Of a stretch of DNA of 64,000 nt, positions 1 through 64,000 are shown one piece after another. The translations under genes and the position numbers were made by a program. The DNA is taken from the NCBI GenBank assembly GCA_963921795.1, contig OY997642.1, forward strand, positions 29,981,837-30,045,836, written 5' to 3'. The notes beneath the pieces are model-generated. The model made no database searches and was not told the origin of the DNA. It was given only the letters and a program-made list of their open reading frames with translations. Source of the stretch: Nannobrachium achirus. Its lineage: Eukaryota > Chordata > Actinopteri > Myctophiformes > Myctophidae. How positions within the stretch are numbered: position 1 is the stretch's first letter; each line of letters starts with the position of its first letter.

Positions 1-184
1 GTGGGAGGGAAGCAGGCCTGGCAAGCAAGGCCACATGCGGCCCCCACCTTCACTTAATGAAGCCCACAGGTTAATACCAGAATACTGAATATATTACTGA
101 TTTCAGCTGCAATTCCAAACATGACCTGCTTTAATTCCGTCAGTCTATATTAGTAGCTTAATGACTAGTATAGTAGTATTCATT

Positions 185-420
185 ATTACCAGTAAGACTC
201 CCTAATCGGGAGATAAGCGACCGTTGGTCGCTTATCTCCATAAATAGAGCAAAAATGTGTTTTTCCAAAATCTTCCTGATCCATGTTGTTGACATGAGTG
301 TAGACATACTGTGTAGTGATTTTCGTGATTTTAGGGCAAAATCTGAATCGGCCTCATGGTGGCGCTAGAGGGCCATGTGAGAAATGAGGGGTGGGGTCTC
401 CTCGCCGCCAAGGCGGACGA
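185..420. repeat. dispersed repeat with 14-bp perfect hairpin
   Basis: ggagataagcgacc (209-222) pairs with ggtcgcttatctcc (226-239) around gtt. The segment 192-223 recurs inverted at 37,972-38,004, so it is an end of a mobile family. Other pieces (ctcatggtggcgct, 353) recur near 4,373. Confidence 0.6.
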
Positions 421-1025
421 ATAGGTACCGGCCCCGGCTCTCCCGGTCGCTCCTAGCCCGAGTTACGGCATTTTATGTGAGCTGCAGTGGCAGGGGGTCC
501 TCCACTGGGGGCGCCACCACTTTTGCATCCGTTCTGGAGCACCAGGAGTGGGTGGTCCCCGGGAATGCCCCGTGAGCAGCCCCGTTGGGGTGGTCATTTG
601 GTCATTTTTGCACATTTGGTAATTTTTTACACCTTTCGGGGACCTGGGGGTCCCCGAAACTCCGGGGGTCCTTGGAGGTTGTAGTTTGGCAGGCAAGGAG
701 TGTGTGTGCAAAATCTGGCATGGATCGGGGCAACGGTTGCAGAGATATGAGCAGGGCAAAAGTGTGACGTGTGACGTGTGACAGAGGGAGTGACGGAGGG
801 AGTGACAGAGGGACAGCCGGTGGAGGTTTGGATAGTGTGCAAGTAACTGCGACCTACGGTCGCAATTATATATTTTTTTATGTCCAATGTATTTGTATTT
901 AGATTCATAAAGTTAATTAAATAATAAACATGAGTATATAACTAAATGCGTTTGAAATTAAATCAAAATGTTACATTTCAGGATTCCAATTAAGAAATAA
1001 CAAAAAATGATTCAGGATTCCAATT

Positions 1026-1118
1026 CAAAAGAAGCAAAAATAGCCGATCTACAAGCTCAAAACGCATCGCAGCGTGATGCGTTTTGAGCTTGTAGATCTG
1101 CTATTTTTGCTTCTTTTG
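1026..1118. repeat. GATCTACAAGCTC palindrome, near-perfect 43-bp arms
   Basis: Arms run from caaaagaagcaaaaatagcc inward through gatctacaagctcaaaacgc, and the mirror ends ttgcttcttttg at 1118. One mismatch in 43 pairs. Best-preserved member of the dispersed hairpin family described in the findings. Confidence 0.9.
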
Positions 1119-1405
1119 TATGAGATACTAGAATGACAAAGTAGGACGTAGCAATATGCAATGTGGCCCTCTGGAGTTGGCCCTCTCCATCATCAAAGTT
1201 GCCCACCCCTGATGTACATGATATCATGGGGAGAAGTACAGTCACACTCATGTCAGTGGTAAGGTAGTTCTGCCAGGAGGCACAAGACAGAGATCACAGG
1301 CATACTGTTGCAGGCCTCAAGGCCTAAAGGACGGTCTGAACCATAACAAGATAGACTTAACCAAAACAATAGCTATCAGGCCTAGTGGAGACATCTAGTC
1401 TAGAC

Positions 1406-1713
1406 AAGGGGTCTTCAACGTTTTCAGGCCAAGGACCCCTTAGTTGAGAAATAGATGAAGCAGGGAGTGGGACCCCCACAACCTGTTCATAGATTCCATA
1501 TAGTTTCATTGTTTGACAGCACAATTATTAGTTTATGTTGGATTCATGTCAATTTGTTTTCTTTTTCCCCAATATACCAAAGTTATTTGCCAAAAATAGA
1601 AGATTTACGAGCTCACAACGCCTCGTGCTGCGAGGCGTTGTGATTTGGAGGACCCCCTGTTGTAACTCTGAGGACCCCCTAGGGGCCCGGACCCCCTGTT
1701 GAAGACCCTTGAT
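1406..1713. mobile_element. MITE with CAAGGGTCTTCAAC ends
   Basis: Left caaggggtcttcaac and right gttgaagacccttg are inverted; flanks gtctagac and atctagac match in 7 of 8 bases, suggesting an aged 8-bp hAT-type duplication. Internal aggaccccc repeats. Confidence 0.55.
1591..1642. repeat. GATCTACAAGCTC-family palindrome
   Basis: aaaatagaagatttacgagc, then cacaacgcctcg/cgaggcgttgtg paired around tgctg; the outer right arm is lost. Sits inside the MITE at 1406-1713. Confidence 0.75.
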
Positions 1714-2018
1714 CTAGACTCTTACTAGCTATCAAATATCATCATGTATCATGTACTGTATAAGTTACAGATATGAATATCATAAGATGGACAACATAAT
1801 GTACTGTAAATAAGGTCACATTACATATAATCAATCATAATACCATAATATAATATCTTCCTCACCTGTTCAGCAGTACTGCACTTGCATACTATTTTGA
1901 GGTACTTTTACTTTACCAGTTATTTCCAATTTGCAATACTTTTAGTTTTAGTTGTACTCTACTATATCTCAGAGAGGCATTCTTTGTACTTTTTACTCCA
2001 CTATAATTATTTGAAAAC

Positions 2019-3041
2019 TTAAAGGAGTAGTTCACCACTTTTCAACCTGTCTTCATATAACTAGCCCTTACCCGTTCAAAGATATGAGCTCCAAAATGAT
2101 GTGCAGTGTGTGGGTTATGGGATGTGCACTGTGCATACAGTATATGAGGGATGGAAAGTAACTTTAACTGGTGCTTGCATGATAATATGTAGGAGCATCA
2201 ATGTAAGAAATACCCGTTTCGTTTAATGGCTAACCCCCCCACCCCACCCCCCGCCCGCCCGCCCGCCTGCCCGCCTGCACACACACACACACTCCCCCCC
2301 CCCCCCCCCCCCCCCCCCCCCGTGTGTGTGTGTGTGTGTGGGTTTGTGTGTGATTGTGCATGGCCTGAACAACAGCGCCCCTCCCTTAACATGTGTGGTC
2401 ACAAAAGGTACTGTAGGCTAAATAGATATAGATACACCATAAAAATGCTATTATACAGCATACGATTTGTGAAAGTGACAAACGGGCTTCACAGTTATGT
2501 CAGGTGTGTTCATATGCTGATGGTGATGCGATTTCAGATCAATTGCTCCAGCCACCGAGGAGAAACGCTGTTTCATACAGACAGACAGACACTCACTCAC
2601 TCACTCAGACAGACATTCGCAAAATTATAGTATAGATAGGTCCTCACTAATGTTCATGATAAAATATCACCATTTTATTCTACTCAGTCCAAGTCTCCTA
2701 GGAGAGCTGTGGGAAGTTCAGAATCCATCGTCTTGTGACATCATCATTTTCCAAAAAAGAAAATTAATCAATATTTTTGAAAAAAATATTTAGATTTTTA
2801 TTATCGTGAGAACAATGGCGTCCACTTTAAAATCGCAACTTTTCAGGAGTAGAAAGCCTGCCGTTTCTATAAGCTGGATTGGCAATCGATGATGTCACAA
2901 GACGATGGGTTTCTGACCTGCCCACAACCCTCCTCTGAGGAAGAAAAAAAGAAAAAAAGAAAAACGAATATTTATTTACTATTTTTGAGTGAGGACCAAT
3001 TATATGAACATAGGTTGAAAAGTGTTGGAGTGCCCCTTTAA
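2019..3041. mobile_element. TTAA-flanked non-autonomous DNA element
   Basis: TTAA followed by aggagtagttcaccactt at the left mirrors aagtgttggagtgccccttt then TTAA at the right, with cttttcaacct and tcatata also mirrored. TTAA targets fit piggyBac or Kolobok. It contains a repeat unit (2049-2635) also found at 11,628-12,200, with poly-C and GT tracts. Confidence 0.6.
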
Positions 3042-3069
3042 GTTAAACATACATAAACATAAATTAAAT

Positions 3070-3120
3070 TATCTACAAGCTCGCAACGTGTCTCATCCGA
3101 GCTTGTAGATCTGCTATTTT
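3070..3120. repeat. GATCTACAAGCTC-family palindrome
   Basis: atctacaagctcgcaacg and gagcttgtagatctgctatt mirror each other with a partly decayed loop. Confidence 0.75.
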
Positions 3121-4731
3121 CGAATGATTTGAACACATGCATGATTGATTTGATTCAATACTTTTGTACTTTTACTTTTAGACAAGTACATTTTTATTAT
3201 CTGACTTTTACTTTTAACAGAGTGTTTCTACATTGCCGTATTGAGTTTAAAAATGTAGTAGTTTTTCAACCACTTCTGTTCAGCAGGGAGCTGAATTCCC
3301 TGCTTCTACTGCAAAGTATATAGTATATGACAATGTTATTATGTTCTTAACAGCATTTCTGTGGCACTGACCGCAAATAATATGCATGCAGAAACAGTAA
3401 ATGTAGGCTGACTAGTAAAGATACATGCAGGGCATAGCCGAAAATTGGCCCCCGGGTCTTAGAAACTGAGTTTTAATTCCACCAGACCAGGACGAATTGA
3501 CTGACCTTCTAGAAAAACGTATTGATTTAAGCATACAATAGCCTCATAAATATCTTCTGTCTGTGGATTGCCTTAATTGGGGACAAAAGTTCTATTTGCG
3601 GCCACAAAAGGCTAGCCGGGTATATGCTTAAATGCTTGAAAATAGCAATGTCTTTCTCTCTTTGTGTTTGGTGTGCAATGAACAAGCAATATGCTGTCAT
3701 GTTAACATGTCCCATTACGTGGCCTTTAACTGAAGGATGTCTGACCCATGCACATGAACACATGAACACAGTGCACACATTGGTGCCACATAGTCTCTGT
3801 GTTGCGAGCCGTGTGGACGGATGCATGTGCTGTACAGGCCCGCGTGCACAGCATAGTTAACAGTGGTCTCTGTGTCTGTGTCTGTGTTTTTGTCTGTGTC
3901 TGTGTGTGTTGTAGGTCACTGAGTGTGTGGGCTTGTTCCACTCAGGGGTCATCAACATGTCCGTACATGGACAAATGTGTCCGTGGCAAGACTTGGTTTT
4001 GTTCGTGACAAATTCTAGATTTTCTTTTTCATTATCATCATCTTTTTACCATTATAGTTTTCTTATTTTCATCATAAGACCCTATCCAGGTTTTCTTCAG
4101 AATATGTATGACACTTACTACTTATTTATTATGACACTATGGCATACGGTATTATGAGTCCACTAGTAGTCCACTACTCCTACAGATTTTGTCCAAAAAT
4201 CACGCATTTCCATCCTGATTGGCTGAGATTGGCTTTCAACGTTTGTAAGATTGGTCAGTTTTGAACAAAATGCCTCAAATTACGAACACAGCATGCAATT
4301 TTTGTGAAATTGTGCACGTACATTCCCACTAGGCAGAGGAAGAAATGCCACTTCAAACTTTTCAAATCAGCCTCATGGTGGCGCTATAACAGGCCGCCTG
4401 GCCAGGTGGAGACCTAGCTGTGCTCGGAAGAGAACTGCTTCTAGTTCAGGGCTATTTCTTTGTGTTTCTGGTAATACCGTATTGTCTTATCATTTTGTAT
4501 GCCCTTGGCAAATTCTTTACTTCGACAAAAATGTCCACCACAAGCCAACATGGCGATGACCCCTGGTTCCACCCTATAGCCTCAGACATTATTATGTCTG
4601 AGACAAATATTAATTAACATCATAACATCATACAGCGGAATATTTGGGTTATCCTTGACCTACTGTCAGCGTGCACAAACAAATTGCTGCTGATTGGTCG
4701 AGTAGTTTGCAAGCAAACACATGCACATGCG

Positions 4732-4736
<5 letters not shown>

Positions 4737-4802
<66 letters not shown>
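4737..4802 (+). repeat. (CA)n microsatellite
   Basis: Uninterrupted CA dinucleotides over about 66 bp. Confidence 0.97.
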
Positions 4803-4804
<2 letters not shown>

Positions 4805-5066
4805 AAAAACAGCATCTCCTAACCCTAACCATGGCAGAGATAATCACGCTAAATCCAAAGCAGCACATTTCCTGTGTCTTCCAATTATTCAGCTATTCAG
4901 TCCATCTGTTGGAGGTGTTTCTGTTGAAGGTGGCCTGCTGTTCAATAGAGGACAATGTGGTTCCGGCATCTCATTGTCATCTTCAACTCCTTTCACCACT
5001 GTCATTAATTAGGACAACAAAAAGGCCTGTCTGTGGCACAGCTCATCCAGTTCCTGTTGTTCGCTT

Positions 5067-5520
5067 TGATTGATTGATTGATTGGAGAATTTATTAGAAG
5101 TTTGAAATAGAAAAAAGTACAGTTTCATGACAGTACAAATCACTGGTATAAGGTCAACTAAAAGGAGATCCTAGAAAGCCAAGGCTTATTTCCACAGGAA
5201 CCACACTTTAAGTATCTCATATAACATTGAAAGACAGACGGATAGAACATAGTATCTAGGATAATATCAGTTTCAAAAGCATAACATCAAATACAAAGGC
5301 AGAAAAAAAGGGTGGGGGGAGCATGGGGGCTTAGTCTATTTACAAGTCACAGGTAGCAGCCGCCTGAAGGTGACTTTTCAACCAATTTTGAAGGAGGCTA
5401 GGGATTTGCTCTCCTTTAAGGCTTGTGGAAGGGCGTTCCACATGTTGATGGTATAGCAGGAGAACGAGTTAGAGCCTTGTTTAGTGTTAAATCTACGTTG
5501 ATGATGATTAGTGGAGCTGC
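5067..5520 (-). mobile_element. LINE 3' end (L2/CR1-like reverse-transcriptase tail)
   Basis: On the minus strand it ends in a (TCAA)n-type tail (tgattgattgattg on plus). About 5383-5490 translates to NSFSCYTINMWNALPQALKE, the C-terminal signature of fish L2-like LINE polymerases. A related 3' fragment is at 45,230-45,530 (both share tattagaagttt and catataacattgaaagaca). Confidence 0.65.
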
Positions 5521-5986
5521 CTCTGGCCTCTGCCGCTTACATTTCTCTCTCAGCAGTCGATCTGTCTGTAGGTCTGTCTGTGTTTATGTCTGTCTATCCT
5601 AGAGCCGCAATCTCCCCCCCCCCCCCCCCCCCCCTGCATCTCTTTCTGCTTTAGTGTCTCTGTAAATTATAATTTATCACACTGTATCCTACTGTCATCT
5701 TTTTGTTTTCCCTTTCTCCCCCTTTGAGTTAGCCCTGCCTGAACTATTAAGCCCAATATCTCCCCTGGCCAAGGGAGGATTCCCTCTGAATGAGCAACTT
5801 GCTTTACGGCTGCTTCATGTGGGAAGGGCAGCCTTAAAGCAAGTTGATTCTTCAAAACCACGTGACTTCCAATGAATTGGACGTTGCTTTACCCCCGCCT
5901 CCCCCCAGGTAAAGCATAGTTAACGTGCTTTTGATGTGTGTCCGAGGCCTAATGGTGACAGTCCTGTGTGTGTGTGTTTTTCACAG

Positions 5987-6105
5987 GACGGCCCATTCTC
6001 GTGTCAAAGGGGATGCTGCAGACCAGGCAGCCCAGTCTGCCAGTCAGGACTCGGACATCGCCAGAGCCGTTGCCAGGGAGCTCTCCCCAAGCTTCCACCA
6101 GCCAG
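5987..6105 (+). CDS. jph1: jph1 internal exon (helical region)
   Basis: Acceptor tttttcacag ends at 5986 and donor gtacgc begins at 6106. The 119-nt exon reads TAHSRVKGDAADQAAQ to LSPSFHQP and leaves one base (G) that joins the next exon to give HQPGPDY. This is the alpha-helical stretch between the MORN/joining region and the divergent region. Confidence 0.9.
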
Positions 6106-9100
6106 GTACGCTAACACATTGTTTCCCAAACCATTGTCATGGGTCACGACTCGAGTAAAAATAAAAATGTCTTTTCCTACAAAAATATAATCTATATTTC
6201 AAAAGATGGGAAAATCTGTTAATACAAGTGACGCTTCCTAAGGTCGCGCTGAAACAACGAAATACGGCACATTGAAGTCATTGGATGCTAAGAATATTTA
6301 ACTTAATAGCCAGGAGTTCCAGCTATTCTTACTTACCTTTTCAAGTCCTCCATTTTAGGAGAAGAAGAAAAAATAATTGACCAAAAAAACAAACAAACAC
6401 ATCTAAGAAATTACATAAATAAAATATTATAATAATTAAGAAGTCGTGAAAATAGCTGATCTACAAGCTCTCACATGTTGCTGTTTCCCCCAAAAAATGT
6501 ATGGGTCACGACTTGATTTAAAAAGAAGAAGAAAAAAAAGAAATCCAAGTAGGATACTGGAAGCTGATGGTAGGTGTGGCGCTCCACCTCAGCAATACAT
6601 CTCCCAGGGGTCTAGCGGATTGTAACGGGGACAGACTCCCGCATGTTACCGGCTGATACTGATAATAAGCCACTCCCGACCTACTTATTGTGTCCCGGCC
6701 AGGCAAACTCTCTTTTGGGTCTCGAGCAAGTTTGGGAACACATGCCTACCTGTGAATCATGTTGTATGATGTCCTTTTTTATTCTGCTACATGAAGAACC
6801 GGGTGACATCAGAGCCCATCTGCACATCTCTGCTGTACACTACACATGCATGCTGTACATAGACATAACATGCATGCATACATGTAGAGTACATGTGCAT
6901 AAAAACAGCCATAGGCAAAATATACCGTGTAATAGAACATGACCAAAACAAGAGCCTGAGATATCAAAGGTCATGCTTCACTGTAATACGAAATAGATAT
7001 CTCAGCATAAGACACTGCAACCAGATCTGTGTGAGCTCCAATTAAGGTCCTGGCACGTTGCCTGGTAGCTCCACACATAAACCAGGTCGGAAGAGGTGGA
7101 CTATACAGTAGCAGTGATTCTCAGCCTTTTGACACCCCACAACAAACATATTTGAACTGGAGACCCACCCAAATTAATCATATTTGAACTGGGGACCCCC
7201 ACCTCGACACAGACTTGGAATTGTAGGCATTACATTTAGTTTGACTCGTGAGCTTGTAGATCAGCTTTTTTCACAATGTTTGCCTCTTTCTTATATTATA
7301 TGACAATTTGGCCAATGTTTGACCAGTTCTTATAGTAGGCCTATAATAGTTTGTTGATTATTATTATTTTGATGATTTTTGTTTAGGTATTAAAATGGTC
7401 TTAAAAGTCCTTAAATCGTCACTTTACAGTTGGTTGAGTGAAATAAAGTGTAGACTAGAGATATCTACCTGTGAGCAGTAGTCACATAAGAGTGTTTATC
7501 TCAGTCTCAGTGATGTTGTTGGCTGTTCTCTCTGGGAAGGGGGTATCATCTGTGGAGAGGGGCTATCAGTGATGTTGGCGGGGTCTTAGGGCTGGTGTCT
7601 GGTGATAGGATAGCAGTGCTGCAGGGCCTCATCAGTGACCCAGAGCATGCAGGGAATGCCTGGAAGCCTTTTAACAGGTTTCATAAACTGAACGAGGGGC
7701 GAGAGGCCACTTTGAAAGCTCAGTGAGGTCGGGCAAATGCCTCCACTGTGAAATCATGGAGGCCGATATCGGCATCCTAACCATGGACTAACTGACAGTG
7801 GATAAAACCTTGAATTATGGTTCAGGCTAAAAGTGACAGGTAGACAAACATGATATCAGGTATTTGGGTTAGGTTTAATCACACTTACAGTTAAAGTTAG
7901 CCTTAAATGACCAGTATGACCTAAAAATTGAGGTATGGTGAATATGTACTATCATCAGGGTTATAAACCTACTTTTGGCCAGCTGGCAAATGGTCTCAGA
8001 ATATCTGTAGCCCCTATGCTGTCTTACATGTAGCTGCAGAGTGGAAGAATGGAAGAATCTCATGGAACACATATGTGTGACTATCATTTTAAAATTTATA
8101 ATGATAGATACCTACAGTATTTCCTACCGCGAGGGAAATTAAGTATTTTCAGCCCAACCCAGCTGATTCGCTGCCCAAAAGGAGCGTGTGAGCAATTAGG
8201 GGTTAAGAGTCTTGCTTAAGGATACACATCGACATTGCTACCCTGGCCTGAAATCGAACCTGGGACTCAGGTTCCCCAGGCGGGCTCCCTAACCATTCAG
8301 CTATGCCACCCCTAAATTATATTATATTATAGCTAGTGGGGTTGACAATCTAGCAGAACACAAATTGACCCCAATCTCACTAATGAACAAGAAAATTGCC
8401 ATGGTAATTTATAATAAAAGCACACATAGTAAAAAAAAAAAATCACACCTGAAATGAGCGGTGCTGCTACTGATAGTCCCACATGACATCCACACTCACA
8501 AAAGTTGTGTATCGTCACTGTTGGGCAGAAACCTTGTATCTCCAAGTTTCAAATTTGTACGTTCTTTCGCAAAGTAAAGCCCTGCTTCATCACACAAGGC
8601 CGTCGCACAAAAGTAGTGAAAACAGCTGATCTACAAGCACACAACGCCTCGCGGTGCGAGGCGTTGTGTGCTTGTAGATCGTCTGTTTTCACTAGTTTAA
8701 ATCTTTTTAAAATGATAAATACAAAACAAACGTTTTTGGACATACAAGGTTTTCACCCGACAACAATGGTATGCTGATTGACACAGCATCAGTGCTTCAC
8801 AATGTGACATTGGCACGAGAAAAAAAAAACATTTTCTTTGAGAAAGCCTGTGCTTCCATGTTATTCCAGGCCCAGACTACATACGACAGAAATACAATGA
8901 GCCGTTGGAGGTGCAGGAGGTTCCTGAGGTGAAGGAGAAATCTCCGTCGGGGAGCCCCCATTTCTATCGTAAGGGGACAACACCCGACCCGTCTCCAACT
9001 GCGAGCCCCTCTTCGTCACCTCTCGCTGCCAAGAAGGAAATCATCGTCGCTGCTGCACCTCCTCCACCTCCTCCTGCTGTAGTGGCCCCGAAGCCCACTG

Positions 9101-10820
9101 TGGCCCCTGCTGCCCAGAGCCAGAGTGCAGGTAGGCTTCAACTGGGATGTCTGATGGCTGCTGAGGGGATAGAGATAAAATAAAAGTTAAAATCCTCAAA
9201 AGAGGACATGCATCTTCTTCAACACTACTCTTAAGTGATCCTAATTATAGTTGACCTGATGACAAAAACATTATCAAAACATCAGCAACAAACAATCTTT
9301 GCCTCTTTGCCCACTTTATCTTTTGCTACACAGCCTGACAAATCAGTTCGTTAATACAGTATTTCCAATTCTGCTAAAAAATAAATTAATATTCTTGTTA
9401 TGTTTTATTGCCATCTATTTATCTTTTCTCTATTTCCTCTGTCCTTGCTGTTGCATTCTTTTTGTTTGCTCTGTGTTGCAGGCTTAACCAGGGTGCCATC
9501 GAAGCTGTCTCTCAAACAGGAAGCGCGAAAACCAGAGCCGCCTCCAGCGCCCATTAAACCAGCCGTCCCAATCAGCAGTGTCCCCAGCAACGGGCAGATT
9601 CACTCCCAGTTCCACAGCTACTATGTCAACACTGAGGCTGTCAAGATACCGCCGCCGGATGAACCCATCGGTGTGGAGGAGGACTTGCACCCATCGTGCC
9701 TCGCTCGCTTGCCGCCGCCTGCAAAGATGCTTGCGCCGAGTGCATCGCCCGCACCGTTGCGTGCGCGTGCGCGTGACCCTTCACCGGCCCCGGCTAAAGA
9801 GATCGCCAAAGCACCAGAGCCTGCCAGATTGAAAAAACAAGATTCACGGCCAAGGAGCCTTGCGGAAACCAAGAAAGCCAGCATGGAAATGGCCACCAAC
9901 GATATTGTAGTGGAGGAGTCAGTGAGTGTCATCTCATCCATATTTTCTTATAGTCAATGTGGGAACATTACCAGTGTTATATCGTCACTGTCGGGCAGAA
10001 ACTTTGTATCTCCAAGTATCAAGTTTGTACGTTTCTTCGTAAAGTAAAGCCCTGCTTCATACAAGACGCACAAGTCGCACAAAACTAGTGAAAATAGCAG
10101 ACAGGCACACAACGCAGGCACACGTTCTACAGGCACACTACAGGCACACAACGCCTCGTAATGCAAGGCGTTGTATGCTTGTACTGTAGTTCAGCTATTT
10201 TCACTGTTCTAAATCATTTTTTAAAATGATAAATACAAAAGGAACGGTTGTGGACATATAAGGTTTCCACCCGACAGCAACGGTATGTTGACCAATTGGC
10301 TGCACAGCAAAAACCTCTGTTTACCTTAACTAAAGTAAGCCCTTATACTGTAGGACATGTTTTACACTCACAGGAGCTTGGACTATCCAAATGCCTTTTT
10401 TATTGAAGGTGCTAAGTACTGGTGGCTCACCAGGTACATGTAGACCACATACCATCAAGTCTCAGTCATTGAGTATCGGCTTGGGTTTAAAAAGGGTGCT
10501 AAATATAGATGACTAACATTTCGATGTCAACACAACTCATAAACTAAGTAATTATACTACAAACATTGAGCCTGTAATTGCCATAGTCCAACATAAACAA
10601 GACCAGTTCATCCATATAATGATAGTACAGGTGGGTGTGTGTTGTGTGTGGGCACGTGTGTGCGAGAGAGGGAGGGGCCATGACATAGTGTATGCATTAT
10701 CCACTCCTAATCAATGCTAAACTCTGCTTCTACTTCCAGGGCCCTAACTCTATCCTGGTGGCTCTTGTCATGCTGTTGAATGTTGGACTAGCAATCATTT
10801 TTGTCCATTTTCTCACCTGA
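5987..10820 (+). CDS. jph1: junctophilin, best match junctophilin-1 (3' part of gene, four coding exons)
   Basis: Junctophilins tether the ER/SR to the plasma membrane: N-terminal MORN repeats bind the plasma membrane and a C-terminal helix anchors in the ER/SR. Only the C-terminal half is here, in exons 5987-6105, 8870-9130, 9482-9921 and 10740-10820, all with GT/AG sites and compatible phases (1, 1, 0). Seen: a helical segment with IARAVARELSPSFHQPG, then PDYIRQKYNEP, SPHFYRKGTTP, a Pro/Ala-rich divergent region with NGQIHSQFHSYYV, and a final hydrophobic segment ending GLAIIFVHFLT and stop. These match my recollection of vertebrate JPH1 (SPHFYRKGTTP and the FVHFLT end). The MORN exons are not in the first 5.9 kb and must lie left of the window. 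Whether this is the teleost a or b duplicate cannot be told. Family very likely; paralogue assignment good. Confidence 0.93.
6106..8130. other. jph1 intron, upstream part
   Basis: Contains half palindromes at about 6,451-6,470 and 7,247-7,274 and a ctcagccttttgacacccc MITE fragment at about 7,112. The rest shows no gene or clear repeat. Confidence 0.6.
8130..8313 (-). mobile_element. tRNA-derived SINE, minus copy
   Basis: Reverse complement begins ggcatagctgaatggttagg (A-box region), has ggttcgatttcagg (B box), then a body with gcaagactcttaacccctaa and gctgggttgggctgaaaata. Same family as 55,647-55,842. Confidence 0.7.
8516..8768. mobile_element. TIR MITE with CpG-rich palindromic centre, copy 1
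   Basis: Outer inverted ends gttgggcagaaaccttgtat and atacaaggttttcacccgac surround a central perfect hairpin (8615-8693) with arms agtgaaaacagctgatctac and acaagcacacaacgcctcgc. Lies in the jph1 intron before the exon at 8870. Confidence 0.75.
8870..9130 (+). CDS. jph1: jph1 exon (start of divergent region)
   Basis: Acceptor ttattccag ends at 8869 and donor gtaggc starts at 9131; 261 nt, phase 1 on both sides. It encodes PDYIRQKYNEPLEVQ, then SPHFYRKGTTPDPSPTASPS and a run of prolines and alanines. The low-complexity Pro/Ala tract is typical of the poorly conserved junctophilin divergent region. Confidence 0.92.
9482..9921 (+). CDS. jph1: jph1 exon (rest of divergent region)
   Basis: Acceptor ctgtgttgcag ends at 9481 and donor gtgagt follows TCA at 9921; 440 nt, phase 1 to phase 0. 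Encodes LTRVPSKLSLKQEARK, the conserved-looking SNGQIHSQFHSYYVN, a GC-rich Arg/Pro segment (RARARDPSPAPAK) and MEMATNDIVVEES. The intron after it carries a TIR/palindrome MITE copy at about 9986-10281. Confidence 0.92.
9986..10281. mobile_element. TIR MITE with palindromic centre, copy 2
   Basis: Same ends as copy 1 (gtcgggcagaaactttgtat; aaggtttccacccgac). The centre is expanded and partly repeated (aggcacacaacgc, aggcacacg, aggcacact). In the last coding intron of jph1. Confidence 0.7.
10740..10820 (+). CDS. jph1: jph1 terminal coding exon (ER/SR membrane anchor)
   Basis: Acceptor tacttccag ends at 10739. Encodes GPNSILVALVMLLNVG, then LAIIFVHFLT and TGA at 10818-10820. This single hydrophobic helix at the extreme C-terminus is the junctophilin tail anchor. 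A consensus donor (aag/gtaagt) follows at 10836/10837, so the stop is only 16 nt before an exon junction, too close to trigger classical nonsense-mediated decay. Confidence 0.95.
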   Translation, partial: GPNSILVALVMLLNVGLAIIFVHFLT

Positions 10821-11084
10821 CCAAATCTGAATGAAGGTAAGTAAGGGTGGTTTTCTCTTATACAAAAGCTAATCTAATATGAGTTCTCACAAATATCTAG
10901 TATGAAAAGTAGACATGTCTCTGCTTAAAATAGTTTTTTTTTTAAATAGTTTTTTTTCCTTCAGTCGTGAAAAGTAGACAGATTTATTTGTATTTTCTCC
11001 AGTCCTGGACAAAATAATAACTAGAACTAGAAAGTACTGTTCCTGAAGAAACAGTGTGGGGTCGCTACGAATGTTGAATTGTTG

Positions 11085-11475
11085 ATAGTATTAAGTATTG
11101 ATAGTTTTATAAGTGTTAAAGGTGTTAAGTATTGATTTTTTATAAGTGTTAAAGGTGTTAAAGTATTAGTGTTAAAGGTTTAAGGTTTTGAAGGTTTAAG
11201 GTTCAAAAAGTATTCAGGGGTTTCAGGTTTTTAAGGTGTTAAAGGTGTGATTTTAAAGGTTTTACAGGTGTTAAATGTTTTAAAGATGTTATAGTTGGTG
11301 TAAAACATTGGCTGCCAGAGTCTAATAGTCCGTTTCTAGGGTATAATAGGCAGTAGCTATGGTCTAATAGGCTGTTGCTATGATAAAACAGTGGTTGCTA
11401 AGGTCTAATATTCAGTGTCTATGGTCTAATATGCAGTTGCTGGGGTAAAACAGGTGATTGCGAGGGTAAAACAGT
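11085..11475 (+). repeat. degenerate tandem repeats in jph1 UTR intron
   Basis: 11,085-11,290 is built from gtgttaaaggt-like units; 11,320-11,475 from units of roughly 28 bp like ggtctaataggcagttgcta. No coding content. Confidence 0.6.
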
Positions 11476-11627
11476 ACTAGGCTCCACCTCCACTGTAGCT
11501 GAATGGCATTTCCCCATGCATGGGATTTCTGTAGCAATTTTTTGCAATGGTAGCCGATATGTAGGCCAGAAAGTTGTAGAGTTGGAACTAAGTTTCAAGA
11601 TAAAGGTATAAATTTCCCCATTCAATT

Positions 11628-11862
11628 AAACTAGCCCTTCCCGTTCAAAGATATGAGCTCCAAAATGATGTGCAGTGTGTGGGTTATGGGATGTGCACTG
11701 TGCACACAGTATATGAGGGATGGAAAGTAACTTTAACTGGTGCTTGCATGATGTACTGTAGGAGCATCAATGTAAGAAACCTGTTTTGTTTAATGGCTAC
11801 AGAGATACTGTCCCCCCCCCCCCAGCCCGCCCGCCCACCCGCCTGCACACACACCCGCCTGC

Positions 11863-11946
<84 letters not shown>

Positions 11947-12200
11947 CTGGTTAAACATTTTGCCTCATGCTAGATGCAGAATAGATGTGCCTCAAGCTAG
12001 ATGCAGAATAGATAGTAGATACACCATAAAAATGCTAATATACAGCATACGATTTGTGAAAGTGACAAACGGGCTTCACAGTTATGTCAGGTGTGTTCAT
12101 ATGCTTATGGTGATGCGATTTCAGATCAATTGCTCCAGCCACTGAGGAGAAACGCTGTGACAGACACTCAGACATTCGCAAAATTATAGTATAGATGGGA
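11628..12200. repeat. dispersed repeat, second copy of 2049-2635
   Basis: Shares ttcaaagatatgagctccaa, gggttatgggatgtgcactg, acagcatacgatttgtgaaa and atttcagatcaattgctcca in the same order, with a CA/GT array in the same internal place. In the jph1 3' UTR intron. The array length differs between copies. Confidence 0.75.
11866..11942 (+). repeat. (CA)n microsatellite
   Basis: CA array preceded by cctgcacacacacccgcctg; inside the dispersed repeat copy at 11,628-12,200. Confidence 0.97.
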
Positions 12201-12785
12201 TTTCTTTCCTTTTTATTTTTCATTTTTGCAATTAAAAGTGAAATACCAGTACTAATTATTAAAAAATGTAATTTGTAGCCTGCACATATGTAGGCAGAAA
12301 GTTGTCGAGTTGGAACAGGGCCCCTAACTAGTCCTTCATACTTGTTTAGATAAGCTAAACAATTACTAGACATATTTGCTCATAGCCATTGAGCATCATG
12401 GGTAAATATGATGGTCCCAATATTATAACTCTTATATTTCCTTTGTATTCCCGTTAGTTCCCATATATTCCCATAAATTCCCTTTAATTCCCATGCAGAT
12501 TTTCCATGTTTGGACCTCCCCTAACACTTACTAAATATAATTGTGCTCCTGTCCTCCTGTCTCTTATCTCTGCAGTGGACTCATCCAAGCTCGCAGCCTA
12601 GGCCCTGAACTCTCAGCAGTTACGTCAACCAACGAGGGCCTTTAAATATGGCGCCGGTCAGAATGGCAGACACAGGCAAAAAATGGAGGACTGAAAATAG
12701 ACAGGAGAAGGAGGAGGCGGACGAGGGGTAAGAAGAGGAGGAAAACACATACGGGGGAGGGGGGGTGACGGAAGAAAAAGAAAGC

Positions 12786-12816
<31 letters not shown>

Positions 12817-13157
12817 TGAGACCAGACCTCCCCCGCCCATGGACTGACTGATTGACTTTCGGTGCCTGAGGTCGAGTCTGATTGGACGGGCCATGATTTG
12901 TGACTCCACTCCAGAGGGCTGTGAAAGCTGAAGCAAGCAAGTCGCTGGTCGGGAAGAGGCAAGCTTTAAAAAGAAAAGGAAAAAACTAAAAAAAGGAAAG
13001 GGGGGGGGGGAGCATAGGTGTGTTTGGAGTGGAGGGTAGGAAGGAGGGAGGCTGGAAGGGGAAAAAGGGATGGAAAGTACATAGTGTTTGTGTATGTGTG
13101 CCAATGTGGTATCTGCGTCAACTCGTAAGGTGCACATTAGTCTGCGTCTACGTTTAA

Positions 13158-13184
13158 ATGTGTGTGTGTGTGTGCCTGTGTGTG

Positions 13185-13270
<86 letters not shown>
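13158..13270 (+). repeat. (GT)n microsatellite
   Basis: GT array broken only near its start by two gcct units. In the inferred jph1 3' UTR, where it would be transcribed as a GU repeat. Confidence 0.97.
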
Positions 13271-13271
<1 letters not shown>

Positions 13272-16200
13272 TACTGGTGGTGGATTGGATATGTTCGGAG
13301 ATGCACTTTTAGCTGATGGAAGCCGACAGCTGCCTTACTATTTTACCGACTGACGTAGTACCCGGGCAGAAGGGCCAATGGGGGGGGGGGGGGGGGGCTG
13401 CCTAGGATGGAATGCGAGGTGATGGGTGGTCTCTCTCTTTCACTGTGTTGGGCCTGGGAGAGTGCCTCTATCTCACGCTCAGTTTATCAATATCTGTTTT
13501 ATCTACCTGAGTCTGTGTGTCATAGCACTTGTCAGCTGCAGATTTAGACAATGCCAGTTGCAGTTCAGACAATCTCTATTTCATAGTTGTTGTTTTTTTG
13601 ATTGATTCTAAAACATTAATTGACATTAGTTGCTCATTATTTTTGGAAATGACAGATGATTATGTGCTAAACATTTGTGTCAGTTGTGTATATAGCTCAT
13701 TATATTGCTGCTAACGCAAGCAAATTCCATAGTCAGTGTTGTGCTAATGACAGCAATCATTTTTGTAAGAGTAGGTGTCAAATTCTTCAAATGGCGCACC
13801 TGTCATTTTGGAACCAAACTCATTTTTTTGTAATGAATGAATGGAAGAATCTGTTTGACTTGACCTGCCTGCATGAACTTTGATCTTTATTTCTCGATTA
13901 CAGTTTATTTTGTATTTGTCTGCTCAGTTTGCTTACTGGTTCCACATGCAGTGCATTGGCACGCACAGCAGGAGCATGTTTTTATTTGGCACACTAAATG
14001 ATTCTGTTTGTTTTTCCTGAGTTGGTTTATGTATCCTGTTAACAACCGGTCGGATAAACTTTCATCCCAGGATTATGAAAGCATTATACACCTTATCTGG
14101 TTTAAATTTTGGTTTATGTGATAATGGAGAAAGCTAAATTATATAGATAGTTAACATCATAACTGGCACTTTTAGAAAGAGTGAACTGGACAATTACAGG
14201 TGTATCATAGTGCTTTCCTTTGATACACTGAAGTTGAACACACTCAGAGGATGATTAGATGCTAAAATGTTTGCCACAAAACCACGTTTTACCCTTTTAG
14301 GTACCATGGCCATCTGGCCAACTATAATGCCTAATTTACTCTGGCTTGGTGAAAACATCTGTTATTTTCTGTAAGCAACGGTATTGTGCCATGCAGTATA
14401 AATTAAGCTTAAGACACTATTAAGAAGTTTAAGAAACTATGAGTAGTTTCAGGAAAGTAATTGTTCAACTACGTGTTCCACCCAAGTAATACAGTAAGTA
14501 GCTGTATATGTAATAGCTCATAGTAACAACTCGTCTGGTAACAAAGGAGCTACAGCTCCATTGTTTAGTGTCAGATATACAGTATATACTCAATATACAC
14601 TTGTTAAACATTGTGTAAAAGCAACACTAACTTTGTAATACCTTTGAGGATGATCTTTACTCTGACAGAGTAACATAAACCATATGGTAGGCATCTTAAA
14701 TGTTACCTTCAGAGGCCATTCAAGTGTGGAAATACCCACTGTCCCTTCAAGTCAGCGGTTTGTACTGTACAAGCCAGGATAGAAGCACTCTCTCTCTGTT
14801 TGTAGAATATGATGTGATACTATGCAATCTGATGTGATTCAATAAGTGCAGCACAACGCCTATCTTTGGTACTTAGCTTGACATATTCTGTGCAATAATG
14901 TGTGATATGAAATGGCTGTTGCTCAAAAACGACCACCTAAAGTAAACACCACACAGAGTAAACCCCCTCATTAGTGTTTAGCAATTGCTCTGATTTGCCT
15001 GGATTTGACTGACATGTGTATCTGTTTTTGTTGGAAGGACAATTCACTTGCTGCCATCAGACTCAGTCAATCACAGAAGAGTACTTTGAATAGATTTCAA
15101 GTAGTAATTTGACCCAAGTCCTACACGTCCCCAACGGTAAATCATACTTTAAGCCTTGCTAGCCATCTTAGGAAAGGACATGAGGGACTATTCCGAAACA
15201 CAACGCAAGGGCCATTACGATTGGATCACTTTCCTTAGTATATTCTTGAATGCTGTGAATTAACAGGCACATCAAGGAAACCTGTCCATCTATATCTGCT
15301 GTAGCTATCGGTTACTGTTTCAGTCTCAATGTGGATACAGCTAGCAGATAATTTATGTTGCAGCCTCTGTTTAACAAAGCCGGGTTGACAGTGCAGCTTT
15401 CTGAACTACTACAGGCACCTGTTGACAGAAGCCAAAGTAGATCCAATCATATATCACACATGACTTTCGCCACCATAAAGACATCAACGCATATTTTGTT
15501 GTATTAACAATCATTTGTTCTAATCACAATACTTGATTTATATATTTTTTTGCTGTATTTTGTTAGATTTTGCTGTGCTAAAAAGTTTAACTGAGATATT
15601 TATGTAAGAATGTTATTTAATATTGAAGGCAGAGTTATTATTTAAAGTTCTTCTCATCAGAAGAAAGTTTTAATAAAACATTATGGCACAATAGAAGTTC
15701 TGTATACTGTAACAATGGTCTAATGGTTAATTTCATGTCAATAAGATGCCTAAACTTCTATTTATTTATTTTGAGATATACTGTTCATATTTGAATTCAT
15801 AGTCATTAATGAACAAATGCCTCCATTACAATGTGAATAAATTGGTGCCTTTATTATTACGTTCACATATTGTTAACGTTTGAAGCAAAGAATACAGGGT
15901 TTTCATTTTAATTTTTCTTTCATTGTGTTAGATTTTTTTCTCTGACTTAGATATTTAAGTTGTGCATGAGTTCATTTGGGCGTCATTTTGCTTTCTTTAA
16001 GTTTTACACTCTTTGGCCAGGAAAAAAACTAGTTTTTATCCCCTAAGGAATACAAAAAAATGACAAAGCATTTGTTGTATATTATGCATGCTATTTTGGC
16101 ATTTAGCCTCTTCACTGGTTGAACATAATTTAATATTTCTGCTATTATGAATATATTTTAAAATGCCTTCCCCAACTCTCACTCTGAATTAAGTATTTCA

Positions 16201-18355
16201 TGCTGACTGCATGTTAAAATGCAGATTAGGCAAGAAACTAACGACTCATGTACAGTACGCTATCACAAATCAAAGCAAAGCAAACATTAAGGAGTTGGAG
16301 GACCTGTTTCACCAGAAATACAGTTTGCCTGCTAGAGTGACTGCAGTGCAAAAAGAATGATTTTGATTAGAGAAATTGTTCAAATGTTCTTAGTAGCCAG
16401 TGTTGGTAGCCAGTGACTTAAATGAGGAATTGGCCTTTGAAATTGACCACTACTAACATAAATATATTTAGGTATTTGGATTAATGTTTTTAGAAATATG
16501 TGAAGACTTAATGAGGATTATAGTTTACTTAAGAGGAAGAAAAAGTCATTGTCTTAAATGCGTTTTAACCCTATTTGCAGGATCTAGCATACAGTTTATT
16601 TATCTTTTGTGTTCATCTTTTTAGTCTTGTTTTGCATGCGTATATTGGTTGAAGTTTTGTTATCAACTTGTACTTAGGATGTCAAGATTAAATTATGACC
16701 CTTATAGAGATTGTGTTATCAACCACCTTATTTATATTGGCAGTTTAGTAGTGGAAGGAAAATGCTAGTGTTTAATATTTTTCATCTTATTTATTTATTG
16801 GCTCATTTCTGTAATTCGTCCATTGCTTCAGACTGACCTAGGCTGTTCAAAGTATGCAGCACATGATTAGAGTTAACCACTTTCAAAGTTCCATTCCTAG
16901 TTCCAATCCTACCAGCAGACATCCTCTTCATTCCATCATTGAGAACTTGCTTTTCTGCCTGGAGATAGTTTGCCAATGCTTTTCACTTCATCCTTTTGAT
17001 ATTTGGCAGGGAACTAAGAGCTAGAACTGGGATTCACTGTACTCTGTTGGACGAATAGTAGGATTGCTAACTGTTAAATGTCATTCCATACAGTGCTTAC
17101 AGTTTACATTAGTGATATGGAAAATGGAACATCATCTCCCTCTTTATTCATGATGGCACATAATGACCGGTAACTACTACAGTATACATACCGTAATAAC
17201 TTTAGTTAGCCTGTGTGTCCACTTAAACATGGAAATGTCTACAATACAGACTTGCTTGAGCTAATTGTATGAATCATAGCTGTTCTACTTTATGTTGCCC
17301 TTTTTTTGCTCAGTCTGAGTGCATTGGTCATCCTACAGTAGGTGCAAGGTTATGTGCTGCAGTATGAGCACAACACTAAATTACGGTAAAGTACTGTAAG
17401 TGGCCTTCCGATTGATGGCATTAAGTGGGAAAAAGGATGTGATGCAGTAAAAGAGAGAAAGTGTAGTATTTTCATTTCATGCTTGGAAGTTTAAGAGTAT
17501 TGACATCTGAACATTCTTTCATAAAATATACCACAGATTTTACAGTTTTATTTTGGTTAATAAATAACTAACATGATCATGAACATGTTTATTTAAGTTT
17601 TAAGTTGTAACACAATTTTGTGTTTCTTAGCGTAGTCGTTGGTAAAATGAATTATGTGAGGGGTTTCTTTTCGGTGATGTGTCATTCACAGAGTTCCAAA
17701 TTAAAATGTTTATCTGTGGATAATGTATGTCAGACAGTTACTTGCACTCTGACAGTAAGATGTACTGTATCAGAGCCAAAGTTCATGTATTGGATAAGAT
17801 GGTCTTGGTTGACTCTAGCCAATACAGCAAAGATGATCTTTTGGAAAGCTATTCTGAGAAAGGCCTAATCTTAGACAGGTAACCTGAAGATGTTTAGTCA
17901 GGAAAATAGCAGGATGTGAGGAAGCATGAGGAAGAAATACATTAAGGTTAGGTGCAGTATGTTATAGGGAGAAATCGGCAATGGAAAGATTTCCAATTCA
18001 TTTGGAATTGTGGATTATTATTATTATTTTTTTATTAATGATTGTATCTTGAAATGCTTTGAGAAGAGACTGGGCTAATGATAAACGTTTGGGTAAGTTA
18101 CAAATACAGTTCAGGACTCATTCTTCTTTCACTCGTTTAAATCCTCTCCAGGAGGAAAATAAGGAGTAGAAATATATAAATGAATAAAGAGATGCAGATT
18201 AGGCTTACAGTAGCTTTTTACCTAAAAGCTGCTGTTGAGGGCAGACTTTCACTGAAGGATAGTTTTCAGATCAGGATAAACCACATTAACCCTGGCTAAT
18301 TTTAGGCAAATGTTCAAATATTTTCACAATCTTGAATTTCTTTAAAACATGTTTC

Positions 18356-18422
18356 AAAAATAGAGAAAATGGCACATCTACAAGCCCACACAGTATGAGC
18401 TTGTACAACATCTATTTTTGCT
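18356..18422. repeat. GATCTACAAGCTC-family palindrome, degenerate
   Basis: aaaaatagagaaaatggcac, atctacaagcccaca, then tgagcttgtacaacatctat. Within the inferred jph1 3' UTR. Confidence 0.6.
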
Positions 18423-18832
18423 ACAAGTCATACAAGTACATTGGGCTTAAGTGGTTAATCCATGTCTGTGCAACCGGTAGGCCTATTAATTTATTGTTTT
18501 TATTATTACATGTATTCTTTTTTTTACAGTCAAGCTAGAAGATTCAAGCACTGTATGCCTTAGGAACTGGCTCTCATAGAGTTAATTTTTATTGTCCAAA
18601 TTGCATGTGTGCAGCTGTGTATATGGCTATTTTCTACTGGTATCAAATTGTGCCATCATCTGGTTTTGTGCTAAAATGACAAGCTGTTATGACTACTGCT
18701 GAGAGAATGGTGCCCCCCCTCCCCTCCCCTTCCGCCACATGTAGTATTATTTTGTATTTCTTTTTTTGTCGAACAATGTGTATGTTTTGTTTTTTTTCAC
18801 AGTCAAAAATTTTGGATAGCCTATTTTTGTAA

Positions 18833-18838
18833 AATAAA
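18833..18838 (+). terminator. candidate distal poly(A) signal of jph1
   Basis: AATAAA inside aaaataaaataaaag, preceded by a T-rich tract and followed by a return to repeat-rich DNA. The best candidate for the distal end of the jph1 transcript. Confidence 0.4.
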
Positions 18839-18869
18839 ATAAAAGTTCCCTAATCTGTATTTTGGACAG

Positions 18870-20060
18870 TTTGCTTGCATGGTGCCAAACACAGCTTTAT
18901 CATTTGATTTGGTAGCTGTTCGAATTGGGAAATTCTAAAGGTAAAGACAATTAACACGTCAGCGTGTCAGTCAATTTGATATTTATTTTAAGACCAGGCC
19001 ACAATGCTTGTCGTAAAAGTTTTTTTTTGTTTTTAGTTGTTTTTTTCCCCCTGCTGTTGTTTCCATGGTGACGATTAAAAGGTTGGTTTACATTTTATGT
19101 TTCCTGTCTTTTATCTCGTTTGTTCAGCATGCCTCCCCAAAAAACACAACGGCCAATTCATAATCATCATCCGCAGACTAACACGGGTTAAGGTTAAAGG
19201 TAATTTCCACCTACACACATAGTATCACTTCCACTGGAAACCACCTGAGATCCACTGAGATCATTGTCTTAAACACATTCCCGTAGGTGCACAGTGACCC
19301 AGTGGTGGACACGAAAAGTGAGGAATTCCCCCTTGCTTAAGTTGATCTTGCCCACAGTGGGTCCATTAGGGACCCTCTAAGTCTGAAGTGTGAAAGTTGG
19401 CTCTGCCCTCTGGGATGGCTGCCGTTATCCTGCGACCAAAATAGTGCCGCGGGCCGACAGCTGTCCTGCTTGACTTGGAGACTGCTGCGTAGGACTGTGT
19501 GCACAGACATTCGGGGTTGGGAGGGTCACACAAACGACGCGTGTGCAAAAAAGCGCACCTCAGATTATTTTAGACCGGGGACAGAAGTGCGATTGTTCAA
19601 GTGGGGTTGATCTTAGCTCTGTCTTCAAAGGGCATCCTGTCTTGTCTTGCTGTGAAGCTATGTGAACATGATACAGTAGCTCAGTGTTTCTTTCTAGGAA
19701 TGTATTCAAGGAGAGCACTCAGTGTACTACAGGGTGGAAAAGGCCTTCTGCCCTCTGGAAAGGGAATTCAAGCTGTGTTTGGGACACTTTGGTCAAAACT
19801 GTTAGAAATTGGTAAAAGGAACCTGCAATGAAATATGGAGATGCAAGGGTTCTGTCCAACAGCAACACAATGCAATTTCAAATGCCAGGCTCTAGTATAC
19901 ATCTACTCTATATAGTATACTCTATATACGTAGTATACATCGAGGGACAACGCTGGCACCTAGCTGTGCCTGACATCATTGGCAATAGGACAACAAACTC
20001 TCTATCCACCTGTTTCCACCGAGAATTTACTGTAGCATTATCTGTGGGACACTTCCGGAG
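18870..20060. other. interval with no recognised gene
   Basis: Mostly unique-looking sequence. A slightly CpG-richer patch at 19,380-19,560 has no convincing frame or promoter motif. Confidence 0.5.
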
Positions 20061-20063
20061 AAC

Positions 20064-20122
20064 AGCTGACATATAAGCTCACGTCGCGTCGCAGATGCAA
20101 CCGTTGTGAGCTTGTAGATCAC
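20064..20122. repeat. GATCTACAAGCTC-family palindrome, degenerate
   Basis: ataagctcacgtcgcgtcgc and gcaaccgttgtgagcttgta; outer arms lost. Confidence 0.6.
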
Positions 20123-20302
20123 ACTCGGCTGCGACGCCGGAAGCTGCCGCACACCTTCTGCGCAATGCACGATGGGACGTTGGAAAGTTGTGGATACCGG
20201 TATCTAAACAGTTTGTTGGGGATTACAAACTTTCCTTTTCTCTGCAAGATATCGCACCTATTATTACCATGCAATTCTACCTGTAGGCCCTACTTTAACT
20301 AT

Positions 20303-20306
<4 letters not shown>

Positions 20307-20392
<86 letters not shown>
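20307..20392 (+). repeat. (GT)n microsatellite
   Basis: Pure GT array of about 86 bp. Confidence 0.97.
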
Positions 20393-20394
<2 letters not shown>

Positions 20395-20730
20395 ATAACA
20401 TCCAGTATTATTAGTTTTGTATTTTTTTATTTTCTTTTGTATTTCTTTTATTTTTATTATCACCTTGTTGAATTGTGTTAGCAAAGTATTAGTGGAGCCA
20501 GTGTGTGACCTCAAAAGCATTAAATTATTCAATTAGTTTTGCAGTAGTATGCCAGTTTACTACTGAATTGGCCTATAATTGTGGAAGTGTTGAATACCGA
20601 GCAGGCGCACTAGGGTAGAACGTTTTTGCTGCTTCAACGTTCTGGGGGCTTGGTTATACCCACCGTGTATGTGTAGCTGTGTGTAGTTTAATTGAAAATA
20701 ATGTTTTGGTGCGCGCCGTGTGTGTTCCAC

Positions 20731-21263
20731 TTAAAGCTATACTGTGTAAGTTGCTCAACTAGTGGTCAGTAGCGGTATTGCTTTTTTCGGCCGTTTTTCG
20801 GCCGGAGTCGTCGCGGACCACCGCCGCGGACCACCGGAGCGGCGCCAGCAAACCACCGCGACCGATAGTAATCCGTGGAGGGGTAGAACGCATGGTAGAA
20901 CGTAATTTTCTGGCCAGGATTTGTGGATTAAGAGGTTAAAATCCTTCACCATGGTAAACACTGTAGCCAAGCGGAGGCGCTTCCTGGAGACCAGAGCAGA
21001 TAAGCTGTGATTGGCCGGTAGTGTACCATGTGTGCATGATCGGCGATGTGATTGGGCAACGTATACACAACGTATACAGATGATGCAGATTACGTCATTT
21101 TGGCGCGAAATCCCGCCCCTGTCACTGCTAAGAAGAAAACATATAAAGAGAAGGCTTCAGAAGCTGAAAATAACGGAGTGGGTGTTCTAAAACTTTAGCG
21201 ATTTAACAGTTAGGACAATTTTAAGATTTGTTTTATAAAAAAAGTTACATGGTACAACTTTAA
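20731..21263. mobile_element. TTAA-flanked non-autonomous DNA element
   Basis: Left ttaaagctatactgtgtaag and right cttacatggtacaactttaa-type ends are inverted copies flanked by TTAA. The GC-rich interior around 20,790-20,860 has short palindromes (ggaccaccgccgcggacc). No coding signal. Confidence 0.55.
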
Positions 21264-21987
21264 CACACAAAGTGCATCTTTTGGACTAAGAGGGGAATTT
21301 GGATTGAGCCCAAGACTATTCAGAAGTCAGTAATAACCCTCAACAAATTACATCTGGTGTAATTACACCCCTCCCATACCCATGCTTACCGGCAGATTTC
21401 TCCAGCACAAGATATGTAACTGTAATAGCAAACTAACATGCATCTCTCAGTCCTCATTCACACCTACCAAGTACACCTACAGTACATGGTTGGCCATTGA
21501 AGAGCTCCAGCAGCTTCCATGGTACAGTAGGCAACCAGCACATTTCTGAACACAGTTTGGGATACAGTAACCCCCCCAGCCCCTATACACTCACAGTGCC
21601 ATTCTGCCAGTCAGTCTGTCATGTCAAGAGAGGATTAGGGTAAACTTAGTCCCCACTATACAGTTTGGGAGGTATTTCAGTGTGAGAATCGCCAAGGTCA
21701 AACAGGCGTTGGTTTCAGGCTACGGTCGGCATGTGAACGAGAGACGGCGTCAAACCTCAAACATCTCCTGATGCACACACCCTCTCCTATTTCACAAGTC
21801 ATCACTTCTTCAGCCATCACTACTTCATACCATACGCATTTACTTTTCATTTGCTTTTCACAGAGCGAAATGGGGCCAAGCAGGACTTATTTTTATGTTC
21901 AGAGAAGTGCTCGCAGTCAAGGCATCCAGGTTCCTGCTCAAGACTGTGGAGACAGGGGTTCGAGTCCTCCACAGCGCCTTTAGCTAG

Positions 21988-22648
21988 CAGTGGTGTAAAA
22001 AGTACTCAAACTTTTTACTATTGCAATGCAGAAACACTCATGAGACACATGAGAGTGGATTCCCCATTCCACCCATGCATTTCAATGAGAATGGAGTGTG
22101 TTTTGCAGAAATTCTCTACTGGCATGAAACCGCTCCTTTCTCATTGAAATGCATTGGCGGAATTGGGATTCCACTCTCATAGGTACTTTGGTGTGTGGGC
22201 CACGCCCCACCCCTATAAGCAGAAGTCTGGAATTCAAAATTTCCTTGAGTAAAAGCACAAAAGTATTGGTGTCAAAATGTAGGCCTACTTAAAGCACAAA
22301 AGCAGAAAATACTCATTATGTCCCAGTTCCCTTTCACCCATTTTCAAGTTTTCAAATACAAATATTTGAAAATAGCAGATCAACAAGCTCACAGTTATTG
22401 TGAGCTTGTATTTTCAAATGGACAAAATGTATATAGGGCCGAAGTGGTTAATGTATGTTATTTAATAATAATCAATCGACAAAGTAACTAGTAACCAAAG
22501 TTTTCAAATAAATCTAGTAAAAGTACAATATTTGGAACCAAGATGTAGTGTACTAGAAGTAAAGTATTGGAAATCGGAAAGTACAAATAACTCAAATGTA
22601 CAAAAGTACAGTACTTAAGTAAATGTACTTAATTACTTTACACCACTG
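21988..22648. mobile_element. DNA transposon remnant with CAGTGGTGTAAA ends
   Basis: Left cagtggtgtaaaaagtactc and right aattactttacaccactg are inverted ends of a family common in fish. It contains a nested inverted repeat (gagtggattccccattcc, 22,055, versus ggaattgggattccactc, 22,157) and a palindrome copy at 22,363-22,420. Related ends occur near 49,540-49,620. Confidence 0.6.
22363..22420. repeat. GATCTACAAGCTC-family palindrome, short form
   Basis: gaaaatagcagatcaacaag, ctcaca/tgtgag paired, then gagcttgtattttc; part of the right arm is deleted. Nested in the CAGTGGTGTAAA element. Confidence 0.75.
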
Positions 22649-22814
22649 ACAGCTTGGAGGAGGGGGGGGGGGTCACTGTTGCTGCACTAGTGACTCCTAC
22701 AGGTTGGTTTGAGGGTGCCTGGGAGCAGGGGCGTCACAAGGGGGGGGGGGGGGGGGTCTGAGTTACTAGGGCCCAAGGGGGAGGGGCCTTAATTATTCTA
22801 TACTTTAGCTATAT

Positions 22815-22887
22815 AAAAAATAGCAGATATTAGCTCACAGCGCAGCACCGAGTGCCGTGCTGCGAGCTTGTAGATCTGCTATTTTTG
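22815..22887. repeat. GATCTACAAGCTC-family palindrome
   Basis: aaaaaatagcagat, cgcagcac/gtgctgcg paired tip, then agcttgtagatctgctattt. The tip sequence differs from other copies but remains paired. Confidence 0.8.
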
Positions 22888-23862
22888 AAAAGTCATGAAA
22901 ATCTGTGCAAATCTTTGAATATATGGATTTTTTAAGCGAACATTTGTAATTCAGATTCAGATTCAGATCCCTGGAACTAAATATTTTGAGACTGTCAACA
23001 GAAAAGAACCGGCGGGTAACTCCATGTGTATCAGAAGAGATCTGTGGTTGGGATGTGGGTGAAAACTGGGAACTGGTTTAACGACTAAATTGGGAGAAAA
23101 AAAGAAGAAAAGTATATGTATAAAAGTGTGTGGTCAGCAGGTGAGGAAATGTACCATATACTGAGCGATGAGCGATACTGTAGCTTCTTTGGGGGTGGGA
23201 GGTGTCAGCACTGACCAGATAGTGAGTCAACGACATACTGCACTCTAGGTCTGGAGACCTACAGTGCAGTAATGTACATTGCATGCCATGCACTCTCTTT
23301 CCCCTCAGCTTCCTGTCTCTATACTCTAAATAAAGCAAAGAGGGCCTAACATTTATCAAAATAAATTGATAAAAACAATTAATAATGCTATTGTTTTTAA
23401 CTATGGATGTGTGGAACCCTGTACATGCACCTTCATTAGCCTGTAAACCTCGTAACACAGATTTGTTTAATTGGAATGCCAGTTAGAGAAGATAGAGTTT
23501 GCAGAGTTGCTTATCTGTCAGTAAATGTATTTTCACAATTGTTCAAAATGGAGGTATCAAACAAACAAATAAAGAATGGGGCCATGAAACAAAATTCATC
23601 CATGACATGGACTTATAAGGGTGACTGGTGGGCATGCATGACGCTTCAGCCTTTCTGTTCAATTTGTATCCCATATTACCCAACAGAAGACAGTGAAGCA
23701 GTGTTGGTATGCATAAAGTATGCATATGCATAAAAATGCAATTCATTAATGAATGAATCGAGTGGCAAAGTGAGTTTAACGTTAACGTTGTTTAATGCAA
23801 GGACTTTTCTGTTTGATGTAGGCTATGGGTTGTCAAGGCCAGAAAGTAGTTCTTTGCCACTT

Positions 23863-24022
23863 AAGCCTCTATCAGAGTCCAGGGTGAAGAGCTATTCACT
23901 TCACCGCGGTGTAGTTTTCTAGCTATCACCTAAGAATACATAACAAAGCCTATTTGATAGCTATAGGAAACTACAACGCGGTGAAGTGAATAGCTCTTCA
24001 CCCTGGACTCTGATAGAGGCTT
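23863..24022. mobile_element. 160-bp foldback MITE
   Basis: Arms of about 65 bp beginning aagcctctatcagagtcc and ending with its inverse. Only a few mismatches, with a short loop around 23,928-23,958. No clear target duplication. Confidence 0.7.
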
Positions 24023-24391
24023 TAGTAGGCATTCCTGCATAACTTCCGGGTATGATGATGATGATGTCACACGCATACCCTCTATTGAGAAAGAATGTCA
24101 AGGACCTCCAAATGTATTAAAAATATTTTGTGCTAGGGACGGACCCCATGTAACATTTGCGTTGTTAAAACGTTTCAAAAATATTCAAAATGCCTCAAAT
24201 AAAATCTGATTTGTTTGAAATTGGCAGATATCTGTCTCTTCCGGTCTTTCTCTCACACAGGCACACACACACTCTGTGTGTCATTAGATGAAGATAGATA
24301 GCTGTTCTGGGTCAGGACAGTGCGACCCGGGGCACCTGCTGCCCTGCGTCACTGACGGCAACACTGCACCAGATAATTTACGGGAGTGCCG

Positions 24392-24445
24392 AAAATAGCA
24401 GATCTACAAGCTCGCCACCCAGTGCTTGTAGATCGGCTATTTTCA
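24392..24445. repeat. GATCTACAAGCTC-family palindrome, loop deleted
   Basis: gaaaatagcagatctacaag, ctcgccacccagtg, then cttgtagatcggctattttc: stem intact, CpG tip almost gone. Adjacent to a (CA)n tract. Confidence 0.8.
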
Positions 24446-24480
24446 GCATGTGACTTCTGCTTACTGTGTACACAGTACAC

Positions 24481-24483
<3 letters not shown>

Positions 24484-24538
<55 letters not shown>
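24484..24538 (+). repeat. (CA)n microsatellite
   Basis: Pure CA array about 40 bp after the palindrome at 24,392-24,445. Confidence 0.97.
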
Positions 24539-24541
<3 letters not shown>

Positions 24542-25776
24542 AGAGGTGCACTCCAATTATAGTGTGATGAATCATAGTATCACTGTACAGTGTACACTAA
24601 ATTACAGGGATCAAAATTAGAAGGCCAACAATATGAGGGGCCGTTTGGGCCAGAAATTGTGAAACACTTTTACACACACTAATGAGACAGTCTTATACGT
24701 ACTACTGAAATGCTTTTACATTCAATATTGAGACACTTTGACACACGCTGTTGAGACACTCTTACATATACTAATGAAATGTTATACGCTCAATATTGAA
24801 ACACTCTTACACTCACTACTGAAACACTCGTACATACATACATACTTTGTAAATCTATGCGCGTTCATATATGAAACCGTATACATACTCAAGTGAACAC
24901 TTCCGCATGCATATGAGAAAAACATACACATACATATATACTTCTGTGCCATATACACATACATACAAAATTCTTGCACACATACAAGTTAAACGTTTAT
25001 ACATATATATCTGAAACACTCACACATTCACCCATGAAAACGCTGCATATATATTGCTGAACACTTGTACATTTACTACTGAATTTCTTGTATTTCACAT
25101 GTGTTCATACGAGTAGCTTCAGTAGTATGTATGCATGAATTCAATATTATGTACACAAATAATTTCAATATAATGTATGAAAGAGTTCCACATGTATTCA
25201 TAAAATACATTTCAGTCATATATATATAAGTCATTTCAATAGTATATATACATTATTTTAATAGCATGTATATATATAATTTAACTATTATGTATAAATA
25301 ATCTCACATTTAATCATACAACTTTTCACTAGCACATATGCAAGAATTTTCACTAGTATTTGTATATATATCATTTAACTATTATGTATAAATAATCTCA
25401 CATGTAATCACACAACTTTTCACTAGCACATATGCAAGAATTTCACTATCACAGGAAGGCAATTTCATCCTCACAGGAAGGTGCCAAAGTCATGTGACTT
25501 TCCTGGCTGCAGACTATGGCTGCAGACCACAGCTCCATCAGATGTAAACAACAGTTGCTACAGACATGGAGGTAGGTGAGGGCAAATCTATTATTATTAT
25601 TATTATAGAATGATAGAATCTATTTAATAAACTAACGTTTTGTAAAGTGTTTTTTATCAGTTGTGTGTGAGAGTTTACTGTTAGCTAGCGAAATTAGCAT
25701 TTTAGCTAAGTCTAGTTGCAGAGTTGGCTTAGCCTGCAGTGTTTACAAGCCATGGCTCTATCTGTCTACTATGGGG

Positions 25777-26806
25777 TCCCTCAGCATCGGCCGAGGGACC
25801 CCCCGGGGACCCCTGGAGCTCCGGGGACCCCCGCGGACCCCCTGGCGCCGCCGCAAAGGGGCCCCCCGGTACTGCAGCGCACATAAAAACCCATAACTCG
25901 GGCTAGGAGCGACCGTACGAGACGGGACCGGTACCCACGCGTCTGGCTCGGGGCCCCGGAGCCGGCCGTGGCAGAGCGCCACCCGGTGGCCGAACGCCGG
26001 TACTGCAGGCGGGTAAAAAAGGCTGTAACTCTGCCCCCAAGCCACCGGGAGAGACGGGGCTGGATGCGGGGGGGGGTCCCCGAGGGGTCCCCCACCCCGG
26101 GGACCCCCTGGAGCTCCGGGGACCCCCGCGGGCGCCGCCCAAAGGGGCTCCGAAAGGGCCCAAAAATAAGAGCGGCACTTTCATGGGAAATTCGGGACTT
26201 TGACCGTGCGGACCCCCTCCATGGGTGACGGGACCGGGGCAAACGTGACAGCACCGCCTGGTGGCGGCCCCCCGGTACTGCAGCGCACATAAAAACCCAT
26301 AACTCGGGCTAGGAGCGACCGTTCGAGACGGGACTGGTACCCACGCGTCTGGCTCGGGGCCCCGGAGCCGGCGGCCGGCGGCCGAACGCCGGTACTGCAG
26401 GAGCTGGAGCTGGAGCTCGTAGATCGGCTACTTTTGGGTATTTCAGCCTATTTTCTACGGGCGCCGCGGGGAAACGCGGGGGTTCCCCGGGGTGGGGGAC
26501 CCCCGGGGACCCCCCCGCAGCCGGCCCCGTCTCTCCCGGTGGCTCGGGGGCCTAGTTACGGCCTTTTTTACCTGCCTGCAGTACCGACGTTCGGCCGCCG
26601 GGTGGCACTCTGCCACGGCCGGCTCCGGGGCCCCGAGCCAGACGCGTGGGTACCAGTCCCGTCTCGAACGGTCGCTCCTAGCCCGAGTTATGGGTTTTTA
26701 TGTGCGCTGCAGTACCGGGGGGGCGCCACCAGGCGGTGCCACCAGGCGGAGCTCCAGGGGTCCCCGAGGGGTCCCTCGGCCGATGCTGAGGGACCCCATA
26801 GTAGAC
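25777..26806. repeat. GC-rich core of the giant foldback element
   Basis: Sharp GC-rich island between AT-rich arms. It starts with ggggtccctcagcatcgg and ends with its inverted copy. Inside, a module with acccataactcgggctagg and gagccagacgcgtgggtacc occurs in direct copies near 25,870 and 26,275 and inverted near 26,640-26,715. Related sequence (gctcctagcccgagtta, ctgcagt) also lies at 430-490. Long open frames here result from GC richness and palindromy. Confidence 0.75.
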
Positions 26807-27374
26807 AGATAGAGCCAAGGCTTGTAAACACTGCAGGCTAAGCCAACTCTGCAACTAGACTTAGCTAAAATGCTAATTTCGCTAGCTAACAGTAAACTCT
26901 CTTTACATCAAATAAAAACCAAAACCCTTAAGACACAACTGATAAAAAACACTTTACAAAACGTTAGTTTATTAAATAGATTCTATCATTCTATAATAAT
27001 AATAATAGATTTGCCCTCACCTACCTCCATGTCTGTAGCAACTGTTGTTTACATCTGATGGAGCTGTGGTCTGCAGCCATAGTCTGCAGCCAGGAAAGTC
27101 ACATGACTTTGGCACCTTCCTGTGAGGATGAAATTGCCTTCCTGTGATAGTGAAATTCTTGCATATGTGCTAGTGAAAAGTTGTGTGATTACATGTGAGA
27201 TTATTTATACATAATAGTTAAATGATATATATACATGCTATTAAAATAATGTATATATACTAGTGAAAATTCTTGCATATGTGCTAGTGAAAAGTTGTAT
27301 GATTAAATGTGAGATTATTTATACATAATAGTTAAATTATATATATACATGCTATTAAAATAATGTATATATAC

Positions 27375-28729
27375 TAGGGATGCGAATCTCGACCACTGTG
27401 GCGATACGATACGCATCACGATACACTCCCAGCGATACGATATAATTGCGATACATTGAAATCTTGCCGATACGATACATCACGATACACCCCTGACCCC
27501 GATACGATGCGATATGATTCACGATATTTTGCGATACACCCCTGGTCCTTATGATGCGATACGATTCACGATTCGGTGCGATTCAACACAATGCAAAGGA
27601 TTTATATTAAAGCCCATGTAAATTTCCCCCCCAAAAAATTACTAAAAATGCATTACATTTAATTTCCAAACAATTTATTGTTTCACTGTAGTACTAGGCT
27701 CTGTCTAACAATCCAACTTATTGAAATCTGGGAGAACACTCCTTGCTGGCTGGTAGAATTGTTTGATTAATACTATATCATTATATCATTATTATATATC
27801 ATTACATCCTCAACAGGTGGTCAGGGACCCCTAGGGTCCTCAGAGTTATGTGAGGCGGCCAAATATTAATAGTTAGTTTTTACAGTAACCAATTGAACCC
27901 TAGCAAATAGCAACCCTATGGGGGAACATTAGCCAATACATTAACACTTATTGAGGGTTTAAGAGATAATAATTCATGGATTATAATGAATAACATAAAT
28001 CCATCATATTAATAGAAAAGATAATGTGTGAACAAATAAACACAACATAGTAATGTATTAATGTCACTGATGATATAGTACTGTCAAACAAGTCTCTGAC
28101 ATGTTTTAATCTGCAACAGTTTTATATAATAGCCTACAGTAGTCTAAAATAGCCTACAGTGGGGGTCCCTGCTTGATCTCTCTCTTCTCAGTTAAGGATC
28201 CTTGACCTGTATTATTATTATATTGTATGAATATAATCTAGGATTTTGCCATTTCTAGTCAAAATGTTTCAAAACGTAGATATTTGAGTCACAACGCGTC
28301 GCGTTGCGAGCTTGTAGGTCTGCTATTTAGGTGCGTGCGCGACACCGCCGAGCTGCCAAGTATAAATCAGGCTCCAGCCTCTCTTTGCAGAGGGAAGCAG
28401 CAGCAGAAGAGTGTTCTGCCTGCTACAGTAACAAGTTGTGAAACAGTGTCAAATACTTTGTTTTAATCGCTAGCTGCACGCCCAGTATCGTTGTTGTAGT
28501 TCATACGTGTGTGTAGTTAAAGCGTGGAAGCTTCTGCTTTGTTTAAATCAATTCCGTCGCAGACTCGACAAGAAGAACAAACGGGTGTGGAATGTGGATC
28601 ATAATATCACGCAGCGTGCTCCAGTCCAGTGACACAACAACGGATCACATCAGCGAACATTGGACAGGGATGTTATAAAGCTAAACGTGGTACTAATCCT
28701 GCATGTTTAACCAGTGGGCTCACGAATGC

Positions 28730-28780
<51 letters not shown>

Positions 28781-29105
28781 GCATTCCGTCGGGTCGGGTG
28801 TTCACTGCGCTCCGCTGAGTAGAGCAGCTCAGTGCTGCTGTAAAAGACGCATCTGTCGCTACAAGTGCTTTTTGGGGGAGGGCTGATGGGGCATTCAATG
28901 CGCCTCGGAAACAGAGGATAGAATGAAATACTATTATGCAAAAACCGATCCAACCGTGGAATGTACCGATCCATACACTCACGATACGATACATCACGAT
29001 TCCAGCCGTCAATTGTACCGATCCACCCTGAATGAACCGATTCACTCGTATCGCGCACGTTTGTATCGCGATTACGATCCGTACCGGTATATCTTCGCAT
29101 CCCTA
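27375..29105. mobile_element. non-autonomous hAT-like element, 1731 bp
   Basis: Ends tagggatgcgaa and ttcgcatccctaa-side inverted repeats, flanked by the perfect 8-bp duplication ATATATAC (27367-27374 and 29106-29113), the hAT signature. Subterminal cgatacgatac repeats are at both ends. The interior has no transposase frame; it holds a (CTGT)n tract at 28,729-28,778 and a decayed palindrome copy at 28,282-28,329. Inserted in the right arm of the giant foldback. Confidence 0.85.
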
Positions 29106-29287
29106 ATATATACTATTGAAATGACTTATATATATATGACTGAAATGTATTTTATGAATACATGTGGAACTCTTTCATACATTATATTGAAATTATTTGT
29201 GTACATAATATTGAATTCATGCATACATACTACTGAAGCTACTCGTATGAACACATGTGAAATACAAGAAATTCAGTAGTAAATGTA

Positions 29288-29703
29288 CACCTTCCTGTGA
29301 GGATGAAATTGCCTTCCTGTGATAGTGAAATTCTTGCATATGTGCTAGTGAAAAGTTGTGTGATTACATGTGAGATTATTTATACATAATAGTTAAATGA
29401 TATATATACATGCTATTAAAATAATGTATATATACTAGTGAAAATTCTTGCATATGTGCTAGTGAAAAGTTGTATGATTAAATGTGAGATTATTTATACA
29501 TAATAGTTAAATGATATATATACATGCTATTAAAATAATGTATATATACTAGGGATGCGAAATGTATTTTATGAATACATGTGGAACTCTTTCATACATT
29601 ATATTGAAATTATTTGTGTACATAATATTGAATTCATGCATACATACTACTGAAGCTACTCGTATGAACACATGTGAAATACAAGAAATTCAGTAGTAAA
29701 TGT
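29288..29703. repeat. second copy of a tandem duplication in the foldback right arm, hAT element mostly deleted
   Basis: Sequence from 27,113 (caccttcctgtgaggatg) restarts at 29,288 and runs to the same hAT insertion point, keeps only about 11-13 bases of the hAT end (tagggatgcga at about 29,552), then jumps to sequence equivalent to about 29,140. The duplication therefore followed the hAT insertion, and the hAT copy was later lost by imprecise deletion. Confidence 0.75.
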
Positions 29704-30703
29704 ACAAGTGTTCAGCAATATATATGCAGCGTTTTCATGGGTGAATGTGTGAGTGTTTCAGATATATATGTATAAACGTTTAACTTGTATGTGTGCAAGA
29801 ATTTTGTATGTATGTGTATATGGCACAGAAGTATATATGTATGTGTATGTTTTTCTCATATGCATGCGGAAGTGTTCACTTGAGTATGTATACGGTTTCA
29901 TATATGAACGCGCATAGATTTACAAAGTATGTATGTATGTACGAGTGTTTCAGTAGTCAGTGTAAGAGTGTTTCAATATTGAGCGTATAACATTTCATTA
30001 GTATATGTAAGAGTGTCTCAACAGCGTGTGTCAAAGTGTCTCAATATTGAATGTAAAAGCATTTCAGTAGTACGTATAAGACTGTCTCATTAGTGTGTGT
30101 AAAAGTGTTTCACAATTTCTGGCCCAAACGGCCCCTCATACAACAAAGGTTAACTATTCATTACACGTTGAAATCCACTGACTTTTCTTTAGAACTGTGA
30201 CTTTTCACCACTTGAAACTGAAATATCTTAATTAATCCACACACTGTTAACTAGCATTGATACAATATTTAGTTCATTAATGTTCAAAAGTATACTTGTC
30301 ACATAAGAATGGGAGCTTCACATGATTTGAAGGAAATTACTTAAGAACTGTTGGTACAGCCTTACAGGGATGTCCATTTCATGAAAACAACTTTGATCAT
30401 TTTTTACAAAATTAACCTTGTTTTGCTGCCTGGAATACAGTATGCTAAGTTCTCACTTTTCACTTCAAAGAGAATGATAACTAAATGCAATCATGTATAC
30501 TATATGCCAGCCAATGTGTTGATACTATATGCCAGCCAATGACATTTGTTGACTTGAACATTTGGCAAAACGGAAATACACTCTTGTAATGTAGTGGGCC
30601 AGACCGGCAGCTGGACAAAGATCAGCAGGGTAAAGAATGAGTTAACACAACACAATGCTTTGACAGTTAAGTGCCTTTGAGCAGCAATACCCCCCTCCCA
30701 TTC

Positions 30704-30705
<2 letters not shown>

Positions 30706-30793
<88 letters not shown>
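30706..30793 (+). repeat. (CA)n microsatellite
   Basis: Pure CA array of about 88 bp next to the telomere-like tract. Confidence 0.97.
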
Positions 30794-30797
<4 letters not shown>

Positions 30798-30839
30798 TCA
30801 ATTGTGGGGACATTACATAGACTTCCATTCATTTTTATG

Positions 30840-30958
30840 CAAGTCCTGTGGCCTTACCCTAACCTCTATCCCTAAACCTAACCCCTAACCCTAACCTTAA
30901 CCCTAAACCTAACCCTAACCCTAACCCTAAACCTAAACCTTACACTAACCCTAACCGT
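30840..30958 (-). repeat. interstitial telomere-like (CCCTAA)n tract
   Basis: About 120 bp of taaccctaaccctaaacct-type repeats between a (CA)n tract and gttgtggggac/gtccccac, part of a common fish repeat. Degenerate, so probably not a recent chromosome-end fusion. Confidence 0.7.
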
Positions 30959-31049
30959 TGTGGGGACCTACTATTTTGTCCCCACACTGTCAGAGGTCCC
31001 CTGCAGTTGACTGTGTGAACATGCGTTTAGTCCCCATAAGTATAGCTAG

Positions 31050-31050
31050 A

Positions 31051-31129
<79 letters not shown>

Positions 31130-31133
31130 ACTG

Positions 31134-31181
<48 letters not shown>

Positions 31182-31209
31182 TATGCATGCAAGAGAGAGA
31201 GAGAGAGAG
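31050..31209 (+). repeat. (CA)n, then (GCGT)n, then (GA)n compound microsatellite
   Basis: CA to about 31,128, twelve or so gcgt units at 31,134-31,182, and gagaga at 31,191-31,209. Confidence 0.95.
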
Positions 31210-31423
31210 ACAGAGCTGTGTGAGCATGTACTGTACATTAAAGCATGTTTCCTTCGCACGCATACGTCCCTGTCCAGTTGAGGATCGCTTAATGAATGAC
31301 AACACTGAGCAGCTGAAGACGTCCATTCTCACATCCTTAATAATAACCCCTGACTTATATATGTGGCTCTTTAAGCACACGCCACAGAGTGCTGTCCAAA
31401 AATACATTGCACATCTATTCACC

Positions 31424-31506
31424 CTTCCTTCCATCCATCCATCCTCATCCATCCATCCTCATCCATCCACCCACCCATCCACCCATCCATCCATCCATCC
31501 ATCCAT
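31424..31506 (+). repeat. (CCAT)n microsatellite
   Basis: ccatccatcc units with a few tcatcc and caccca variants. Confidence 0.9.
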
Positions 31507-31554
31507 TGTCATGAGTCAGTCACCCAAAACAGCAAAGGGACCCCCATGGCACAG

Positions 31555-31678
<124 letters not shown>

Positions 31679-31759
31679 TCACTGGGCTTTTCTCCCTTGG
31701 CAGATCCCACCAATCTGAAAATAATGTCCACGTGTTCGTGTTGAGTACATGACAGAGGC

Positions 31760-33700
31760 AAGCTGAAACAATGTTTTGTTTTCAGTGTTATATTTATGTA
31801 TGTCGCAAAATGATTGATACTAGTTAGGAATTAAACTGTGTTCAAATGGAACCAAGTGGACGTACCAAACCTGACACAAACGCTGTCTGGCATGAGAATG
31901 CATACACACACAAAAAAAAGAAGTAAATTGCACTCATATGGGGCACAACAGCAGTGTTACAACAATGTCTAACACTTCAAATGGACTTGATAGTCATCTT
32001 GATAGGCTCTGATAGGACTAGATTTTCAGGTTGTGCAGCAGCCTGAAAATCTAGTATACAGTAGCTTAAACTGGGTTAAAAGACATTCTGTTGTATGTCA
32101 GTAAATGATTGATATAAATGATTGATAGTTAATCATTGTTAAAGGTAGCTTGCAATCCAGACTTTGGCGTTTTCTTGGTTGTTTTGTTTTGAGAATAAAA
32201 GTGGAAAAAAAAGAAAGAAAATAAAACGCCTTGCAAGCGCCTCATCTAGATTCCAGGCTAATGTGCTGTAAGGTTAAAACGTTAAAGCTCTCTCTTCTCA
32301 TATCATTGATTATAGAGTGTTTGTTCAGTAACATGGGGTCTTCCCATCTCTCCAGCTCCTTTCGTTTACACTAAAAAGGAAATGCATTTTCAGGTGTTAC
32401 ACCAATTTCATCTTATAGCTTCAATATTATAGTGTTCCAGGTTCATTTGTTCGTTTGTTTGTTTGTTTGATCACCTCCAATTTCACTTGTTTATCAAGTA
32501 GATGGTCCTCATACATATCTGTAATAGGTCCAGGTGATGCCATGCAGCACATGTGTCCCCCAGCAACGTCTGGGAGTGCAACATGGAATTACCAGTTGAA
32601 GACAGGGCCGGACTGGGACATAAATTCGGCCCTGGCCCACCACAACAGGCAAGAATCGAACATAGAAGATCTATAAGCCCACAATGCGTCGAGGCAGCGA
32701 TGCGCTGTGGGCTTGTATCAGCTGTTCAATATTTGGGTGGGACTCCTGGGCCACAGTAGCCTGGGATTGGGCTTATAGGCCAGTATTCACCCTTATAGTG
32801 CCAGAAAGCTGAACTAGTACATGTACAGCACCTGTACAGTAGACAATGCTAATCTATTAGTTATTAAAACACGTTCATAACAGTCTTAATTCAATCATTG
32901 TGTGTCACCATATACAGTAAGTGACATATATGTAAACACGCGGTAACAATACTATTTACAAGAAATAGGTGTGGGTGAAAGTTTTATCATACCATGCAAA
33001 AGCAGTGTACTGTAGCTGTCCCTCTCACAGACAAAGCCTCTCACTCCTACTTAAAGGTACAGTAGGGTAAGTGACTTTCTTTGGTTAAAATAAGTGTTTA
33101 ATAGCTCTATATTCTGATAGTTCGCATTGCTAGACTGTTTGTTCAGTAGCAGGAGTCTCCATGTCTCTCCAGCTCTTTGTTAAACAGAAGATGCATTTTC
33201 ATACCAATTTCATCAAATCAGGATAGAGTTCTCAGTCAGGATAAAGTGAAATTAGAAGCGATGACACAAAGAAAGGAGCAGACAAAATTGGACCTGGAAC
33301 ACTATAAAAACAATTCTGATAAATGGGTACCCTCTCCTGATTGGCTGAACATTTGTCACCTACCTGAAAATGTATTTTCTGTTTATTAAAGAGCAGAAGA
33401 GACAGGGAGACCCCTGGTTCTGAACAAACACTCTATGATTGAGTGTGTGTAACAACATTTTTACATACATCAATAATATAATTTCTGCCATCAGGCAACA
33501 ATCAACACCTACTTGTAATGCGCAGGTCGTACAAGTTGACACACAGTCGGGTTCGGGTACGGTTAAGATGCAATTACCATGGGTTAGGGCAGGTGGGTCA
33601 ACCCCCAAAGGCATGACTAACACCTACGTAAACTAAAAACCCAAAATTAAGACAAAGTATACACACAATGCAGTGCCAAACATTATACCTGCAATGTCAC
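31760..33700. other. repeat-rich interval upstream of the GPCR's 3' end
   Basis: Segments 32,330-32,400 and 33,140-33,215 are diverged copies of each other (tctccagctc, gatgcattttca, ccaatttcatcaaatc). A gggccggactgggac MITE lies between. No gene seen. Confidence 0.5.
32661..32731. repeat. GATCTACAAGCTC-family palindrome
   Basis: agaagatctataagcccaca and tgtgggcttgtatcagctgt. The gcccaca/tgtgggc pair replaces ctcacaa/ttgtgag of other copies. Nested in a MITE with gggccggactgggac ends (about 32,606-32,765). Confidence 0.75.
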
Positions 33701-33781
33701 ATTCTGCCCCTTACAGAGTCCTGGGTAGCCCACCTGGCCTGGAGGAGATAAGCGCTCCATTGTGTGCTGCTTTGTTGTTAT

Positions 33782-34597
33782 CTATGTACCTACAGTACCT
33801 TGCATAGGTTTAAAACAAGGCAGCTTGTCAATCTTTTGGTAGAGGTGCAACAGTGGCTGGACTAACCCAGTGACCTCAGCAATAAACATATATATATACC
33901 TAACCAATTCCATTTCATCTGATAACAAGCTGTCTTGACTGGCAAAGATTACAACAGCAATGCAGTACATGAAATAAGTTCCCAAAAATGACACCATGAT
34001 CACGCAGATGATGGCGAATGCTCTCCTCTTCATGTTGTTGTCCTTCGTCTCCCCCGGCGCAGGTTGTTTCAGAGCCCTGAGAACGGCAAGGCTGCACAAC
34101 AGCATCACTGACATGAAGAATAGGCATTCACCCAAATGAACATATATATGTATCTCGTCATCACCCAACCACATGTATAACAGTGAAACTCCAATGATGA
34201 CCAACCAGGCCAACACAGAGCAAGTCACCTTGTACCTGAGGGGTTTGTACTTGAGGAACTGTACTGGGTGCACCACTGCCATGAATCGCTCTACACAGAT
34301 ACAGCTCTGGAAGGTGGCTCGGCCTGTGTACAGAAAGCCACCGAGGAAGCAGTAGAAGGGGCACCTCTTTAATTCCTTGATCCAAAGGAGAAGGAAACAC
34401 AAGCTGAAGAGGATCTCGCAAACGCTCAGATTGAGTGTGAAGAACTCTGAGGCCATTGTGCCAGCTGCTCCGGATAACACCAGCCACAGAATGCAGCCAT
34501 TGAAGGGGACTGCCAGGACCATGTTGACTGCTGTGCTGGAGATGTGTAAGATCTCAAGGGTTCTGTTATGGAAGGAGGACTCGTGTGACAAGTTCAT
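33782..34597 (-). CDS. class A (rhodopsin-like) GPCR, intronless, ligand unknown
   Basis: One open exon of 271 codons from the ATG at 34597. An in-frame upstream ATG at 34675 would add 26 residues, but the chosen start gives a typical N-terminus with two N-glycosylation sequons (NLS, NRT). Seven hydrophobic segments are visible. The usual disulphide partners appear present: Cys before TM3 (KRCPF) and Cys in loop 2 (LGEC). TM3 ends CVERFMAVVHPVQFLKYKPL, the DRY-box region with ERF in place of DRY, a style common in fish single-exon receptors related to P2Y-like receptors. TM2 has NLSVCEI, with Glu at the usual Asp, and TM7 ends TGLVQPLLHLY instead of NPxxY. The frame is intact, so the gene is probably functional, but G-protein coupling and ligand cannot be read from sequence. 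It lies in a repeat-rich interval between jph1 and tmem70. Confidence 0.85.
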   Translation of the reverse strand: MNLSHESSFHNRTLEILHISSTAVNMVLAVPFNGCILWLVLSGAAGTMASEFFTLNLSVCEILFSLCFLLLWIKELKRCPFYCFLGGFLYTGRATFQSCICVERFMAVVHPVQFLKYKPLRYKVTCSVLAWLVIIGVSLLYMWLGDDEIHIYVHLGECLFFMSVMLLCSLAVLRALKQPAPGETKDNNMKRRAFAIICVIMVSFLGTYFMYCIAVVIFASQDSLLSDEMELVRYIYMFIAEVTGLVQPLLHLYQKIDKLPCFKPMQGTVGT

Positions 34598-34772
34598 TTT
34601 CCCGGAGCTTTGAACCGAGTCCACTCTCTTTGTAGTTTCACAATTCAGCAAAAGTCTTTTGGGTGAGACGGACAAATGAACAGACAGAGGAGAGTAAAAG
34701 ACAGAGAGATGGAGACAAAGACAGAGAAATCAAAACTCAACTACACCATAATACTAAATGAAAACACCATAG

Positions 34773-35176
34773 TAGGGCTGAGCAATATAGGTCAAATCAA
34801 ATATCACAGTGTTTTAGCCCAAATACATCAACATTGTTACTTACTGTGACAATAATATTGTATTGTGACGAATCCGAATCTGTTTTGTTTGTCACATCAC
34901 AGTTTTACAGGCGTATGCAACGGGTGAAATTATTTTCTTGTGCAAGCGTTTTAATTTCTTTTTATTCCATGAGAAGAGAGGGGATAGAGGAAAGGTGAGA
35001 GCAAAGAGGTTCCCTTTGCCACAGGCTCACAATGCACCACAGTGCTTATAAGTGATTAAAACCAGGAAAAGACAACACTTACGCTATATCATAATAATAC
35101 ATAAATATGATATCCAAAATCCTACACAATATCTAGTCAAAATATTTATATAATATCAATATATTGCCCAGCCCTA
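34773..35176. mobile_element. short hAT-like MITE
   Basis: tagggctgagcaatata at the left and tatattgcccagccctaa-side at the right form inverted ends typical of fish hAT MITEs. Flanking 8-mers do not match clearly, so the target duplication has decayed. It lies just upstream of the GPCR gene. Confidence 0.6.
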
Positions 35177-35309
35177 ACTCACACATAATGATAAAAAATT
35201 GCAATCAGACCTTGACCTGCGAATTAAGTCCTCTTGTCATCTGCTGTCCACACATGAAATGTACCACCTTTTGAAGGCTGGATATGCAAATAGTTCTCAT
35301 ATTCTGACA

Positions 35310-35800
35310 GGGCATCAGACACAATTTGAAAACTCTGCGGCGTTAAGTAAGTAAGTAAATGTTATTTGTATAGCACTTGTTTTGTTTTGTATAGCTCTCA
35401 TGCCGTGCGGAAGGGCATTCCAGAGTCTGGGCGCTACAGACTGAAAAGCTCTATCACTTTTGGTGATTAGTCTGGTTCGAGGAATGACCAGTAGACCCTG
35501 GTCAGCAGACCTTAGGGTCCTGCTGGGCACATATGGTTCTAGCAGGTCTGTCAGATAGTCAGGTGCTTGGCCATGCAAGGCTCTAAAAGTGAGCACCAGG
35601 ACCTTGAACTGAACTCTAAAATTTACCGGAAGCCAGTGCAAGGAGGCCAGAATTTGGTGTAATGTGACACCTTCTGCTGGACCTAGTTAACAGCCTTGCT
35701 GCAGTATTTTGGGTGAACTGAAGGAAGTTTTATTGAGGCAGGTGAGAACTGAGTTGCAATAATCAAGGCGAGATGAAACAAAGGCATGGATAATCTTTTC
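35310..35800 (-). pseudogene. LINE reverse-transcriptase C-terminal remnant
   Basis: Open on the minus strand: MHWLPVNFRVQFKVLVLTFR, LHGQAPDYLTDLLEPYVPSR, SVAPRLWNALPHGMR. This is the L2-like LINE polymerase tail; 5' truncated as usual for LINEs. Confidence 0.75.
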
Positions 35801-36194
35801 TAGGTTTTTCAATGTTCCTAAGGTGGAAAAAACAGGTGCTCGTCAGCGACTTTATGTGCGAGTCAAGGTTCATGGCCTGATCAAACTTAATAATCTATCT
35901 ATAAATGCGAGAAGTCTCTGCGTGTCTGTAATCCGCGTATCTCGAGAACCGTTCGTCCCACAGGCTTCAGATTCGGCACGCGCGTTCCCCGCCGCGGCGC
36001 GGAGTGCAGTGCCGGGCCTCGACCCGACCCGACGCGCGGTTTTCCGAAACCGGCCCGAAACGTTCGGAATATCCTTATGCGGAGCTGATTGTTGACATCA
36101 GGCTGTTCCGGAGGAAATCGGCGCAAGCGCTGACTCATTGTGACATCACTCATAAAAGGCTCTGACATCACGTACGCCACATGAGTCAACAAAA

Positions 36195-36600
36195 AATCTC
36201 TGAATATCTCCATATATAGCATATATGGGCATAAAAGGGCATAAAGGGACACAGACAGACGGATACAGAGATCTCCATAAATGGGCATAAAATGGACGCA
36301 AATGGCATATATGGGCATAAAATTTACGCAGAATCACAAAGATCTCCATATACGGGCATAAAGGGACACAGACAGACAGATACAGAGATCTCCATATATG
36401 GGCATGAAATGGACGCAAATAGACAGATATCTCCATATATGGGCATATATGGGCATACAATGGACCCAGAACTATATCTGCAGTGATCTCCATATATGGA
36501 CATAAAATGGACGCTGACAGACAGACAGACAGATAACAGATATCTCCATATATGGGCATAAATGGACACAGGCAAACAGATGGTCAAAATGGGTCCTATG
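36195..36600. repeat. minisatellite with perfect CArG boxes
   Basis: Irregular repeats of atctccatatatgggcataa, then atggacgcaa or gacacagacagacaga. Four units hold CCATATATGG (36392-36401, 36433-36442, 36490-36499, 36546-36555), a perfect CC(A/T)6GG box as bound by SRF. Confidence 0.8.
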
Positions 36601-36699
36601 ACAACAGGTATAATGGGGTTTGCATTAAAGGGCGGGGCATTCATTCCCTATTTACATCGTTCCCGAGTTGGCCAGGTCGCCGACTAGACGCTAATAATA

Positions 36700-37440
36700 A
36701 TATCTGGGACTTATATAACGCTTTTCTGAGTACTCAAAGACGCTTTACATTTGGGCCTACGGGGGCTAGGGGGAGGGGAAGCTAAGAGCAACAACTTTAT
36801 TAGGAAAAATAATCAAGAAAAGAGTACAAAAGAGATAAAACATACAACAATAAAACAAGAGTTAAAAATGTTCAACTGGGGAAGGCGATTTGGAACAGGT
36901 GGGTTTTCAAGGCAGTTTTGAAGGCAGGGAGGGAGGGGGCATCTCTGATGGGCTTGGGGAGTTCATTCCAGAGGGTGGGGCCGGCTACAGGTTTTTTTCT
37001 TTGCATTGGGGACCTTAAGGAGGCCATCCTCACTGGACCTGAGGGAGCGTGTTGGGACATATGGTTCGAGGAGGTCGGAGAGGTAGGGGGGAGCCAGGTT
37101 GTGCAGAGCCTTGTAGGTGGTGAGGAGTAGTTTGAAGTGGATACGTTGTTTGACGGGGAGCCAGTGGAGGTCATGGAGGACTGGTGTGATATGGTCTCTG
37201 AAGCGGGTGCTGGTGAGGAGGCGTGCCCCCAAGGTTCCTGATGTTGGAGCTTACATTATTTGTGAGGGACCCCATGGAGCCAGCCACCCTTGCTGCAATG
37301 TCATCTGAAGCTACAATAAGTATCTCAGTTTTAGCCTCATTCAATTGGAGGAAATATATTGAAGAACATATAGAGAACACACAGAAGAACATATTGCTGT
37401 CACTTACTGTCATGAAGCAGACAGTCGCCCCATGATGCAT
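36700..37440 (-). pseudogene. LINE reverse-transcriptase remnant, frameshifted
   Basis: Minus-strand pieces in different frames: LQLNEAKTEILIVASDD, SMGSLTNNVSSNIRNLG, LHWLPVKQRIHFKLLLTTYK, PYVPTRSLRSSEDGLL, GPTLWNELPKPIRDAPSLPA. Order and motifs match an L2-like element; frameshifts show it is dead. Its 3' end (ataacgcttttctgagtact on plus) is typical. Confidence 0.8.
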
Positions 37441-37799
37441 ATACTAGATAGATAGAACTTACTAAAACTAGGACCTTGCCCGGGTATGTGCACAGTATAT
37501 GAGGGATTGAATGTAGGAGTAATGTTGGAGAACCCAGACGTATCAGTGATCTCCAGATTTGGGCATTGTATCAGAATGCGGATGTTACCATTGCGGTGAC
37601 GCATGCGCAGTACTGGCGGTGGTATCAGTGATGTCAGAAATGTGGGCACTGTTTCACCCGTTTATGCCCATGGTATTCTGTATCCTATATGCCCATATAT
37701 GGTATTCCGTGTCCAGGCCAGTATGCGACATCAGTACTATGACGTCACGTCAGAGTACTGTAGACAGACGGCAGACGTCTGGTGGCTCTCTTCTAGCTC

Positions 37800-38004
37800 C
37801 ACCATCAGGCTGATTTTTACAAAACAAAATTTTGGACACTGCTCCTACAGATTTTGGCCTAAAAATCACGCAAAGCGGTACACAGTCTCTTTAAAGTCAT
37901 GTCTGTCCTATTTCCCATATTCCCTCCTGATTGGCTATGATTGCCTTCTAAAGTTTACGCATGCGACGTGACGGTCACTTATCTCCCGATTAGGGAGTCT
38001 TACT
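37800..38004 (-). repeat. copy of the hairpin-ended repeat
   Basis: Shares agactccctaatcgggagat (minus strand) with 192-223, and ctcctacagattttg and ctcctgattggct (plus) with about 4,178-4,220. Probably a decayed DNA transposon. Confidence 0.5.
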
Positions 38005-38539
38005 AGTAGTAGATGTGACTAAAAGTATTACGCATTTTCGTCCAAAAGACACACATCCCACACCCAAAAGCCACAGAAAATGCAGACTGAGTAGTTACAG
38101 AGGTAAAGCAGCAAATTAATTATTTAGCAGCTAAAGAATTCATTTAAGCTCAGTTTAGCCTCCAAAGTGGTTCACTATTTATAAGAGGGTGATTTCAGCA
38201 AAGGTGTGCACATGGCTGAGGCCAGCTGAGTCAAACAAAAACAAACACACATAATCAACAAATGGAAAAGTGCTCATGTAAGTGTACACTGAAATGCAAA
38301 GTGTCTTTATGTCCCTGTCAACTGATGTTGATGCAGGCTGTCAACCTTATTCAAAGTAGTAGATTGATGATGCTTCAACCTGATAAATGTGTCTGAATGT
38401 TCTAAATCGATGAGAGCATAAACTTGATGCATTAGTATTACATTTTCATGTAACCAAATGTTACTCTACTTTTTGAAGTCAGGGTTAGTGTTATGCATTA
38501 ACATGTTTAAGTGGTTTAACTTAAACTATTATTAACTAT

Positions 38540-38750
38540 TATGCAGGTTCTATGTTCCCCACTTACCACCTAAACCTAACCTTAACCCTATAACCTCAGT
38601 ATAACTAACGCTGCTAACCTGCCAACGCTGGTGAATGCTAACCTGGTGAAATGCTAACCTGGTGAAATGCTAACCTGCCGACGCTGGTGAATTTTGACCT
38701 GTTGAATGTTAACCTGGGGAACATAGAACCTGGGGAACATAGGTGATGGA
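38540..38750. repeat. ACCTGGGGAACATAG-family element
   Basis: ggttctatgttccccactta on the left and aacctggggaacatagaacc on the right are inverted; between are taaaccta/taaccct-like and ctaacctggtgaaatg tandem units. A second copy is at 39,655-39,800 and a fragment at 63,175-63,280. Confidence 0.6.
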
Positions 38751-39403
38751 AAGATTATTATATTCCATATGAATAGACAGTTTCCCCCAAAATATTAAAG
38801 TACTCGCACACAAGAAATGAGTCCACACACTGTGTAAGTCCGTTTTCTGTTATTTGTAATGAAAGAATAGTTCATAGTTCAAATTGTACAGTACAGCAAG
38901 TACGTTCACCCATCGTTGCTTTTCTGACTAATAGACAGTTGACATGGTTTTATATAGTTACTTTAACAGTATGATGTAATAGGTGACCGTGGTCACCTCA
39001 TCGGCTGACCTGACCTTTATCAGTGGTCAGAACACAACAGAATTGTTGACAGAGTTCAATCTTGTTGTTGACAGCTTCCTGCCGTCACTCCATAAGGCTT
39101 AAAGATGGTTTGCCAGTTAAATATCAGGCCTTGTACAGTGTCAAGGCTGTAACAGGGTTTGTTTTGGAACACGGAGTGGCAAACAGCACAATCAAAGAAT
39201 TATGATATTTGACCGTTATACACAAATTGGTACACACTAAATATTATATTAATAATATTAACCCATCAATAGGGAGGACCCCGAAGAAGCTATGTAGCAA
39301 TCTGCTGCCACTGGCTCTCTAGCTATGAAGCAACGTTATTGGTTGCATCTATGGCAGTGGTTTGGGTGCATAATCTTTGATAAACCTGCTGGCACAATAT
39401 CCA

Positions 39404-40270
39404 TCATAAACAGCATTCTATCGAACGTTGGGCTCCAGCTTGCCTCCCAGTGTGAGGAATGACGTACAATTCCTTTCCTTCTTTGCCTTTATCTGTGGTT
39501 CTCAAACCTTTACATGTTAAGGACCCCCATTTGTGCAGTCTTTGCTGTAGTTTACTACAGAGACTGTCCACATGTGTATTCCAATTTAGTGAGTTGTCAA
39601 TACAAATGCCCAAGTATTTATATGAGAAGACCTGTGAGATGGTCGCAGGCCGGGAACATATATATGTTCCCCAGGTTCTATGTCCCCCACTTTCTTACCA
39701 CCTAAACCTACCCCTAACCCTAACCATAACCTCACTAAACTAATGCTGTGAGGTGGGGAACATAGAACCTGGGGAACATAGAACCTGGGGAACATAGGTT
39801 GGACCCCCGCAGGCCTGTGGTCAACCAATACTCATAAGGTCAAACACCATCTCCTGTGTCTTCCTAATGTTGAGAACAAGGTGGTTGCCATCACACCATT
39901 TTATAAACCTCTGTATCTCTAAAAAAGTAAGCTAAATCCCTATCCTCATACAGAAGGGCTATTGCTATGCCAGTATCATCCGAGAATTTTATAATGTAAT
40001 TATTCGGGTTACCACTTCTACACTCATTTGTGTACAAAGTAAAAAGGACAGGTGAGCTAACGCAGCCCTGAAGTGCTCCAGTACTCAAGGTTCTGGGCTC
40101 TGACGTAGTACCATTCACACAGACCTTTTGTGTACATTCAGTTAAAAAGGAATAATACCACCTGATAATAAGGGGATGGACATTAAGGTCCCTCAACCTC
40201 TTAATTAAGAGAAGTGGCTGAATTGTATTAAATGTTGAAATCTACAAGGCGGCGGCATGCATAAGCTTTG
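39404..40270 (-). pseudogene. LINE reverse-transcriptase remnant interrupted by other repeats
   Basis: Minus strand: GALQGCVSSPVLFTLYTNEC, YIIKFSDDTGI (catalytic FxDD box present), GNHLVLNIRKTQEMVFDL, then after an insertion LGICIDNSLNWNTHVDSLCS. The insertion at about 39,652-39,800 belongs to the ACCTGGGGAACATAG family, and a ttctcaaacc-type MITE starts near 39,487. Confidence 0.8.
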
Positions 40271-40461
40271 TTCTTGTTCTAATCCAACTCTTCCAAAAGG
40301 TTTGCTTGTTTCAGTACATCTGGATTTTGGAAATGAAGTAACCTGAAAGCATCAGTTTTTGAGTATGACTGTTCCAGTCGATTCCAAATGTGATATTTAT
40401 CTATTTATTGATTTGATGTTTTTAGTTATTCATCTATCCTCTCTGTAGTACTGTACACTAG

Positions 40462-40765
40462 AGCAGTTCCCAAACCTTTTAACTTGACACCCAAGAGACA
40501 TTTCATGCTCCCCGGGATCAAACTAGTGAAAATGGCAAGCAAAAATTGCTGATTATTTTTTAAATAAAATGTATTTTTTTTATTTTAACAATCTTGAAAA
40601 ATGTTTGAATTATTTATTTTTTGTATGAAGTATTATGATTTATTTTTGAAAATCTAATAATACATTTGAAAGAAAGTAGGAAATAAAGTAAAAATATTAT
40701 GTGGCCCTAAAATATTGGTCTGCGACCCACAAATGGGTCCAGACCCACTGTTTGAGAACCACTAC
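40462..40765. mobile_element. hAT-type MITE (caaacctttt / gagaaccac ends)
   Basis: gcagttcccaaacctttt at the left and gtttgagaaccactac at the right are inverted ends of the widespread CAGTGGTTCTCAA group. Further fragments are at about 7,112-7,275, 39,487-39,530, 49,240-49,340 and 62,864-62,940. Confidence 0.5.
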
Positions 40766-41628
40766 TAGTAAAATGAATTATCATAGCAGGCTGAAAGAAA
40801 TTAAAGGCTTGATTTGTGTACTTCTATTGCTAGGCCTGGGTAGAATGAGAAATTATCTACGCAAAGACAATTAAAATGTCATCTGCTGTTACAGCCAGGT
40901 AGAGCATGTTCTCCAATTGGTTAATTTTGTGAGAAGGGACTTTTTTTATCTGAGCTAGCATACTAAAACTGAGTATTTGCTGATTAACAGTGGAAATTAC
41001 AGGGCAATAGAGTAAGACCAGAGGTTATGCCACCCCCTGGTGGGCAACCATAACATTAGCTTGTCACTATGAAAATAATAATGAAGGTATTCCAAACCTT
41101 TTACAAAACCATAACAATGTTAGAACCTGAAAATAAGGTTTCTTGGACTGTTTCAGAGTGACATGATATTCTAGTTAGGGACCAGTAAACTGGCAATCTG
41201 GCTAGCCATTGTAAAAGAAAAAGCTCCTTTTCAGAGAGTCTGTTCTTAAGATGGTATTATGATGGTAACTGCCACTTGTATAAAACATTACATAGAAACA
41301 CTGTATATAAATAAATGGTTTTGATCATGCAGTATGCCAAACAATATTATATTGTATAATGATTAGACTCAGTTTTCTTTAATTCACCGTCTACAGAATT
41401 ATAATTTATTTTCTTTAATTCACCGTCTACAGAATTATAATTTCTTTAACCTACGGTGGCACCCTGCAGGTCATGTTCAAACGTTGGAAATTATTCCAAC
41501 AGATTAAATGTTTGTTTTGTTTCATGAAGTAACATCTTGAACGTTACTGAAAAACAATATCGAATAGTGGAAAAACAATTATTTAAGTGAATTACAGTAA
41601 AACAGAACTTAATCTTTCCAAGTCCACA

Positions 41629-41634
41629 TTTATT
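41629..41634 (-). terminator. poly(A) signal of tmem70
   Basis: AATAAA on the minus strand about 35 nt after the tmem70 stop codon, implying a very short 3' UTR. Confidence 0.65.
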
Positions 41635-41668
41635 TTTAACAACACAGTTTGCAGTCAACAGATCTCTT

Positions 41669-42114
41669 TCAACTTTTATCGGGCTTGTCCAAATCATCGT
41701 CTTCGAAGCTGAATGGCTTATCGTAGCCCATGAGGTGGTTGTAGTCACTGGGGAGGGGGAAAAGGTCCGGGTTGACTAGGAGTCCCATCTTCTCGGCATA
41801 AAAGGACGTGAACATCCCGGTGACGCTCGGCACCTTCACCTGCCTCTGGTGGAACACTGTCGTCTTCTCCAGGAGGAAGACGTTGTAGGTGACGGCCGTG
41901 TAGGTGTCGGTCTCTGCGTCGTGGGAGAGCCGGAGCACATAGCCCTTGGTGACGAGATGGAGGAGGACGGGTGTGATGAAGGTGAAGAGGCCGACAACGC
42001 CGCAGAAGAACGCCTGCATGGCCAGGCTCTGTTGGGCCAGGCTGGTGTTGATCAGGATGTGAGGCATCAGACACAGGCTGACCATGCTGCTGCCATAGCT
42101 GAACATCTTCACCC
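41669..42114 (-). CDS. tmem70: tmem70 exon 3 (membrane and C-terminal domain)
   Basis: Acceptor ctctgcttgtcag, phase 1, completing Gly of GVKMFSYGSS. Encodes both membrane segments, HLMGYDKPFSFEDDD and stop TGA (complement of 41669-41671). The overlapping frames on both strands are shadows of this exon. Confidence 0.95.
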
Positions 42115-45004
42115 CTGACAAGCAGAGGGAAAATGGAATGAAATAGAGAGGTCGAGCTGGGGATACTAGTGTGTGCATTGTAGTATTACATGTTGCACTG
42201 GCATTGCTAGGTACTACTGTATAAGTGCTGTAAACACTGAACCTGGTTTAAACATTTTTGACCTGGCATCCCTATTTTAGGCATGTGATTATAGATATTT
42301 TTTTGTCAAGATTACAGGTCATATCACAACACACAGAGCCATGTATGAAATATAGGGCTTAAAGGAGTAGTTCAGTTTAAAATGACTTTTTTTCTATTAA
42401 TTACTCACCATGGAGACTTTGAGTTCAATTTAAAAAAAAGTATTGGGGGTTCCAGACGATACGCGGTCACCGCGTCCTAGTAATTCATTTTCAATGAGAG
42501 GCAGGCGGCTATTTTGGCCGTGCGGAGGAGTTTTGGGGCGGCGAGGCAAGCGGGCGCGGTCCCGTGAAATCCCTGTGAGCGGGCTCGTTTGTGCATGCGT
42601 ACGCGGGCGGTGAGAGATGGATTGTGTTCATCTTTGTGAAATACCGCACAGCGTTTACTCATGGAGCGAGTGTGTTTGTGTCTCACCGTGGCGCGGCCAC
42701 CGCTGATCCTAGTGGGAGCCCCCACGGCAACCGCTGCTCGTTTGAAGGGCCCTTTAGTTGCATTCCTAAGCCAATAGTTTGATTATAGTACATTTACCCC
42801 CATTTATTCCAGATTTCCGGAATCAATGGGGGTAAAACAAATTATTGTTTTATGAATTCGACAATTACAGTACAAGCAAATATTACTGAACTCTCCATGG
42901 CGCGAGTAATTAATAGAAAAAAGGTCATTTTGGGGGTGGACTACTCTTTTAAGTGGTTAAATTAAATAAAATGGAAAGGACAACAAACAGCATCTCAACT
43001 GTAATTCATCAACCTAATAATAATTCACTCGTTAAATATTCTTTATATTTGTTTATTTTATGTAATTCCCTGTTTAACTATTTGCCAAGAATTAACATCA
43101 ATGGGTCTTAATCATATAAAACTGGATAAGGGGCTCAGTGGAGAGATAATGTGGTTTCAATTTCAAACTAACGTACCACGAACAGCTCTGCCAATGTTGC
43201 CTGTGTAGATTAAGTTTCCCTCATTGGAGCAGTGAGAGGAGGAGGTGGACAGACAGCGCACATGGGACACGCACGCAGGCTGCACAGAGCTGGCCTGCAC
43301 CTACACACAAATGACACAACATTACATAATCAGCAAATTCAGCATCAAAATGGGAGCAAGTACTTTAGAGCAATGTTTCCCATACAATGGTCCGGGAGCC
43401 ATTTTGGCATAAATAAATCTGTGTTCCGGTTGGGTGCATTGGGTCTAGTAGGGATGCACCCATGTGACATTACTGGACGATACCCAATGTCAACATTGCT
43501 GTTATACTGTAAGGTCCATAACCGATATTTACTGTTGTAGAATAGACCTATCTGTATTTTCCTTTGTGTGTGTATTCTATACTTTCTTTATTGAGAAATG
43601 ATACTGGCATACCCTTGAGTGATGTCTTTCATGGATAAGGACTACATTAAGGATTCATGTACATGTGTGTATCTTTTCCTAATCCTGGCTTGCACTTGAA
43701 AGAATTCCGTAGTACACGTCTACACGAGAAGGACAGCATGGAACAAGGGGGGAATGGGAAAAAGGGAAAAACTAAAATCTGGGTAAATGTGAGATGTATG
43801 ATCTATGATGGTATTCTGTATTGTCAATTACAATATGCTAAAAAAATATATATATTAAAAAAAAAAAGAATAAAGAGAGAGATAAATAGGCCTATCTGTA
43901 TAAAAACTTTCAAATGTTGTCCTTTCTGAAAAATGCTTATAAATACTTAATTTGAAAAAGGAATGTCTCTTTATTCCACACCTGCACCACAATAATATGG
44001 CCCATATAGCCCAACATAAACAGCTTGAATGGAGTATTCCAACTTGTTAACCCTTTGAAAGCTTCCCCAGAAAACAGATTGAATCTTCAGCCTTCCTCAT
44101 CACAAAAGGCTTTTTCAGCTTAACGTTCATACATAATTGATATTAATTTGTTCCAAAGGCATTGGTATGTAATAAAAGTGTTATTTTGCCTCACAGAGGC
44201 TTCAATTCACCATAACTGCATGGAACTTCATCTAATAGCAACGTTGCCCAGATGTTACTTGAACTTAGACAGGTGATAAGGCACAGCTTGTCCTGGTCAA
44301 TGGGGTGACACACTATTCAGGTAGTATGATTTATCAGAAGTTCAATTGAACAAGAATAGATTATTGTCCTCTCATGGTTGGTAATTATGTCACACCATAG
44401 TATAGGTCCTTTTCCTTTAATAGTACTCTATGGGGGAAAAAGATGTATGTGTGTGCCTTTAATCGAGGTGTCAGTTGACAACTTGACATTGTGCTGTGGT
44501 AGGTTTTCCAATTCACAACAAATTCAAGTATTTATTTGCAGTTTCAAAAATGGAAGTGGTCAGTCTGAAATGATGCTGTTTAGGAGTTAGGTCGGTGTTG
44601 GAGATGTTTTAAAACATCCTTCTAGATCAGGCATTTATAATCAATTCCAGATGGCCAGTTTAACAGCTTAATGTCAGCTTAAGATAAATTAAGATAACAG
44701 CAGCTGCGTTCATGCCGAGTAGCCAGGATAATACAACATAAAAACACAGACCTCGCATAACAAATCTAATGCAATAAGAGTTATAAAATCACAGTGCCTC
44801 GTTGGTCACGTTGAGAATCGACCTTCTTCTGACAGCAGCAGCATGACAGAACAAGGGTCTCTGATGGCTCTCTGACAGTCCTCTGCAACGCGCGACAACA
44901 TAATATGATCTTCCATTATTACTTGCGGCTCTGATGTTGACATTGCTAAAAAGCGACTGAGAAACAACAGGACGCAGTCCTCGTACAACGCTAAGTGCTA
45001 ACAT
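41669..45004 (-). CDS. tmem70: transmembrane protein 70, mitochondrial (ATP synthase assembly factor)
   Basis: TMEM70 is an inner mitochondrial membrane protein that helps assemble the ATP synthase c-ring. Three exons on the minus strand join in phase: 44810-45004 (195 nt), 43177-43300 (124 nt) and 41669-42114 (446 nt), giving about 254 residues, close to the 260 I recall for human. Exon 1 is Arg-rich and nearly free of acidic residues, as expected for a mitochondrial presequence. Exon 2 contains GNLIYTGNIGRAVRG. Exon 3 contains two hydrophobic segments around MVSLCLMPHILINTS and FTFITPVLLHLVTKGYV, then DTYTAVTYNVFLLEKTTVFH and DYNHLMGYDKPF, diagnostic of TMEM70. Weakest point: the exon 1 donor (AAC/GTGACC) is non-ideal, though it gives exactly the required phase. 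Confidence 0.93.
42359..42952. mobile_element. TTAA-flanked non-autonomous DNA element in tmem70 intron 2
   Basis: Left end ttaaaggagtagttcag and right end ctactcttttaa are inverted, and the match continues inward (cttttttctattaattactc, ccatgg). A related fragment lies at about 61,464-61,590 beside cyp7a1. The GC-rich middle (42,460-42,740) has no gene signal. Confidence 0.65.
43177..43300 (-). CDS. tmem70: tmem70 exon 2
   Basis: Acceptor tgtgtgtag then GTGCAGGCC; donor CGTG/gtacgt. Encodes VQASSVQPACVSHV, then NEGNLIYTGNIGRAVRG. The IYTGNxxRAV motif is conserved in TMEM70. Confidence 0.85.
44810..45004 (-). CDS. tmem70: tmem70 exon 1 (presequence)
   Basis: Starts at the ATG at 45004-45002 and reads MLALSVVRGLRPVVSQSLF, then AASNNGRSYYVVARCRGL and AAAVRRRSILN. 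Seven or more arginines and few acids suit a mitochondrial targeting sequence. The proposed donor GTGACC is weak; it was chosen because it leaves phase 0, which exon 2 needs. The open frame extends upstream without an ATG. Confidence 0.6.
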
Positions 45005-45229
45005 TATGGAGTGAACAGCGTACAACACGACCCTGACCAGTGCATCAGGGTTAGCCACTAGCTGGTAGCTAAGCTAGCCTAACTGTGGAGAAAATGAATC
45101 GATTCAATCTGGTGCAGCCTTTGCTACCCAGTAGACGCATGTCCACGCTTATGCTGCCCTCCACTGGATGGCAGATGCAACTATTCACAGTCGCAAGTGG
45201 TCACAACTTGTACCAGGGGTCCTTGACCT

Positions 45230-45900
45230 TGAGGCCTTTTTTTGATTGAAGAATGTATTAGAAGTTTGCGTAGGAAAAAGTACAGTTTCATTACAGTAGG
45301 CCTACACCCTAGTAAGCTTTTCGGCTTATTTACACAGGAACAACGTATCTCATATAACATTGAAAGACAGACAGATAGGGAATTGTCAGTAACAAAAGTG
45401 GAGAAAATAAAAAGCAGTCATAAAAAAATTAAAGATCAAAACATGTTTAACCTCTTCAACCCTATTTTATACTTAGATATTTTGAAAAATAGAGAACAGC
45501 CTTGAAACATTTCAAAATGAATATATGGCATGTTATGTAGGCCTACAGTATGTCAAATTTACATGTGATGTATTGATCTCTCCACTGGAGGGGGCAGTGG
45601 TCATGTTTATCAGTACTAAAATGAATTGACTGACTATTTTCATTACCCATGACAATCCAGGCATGGGTGTGAATGTGAACTTATGGTTGTGGTGTGAGTG
45701 TGTTTTTTGATTGATTGACTACTTTATTAGTCAGAAATGTAAACAGCACGTGGGTACAGTCAGACATTAAGGCTAAAAGGATAACACAAAAAAAGTCCTG
45801 GGAAATTCCATTGTGGTCCTGTGTATTCAATTCACCAACAAAGCATAAATAATTAATACAATATTATCAACAAATATAAAACACTATATGTAGAAAGGAG
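45230..45900 (-). mobile_element. two LINE 3'-end fragments
   Basis: ttgattgaagaatgtattag (45,242) and ttgattgattgactacttta (45,707) mark two 3' ends read on the minus strand, the first matching the copy at 5067-5520. No protein signature survives. Confidence 0.45.
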
Positions 45901-46015
45901 AAAAAGGAAAAAAACGGTGGCAGCGAATGACACCTCTTTCAATGAGAATTTACATTTAGTTCACTTTTTCACTTTTTCAGGACAATTGTGAAAGAAACCA
46001 GCTACCGGTTTACAC

Positions 46016-47163
46016 TAGGGCTGTCCCCGACTAAGGATTTGTATAGTCGACTATGATTTTAGTCATTGTGTTGATAGTCGAATATTAGTCGACTATGGCC
46101 CGTTTTTTTTAAATTATTATTATTATATTTTTTTTCGTTTTTTTTTTTTTTTTTTTTTTTTTTCTACCCCTTTCTTTTACAATGGCATATAAACAACAGA
46201 GGTGAAACACTCATTTAAATAACATGTCTTCTTGACTTGTTTTAATAGATAACTCATTCATTATTTAAGCCAAGGTTTATTATCATGGCCTTTAAGAATA
46301 GTAATAAATACAGCAATAACAACAACGAAATAATATCTCTAAAATAAATAAAGTAACTAAATAATATAAGGCAAATTAAATAACAAAATACTAAAATAAG
46401 TAGGCCTATAGCAGGTGTAAAGTTTATTCACTTAGAAGCTAAAGCCCCAGACTCCGATGTCTGTGTGTAACAGCCATGCAACTACTTGCCGGTCACACAT
46501 TTCTATAGGACACCAATATCTGTGTAACATGCATCTATCCACGAGACCTGCACAGCCTGCGCTGAGCCTGACAGAGAGACAGCGATTGGATTTTACAAAA
46601 CAGACCCCGTAACTCGTCGGGGCGAAAGAGAAAAGGAGAGCTTAAAACACAACTCTAGTGCAATTGTGTTGATGGCATAGGTTTATTGCCGATCTGCAAG
46701 CTCAAAACATGAGCGTTCGCGTCGCTTTTGGGAGTATGGACATTACATAAGTAAAGGGACTTATTAAGCCAACTTACTTTGATGTTGCTCGGTGTGGAGT
46801 GGTAGGTCATAGCCAGATCATGCATCTTTATTAGTTTTGTCCTCTACTTGTTCAAAGTGACGGAGCCTGATTGAGTGTTAACACAGCACAGCTGGCAGGT
46901 TCTGTGGCTTCTACGCAATGCACACACAGACAGTACGGCTGTGCCTCATTGATTGATTGAAAGCAGCCAGCCTAGGCTATGCATGTTTTATTGCGAGAAA
47001 CCAAAGTATATGTTAAATCATCGGACAGTAAGCACCCCAACAAAAAAAATAAAAAATAAAAAAAGTTTTTTTTTTTTTTTTACATTCAACTAAGATATTG
47101 CCATTCGACTAGGTGCCGTTTCGATCGATTAGTCGACTATTCGACTATTCGGGGTCACCCCTA
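46016..47163. mobile_element. non-autonomous hAT-like element, 1148 bp
   Basis: Ends tagggctgtccccga and tcggggtcacccctaa-like inverted repeats, flanked by the perfect 8-bp duplication GTTTACAC (46008-46015 and 47164-47171). Subterminal gtcgacta repeats on both sides. The interior is AT-rich with a long poly-T tract near 46,137 and a half palindrome at 46,689. No transposase seen. Confidence 0.85.
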
Positions 47164-47171
47164 GTTTACAC

Positions 47172-48012
47172 ATCCTTTAATGGATGGTGTGAGGAATTTC
47201 CACATTTTGGGTAGTAGAATGAGAATTGTCCCATGTTTGTTCTTGTTCTAAATTTGGGTAGTAGGCCTAGGCTACCAGATCATGGTCGCTCCTTCTAGTG
47301 TTGTGGCTGTGGGTGTCACTCACTTTGGAGAAGTAGTTAGACAGGTATGAAGGTATATGAGGGCACTCTCCCTTTTACTTATACCAATCCATTTTTATTT
47401 GCTTAACCTGTCTTCTACCTTGAGCCATCCAAGTGTGTTGGGATTTGGGCATAAGGCCCTTGACTGTTGGGATTTGGGCATAAGGCCCTTGACTGACCCA
47501 CCTGTTACAGATACAATCTTGAATCTCTTGATCTTGAATATACCAATGATGTTATTTTATTTAAATAAACAGAAAATTCATTTTTAATACTGTATATACT
47601 GCAACTAAAAGAAATATTCTGTGGCACAATAACTTGCTGTTATTCTATTAACCCCTGTACCCCCCTCCCCAATGTCGCACGCAGGCACACAGGGCCACGT
47701 AGCTTTCTTGTGTTATCAATTCAAATTCAACTGAATTAAGCACCTGTTCTTGCACTTTGAACAATATGACTTTGAACATACACTGGAAGTTTGTGCCAAA
47801 TTATATTTGATTTGATTTGATCTAGTGCTGAACCTGTATTGTCAGGGTGTCAGTTTAACCCTTAGTAACCTCTCTTAGTTCTGCATGTCATGTGTGTCTG
47901 TGTCCTAAAGAAACCTTTTGTCTGTACTAACAGACAGTTTTTCAACAGTGTACATAAATATTATCAGTACACTGGATACACAACGTGCCATGGATGAAGT
48001 CATGTTACTCTG
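47172..48012. other. interval with no recognised gene
   Basis: A short tandem duplication (gttgggatttgggcataagg, 47,439 and 47,466) is the only structure noted. Confidence 0.5.
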
Positions 48013-48300
48013 ACCTTAAAGGTATATTTCACTTTCAAACATGCCTGGGTTCATTTTAACGTTAACTTAATTTATTTTATTGTATTCTTTTCAAAAAATT
48101 AAAAAGGTAATTGAAAAACATGGCCCCTTCAAGCATTAGAAAGCCAATATAATTATGTCACCAGAACCAAGGACGGATGTGTTCGATTAATCCATCATAG
48201 TTAAAATGCAGTTTGAAGTTTCAATGGGTTGTGTGTTGTCTTGTGTCATCACAAAAGCCTGATGACCCCAAACATTTGTGAAAGTGAAATATCCCCATAG
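48013..48300. mobile_element. probable TTAA-type MITE
   Basis: ttaaaggtatatttcactttc at the left and gaaagtgaaatatcccca at the right form inverted ends. The right target site is degraded. Confidence 0.4.
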
Positions 48301-48647
48301 CATGTCACTGTCGGAAAGTGAGAGAATTGTAGATCTACAGTTTAATCACTTGAGCTCCAGCAAGCCTATTATGGGGGAAGCATTCACCAAAAATAGCAAA
48401 TCTATGGTAGTATTCTATGGTAGTCTATGGTAGTATTTTTGGCGAAGGGATGTGGTGGTAAAAAGTGGGCCAAGTACAGTTGTAATTCAGTGCAGTTTTA
48501 CCAAGAATAGAGGGTTTAAGTGGTTAATAAAACTACATTTGTCATTGCAAATTAAATATTTCCTATGGCTTATCTCACTATAGTATCTGTCAAGATCAGA
48601 ACCTGTTTTAAAATGGGAAGTGGTTGTTATACCGATTAAAGCAACAA

Positions 48648-48801
48648 ATATAGCTATACCTCACTACTAAATATAGCTATACCTCACTACTAAATATAGC
48701 TATACCTCACTACTAAATATAGCTATACCTCACTACTAAATATAGCTATACCTCACTACTAAATATAGCTATACCTCACTACTAAATATAGCTATACCTC
48801 A

Positions 48802-48878
<77 letters not shown>
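48648..48878 (+). repeat. 23-bp minisatellite followed by (CT)n
   Basis: Seven almost identical copies of aatatagctatacctcactact, then about 70 bp of (CT)n starting at 48,805. The last unit runs directly into the CT tract. Confidence 0.9.
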
Positions 48879-48879
<1 letters not shown>

Positions 48880-48899
48880 GTGAAACGTGACAATAGTTT

Positions 48900-50677
48900 C
48901 ATTAACCATTGAATGGGTTCACTTGATAAACTGTGTTAGTTCTTCCTATGGGCCCACCACCACCTTGACCTCAACCTGCTATCTGCAAACGTGCCTTTCT
49001 AATGTGTGTACTGTGTAGAATATGTTTCAAAACGAACCACACCAAATCTGATCAATAATAGCACACGTCACTACTGTACTTTGTGTTAATATAGCATCAA
49101 GATCAGTTTATCCACTTTAACCCTACATACATGTACATTGGGTATTTGAAAATAGTCTACAAGCTCTACAAGCTCAGAATGTTGCATGTGACAGACACAT
49201 TTGGGAAAATATTTTTCAAACATTTTCAGAACACAGATCTTGCACTCCCTGGCACAAAGTATTTTCAGATGGGGGTCTGTGGCCAAATGCACATTTAATT
49301 TGGGGGTCCTTGACAAGAAAAAGAGAACCACGTCTTTGTGCAGTTATAGTGCATGCATATTGCAGATCTGAAAAGGACTTCACAAAATAAGTGAGAAATA
49401 TGTTATTGATCAATGCATAAAGATGCAGACAGGCCTGTCAGATATTTGTACATTTCATTCACAGCTCTTTCACTGTGTGTTTTAAAGACTGCTTCTAGAT
49501 TTGAGAGAAATAAAAAGTACAATATTTGTCTCTGAGGTGTAGTGGATTAGAAGTATAAGTATTCTTACCTTAAAATTGGCACAGTACTTGAGTAAACATA
49601 CTTAGTTTCCACCACTGCAGGCCAAAAGCTACACACAAAGGGAGCATGCATGGCCAAGTCTTTTCAAAAGTTCATGACCTCTGTGACTAATGTTGGCTTA
49701 TACTGTAAACACAAATGAACTCTTTGACTGTATGTTTGATGGGTTTATCTTTTATGGGCTTATCCCCCTATATTCTTTAGATTTACAAAACATAAAAGAA
49801 AAATCTTGCATAGTGCGGCTTTATGGCAGCAACTGTCCTGTAAATGCTTAACTTTCATCTCAAGTTATCTTATTCCGATGACCCTGGTCATCTTCAGGGT
49901 AACCATAACACAGATAAGCGTTTCTTTTATTTCTTGTCATGGGGAATAGTCTGATTTCCTTAATGTGGTCAATGCATGATGATGTGTACATTTATCAGAG
50001 GTAGGGACTGCAAAGTGACCAGTGTCCAAATCTGTGAGAGAGATATGTTTGCACTTTGCATGCAAGTGAACTTCTGTGTCCTTGGTCAACAGCTCCTGAA
50101 CAGTTAACTAGATGATAAGACACTGTTTGCCTTCCATTCAGCAAACTCATTCAGCTCATAGATGCACACAACAAATACAGTTATTGCCTACAGTAGTTGT
50201 CGCCGTACTGGCATGCATCTTCTAAAGATGCATGTCTTAAAGCAACGTGGAACGTTAGTAAAACCTTGAGGTGCATCTGGAGCTACTATAAACGTGCACT
50301 ATTACAACCAGAGTGCTAGTCTCCACCTACCTCCCTCCATCGTTCTATCTGTGTGGTGCATGTGATGACAAGGTTTTGCGGCTGTGCGTGAGACCGTGCG
50401 TATGAAAAGACACATGGCAGTGGGGGGGAATTGGGCTATGTTCAAATATGTTTTTAAATGCCTTGTGTCAATTTTGTTTGTGGAGGGCTGGATTGGGAAC
50501 ACAGGACTAGAATTTGAAAAACAGAACCCCCATGTCCACATTGACAATACATTAAGATACATAGAGCATGTAGCCAAAGGGCATCAGCCAGCTGATCCGT
50601 CTACAAAAGTAATCAAATTCACATTCAGTTGTTAATAATGGCTGGTATTTCAGTCCAATGAGGAAAGAGGAACCGTC

Positions 50678-50717
<40 letters not shown>

Positions 50718-51430
50718 CAATCAATCAATCAATCAATCAGTCTCTTTAGCCAATCAAAAATTTCAAAAGAGAAATGAGAGCTCAGCTTCTTCAAACCTTT
50801 CAGTAAGCTAATTATTTAATTTCATTCAACCAAAATAACTTCTTTGTAATGAATAGTTTGCAAATGTCAACACTATGAGAGACTTGTTTCAGACAGTTGC
50901 AAAAATCTGAGATAATGAAATAAAAGCACGAATGACTATTTCAAGGATTTTGTGAGACATAAATGGCTTAATATTTTGTGATTTAGAACTGGAGGATGAC
51001 TCTAGTACTGTTTGTAATTTTGGTGTAAGAGGAGCCAACAATAGCTATAGTCCTAGTCCTAGGTAGACATCTAGACTCTTACAAGCTATACAGTATCTAT
51101 CAATGATGTGTCATTAGGCTAGATATTAATATAATCAATGAACACTTGATCTACTCTATAACGTCACACATAATCAATCATGATAATCTCTAATCTACGA
51201 CAGGAGCCAACTAGAAGTATCTAGTTGGCTATAAGCATCTCTTTTTTTAGTTGAATTGAAGGAAATTTTAAGTATTGTATGTGTAAAACTGGAAACTGAA
51301 TGCCAGACCAGTTGTGCACGCAATGAATGCACATGCTCGTGCTTCCATAGCTTTTCTCTCATACAAGTGCTTGAAATGAAGGTTGGGCAATACAAATAGC
51401 ACCTGACAGTGTCTGGGACAGACAAACACA
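48900..51430. other. interval with no recognised gene
   Basis: Includes a half palindrome at 49,149-49,177, a MITE fragment at about 49,240-49,340 and a cagtggtg-type fragment end near 49,550-49,620. Short open frames lack codon bias or motifs. Confidence 0.5.
50679..50738 (+). repeat. (TCAA)n microsatellite
   Basis: tcaatcaatcaa units with one catcaa shift; possibly the tail of a lost LINE 3' end. Confidence 0.9.
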
Positions 51431-51431
51431 T

Positions 51432-51506
<75 letters not shown>
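51431..51506 (+). repeat. (CA)n microsatellite
   Basis: Pure CA array of about 76 bp. Confidence 0.97.
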
Positions 51507-51509
<3 letters not shown>

Positions 51510-52318
51510 TGGTCATCTCAATTCCTCACCTATACTACAGTATCAGTTACACGTATCACCATTCACCACTGACTCACACCGTTGTGACAATTATCACCAT
51601 AAACGCCTATGATTCTTAGGTGTGTCCACTGTCCATAGCCACCCAGTCTGAGTGTCTGGTCTATAGAGAGGTTACTGAAGAGCATACTGGAGGTGTTTGC
51701 TCCGCATTGAATGGACTAGAGGCTACTGGAGGGCATAGTGGAGCTAGGGTTACTCTTGGTCAAATAAGTTCAATTAAATTCCACTCTGATAACCTAAAGC
51801 CATGCAGTTAAATCTTGTTAGATTGACTTTCATGCCTTTGCGATGCAGTGAGAAAATGCAGAGTGAATGACAAAGAGATAAAGTATATAGTATAGTATAT
51901 ACTATATACTATATCTATAGTATATAGATATAGTACTTGTCTGACTTTAATATTTTTAGAGCAACCCCCAAAGCTTTCCCGACTACAGTATACTCGTCCC
52001 TTTTGTGATTGGACAATATAATGGATTTGAGGATTGGTCAAGCTTCACTTAACATCACAATATATAATACAATTGGTAATTCTTCAGGAACAGTTTTTTC
52101 TAGTGTGAAGTGTGCCGCGACTGGCGTCGGTGCAACCACACTTTCCCAGAATTGCACCTTTCTAGTTTTCTAGTTTATCTTAGTTTAGTTTAGATATTAA
52201 AAACATCTTTTGTGTTTTTTTTTTTTTCCCCCAATGGGCATTTTAGGAAAACTAAAGAACATATACTTTCGCATATTATGACAGGGGTGATTATTTACGC
52301 ATACAGTGTCAAGCCTTA

Positions 52319-52512
52319 TGCCTCATTCACACTACAGATATATAGTTGAACGTTTTGCTTGGTAATTCAATGTAATCTCAATGGAAACCAGCTTTAAAGG
52401 CTGGATTCCAAGGACAGCCGACACGCCCAGCCTTTAAAGCTGGTTTCCATTGAGATTACATTGAATTACCAAGCAAAACGTTCAACTATATATCTGTAGT
52501 GTGAATGAGGCA
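52319..52512. mobile_element. Harbinger-like MITE, near-perfect hairpin
   Basis: Two arms of about 85 bp (tgcctcattcacactacag and its inverse) are essentially identical, separated by a loop of about 20 bp (gattccaaggacagccgaca). Flanked by TTA on both sides (52316-52318, 52513-52515), the 3-bp target of PIF/Harbinger elements. The near identity of the arms suggests recent insertion. Confidence 0.8.
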
Positions 52513-52659
52513 TTACAGTATGTTCCCTATCCCTATGTTCCCCTGCCCTGGTCCCTGTAAGATGGGGTTGGTTGGAGCCAATAGGAGTAAATTATGTCCC
52601 CATAGTGTAGCCTCTGGCTTCTCTGCACGTGCATTTTTGTCCATGCATTTGTGTGCATG

Positions 52660-52704
52660 CTTTGTGTGTACGTGTTTGCGCACGTTTGTGTGTGTGTTTG
52701 CGCA

Positions 52705-52788
<84 letters not shown>
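52660..52788 (+). repeat. (GT)n microsatellite with tttgcgcacg units
   Basis: Two gtttgcgcacgtttgtgtgt units then a GT array with one tatg break; lies just after the Harbinger-like MITE. Confidence 0.95.
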
Positions 52789-52799
52789 CAGAATGTGTG

Positions 52800-54934
52800 C
52801 AGACGCAATTGTAAACATTGCAAAGTGATAATATTTAGAGTGTCTGAATGGCCAACAGATGCTAGAGATAAAACACAGGTGTACAAATGTATTGATTTAA
52901 TATCTGTTTAACACACTGACGTACAGTAGACTCACACTCCAAAGCACAGATTTCCTCATAGTGCAGTGGTTGGGTTATGTACGGTATGCAGATGAAAACA
53001 TTATACACTCCACAGTTATGCATTAGTGCCACAATTAATAGAACTAAACGATTTCATTGATTACAAATAATAATAAATAAATAACAAAACAATCAATTTG
53101 TTTATAAAAAAAAAGAAATCAATAGTAGCAGCCACATTCACATTCTCAGATTTTACTGTGTAAATTGCAAGACACTTGTTCAAATTGTAACCCCAACCCC
53201 ACATGCAACGTAACAGCACACATACTGTAGATGTGTGATGTTCAACGCAAGTTAAGGAAAAGAAAACAACAAATTCAGGGTTTGTATTTAATTGTAAAGC
53301 AGCTATGTTCTGTTCCAAAGACAGTGAAATTCAAGCAGCGGTTTTACTGTTGAGAGTGAAAAACTATTAAATATTCATATCAGTCAGTGTTTTCAATATC
53401 AAGTCTACTGTTCTGTGACCAGTCAGTCATACAGTGGTTTAAATATCAAGTCTGCGACAGTTCTGTGACTCATTTCAAGGCTATGTTCAACACATGTTCA
53501 ACACTTTGCAGTGTCTCTATTGACAGAGAAAAGTAGGCTGACTGGTTCTTCTGCCTTTGACATCAGTTAGAAAAACCCATGGTTCTACAGCCGATGCAAA
53601 ATCACAGCAGACATGGTTGTTTCATCAGGAGATATATTCTGGTAAATGTACCTATCCCAGTCCAAGTACAAGCACAAGAAAACATATATAAACTAGTGAA
53701 TTGTGATTAACTCCTCTGGCAATGTACAGTATAGACAGCTAATTTGATTAGTAATTACAGCCAGCAATAGCTCTCTGTGTAACTGATGTGCATTATAGCC
53801 CACTGTCAGTCCCAAATACTCCTATATAAGATGCATGTCATATTTCACCAAAAAATTAAAGTGCCATTGTATTATTGTTTCTCTTGCATAGTCACAGTGT
53901 CAGGAGGCCTACAGCCAGATCGAATACACTCAATGCTATCAGGAACTCCAATGAAATGACTCGACTTATCTACTTCACTAGTGAACTAGTGAACGGGCAG
54001 CTACAGATGAAGCAAGGGTAAACTCCATGGTCAGATGGCACCCATAGATTAAGCTTCAAGGTCAATAGAAGCCACAGTATAATATACAGTATCTCCCACT
54101 ACAAGGTCAAGTCAGTAAATGTTACTGATAATCATGCAGTGTGATTGATAGAAAGACTTTGGCATTTGTGGCTGTCATAGCAACGACCAAGGCCAAGCAC
54201 TGTCTATGGCCCAGGTAATATTTTACCTACAGTCAGAGTTCCATATATGGAAAGGAAACGCTCAAGTGTAGGTTTACATTTCTCTCAGTGAACAGGTGAG
54301 ATTTGGGGTATTTCACCCCCCATACAGTATGCAGACATATTCTCTTAGCAACACATGGAATCACACAACATAAATATACTTCACAGTCTATCCATTTATA
54401 TTTACAAAACCTGTTCATTGGCTTTTCTTATATTAAATATATACTATTTACAGTACATCTAAAGTAAAGACAACAGGCCAGGATGCCCAACTTAAAAAGC
54501 ACAATAGCCCTTCAACAAAGCGAGTACAACCTCTGCTATTGGAGGGTTAACGGTTAGGGTACTGCCTAAACCACTTAAACCCTATATACTTCAATGACCG
54601 GGGTCTGTACTTGGTCCCCTCATTTTTTCCCTCCACACCAAATCTCTTTGGTTAAAATAGGCGATATTCAAGCTCCCAACGTGCCACGGGACGTATTGTG
54701 AGCGTGTAGATCTGCTGTTTTCACAGAATGTTCACCTATTACGACTCGCCCAGAATAGGGATGCTACAGTTGATGGGGTTAAAGTACAACAAGCAAATTA
54801 AATTGCCTTCTCCCTTGAGCAACTTGAACTTTTGTCTGAAAGGACAGAAACCAGTTCCATCCCACAAGTTGTGGACAAAATATATACATACAGTAATAGA
54901 TATATCACCATTTTGATGCTTGGAATATTGTCCA
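52800..54934 (-). other. possible cyp7a1 3' UTR and downstream DNA
   Basis: Largely repeat-poor sequence after the cyp7a1 stop. No strong AATAAA was fixed on the minus strand, so the transcript end is undefined. Confidence 0.4.
54656..54723. repeat. GATCTACAAGCTC-family palindrome downstream of cyp7a1
   Basis: aaaataggcgatattcaagc, cccaacgtg, then tgtgagcgtgtagatctgct. Degenerate but recognisable on both arms; about 210 bp from the cyp7a1 stop. Confidence 0.65.
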
Positions 54935-55285
54935 TTATATTGACCTCAGTGGTTCCCTCTCTGGTAAGGTCACAGTGAGAGGAGATTGGCTGGATTTCAG
55001 CTTATACTTGAAGTCCACATCATAAGTCGGCTGGAGGATTCCAAGGCCGGCACGGGACTGGTCGAGGGGCGGGACCTTGACCGCAGGGTCCAATAGCTCC
55101 ATATCGAAGTAGGACAGAGTCAGAGTCAGGAACTGCTTGATCTCGTGCATGGCGAAGAATCTGCCGGGACATTTGGTGACGCCGGAACCAAAGGGCATGC
55201 AGTAGTAGCGAAGTTTGCGGCCACAGCGGTAAAATGTGGTTTTCTCCTGATTGTTCTCATCCAGGAAGCGGTCATATTTGTACTC
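54935..55285 (-). CDS. cyp7a1: cyp7a1 exon 8 (haem-binding loop, C-terminus)
   Basis: Acceptor tttcttccag/GAGTAC; stop TAA is the complement of 54935-54937. Encodes [19 protein letters not shown], the haem loop [12 protein letters not shown], and [20 protein letters not shown]. The tail after KYKLK is longer than in the human protein as I recall it. Confidence 0.96.
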
Positions 55286-58200
55286 CTGGAAGAAAGGAAT
55301 TAGGGAGGTGTTAATATTATTGTTTCTTTCTTTTTTACTCTTGTCTACTGACAGAGTGTTGTGTATTTATATCCCAGGAAATGGAAAGAATAACCTGTAT
55401 TTAGTCTCAAGCTTTGGCTAATATTCTTCAGTTAAATATTTATAAAACCCACAGACAGACTTAACCACATTAAACCAGACATCCTCTCTTTCGCAGATAG
55501 CCACCTTTTTTTTTGTTTTAATTCTTCAAGATTATAAAAAGAAATGCACAAATGCAATATGAACTTGCAGATCAGCAACTTTTGCTACTTTTGTTGGATA
55601 CCGTCGTACAAGTAAGTATAAGAAAGCATAACCATTAAGCTATGCTGCATAGCTTAATGGTTAGGGAGCCTGCCTGGGGAACCAAAACCCCTGGTTGTCC
55701 CTGGTTTGATTCCAGGCCAGCTAGGGTAGCAATGTTGATGTCTGTCCCTGAGCAAGACTCTTAACCCCTAATTGCTTACGCGCTCCTTGTGGGCAGCGAA
55801 TCAGCTGGGTTGGGCTGAAAATGCTTAATTTCCCTCGTGGGACAAAATAGGTGTATACAGCGTATATATATATAAAATAGGGCATTAATTGATGAAAAAA
55901 TATTACATTTGCAGATACAAGGTTTTTACAGCGACATTATGTATTTTGTTCTTGCAGCCTACTGGCTATTATCAGGCTCTTCATACTTTTCTATGTGATA
56001 GTATCTCCTTTGAATTAATATGGAAAACATGCTTCTTCTTACATGGGGGTCCTCGTAGATTTCAGGATCAAAGTGCAGCATGGGCGGGTACAGAGCAATG
56101 ACATCATCCTTCCTTATACGGTAGGCTTCCTGGTTGTCCAGGTGAAGCAAGAAGTCCTCCTTTGCAACGCGCACGTTCATGGAGGCACTGGACAGGCGCA
56201 TGGCCTCCATTATGACGCTGTCTGTAAAGGCAACAGAGATTTCAGGGAACGGCCCTTTGATAAACAAATTTGTCCCACATTGGGTCCCAAGATGACAGTG
56301 ATGACCACAGCATCACTGTGGAACCCGTGTGGGTACATTTTTACACTTTCTTTGTACTTTAATTTGCTGTATAATAACGCTACACACATACCTAGAATGG
56401 GCATCTTATCCAGCTGCTCCCTGGTCATGGTCAGCTGTGGGTTGTTGTGATCAACCGTTTGACCGGAACTCTCCAGGATTTTCTGTACCTCTCCACGGAC
56501 TGCTTTCATTGCTTCTGGACTCCTACAAGACATATATTCTGTTAGTCTGACTGCACAGAAGCTTACTGTACACACACTCACACACAGATGTACATAACAA
56601 TGAATACATCAGAGTATACAGTGCCCTGCTGCAGTCTAGGCACTGTAGAATTCACTAGAACACTGTCATTGAATTGCACAATTTTGTTTTAAAATAGGAA
56701 TAGAAATAGGTCATAAAATTTGGGAAACTCTTTTAAACAGTATACAGTTTTTATTTGGTGGGGGACAGCAAACCATTGTTATCACTTGTGGAAGGTGAAG
56801 TCATATTGTGCCTTTTTATTTCAGAGCATTTTGAATCATCCAGTGACCCCTAAACATTGAACGGCCCCTAAGCATATTCTCTCCTATTCCCTACCTCAAG
56901 TACAGTATGATAGGGAAATTCCCTCCTGTCTTTAGCACAGAGCTGTTGCAAAACTGCATCTATGACATAACATTTATCTGCTCTTAGGCAGTTCCCTATC
57001 TCTATCTGCACAATTTCCACAATAAGCGGTTTGAACTTGATAACTCCTAGCATTTTAGACCTCACTGTGCCTCTGCCCCTCTCTTTCCCTCAACAATCCG
57101 TCACCACATTACTACACTTTTGGGCCCACTTCTTGACACCTAACTTCAAAATACAACCATGACTGGAATTTGAATAAAGTAACTTAAGGTAAATGTCTTA
57201 CATATTTTGTTTATTATTATTATTATTATTTAATCTTCTTTTACCTGATCAGGTAGAAGAGGCTCCAGAAGGTAGCAGGTAAGGTGTTGGCCTGGGACGC
57301 CCAGAGCAGAGCCACGTGGGTCCTGGTTTTGCTCACATCGCTGAAGGTCGACAAGGCGTCATTGAGCAGGATCCTCATGGAGATCAGGTCTGAGAGGTTT
57401 TCTCTCCGAGCCAGGTTGTCAACATGCATGGTCTTAGCCAGGTTCTAGGTGAAGTGTAGGAGAGGAGAGGAGGATTTGTATTTTGTTGTTGTCGGGTGGA
57501 AGTCCAAAAAACGTTTAGTTTTGTATCTATCATTTTAAAAATGATTTTAACTAGTGAAAAGATCAGATCTATAATCACACGTCTTGCGGTGCGAGGTGTT
57601 GTGTGCTGGTAGATCAGCTATTTTCACTAGTTTTGTGCGACAGTCTTGTATGATGAAGCAGGGTTTTACTTTACGGAGGAAAAAAGCATACAAATCTGAA
57701 ACTTGGAGATACAAGGTTTCTGCCTGACAGTGACGATTTGTGCTAACAAGACATTGGTTGGACACACCAAAAATCTTAGCAGTACTACAGTATGTGCAAT
57801 CTATAGATTTGTGCCTCTCCTGCTACAGAGACAGAGTGAAACAGGTTTGCTTTGTCATTTTTATCGAAGCTTCAGGAGGAAAAAAACAATTCCACTAACC
57901 TCTCTTGCACTGTGGGCACTCTTGAAGACATGGATGGGCAAGCCGGCCACCAGCGCAGGGAAGATCTTGTCAAACTCCTTGAAGTTCTCCAAGGCATTAA
58001 GCACTAAGGCTTTCTGTGCTGCCACGCGAGCCTGTGACTTGTCGTCTCCCAGCTCCTTGCCAAACAGAGTCAAGTAACCAGACTCAAACATCACCTAGAG
58101 AGGGACAGAAGACATGAGAGCCTGGTAAGATTTGAGGTGGAGAGTTGCTTTGCTAAGTTGTACAACTGTTACTGTCACTCAGTCTCACTAGCTGTATGCA

Positions 58201-60209
58201 ACATAACCATAATTCCAGGTTCCATATTAAGCATAGCCTTATTATAGTGCATCCCACCAAAAGCTCCACCATAACTGACCTTGTAGCAAAAGGCGAAGAT
58301 GCCGTCCACCTCCCAGCGTTCGGTGCTGGGGCTGAGTGTGTCGGACTTCAACATGACATCCTGGAGGTGGGTCATCATGCTCTCGATCAGAGAGGGGAGA
58401 GCCTCACCCTGCAGTGTTTTCAGAAAGGTGTGATGGAGGTTCTCAGTGGTGAGGCCATGGCGAGGGTCAAAACTTTCATGGCCAAATGCCTAAAAGGCAG
58501 GTGTGGGCAGAGAAAAGAAAGAAAGATGAAAGATTTTGTCATGTCTGACAGACAAACATATAGACAGACATATCGAATGAAGCAATGAAAATGTTGTATT
58601 GAATCTCACAAGCAGCATCAAACCTGGCACAAAGACACACATCTCCACACTCACTTTGACAGATGTAGCGAAATGGAATTTCCTCCAGTCCAAGTGTCTG
58701 CCCTGGCGGATGACGGAGTGGTATGAGAAGGGATCACACAGGAAGTGTATGTACTGGCCGGCTATCTTGCAAGTGAAAATGTGTCCGTACTTCTTCTGCC
58801 GGCTGCGGAGGAACTCTAGAGGGTTGGCCCCAAACTGCAGGGCACAGCCCAAGTAGGGGATGAAGCCGTTTTCAACCACTGGCTCTCCAGGTTCCCTGAG
58901 AACGGAGGAGGGGGGAAGGAGAACACATTTAATATTCGGATTAATATGTATAATTAAGAAGTACTTCTTTCTGTCAGTAAAAGCGCTACAGTGCTACACT
59001 GCATAAAGTCACCTAATTAAAGGATGTGAATGAATAGCTGGATGGATGAATATGACTATAAGAAAATAGATTAATGGATGGAGGGATACAGTACATATGG
59101 TAAATGAATGAATAACACATTATTACTGGAAGTGTAAAGTGAAACACACCCTAGTTGGATTCACATCCAAAATCAACTTCACACCCTTCAAAATATTTGT
59201 CTTAGCAACAGTGCAAAGCAATGTTCCCTGTTGAAATGTGCTATTCTATGCTCCCATGCTGTTGAAATTAATAATGCTCATAAGAGCTGATGACATAATT
59301 ACGGCACTTACAGTATAAAGTGAATTACTTCGGCAGACAATCAAGAAAATGTTTCTGTTAAAATCAACCCACCACACATAAAGTCACCAATACAAATCCT
59401 GTTATGAACACCAATACCAATTCAGGACTGCAACAGCATTCTGGTGATAACTCATATTACCAGATTAACTGATACTCATTTAGACATGGATGGGAAGCTG
59501 TCCTGGATTTCATTATCATGTTTGCAACATCCAACCAATTACTTCTGTTCCAGCTAGCATAGTAATTCTACATGCTTGGTGATTTCATTATTATTTATGA
59601 TTTGTGATTTCATTATCATAATATTGTTTTTCCATGTCATCACCCAAAGTCAGTTACCTCACACTAACAGTAGCACCACCTCCCTAACATTATTCAGCTG
59701 ACTGTATGACTGCATGATGACATCATCCATATAGAAAATAGACAACCATATATAACAGCTAAATCCTGAATACACGTAGCCAGGGGTTCATGAATCATCA
59801 ACAGTGCTCATAATTGAATCAATACTTCAACATTGTACTCAATGGCTGTGTTATGTCTGCAAAGGCTTATTGGTAGAATTAATGTTGTTAAATTTACAGG
59901 ACAAATGGTTTAAGGATGTGACTCTTGTTTATCTCCCAGTGACCACAAGTAGCCCAAAGTTGTCAATCGTTTACTCTGTTCTAACAGCTGAGCTATAACA
60001 TCCTAACCCTTACACCACAAAATATATCAACATCAAATTGAAGAAAAACTGAAAACTGAAGGCAGCATTGGAAACACGAGCTGCATAGACATTAGACAAT
60101 AATACAAAATCTTGAAGCAGTCTTACCTGTTCCTTATTCCCACAGCCATCCACAGTAAGCAGCAGAATCCCACCACCACTGCCCAGATCAGAGCTATGCT
60201 TATTATCAT
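54935..60209 (-). CDS. cyp7a1: cytochrome P450 7A1, cholesterol 7-alpha-hydroxylase (complete, 8 exons)
   Basis: CYP7A1 is the ER haem enzyme that 7-alpha-hydroxylates cholesterol, the first and rate-limiting step of classical bile-acid synthesis in liver. Exons: 60127-60209, 58655-58895, 58280-58489, 57900-58094, 57245-57444, 56392-56522, 56043-56221, 54935-55285; total 1590 nt (529 residues), all GT/AG and in phase. Seen: an N-terminal membrane anchor ([15 protein letters not shown]), [20 protein letters not shown], an I-helix [14 protein letters not shown] (CYP7/8-type, lacking the usual acid-Thr pair), K-helix EAMR (ExxR), and haem loop [10 protein letters not shown] with ligand Cys near residue 452. 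The ending [13 protein letters not shown] marks CYP7A1 rather than CYP7B1 or CYP8B1. Odd: the part I recall as one 587-bp mammalian exon 3 is split into three exons here. Confidence 0.96.
55647..55842 (+). mobile_element. tRNA-derived SINE in cyp7a1 intron 7
   Basis: gcatagcttaatggttaggg (A box), ggtttgattcc (B box, 55703-55713), then gagcaagactcttaacccct and aatcagctgggttgggctga. The first 15 bp are preceded by their own inverse (aaccattaagctatg, 55630-55644), making a perfect 15-bp hairpin at the SINE 5' end. Confidence 0.75.
56043..56221 (-). CDS. cyp7a1: cyp7a1 exon 7 (K-helix)
   Basis: Acceptor gcctttacag/ACAGC; donor CAT/gtaaga. 179 nt. Encodes [20 protein letters not shown] with the ExxR motif EAMR, then [20 protein letters not shown] to EDPH. 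Confidence 0.94.
56392..56522 (-). CDS. cyp7a1: cyp7a1 exon 6
   Basis: Acceptor tcttgtag/GAGTCC; donor CTAG/gtatgt. 131 nt, the length I recall for human exon 4. Encodes [20 protein letters not shown] to [14 protein letters not shown]. Confidence 0.94.
57245..57444 (-). CDS. cyp7a1: cyp7a1 exon 5 (I-helix)
   Basis: Acceptor cacctag/AACCTG; donor AG/gtaaaa. 200 nt. Encodes [20 protein letters not shown] to [18 protein letters not shown], containing the oxygen-activating I-helix segment. Confidence 0.94.
57484..57736 (-). mobile_element. TIR MITE with palindromic centre, copy 3, inside cyp7a1 intron 4
   Basis: Inverted orientation relative to copy 1: gttgtcgggtggaagtccaa at the low end and acaaggtttctgcctgacag at the high end; hairpin at 57,552-57,628. 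It makes up more than half of the 455-nt intron 57,445-57,899. Confidence 0.75.
57900..58094 (-). CDS. cyp7a1: cyp7a1 exon 4
   Basis: Acceptor ctctctag/GTGATG; donor GAG/gttagt. 195 nt, phase 0. Encodes [15 protein letters not shown] to [20 protein letters not shown] plus E. It corresponds to the middle of human exon 3. Confidence 0.93.
58280..58489 (-). CDS. cyp7a1: cyp7a1 exon 3
   Basis: Acceptor cttttag/GCATTT; donor AAG/gtcagt. 210 nt, phase 0. Encodes [20 protein letters not shown] to [12 protein letters not shown]. The intron after CYK has no counterpart in the mammalian gene as I recall it. Confidence 0.93.
58655..58895 (-). CDS. cyp7a1: cyp7a1 exon 2
   Basis: Acceptor ccctcag/GGAACC; donor AAA/gtgagt. 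241 nt, the same length I recall for human exon 2. Encodes [20 protein letters not shown] through [14 protein letters not shown]. Confidence 0.95.
58896..60126 (-). other. cyp7a1 intron 1
   Basis: 1231 nt, AT-rich, with no transposon recognised. Intron 1 of a liver gene often carries regulatory sites, but none can be claimed here. Confidence 0.6.
60127..60209 (-). CDS. cyp7a1: cyp7a1 exon 1 (signal anchor)
   Basis: ATG at 60209-60207. Encodes [13 protein letters not shown], then [12 protein letters not shown] and two bases of Arg; donor gtaaga at 60126. This is the single ER membrane anchor of a microsomal P450. Confidence 0.93.
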
Positions 60210-60632
60210 GGTGAAGATGAGGAGAATATGATCCTTCCCAAGAAGATCTAGGCTACCCTATAGGAAACTATACTGGTCCCCCACACAACTGTATCACCTA
60301 CAGTACAGCCACGTGTAACAACACTTCTCAGACTGTCCCTGCACCTGTTATGGTGTGGTAACTCCACCAGCTGTTACAACGTGATGGGTGACCGCCCGGC
60401 CGGTCGACTGACCAATAGGTGCTGCACACAGCTAGCTCAGGTGACGATGCCCAGAGTGGATCCCTTTAAGGATTGCAATATTCCAAACTGAACAGTCTAA
60501 AAGTCTTTCCCTCCGAGACAATGTGGCTACAACAACAAACGTGACTTCTCTGCTTCTGAGAGGAGGCAAAGCAAACTAATGGCTGTAAGGTAGTGAGGAT
60601 GAGTGTTGACTGCAGTGTGTACATGACTCAGG

Positions 60633-60640
60633 TATTTATA
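60633..60640 (-). promoter_or_regulatory. candidate TATA box of cyp7a1
   Basis: TATAAATA on the minus strand, about 425 nt upstream of the cyp7a1 ATG, implying a start site near 60,605 and a 5' UTR of roughly 390 nt, longer than I recall for mammals. A closer unrecognised promoter is possible. Confidence 0.5.
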
Positions 60641-60781
60641 CTCTTCTCTCTGGCTGATGCTGGGGGCGTGTCATTTGTTCTGGAGGCGTGACTGACCCCC
60701 CCCCCCCCCAGAGGTTGTCTATCACCGAGGGTAACCTGTTACTGAAATATCTCTAGGAACTCAGATTCCATGACATAGAGG

Positions 60782-60782
<1 letters not shown>

Positions 60783-60846
<64 letters not shown>

Positions 60847-60853
60847 CGCGTGT

Positions 60854-60884
<31 letters not shown>
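60783..60884 (+). repeat. (GT)n with (GC)n interruption in the cyp7a1 promoter region
   Basis: GT array with gcgcgcgcgcg near 60,838-60,850. Alternating purine-pyrimidine tract between the TATA candidate and the LRH-1-type site; such tracts can adopt Z-DNA. Confidence 0.95.
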
Positions 60885-60905
60885 CCTGTGAAAGGGAAAG
60901 AGAGA

Positions 60906-60914
60906 TGGCCTTGA
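60906..60914 (-). promoter_or_regulatory. LRH-1/FTF (NR5A2)-type half-site upstream of cyp7a1
   Basis: TCAAGGCCA on the minus strand, an exact match to the extended nuclear-receptor half-site (YCAAGGYCA) bound by LRH-1 in the mammalian CYP7A1 bile-acid response element. It sits about 270 nt upstream of the TATA box, separated from it by a (GT)n tract. A near match, TCAAGGTCC, lies at 60980-60988 on the other strand. Confidence 0.5.
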
Positions 60915-61719
60915 CTTGTGTCACTTGAAGGACAGGCAGACTGTATACCTTGATAATACTGGTTGGTTGGCAAATAGATTCAAGGTCCCTGCTTGTTTCA
61001 ATGTTTGGCCTCATACAACTTGTTGCAATGTTTGGCCTCATACAACTATTGTTTAGAGCCCTGGACTCTGGAGAGAGATCTATAAATACATATGTTGATG
61101 GTTTCAATAAATCTTTTCATTACACATTTAAGCCCTATACTGTATACTGTAGGCTACTGTACTTTGTTGTATATGACAAATAGCGAAAACATCCAATAGA
61201 CAACCGGTGTAGATTGGCAAACATTTTGAATTTCTGTTTAAAAAGAAATAATGGAATCTTTGGCAATGTTAACATTTTTGCCCAAAATTGGGACACCAGT
61301 TAGAAAAAGTAAAAAACATCCTGTCAGGATGAAATTGGGAAACATTCCTCTCAGGTTGCATCTTGCCCGTTGTTGGAACACAAGGAATGTGGTCACAAAT
61401 ATTATGAGAATGAAAATGAGTAGACTCTGGGGCTCTATTCAATGTCAAGTGAGTTCATGTTAAAAGGATAGTTCACCAAAAAATAACTTATTTCTTACCC
61501 CATGGGGACTTTAATTCATGGATATTTTTGCATTCCCAAGCCAATAATTTGATGGGGACACAACAAGCCTGCTTCCCTATCTGGAGACACAAAAGTCACA
61601 AATGATTGGCTTATATGCGACAAAAAAAAAAAAAAAAACATGAATTGATGTCAACATGTTTCGACTGGCTATGGTCTTCATCAGGGCGAGAACTGAGCCT
61701 TGCTTTTGTATTTTTAAAG

Positions 61720-61910
61720 ATTTGTTTTTTGGGGGGGGCCTTTATGCCTTCACTGACAGGACAGCAGACCAACAGGAAATGGGGGGGAGAGATGGGGAGC
61801 GACACGCGGCAAAGGCCCTCCGGATCCGGAATCGAACCGGCGACACCGCCAGCCATCCACGCCTACGTGGCAATGCCCAAGTGGCAGGCAGGCCAGTGGG
61901 CACCCCCTTG
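61720..61910 (-). mobile_element. tRNA-related SINE-like repeat
   Basis: On the minus strand a B box ggttcgattccgg (61826-61838 complement) precedes sequence typical of a very common fish repeat (plus: acaggaaatgggggggagag, tttatgcc). The A box is not obvious. Confidence 0.5.
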
Positions 61911-62374
61911 CTTTTGTATTTAATGAGATCTGTGCTAATATTAGTAATACTTTTAATATTGTGATCCTAGTAAAATACTAGTAAGCATGCACTGTAATGA
62001 CCACAACAGACATCCCAGCAGTAGTGGTGGATTACTGAACCGGCATACCGGGCCTATGCAGGCCCAGGGGTCACTCAGGGGGTCACACAGCTCAGCGTGT
62101 GACCCCCTCCTGAGTGTCAGAGGGATTTGTCATTCTTGTCAATAACAGAGCTCCTGCTGAAGATAAATTACTCCATACAATATGGGCCCCCACAATAAGG
62201 TGGCTTAAGCGTAACTCTTATGGTTGACAGCTGTGTTGATTGTTAATGATGTGCCGAGGCTTGAATTTACAGTAGTGGTTTACTTCTTCGGTTTCAAGCC
62301 AATTTCTCTCTGTCTCTGTCTCTCTTTAGCTGCCTGTCTCTACATCCTGGAGAGAGATAGAGCCAAGAGAGAGA

Positions 62375-62444
62375 GAAAGACACAGACACAGACACAGACA
62401 GAGACAGAGACAGAGACAGAGACAGAGACAGAGACAGAGACAGA
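62375..62444 (+). repeat. (CAGAGA)n microsatellite
   Basis: cagacacagaca then cagagacagaga units. Confidence 0.9.
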
Positions 62445-62596
62445 GTGAATGGATTGAATAAAGTACCGTTACAAAGTGATAAGATATGGTGTTCTACAGT
62501 AATACCTAGCTGGCTCCAAACCACACCCACTTCATCAGGCTTCAGTCTGATAATCAGGCTAATGGTGTTCCAGTCTGGAGAGAATAGAACATACCC

Positions 62597-62749
<153 letters not shown>

Positions 62750-62899
62750 CTGGAACTCTGTGTGTGTGTGTACTGTGTGTGTGTATATTATGGTACCTCC
62801 ATTGTTATATTCACTCTCTCAGTTCACTCTCAAATGCTCCTTCATTGTCATAATTTAGACTCTAGAGCAGTGGTTCTCAAAGTGGGATTTCTAAATGGA

Positions 62900-64000
62900 C
62901 CCTTACTGGGGTGCGGGTCCATTTGGTTCCAGCTTGCACACAAAATTATTTCACTCTGTGTTTTCTGTTTTGCACCTGTGATGAGACAATAAAGATAAAT
63001 AAACTTTGAAATTAAGAGGAACCAGGGTTGTGAAATACACCACAAGAAAATTAAGGATGACTTATAGAGAGAGACTAGAAAAATAAATCTGTATTTCTTT
63101 ACATGCTCACACATGCTTAAGAGCTCATAGTGCAAACGTGAAATACGTGCAAGTAGTTGATGGCTCATGACTAAACTCTAAACCTAACCCAAACAAACCC
63201 TGACTTTAACCCTACATGTAAGTAAGTCAGTGGGGAACTTGTGGAACATACATGTAGGACCTGGGGAACATAGGGATAACCCCGGAGTCGGACAGAGGTG
63301 AAGACAAGTGTAGGCTTGTTTATCTTCTGACATAGTTGGCCAAGTATTGAGCAACTTATTAATGTGTTTTTCTTTGTTCAGTACAAAATATGGATGTCTA
63401 ATTATGTTGGATGTCACAAAATACCAAGGCACACCTGGACTTGTCTCACAGCACACCAGTGTGCCTTGGTTGGCACAGGCCTTGGCACACCGTTTGAGAA
63501 CCACAACAGATGTAAAAGCTGCAAGATGGGACGGCCCAGTAGCATTTCATTAATGTCGGGCAGAAACCTTGTACCTTCATATTTCAACTTTTTAATGTTT
63601 TTTTTGTTGTAAATGAATGCCCTACTTCATCATACAAGCGTCACACAAAAGATCACCAAATTCGTCTGTCTTTCACATCATGTTACGATAAAGGGTTTGG
63701 ACTTTGGAGTAGGACTCGTGATTGACAGAACTGTCACGCTCCGGGAGACAATGTGCAGCTTTGACAGGTATGTTCAGACGGGGACTGGGAGTTTGAATAA
63801 ACATGTCAGACAAGTGTTCTGTGTGTAAATGCCAGGCACTCTAGGCATAAACCGGTCTGAGATTGACAGGGGACATGTACAGTGCAACTGTGTGTTGTCA
63901 ACGTAGGAATGGTATACATTGTTGTGGCACTGTATGAGGCTGGACGAGCAGGTCTCAGCCTGGCGGAGGTGTAGAGCTCAGCTGTGGCTGCTATGTTTTT
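62900..64000. other. interval with no recognised gene
   Basis: Contains an ACCTGGGGAACATAG fragment (63,175-63,280) and the truncated MITE copy 4. Nothing else supported to the window end. Confidence 0.5.
63555..63660 (+). mobile_element. TIR MITE, truncated copy 4
   Basis: gtcgggcagaaaccttgtac and ctacttcatcatacaagcgt match the left half of copies 1-3; the hairpin and right half are missing. Confidence 0.55.

Follow-up and report, generated by a model that had tools for sequence, protein, structure and literature searches.

A 71-bp palindrome, probably an inherited internal module, in short transposable elements with three types of ends in Nannobrachium achirus

A window of 64,000 nucleotides, the whole stretch of Nannobrachium achirus DNA analysed here, contains the same short palindrome, called P below, in surroundings that differ from copy to copy. 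How does so small a unit come to lie in elements whose ends are unrelated and whose target duplications differ in kind? A preliminary description of the window noted the differing surroundings, as we do, and proposed that a minimal palindrome moves by itself or is copied between elements. We examined the copies in the window and elsewhere in the genome. On balance, P is probably a module inherited within the interiors of many short, non-autonomous MITEs and not an independent transposon; end-swapping and correction of the arms are included in this reading.

Structure, copies, and number of the palindrome

The consensus of P is a 71-bp palindrome made of a 29-nt arm (AAAATAGCAGATCTACAAGCTCACAACGC), a 13-nt tip, and the mirrored 29-nt arm. 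Local alignment of the 64-kb window with AAAATAGCAGATCTACAAGCTCACAACGC gave 27 arm matches with a score of at least 15, which fall into 19 clusters (Table 1); the 19 positions given in the preliminary description for a palindrome repeated about 20 times agree with these clusters one to one. When the score was lowered to at least 13, the window gave 34 arm matches, its reversed form one, and three Markov-shuffled windows 1, 2, and 2; at a score of at least 15 the control windows gave one match (score 16). Some of the copies described as full fall short of this at a score of at least 15: the one at 1591 has the left arm alone at a score of at least 15, and the second arm of those at 20064, 22363, 32661, and 57552 scores 13-14, below 15. 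Six copies were folded, and each gave one predicted DNA hairpin (-17.2 to -39.6 kcal/mol; z of -8.7 to -14.2).

Other identities for P were tried and rejected. The window gave no match to Rfam at the curated threshold and no tRNA or tmRNA gene by ARAGORN (bacterial code), and a known structured RNA or a tRNA was rejected on these results. Viral contigs contained no match to an exact pattern of 21 letters from the arm, the one pattern used to look for a viral source. Literature text searches with four 13-15-letter pieces of P returned a single match, a Theileria paper, which is irrelevant. By eye, some open reading frames of the window, P450 7A1-like and TMEM70-like ones, resemble those of a vertebrate.

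The statistics rest on the window and a further 25 stretches, each of 10 kb, picked at round coordinates and not randomly drawn; 16.7 kb of this sample is masked as N. In all, about 290 kb of the genome was read outside the window, and the assembly searched comprises 1.66 Gb in 564 contigs. The whole sample holds 136 P clusters (69 two-arm and 67 one-arm), and 71 bp is the modal length (31 of the 69 two-arm copies). The 25 stretches by themselves contain 117 clusters in 233,300 unmasked bases, at 0 to 12 per stretch. Extrapolated from these non-random stretches, the genome would carry 832,000 P clusters (bootstrap 605,000-1,070,000).

Table 1. Copies of P and their host elements in the 64-kb window
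Feature	Position	Strand	Basis
P, 71 bp, in hAT-like element (Fam 'hAT5'), end CAGGGGTGGGCAAC	1037..1107	.	arm scan, whole-genome copies, L001-L008 alignment
hAT5 copy: outer symmetric arms CAAAAGAAGCA/TGCTTCTTTTG around P	1037..1107	.	
Truncated P, left arm; left flank like Fam3 (TTAA-type) flank	1593..1621	.	arm scan, flank comparison
P spanning 60 bp, left end damaged	3071..3120	.	arm scan
P left arm; right P arm lost, outer symmetric arms AAGTCGTG/CACGACTT retained	6449..6473	.	
P right arm within Fam4 copy	7248..7271	.	arm scan, flank clustering
Fam2 element, ends TATCGTC.../...GGTA; P = 8619-8689	8510..8771	.	end pairing
Fam2 element; enlarged P = 10091-10201	9980..10285	.	arm scan, end pairing
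TTAA-type element (ends loosely matched); P = 18366-18418	18277..18458	.	end motifs
P, weak left arm, bracketed by CTTCCGG / CCGGAAG	20061..20120	.	arm scan
P (22369-22410) then TTAA-type end	22369..22451	.	arm scan, end motifs
Fam1 copy: hAT-like end (22726-22788) and P (22817-22885)	22726..22885	.	arm scan
P spanning 52 bp	24392..24443	.	arm scan, folded
P right half, in repeated GC-rich DNA	26413..26434	.	arm scan
P right half	28301..28328	.	arm scan
hAT-like end CAGGGCCGGACTGGGAC and P (32659-32726)	32603..32726	.	arm scan, genome search
P left half	46685..46708	.	arm scan
Half P and TTAA-type end TTATCCACTTTAACCC	49108..49171	.	arm scan, end motifs
TTAA-type element (ends loosely matched); P = 54654-54721	54567..54782	.	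end pairing
Fam2 element; P = 57557-57624	57481..57738	.	arm scan, end pairing

Host elements and the limits of the shared DNA

P sits in elements with three types of ends: hAT-like ends with an 8-bp duplication, TTAA ends, and ends with a 2-bp duplication. In the sequence read, five pairs of hAT-like ends (Fam1, CAG...CTG-type) are bordered by an 8-bp target duplication with no more than one mismatch; four of them hold two P each, and in all four the 8-mers are identical. Among the TTAA-type motifs, P lies within 110 bp of 22 of the 50 TTAACCACTTnAnCCC motifs vs. 2.6 expected (seven of the 50 belong to a single tandem satellite in L028) and of 7 of the 8 TTAACCCATTTAGGCCT motifs vs. 0.4 expected. 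Loose pairing of left and right TTAA-type motifs gave 20 pairs, 12 of them with P, though some pairs are probably due to chance and several have damaged ends; TTAA at both ends was confirmed in, e.g., L009 6928-7123 and 8708-9292. Under the same loose matching, the P-bearing TTAA pairs are 179-885 bp long. Fam2-type ends formed 11 pairs, of which 10 enclose P. The 2-bp duplication of these ends was read by eye: TA is found on both sides in seven of the pairs and the two sides agree as TC, AA, or TT in three others, while the pair in L013, which is the one without P, has TA vs. TG.

That P is found between matched ends in each group (4/5 hAT-like, 12/20 TTAA-type, and 10/11 Fam2-type pairs) supports its being an inherited module. 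It also bears on the idea that P is a hot target, in or beside which various transposons prefer to insert. P is very common, and nested elements exist (e.g., in L078, where another P adjoins a Fam2 element), yet P lies between both ends of complete elements with the duplications outside, and its position is constant across the family copies read. A hot target is thus nearly refuted.

How far does the similarity among copies extend? In nine representatives (36 pairs), which include the related hosts Fam2 and Fam5b, the P arms are 89.6% identical on average (minimum 82.8%, each value being the best of four arm pairings), whereas the first 27 nt outside P are 56% identical vs. 55% for shuffled flanks. 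The interior is therefore conserved above its surroundings across families in these nine, and the contrast between arms and flanks is further support for an inherited module. Matches within a family that span the joined flanks have ∼75-94% identity to the query, so that the divergence of P among unrelated hosts is similar to that of copies within one host; P must then be constrained, corrected, or recently exchanged. The earlier estimate of 60-75 bp of shared DNA holds for the nine representatives and is too narrow for the two-P interior and the 6-11-bp extensions described below. One longer consensus for all copies, which would have spoken against the preliminary description, is absent among the nine, although a few weak flank similarities between families remain.

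When the flanks were clustered, 22 clusters had two or more members, and 132 of the 265 flanks were singletons. Of the 136 copies, 54 have no clustered flank; some copies of P may therefore lie in unique DNA, which counts against an inherited module. Several of the 13 two-arm copies in this class are, by eye, flanked like known families. In a comparison of flank pairs, 18 of 253 reached the 99% score of the null vs. ∼2.5 expected, and the top-scoring pairs fall within known groups. A few cross-family pairs score 14.5-15.5, close to the null maximum of 15, and would fit an older common ancestor. A single ancestry of all flanks was rejected, because the best pairs fall within known groups and the cross-family ones reach just the edge of the null.

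The 90% identity of the arms between families whose flanks do not align would also fit an alternative that we consider unlikely, namely that P is a conserved cis-acting site of old elements, needed for transposition, whose flanks have decayed (e.g., a subterminal transposase-binding palindrome of TTAA-type elements). The few weak flank similarities across families favor such a site, as does the finding that TTAA-type ends and P stay together though the spacer between them varies; for the conserved interior of coral CMITEs, the authors of that study suspect a role in transposition (PMC2872659). A cis-acting site alone, however, leaves P in hAT-like and 2-bp-duplication elements unexplained, and at six loci with a piggyBac transposase the flanking DNA, short of the termini, contains no TTAA-type ends carrying P. 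Genes for piggyBac transposases are numerous in this genome (of 952 candidates, 116 were scored). P-arm scores of at least 19 occur in the flanks, short of the termini, of five of the six loci, where P is found by eye in nested copies or gene flanks and at a density at most mildly above that of P in general. Quite doubtful, in our estimate, is a broader role as a portable cis-acting hairpin that would aid mobilization or amplification by transposases of different superfamilies, e.g., as a cruciform uniting both ends. If it were true, any short element acquiring P would gain copy number, and the 90% likeness across hosts and the extrapolated 0.6-1.1 million copies would be accounted for.

Borders of the palindrome, P-poor loci, and interiors with different ends

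If P were a minimal mobile palindrome that inserts itself, its borders and empty sites might be expected to tell. The common 71-bp core with constant borders in unrelated hosts speaks for self-insertion, and so do the often symmetric flanks, as if the center of a palindrome were the target. No direct repeat of at least 5 bp was found at the 71-bp border in the 68 two-arm copies with usable flanks (3 bp in 10/68, 4 bp in 2/68), while inverted matches of at least 5 bp were present in 10/68. Inverted matching at the first four outside positions was 0.79, 0.47, 0.62, and 0.60 vs. 0.42, 0.28, 0.29, and 0.31 with shuffled partners. The lack of direct repeats together with the presence of inverted ones argues for an inherited module; the lack of direct repeats also counts against self-insertion.

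In several families the palindrome extends ∼6-11 bp beyond the 71 bp by symmetric arms that are specific to the family: CTAGTG/CACTAG in Fam2, GTGCTG/CAGCAC in Fam6, ATTGTG/CACAAT in Fam4, and CAAAAGAAGCA/TGCTTCTTTTG in the hAT element at 1037. In Fam1 the symmetric extension is nearly absent. Within P, the 31 copies of 71 bp have 34 matched differences between the two arms (2000 re-pairings: mean 14.1, maximum 27). Since 13 of the 34 changes represent one site common to Fam1 copies, this covariation is inflated by relatedness. The matched changes suggest hairpin-templated correction, and they add to the support for an inherited module.

We searched the genome for ancestors without P, using 80 + 80 nt of flank joined without P from Fam6, Fam4, and Fam2; in each search 40 were scored, of 1541, 1453, and 1755 candidates, respectively. 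Copies with an intact P give two separate matches in such a search, so that matches spanning the junction are P-poor by selection. Twenty P-poor loci per family were fetched (the top 20 for Fam4 and Fam2; 20 of the top 22 for Fam6, with two apparent local duplicates omitted). P is broken in all 60 of them by deletion or small rearrangement, and 0 to 40 of its 71 columns are retained. The largest deletions have 20, 19, and 17 distinct intervals in Fam6, Fam4, and Fam2 (56 for the 60 loci); four Fam2 loci share one interval, one of them differing in sequence, and two Fam4 loci share another. Thus no shared empty site was found among the 60 fetched loci of the three families, and the variety of breaks is again in favor of an inherited module.

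Five of the 60 loci retain no P column, and four of these five have lost P and the right symmetric arm only. A locus of this kind might represent the state before insertion, provided that the flank had served as the template for the arm. The best candidate, a single-arm junction of Fam2, was rejected as a pre-insertion site because the junction does not recur: a full-length match was obtained at the known locus only, with 40 scored of 313 candidates. For a fourth family, with the hAT end CAGGGCCGGACTGGGAC, eight loci were fetched from 40 scored of 565 candidates; five have a recognizable P, one has a partial P, and two are without P, with different breaks. In the families tested, no P-less copy resembles an ancestor not yet invaded; most likely, then, each of them had P from its beginning.

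The notion that a minimal palindrome moves by itself is, then, not supported by the borders (0/68) or by the 60 P-poor loci and the single-arm Fam2 junction, which give no shared empty site; the known-family flanks seen by eye around several of the 13 unclustered two-arm copies tell against it as well. We regard self-insertion as very improbable.

A different kind of evidence comes from interiors shared between elements with different ends. When four elements with hAT ends were aligned with three that have TTAA ends, a common interior of the form P - spacer - P' emerged, with a distance of about 260-500 bp from P to P'. The hAT-ended L027 and the TTAA-ended L032 match over 277 bp (90.6% identity) and over 180 bp (81.7%); in L027 the match extends ∼24 bp beyond P and 15 bp beyond P'. 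One P-bearing interior is thus found between hAT and TTAA ends, which argues that interiors and ends have recombined and that P is a module inherited within the interior. In this sense the part of the preliminary description in which P is copied between elements survives: it is interiors that changed ends, with one interior and two end types in evidence. Where the interior meets the two flanks of the hAT host, 7-9 bp, (GA)GGGGCCC, are directly repeated, perhaps as a relic of its entry; given this repeat, an old nested insertion could also explain the hAT- and TTAA-ended elements. When the joined ends of an interior-free hAT host were searched for, all 40 scored of 266 candidates were one-side matches only, and no host lacking the interior turned up among them.

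A second candidate for an end exchange is the hAT element at 1037 compared with Fam5b, in which one flank is similar (best score 29.5 vs. a null maximum of 17.5) and the other is not above the null. Four Fam5b copies scored 17.0, 23.0, 29.5, and 19.5, the last of which is below its own null maximum of 21. This second exchange is only moderately supported by these scores.

A possible history of P and comparison with known systems

Several observations count against P as an inherited module: the nested-insertion alternative, the inflated arm test, the flank pairs at the edge of the null, and the four P-less loci that resemble possible pre-insertion sites. If P is nonetheless such a module, it would have spread as its hosts amplified and as interiors were occasionally joined to new ends. 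A new family would gain P if the repair of a transposon break links a whole or partial interior to other ends, either by gap repair with template switching or by nested insertion after which the inner ends are lost. The hairpin of P itself is a possible break or switch point, since the change of ends falls ∼15-25 bp outside both P copies. During replication or repair, an arm copied from its partner by fold-back would keep the match between arms, and such copying could append family-specific symmetric bases past the 71 bp. Afterwards, P is often broken by private deletions. P may in addition aid transposition, e.g., as a subterminal binding site; a selective role is possible in view of the persistent company of TTAA-type ends and P across changing spacers and of the comparable interior of coral CMITEs (PMC2872659). 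The behavior of palindromes and transposon gap repair are established, and the transfer and correction steps proposed here are modeled on them.

Angel and other fish MITEs are abundant short inverted-repeat elements, and the interiors of MITEs are usually regarded as filler. A near-constant palindrome across three integration signatures indicates that interiors may outlast the ends that carry them, and the three signatures around P suggest that ends are exchangeable about a core. P offers a countable system for the birth of MITE families, for hairpin-driven end exchange, and for the effect of a hairpin on transposition.

The nearest published case that we found is the CMITEs of Acropora corals, which have differing terminal inverted repeats and one conserved 75-base interior (Wang et al., 2010; PMC2872659). 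According to the passages cited, one CMITE group has TTAA duplications and the origin of the interior is unknown; the elements are ∼100 bp long, have TTAA only, and were estimated at ∼1600 copies in A. millepora (PMC2872659). By description, P and the CMITEs are alike in the conserved interior (71 vs. 75 bases), the varied ends, and the TTAA duplications. Unlike what is described for the CMITE interior, P is a near-perfect palindrome and is also found in hAT-like and 2-bp-duplication elements; its copies are extrapolated to 0.6-1.1 million and not ∼1600; and its hosts are 179-885 bp long (TTAA pairs) and include those with 8-bp and 2-bp duplications.

The highly conserved V domain of SINEs occurs in the MER6 DNA transposon (PMC6887750) and resembles P as a conserved module shared by at least two kinds of transposable elements, but it is derived from SINEs, and the passages cited mention no palindrome. 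Foldback elements, whose modular evolution has been described (ModuleOrganizer; PMC2955051), resemble the hosts of P in being non-autonomous and palindromic, with internal modules that were inserted, lost, or substituted. In contrast to P, they form one family with long terminal palindromes, and the account cited, as far as it deals with these elements, describes no short palindrome shared across superfamilies.

Variants and surroundings of the palindrome in and outside the window

A half copy of P, the 71-bp palindrome found inside several MITE families, lies at window position 26413 within a GC-rich stretch (see table). In Fam2, a family of short P-bearing elements, both an enlarged palindrome (see table) and a short derivative were observed; the latter (L013:7943-8080, in a 10-kb stretch sampled outside the window) consists of the two outer ends in mirror arrangement, without P.

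Sequence features in the window
Feature	Position	Description
GC-rich DNA	25758-26841	open frames, repeated, Pro/Gly/Arg-rich
Enlarged Fam2 P	10091-10201	ACAGGCACAC-like units repeated within the palindrome

A tandem satellite

Seven near-identical units bearing TTGACCACTGGAACCC, spaced about 0.8-2.2 kb, form a tandem satellite in L028, another sampled stretch (G000:C20:13000001-13010000).

piggyBac transposase matches in the genome

Among the 116 piggyBac transposase (PF13843) matches scored of 952 candidates, sets with equal score and equal frame length were located on separate contigs, and this identity suggests that several of the loci are recent copies. Sixteen of the scored matches fall inside 0.5 Mb of a single contig, at G000:C2:71346413-71843994, the majority with open frames of 500-640 codons; the cluster is possibly an array of transposase-derived genes.
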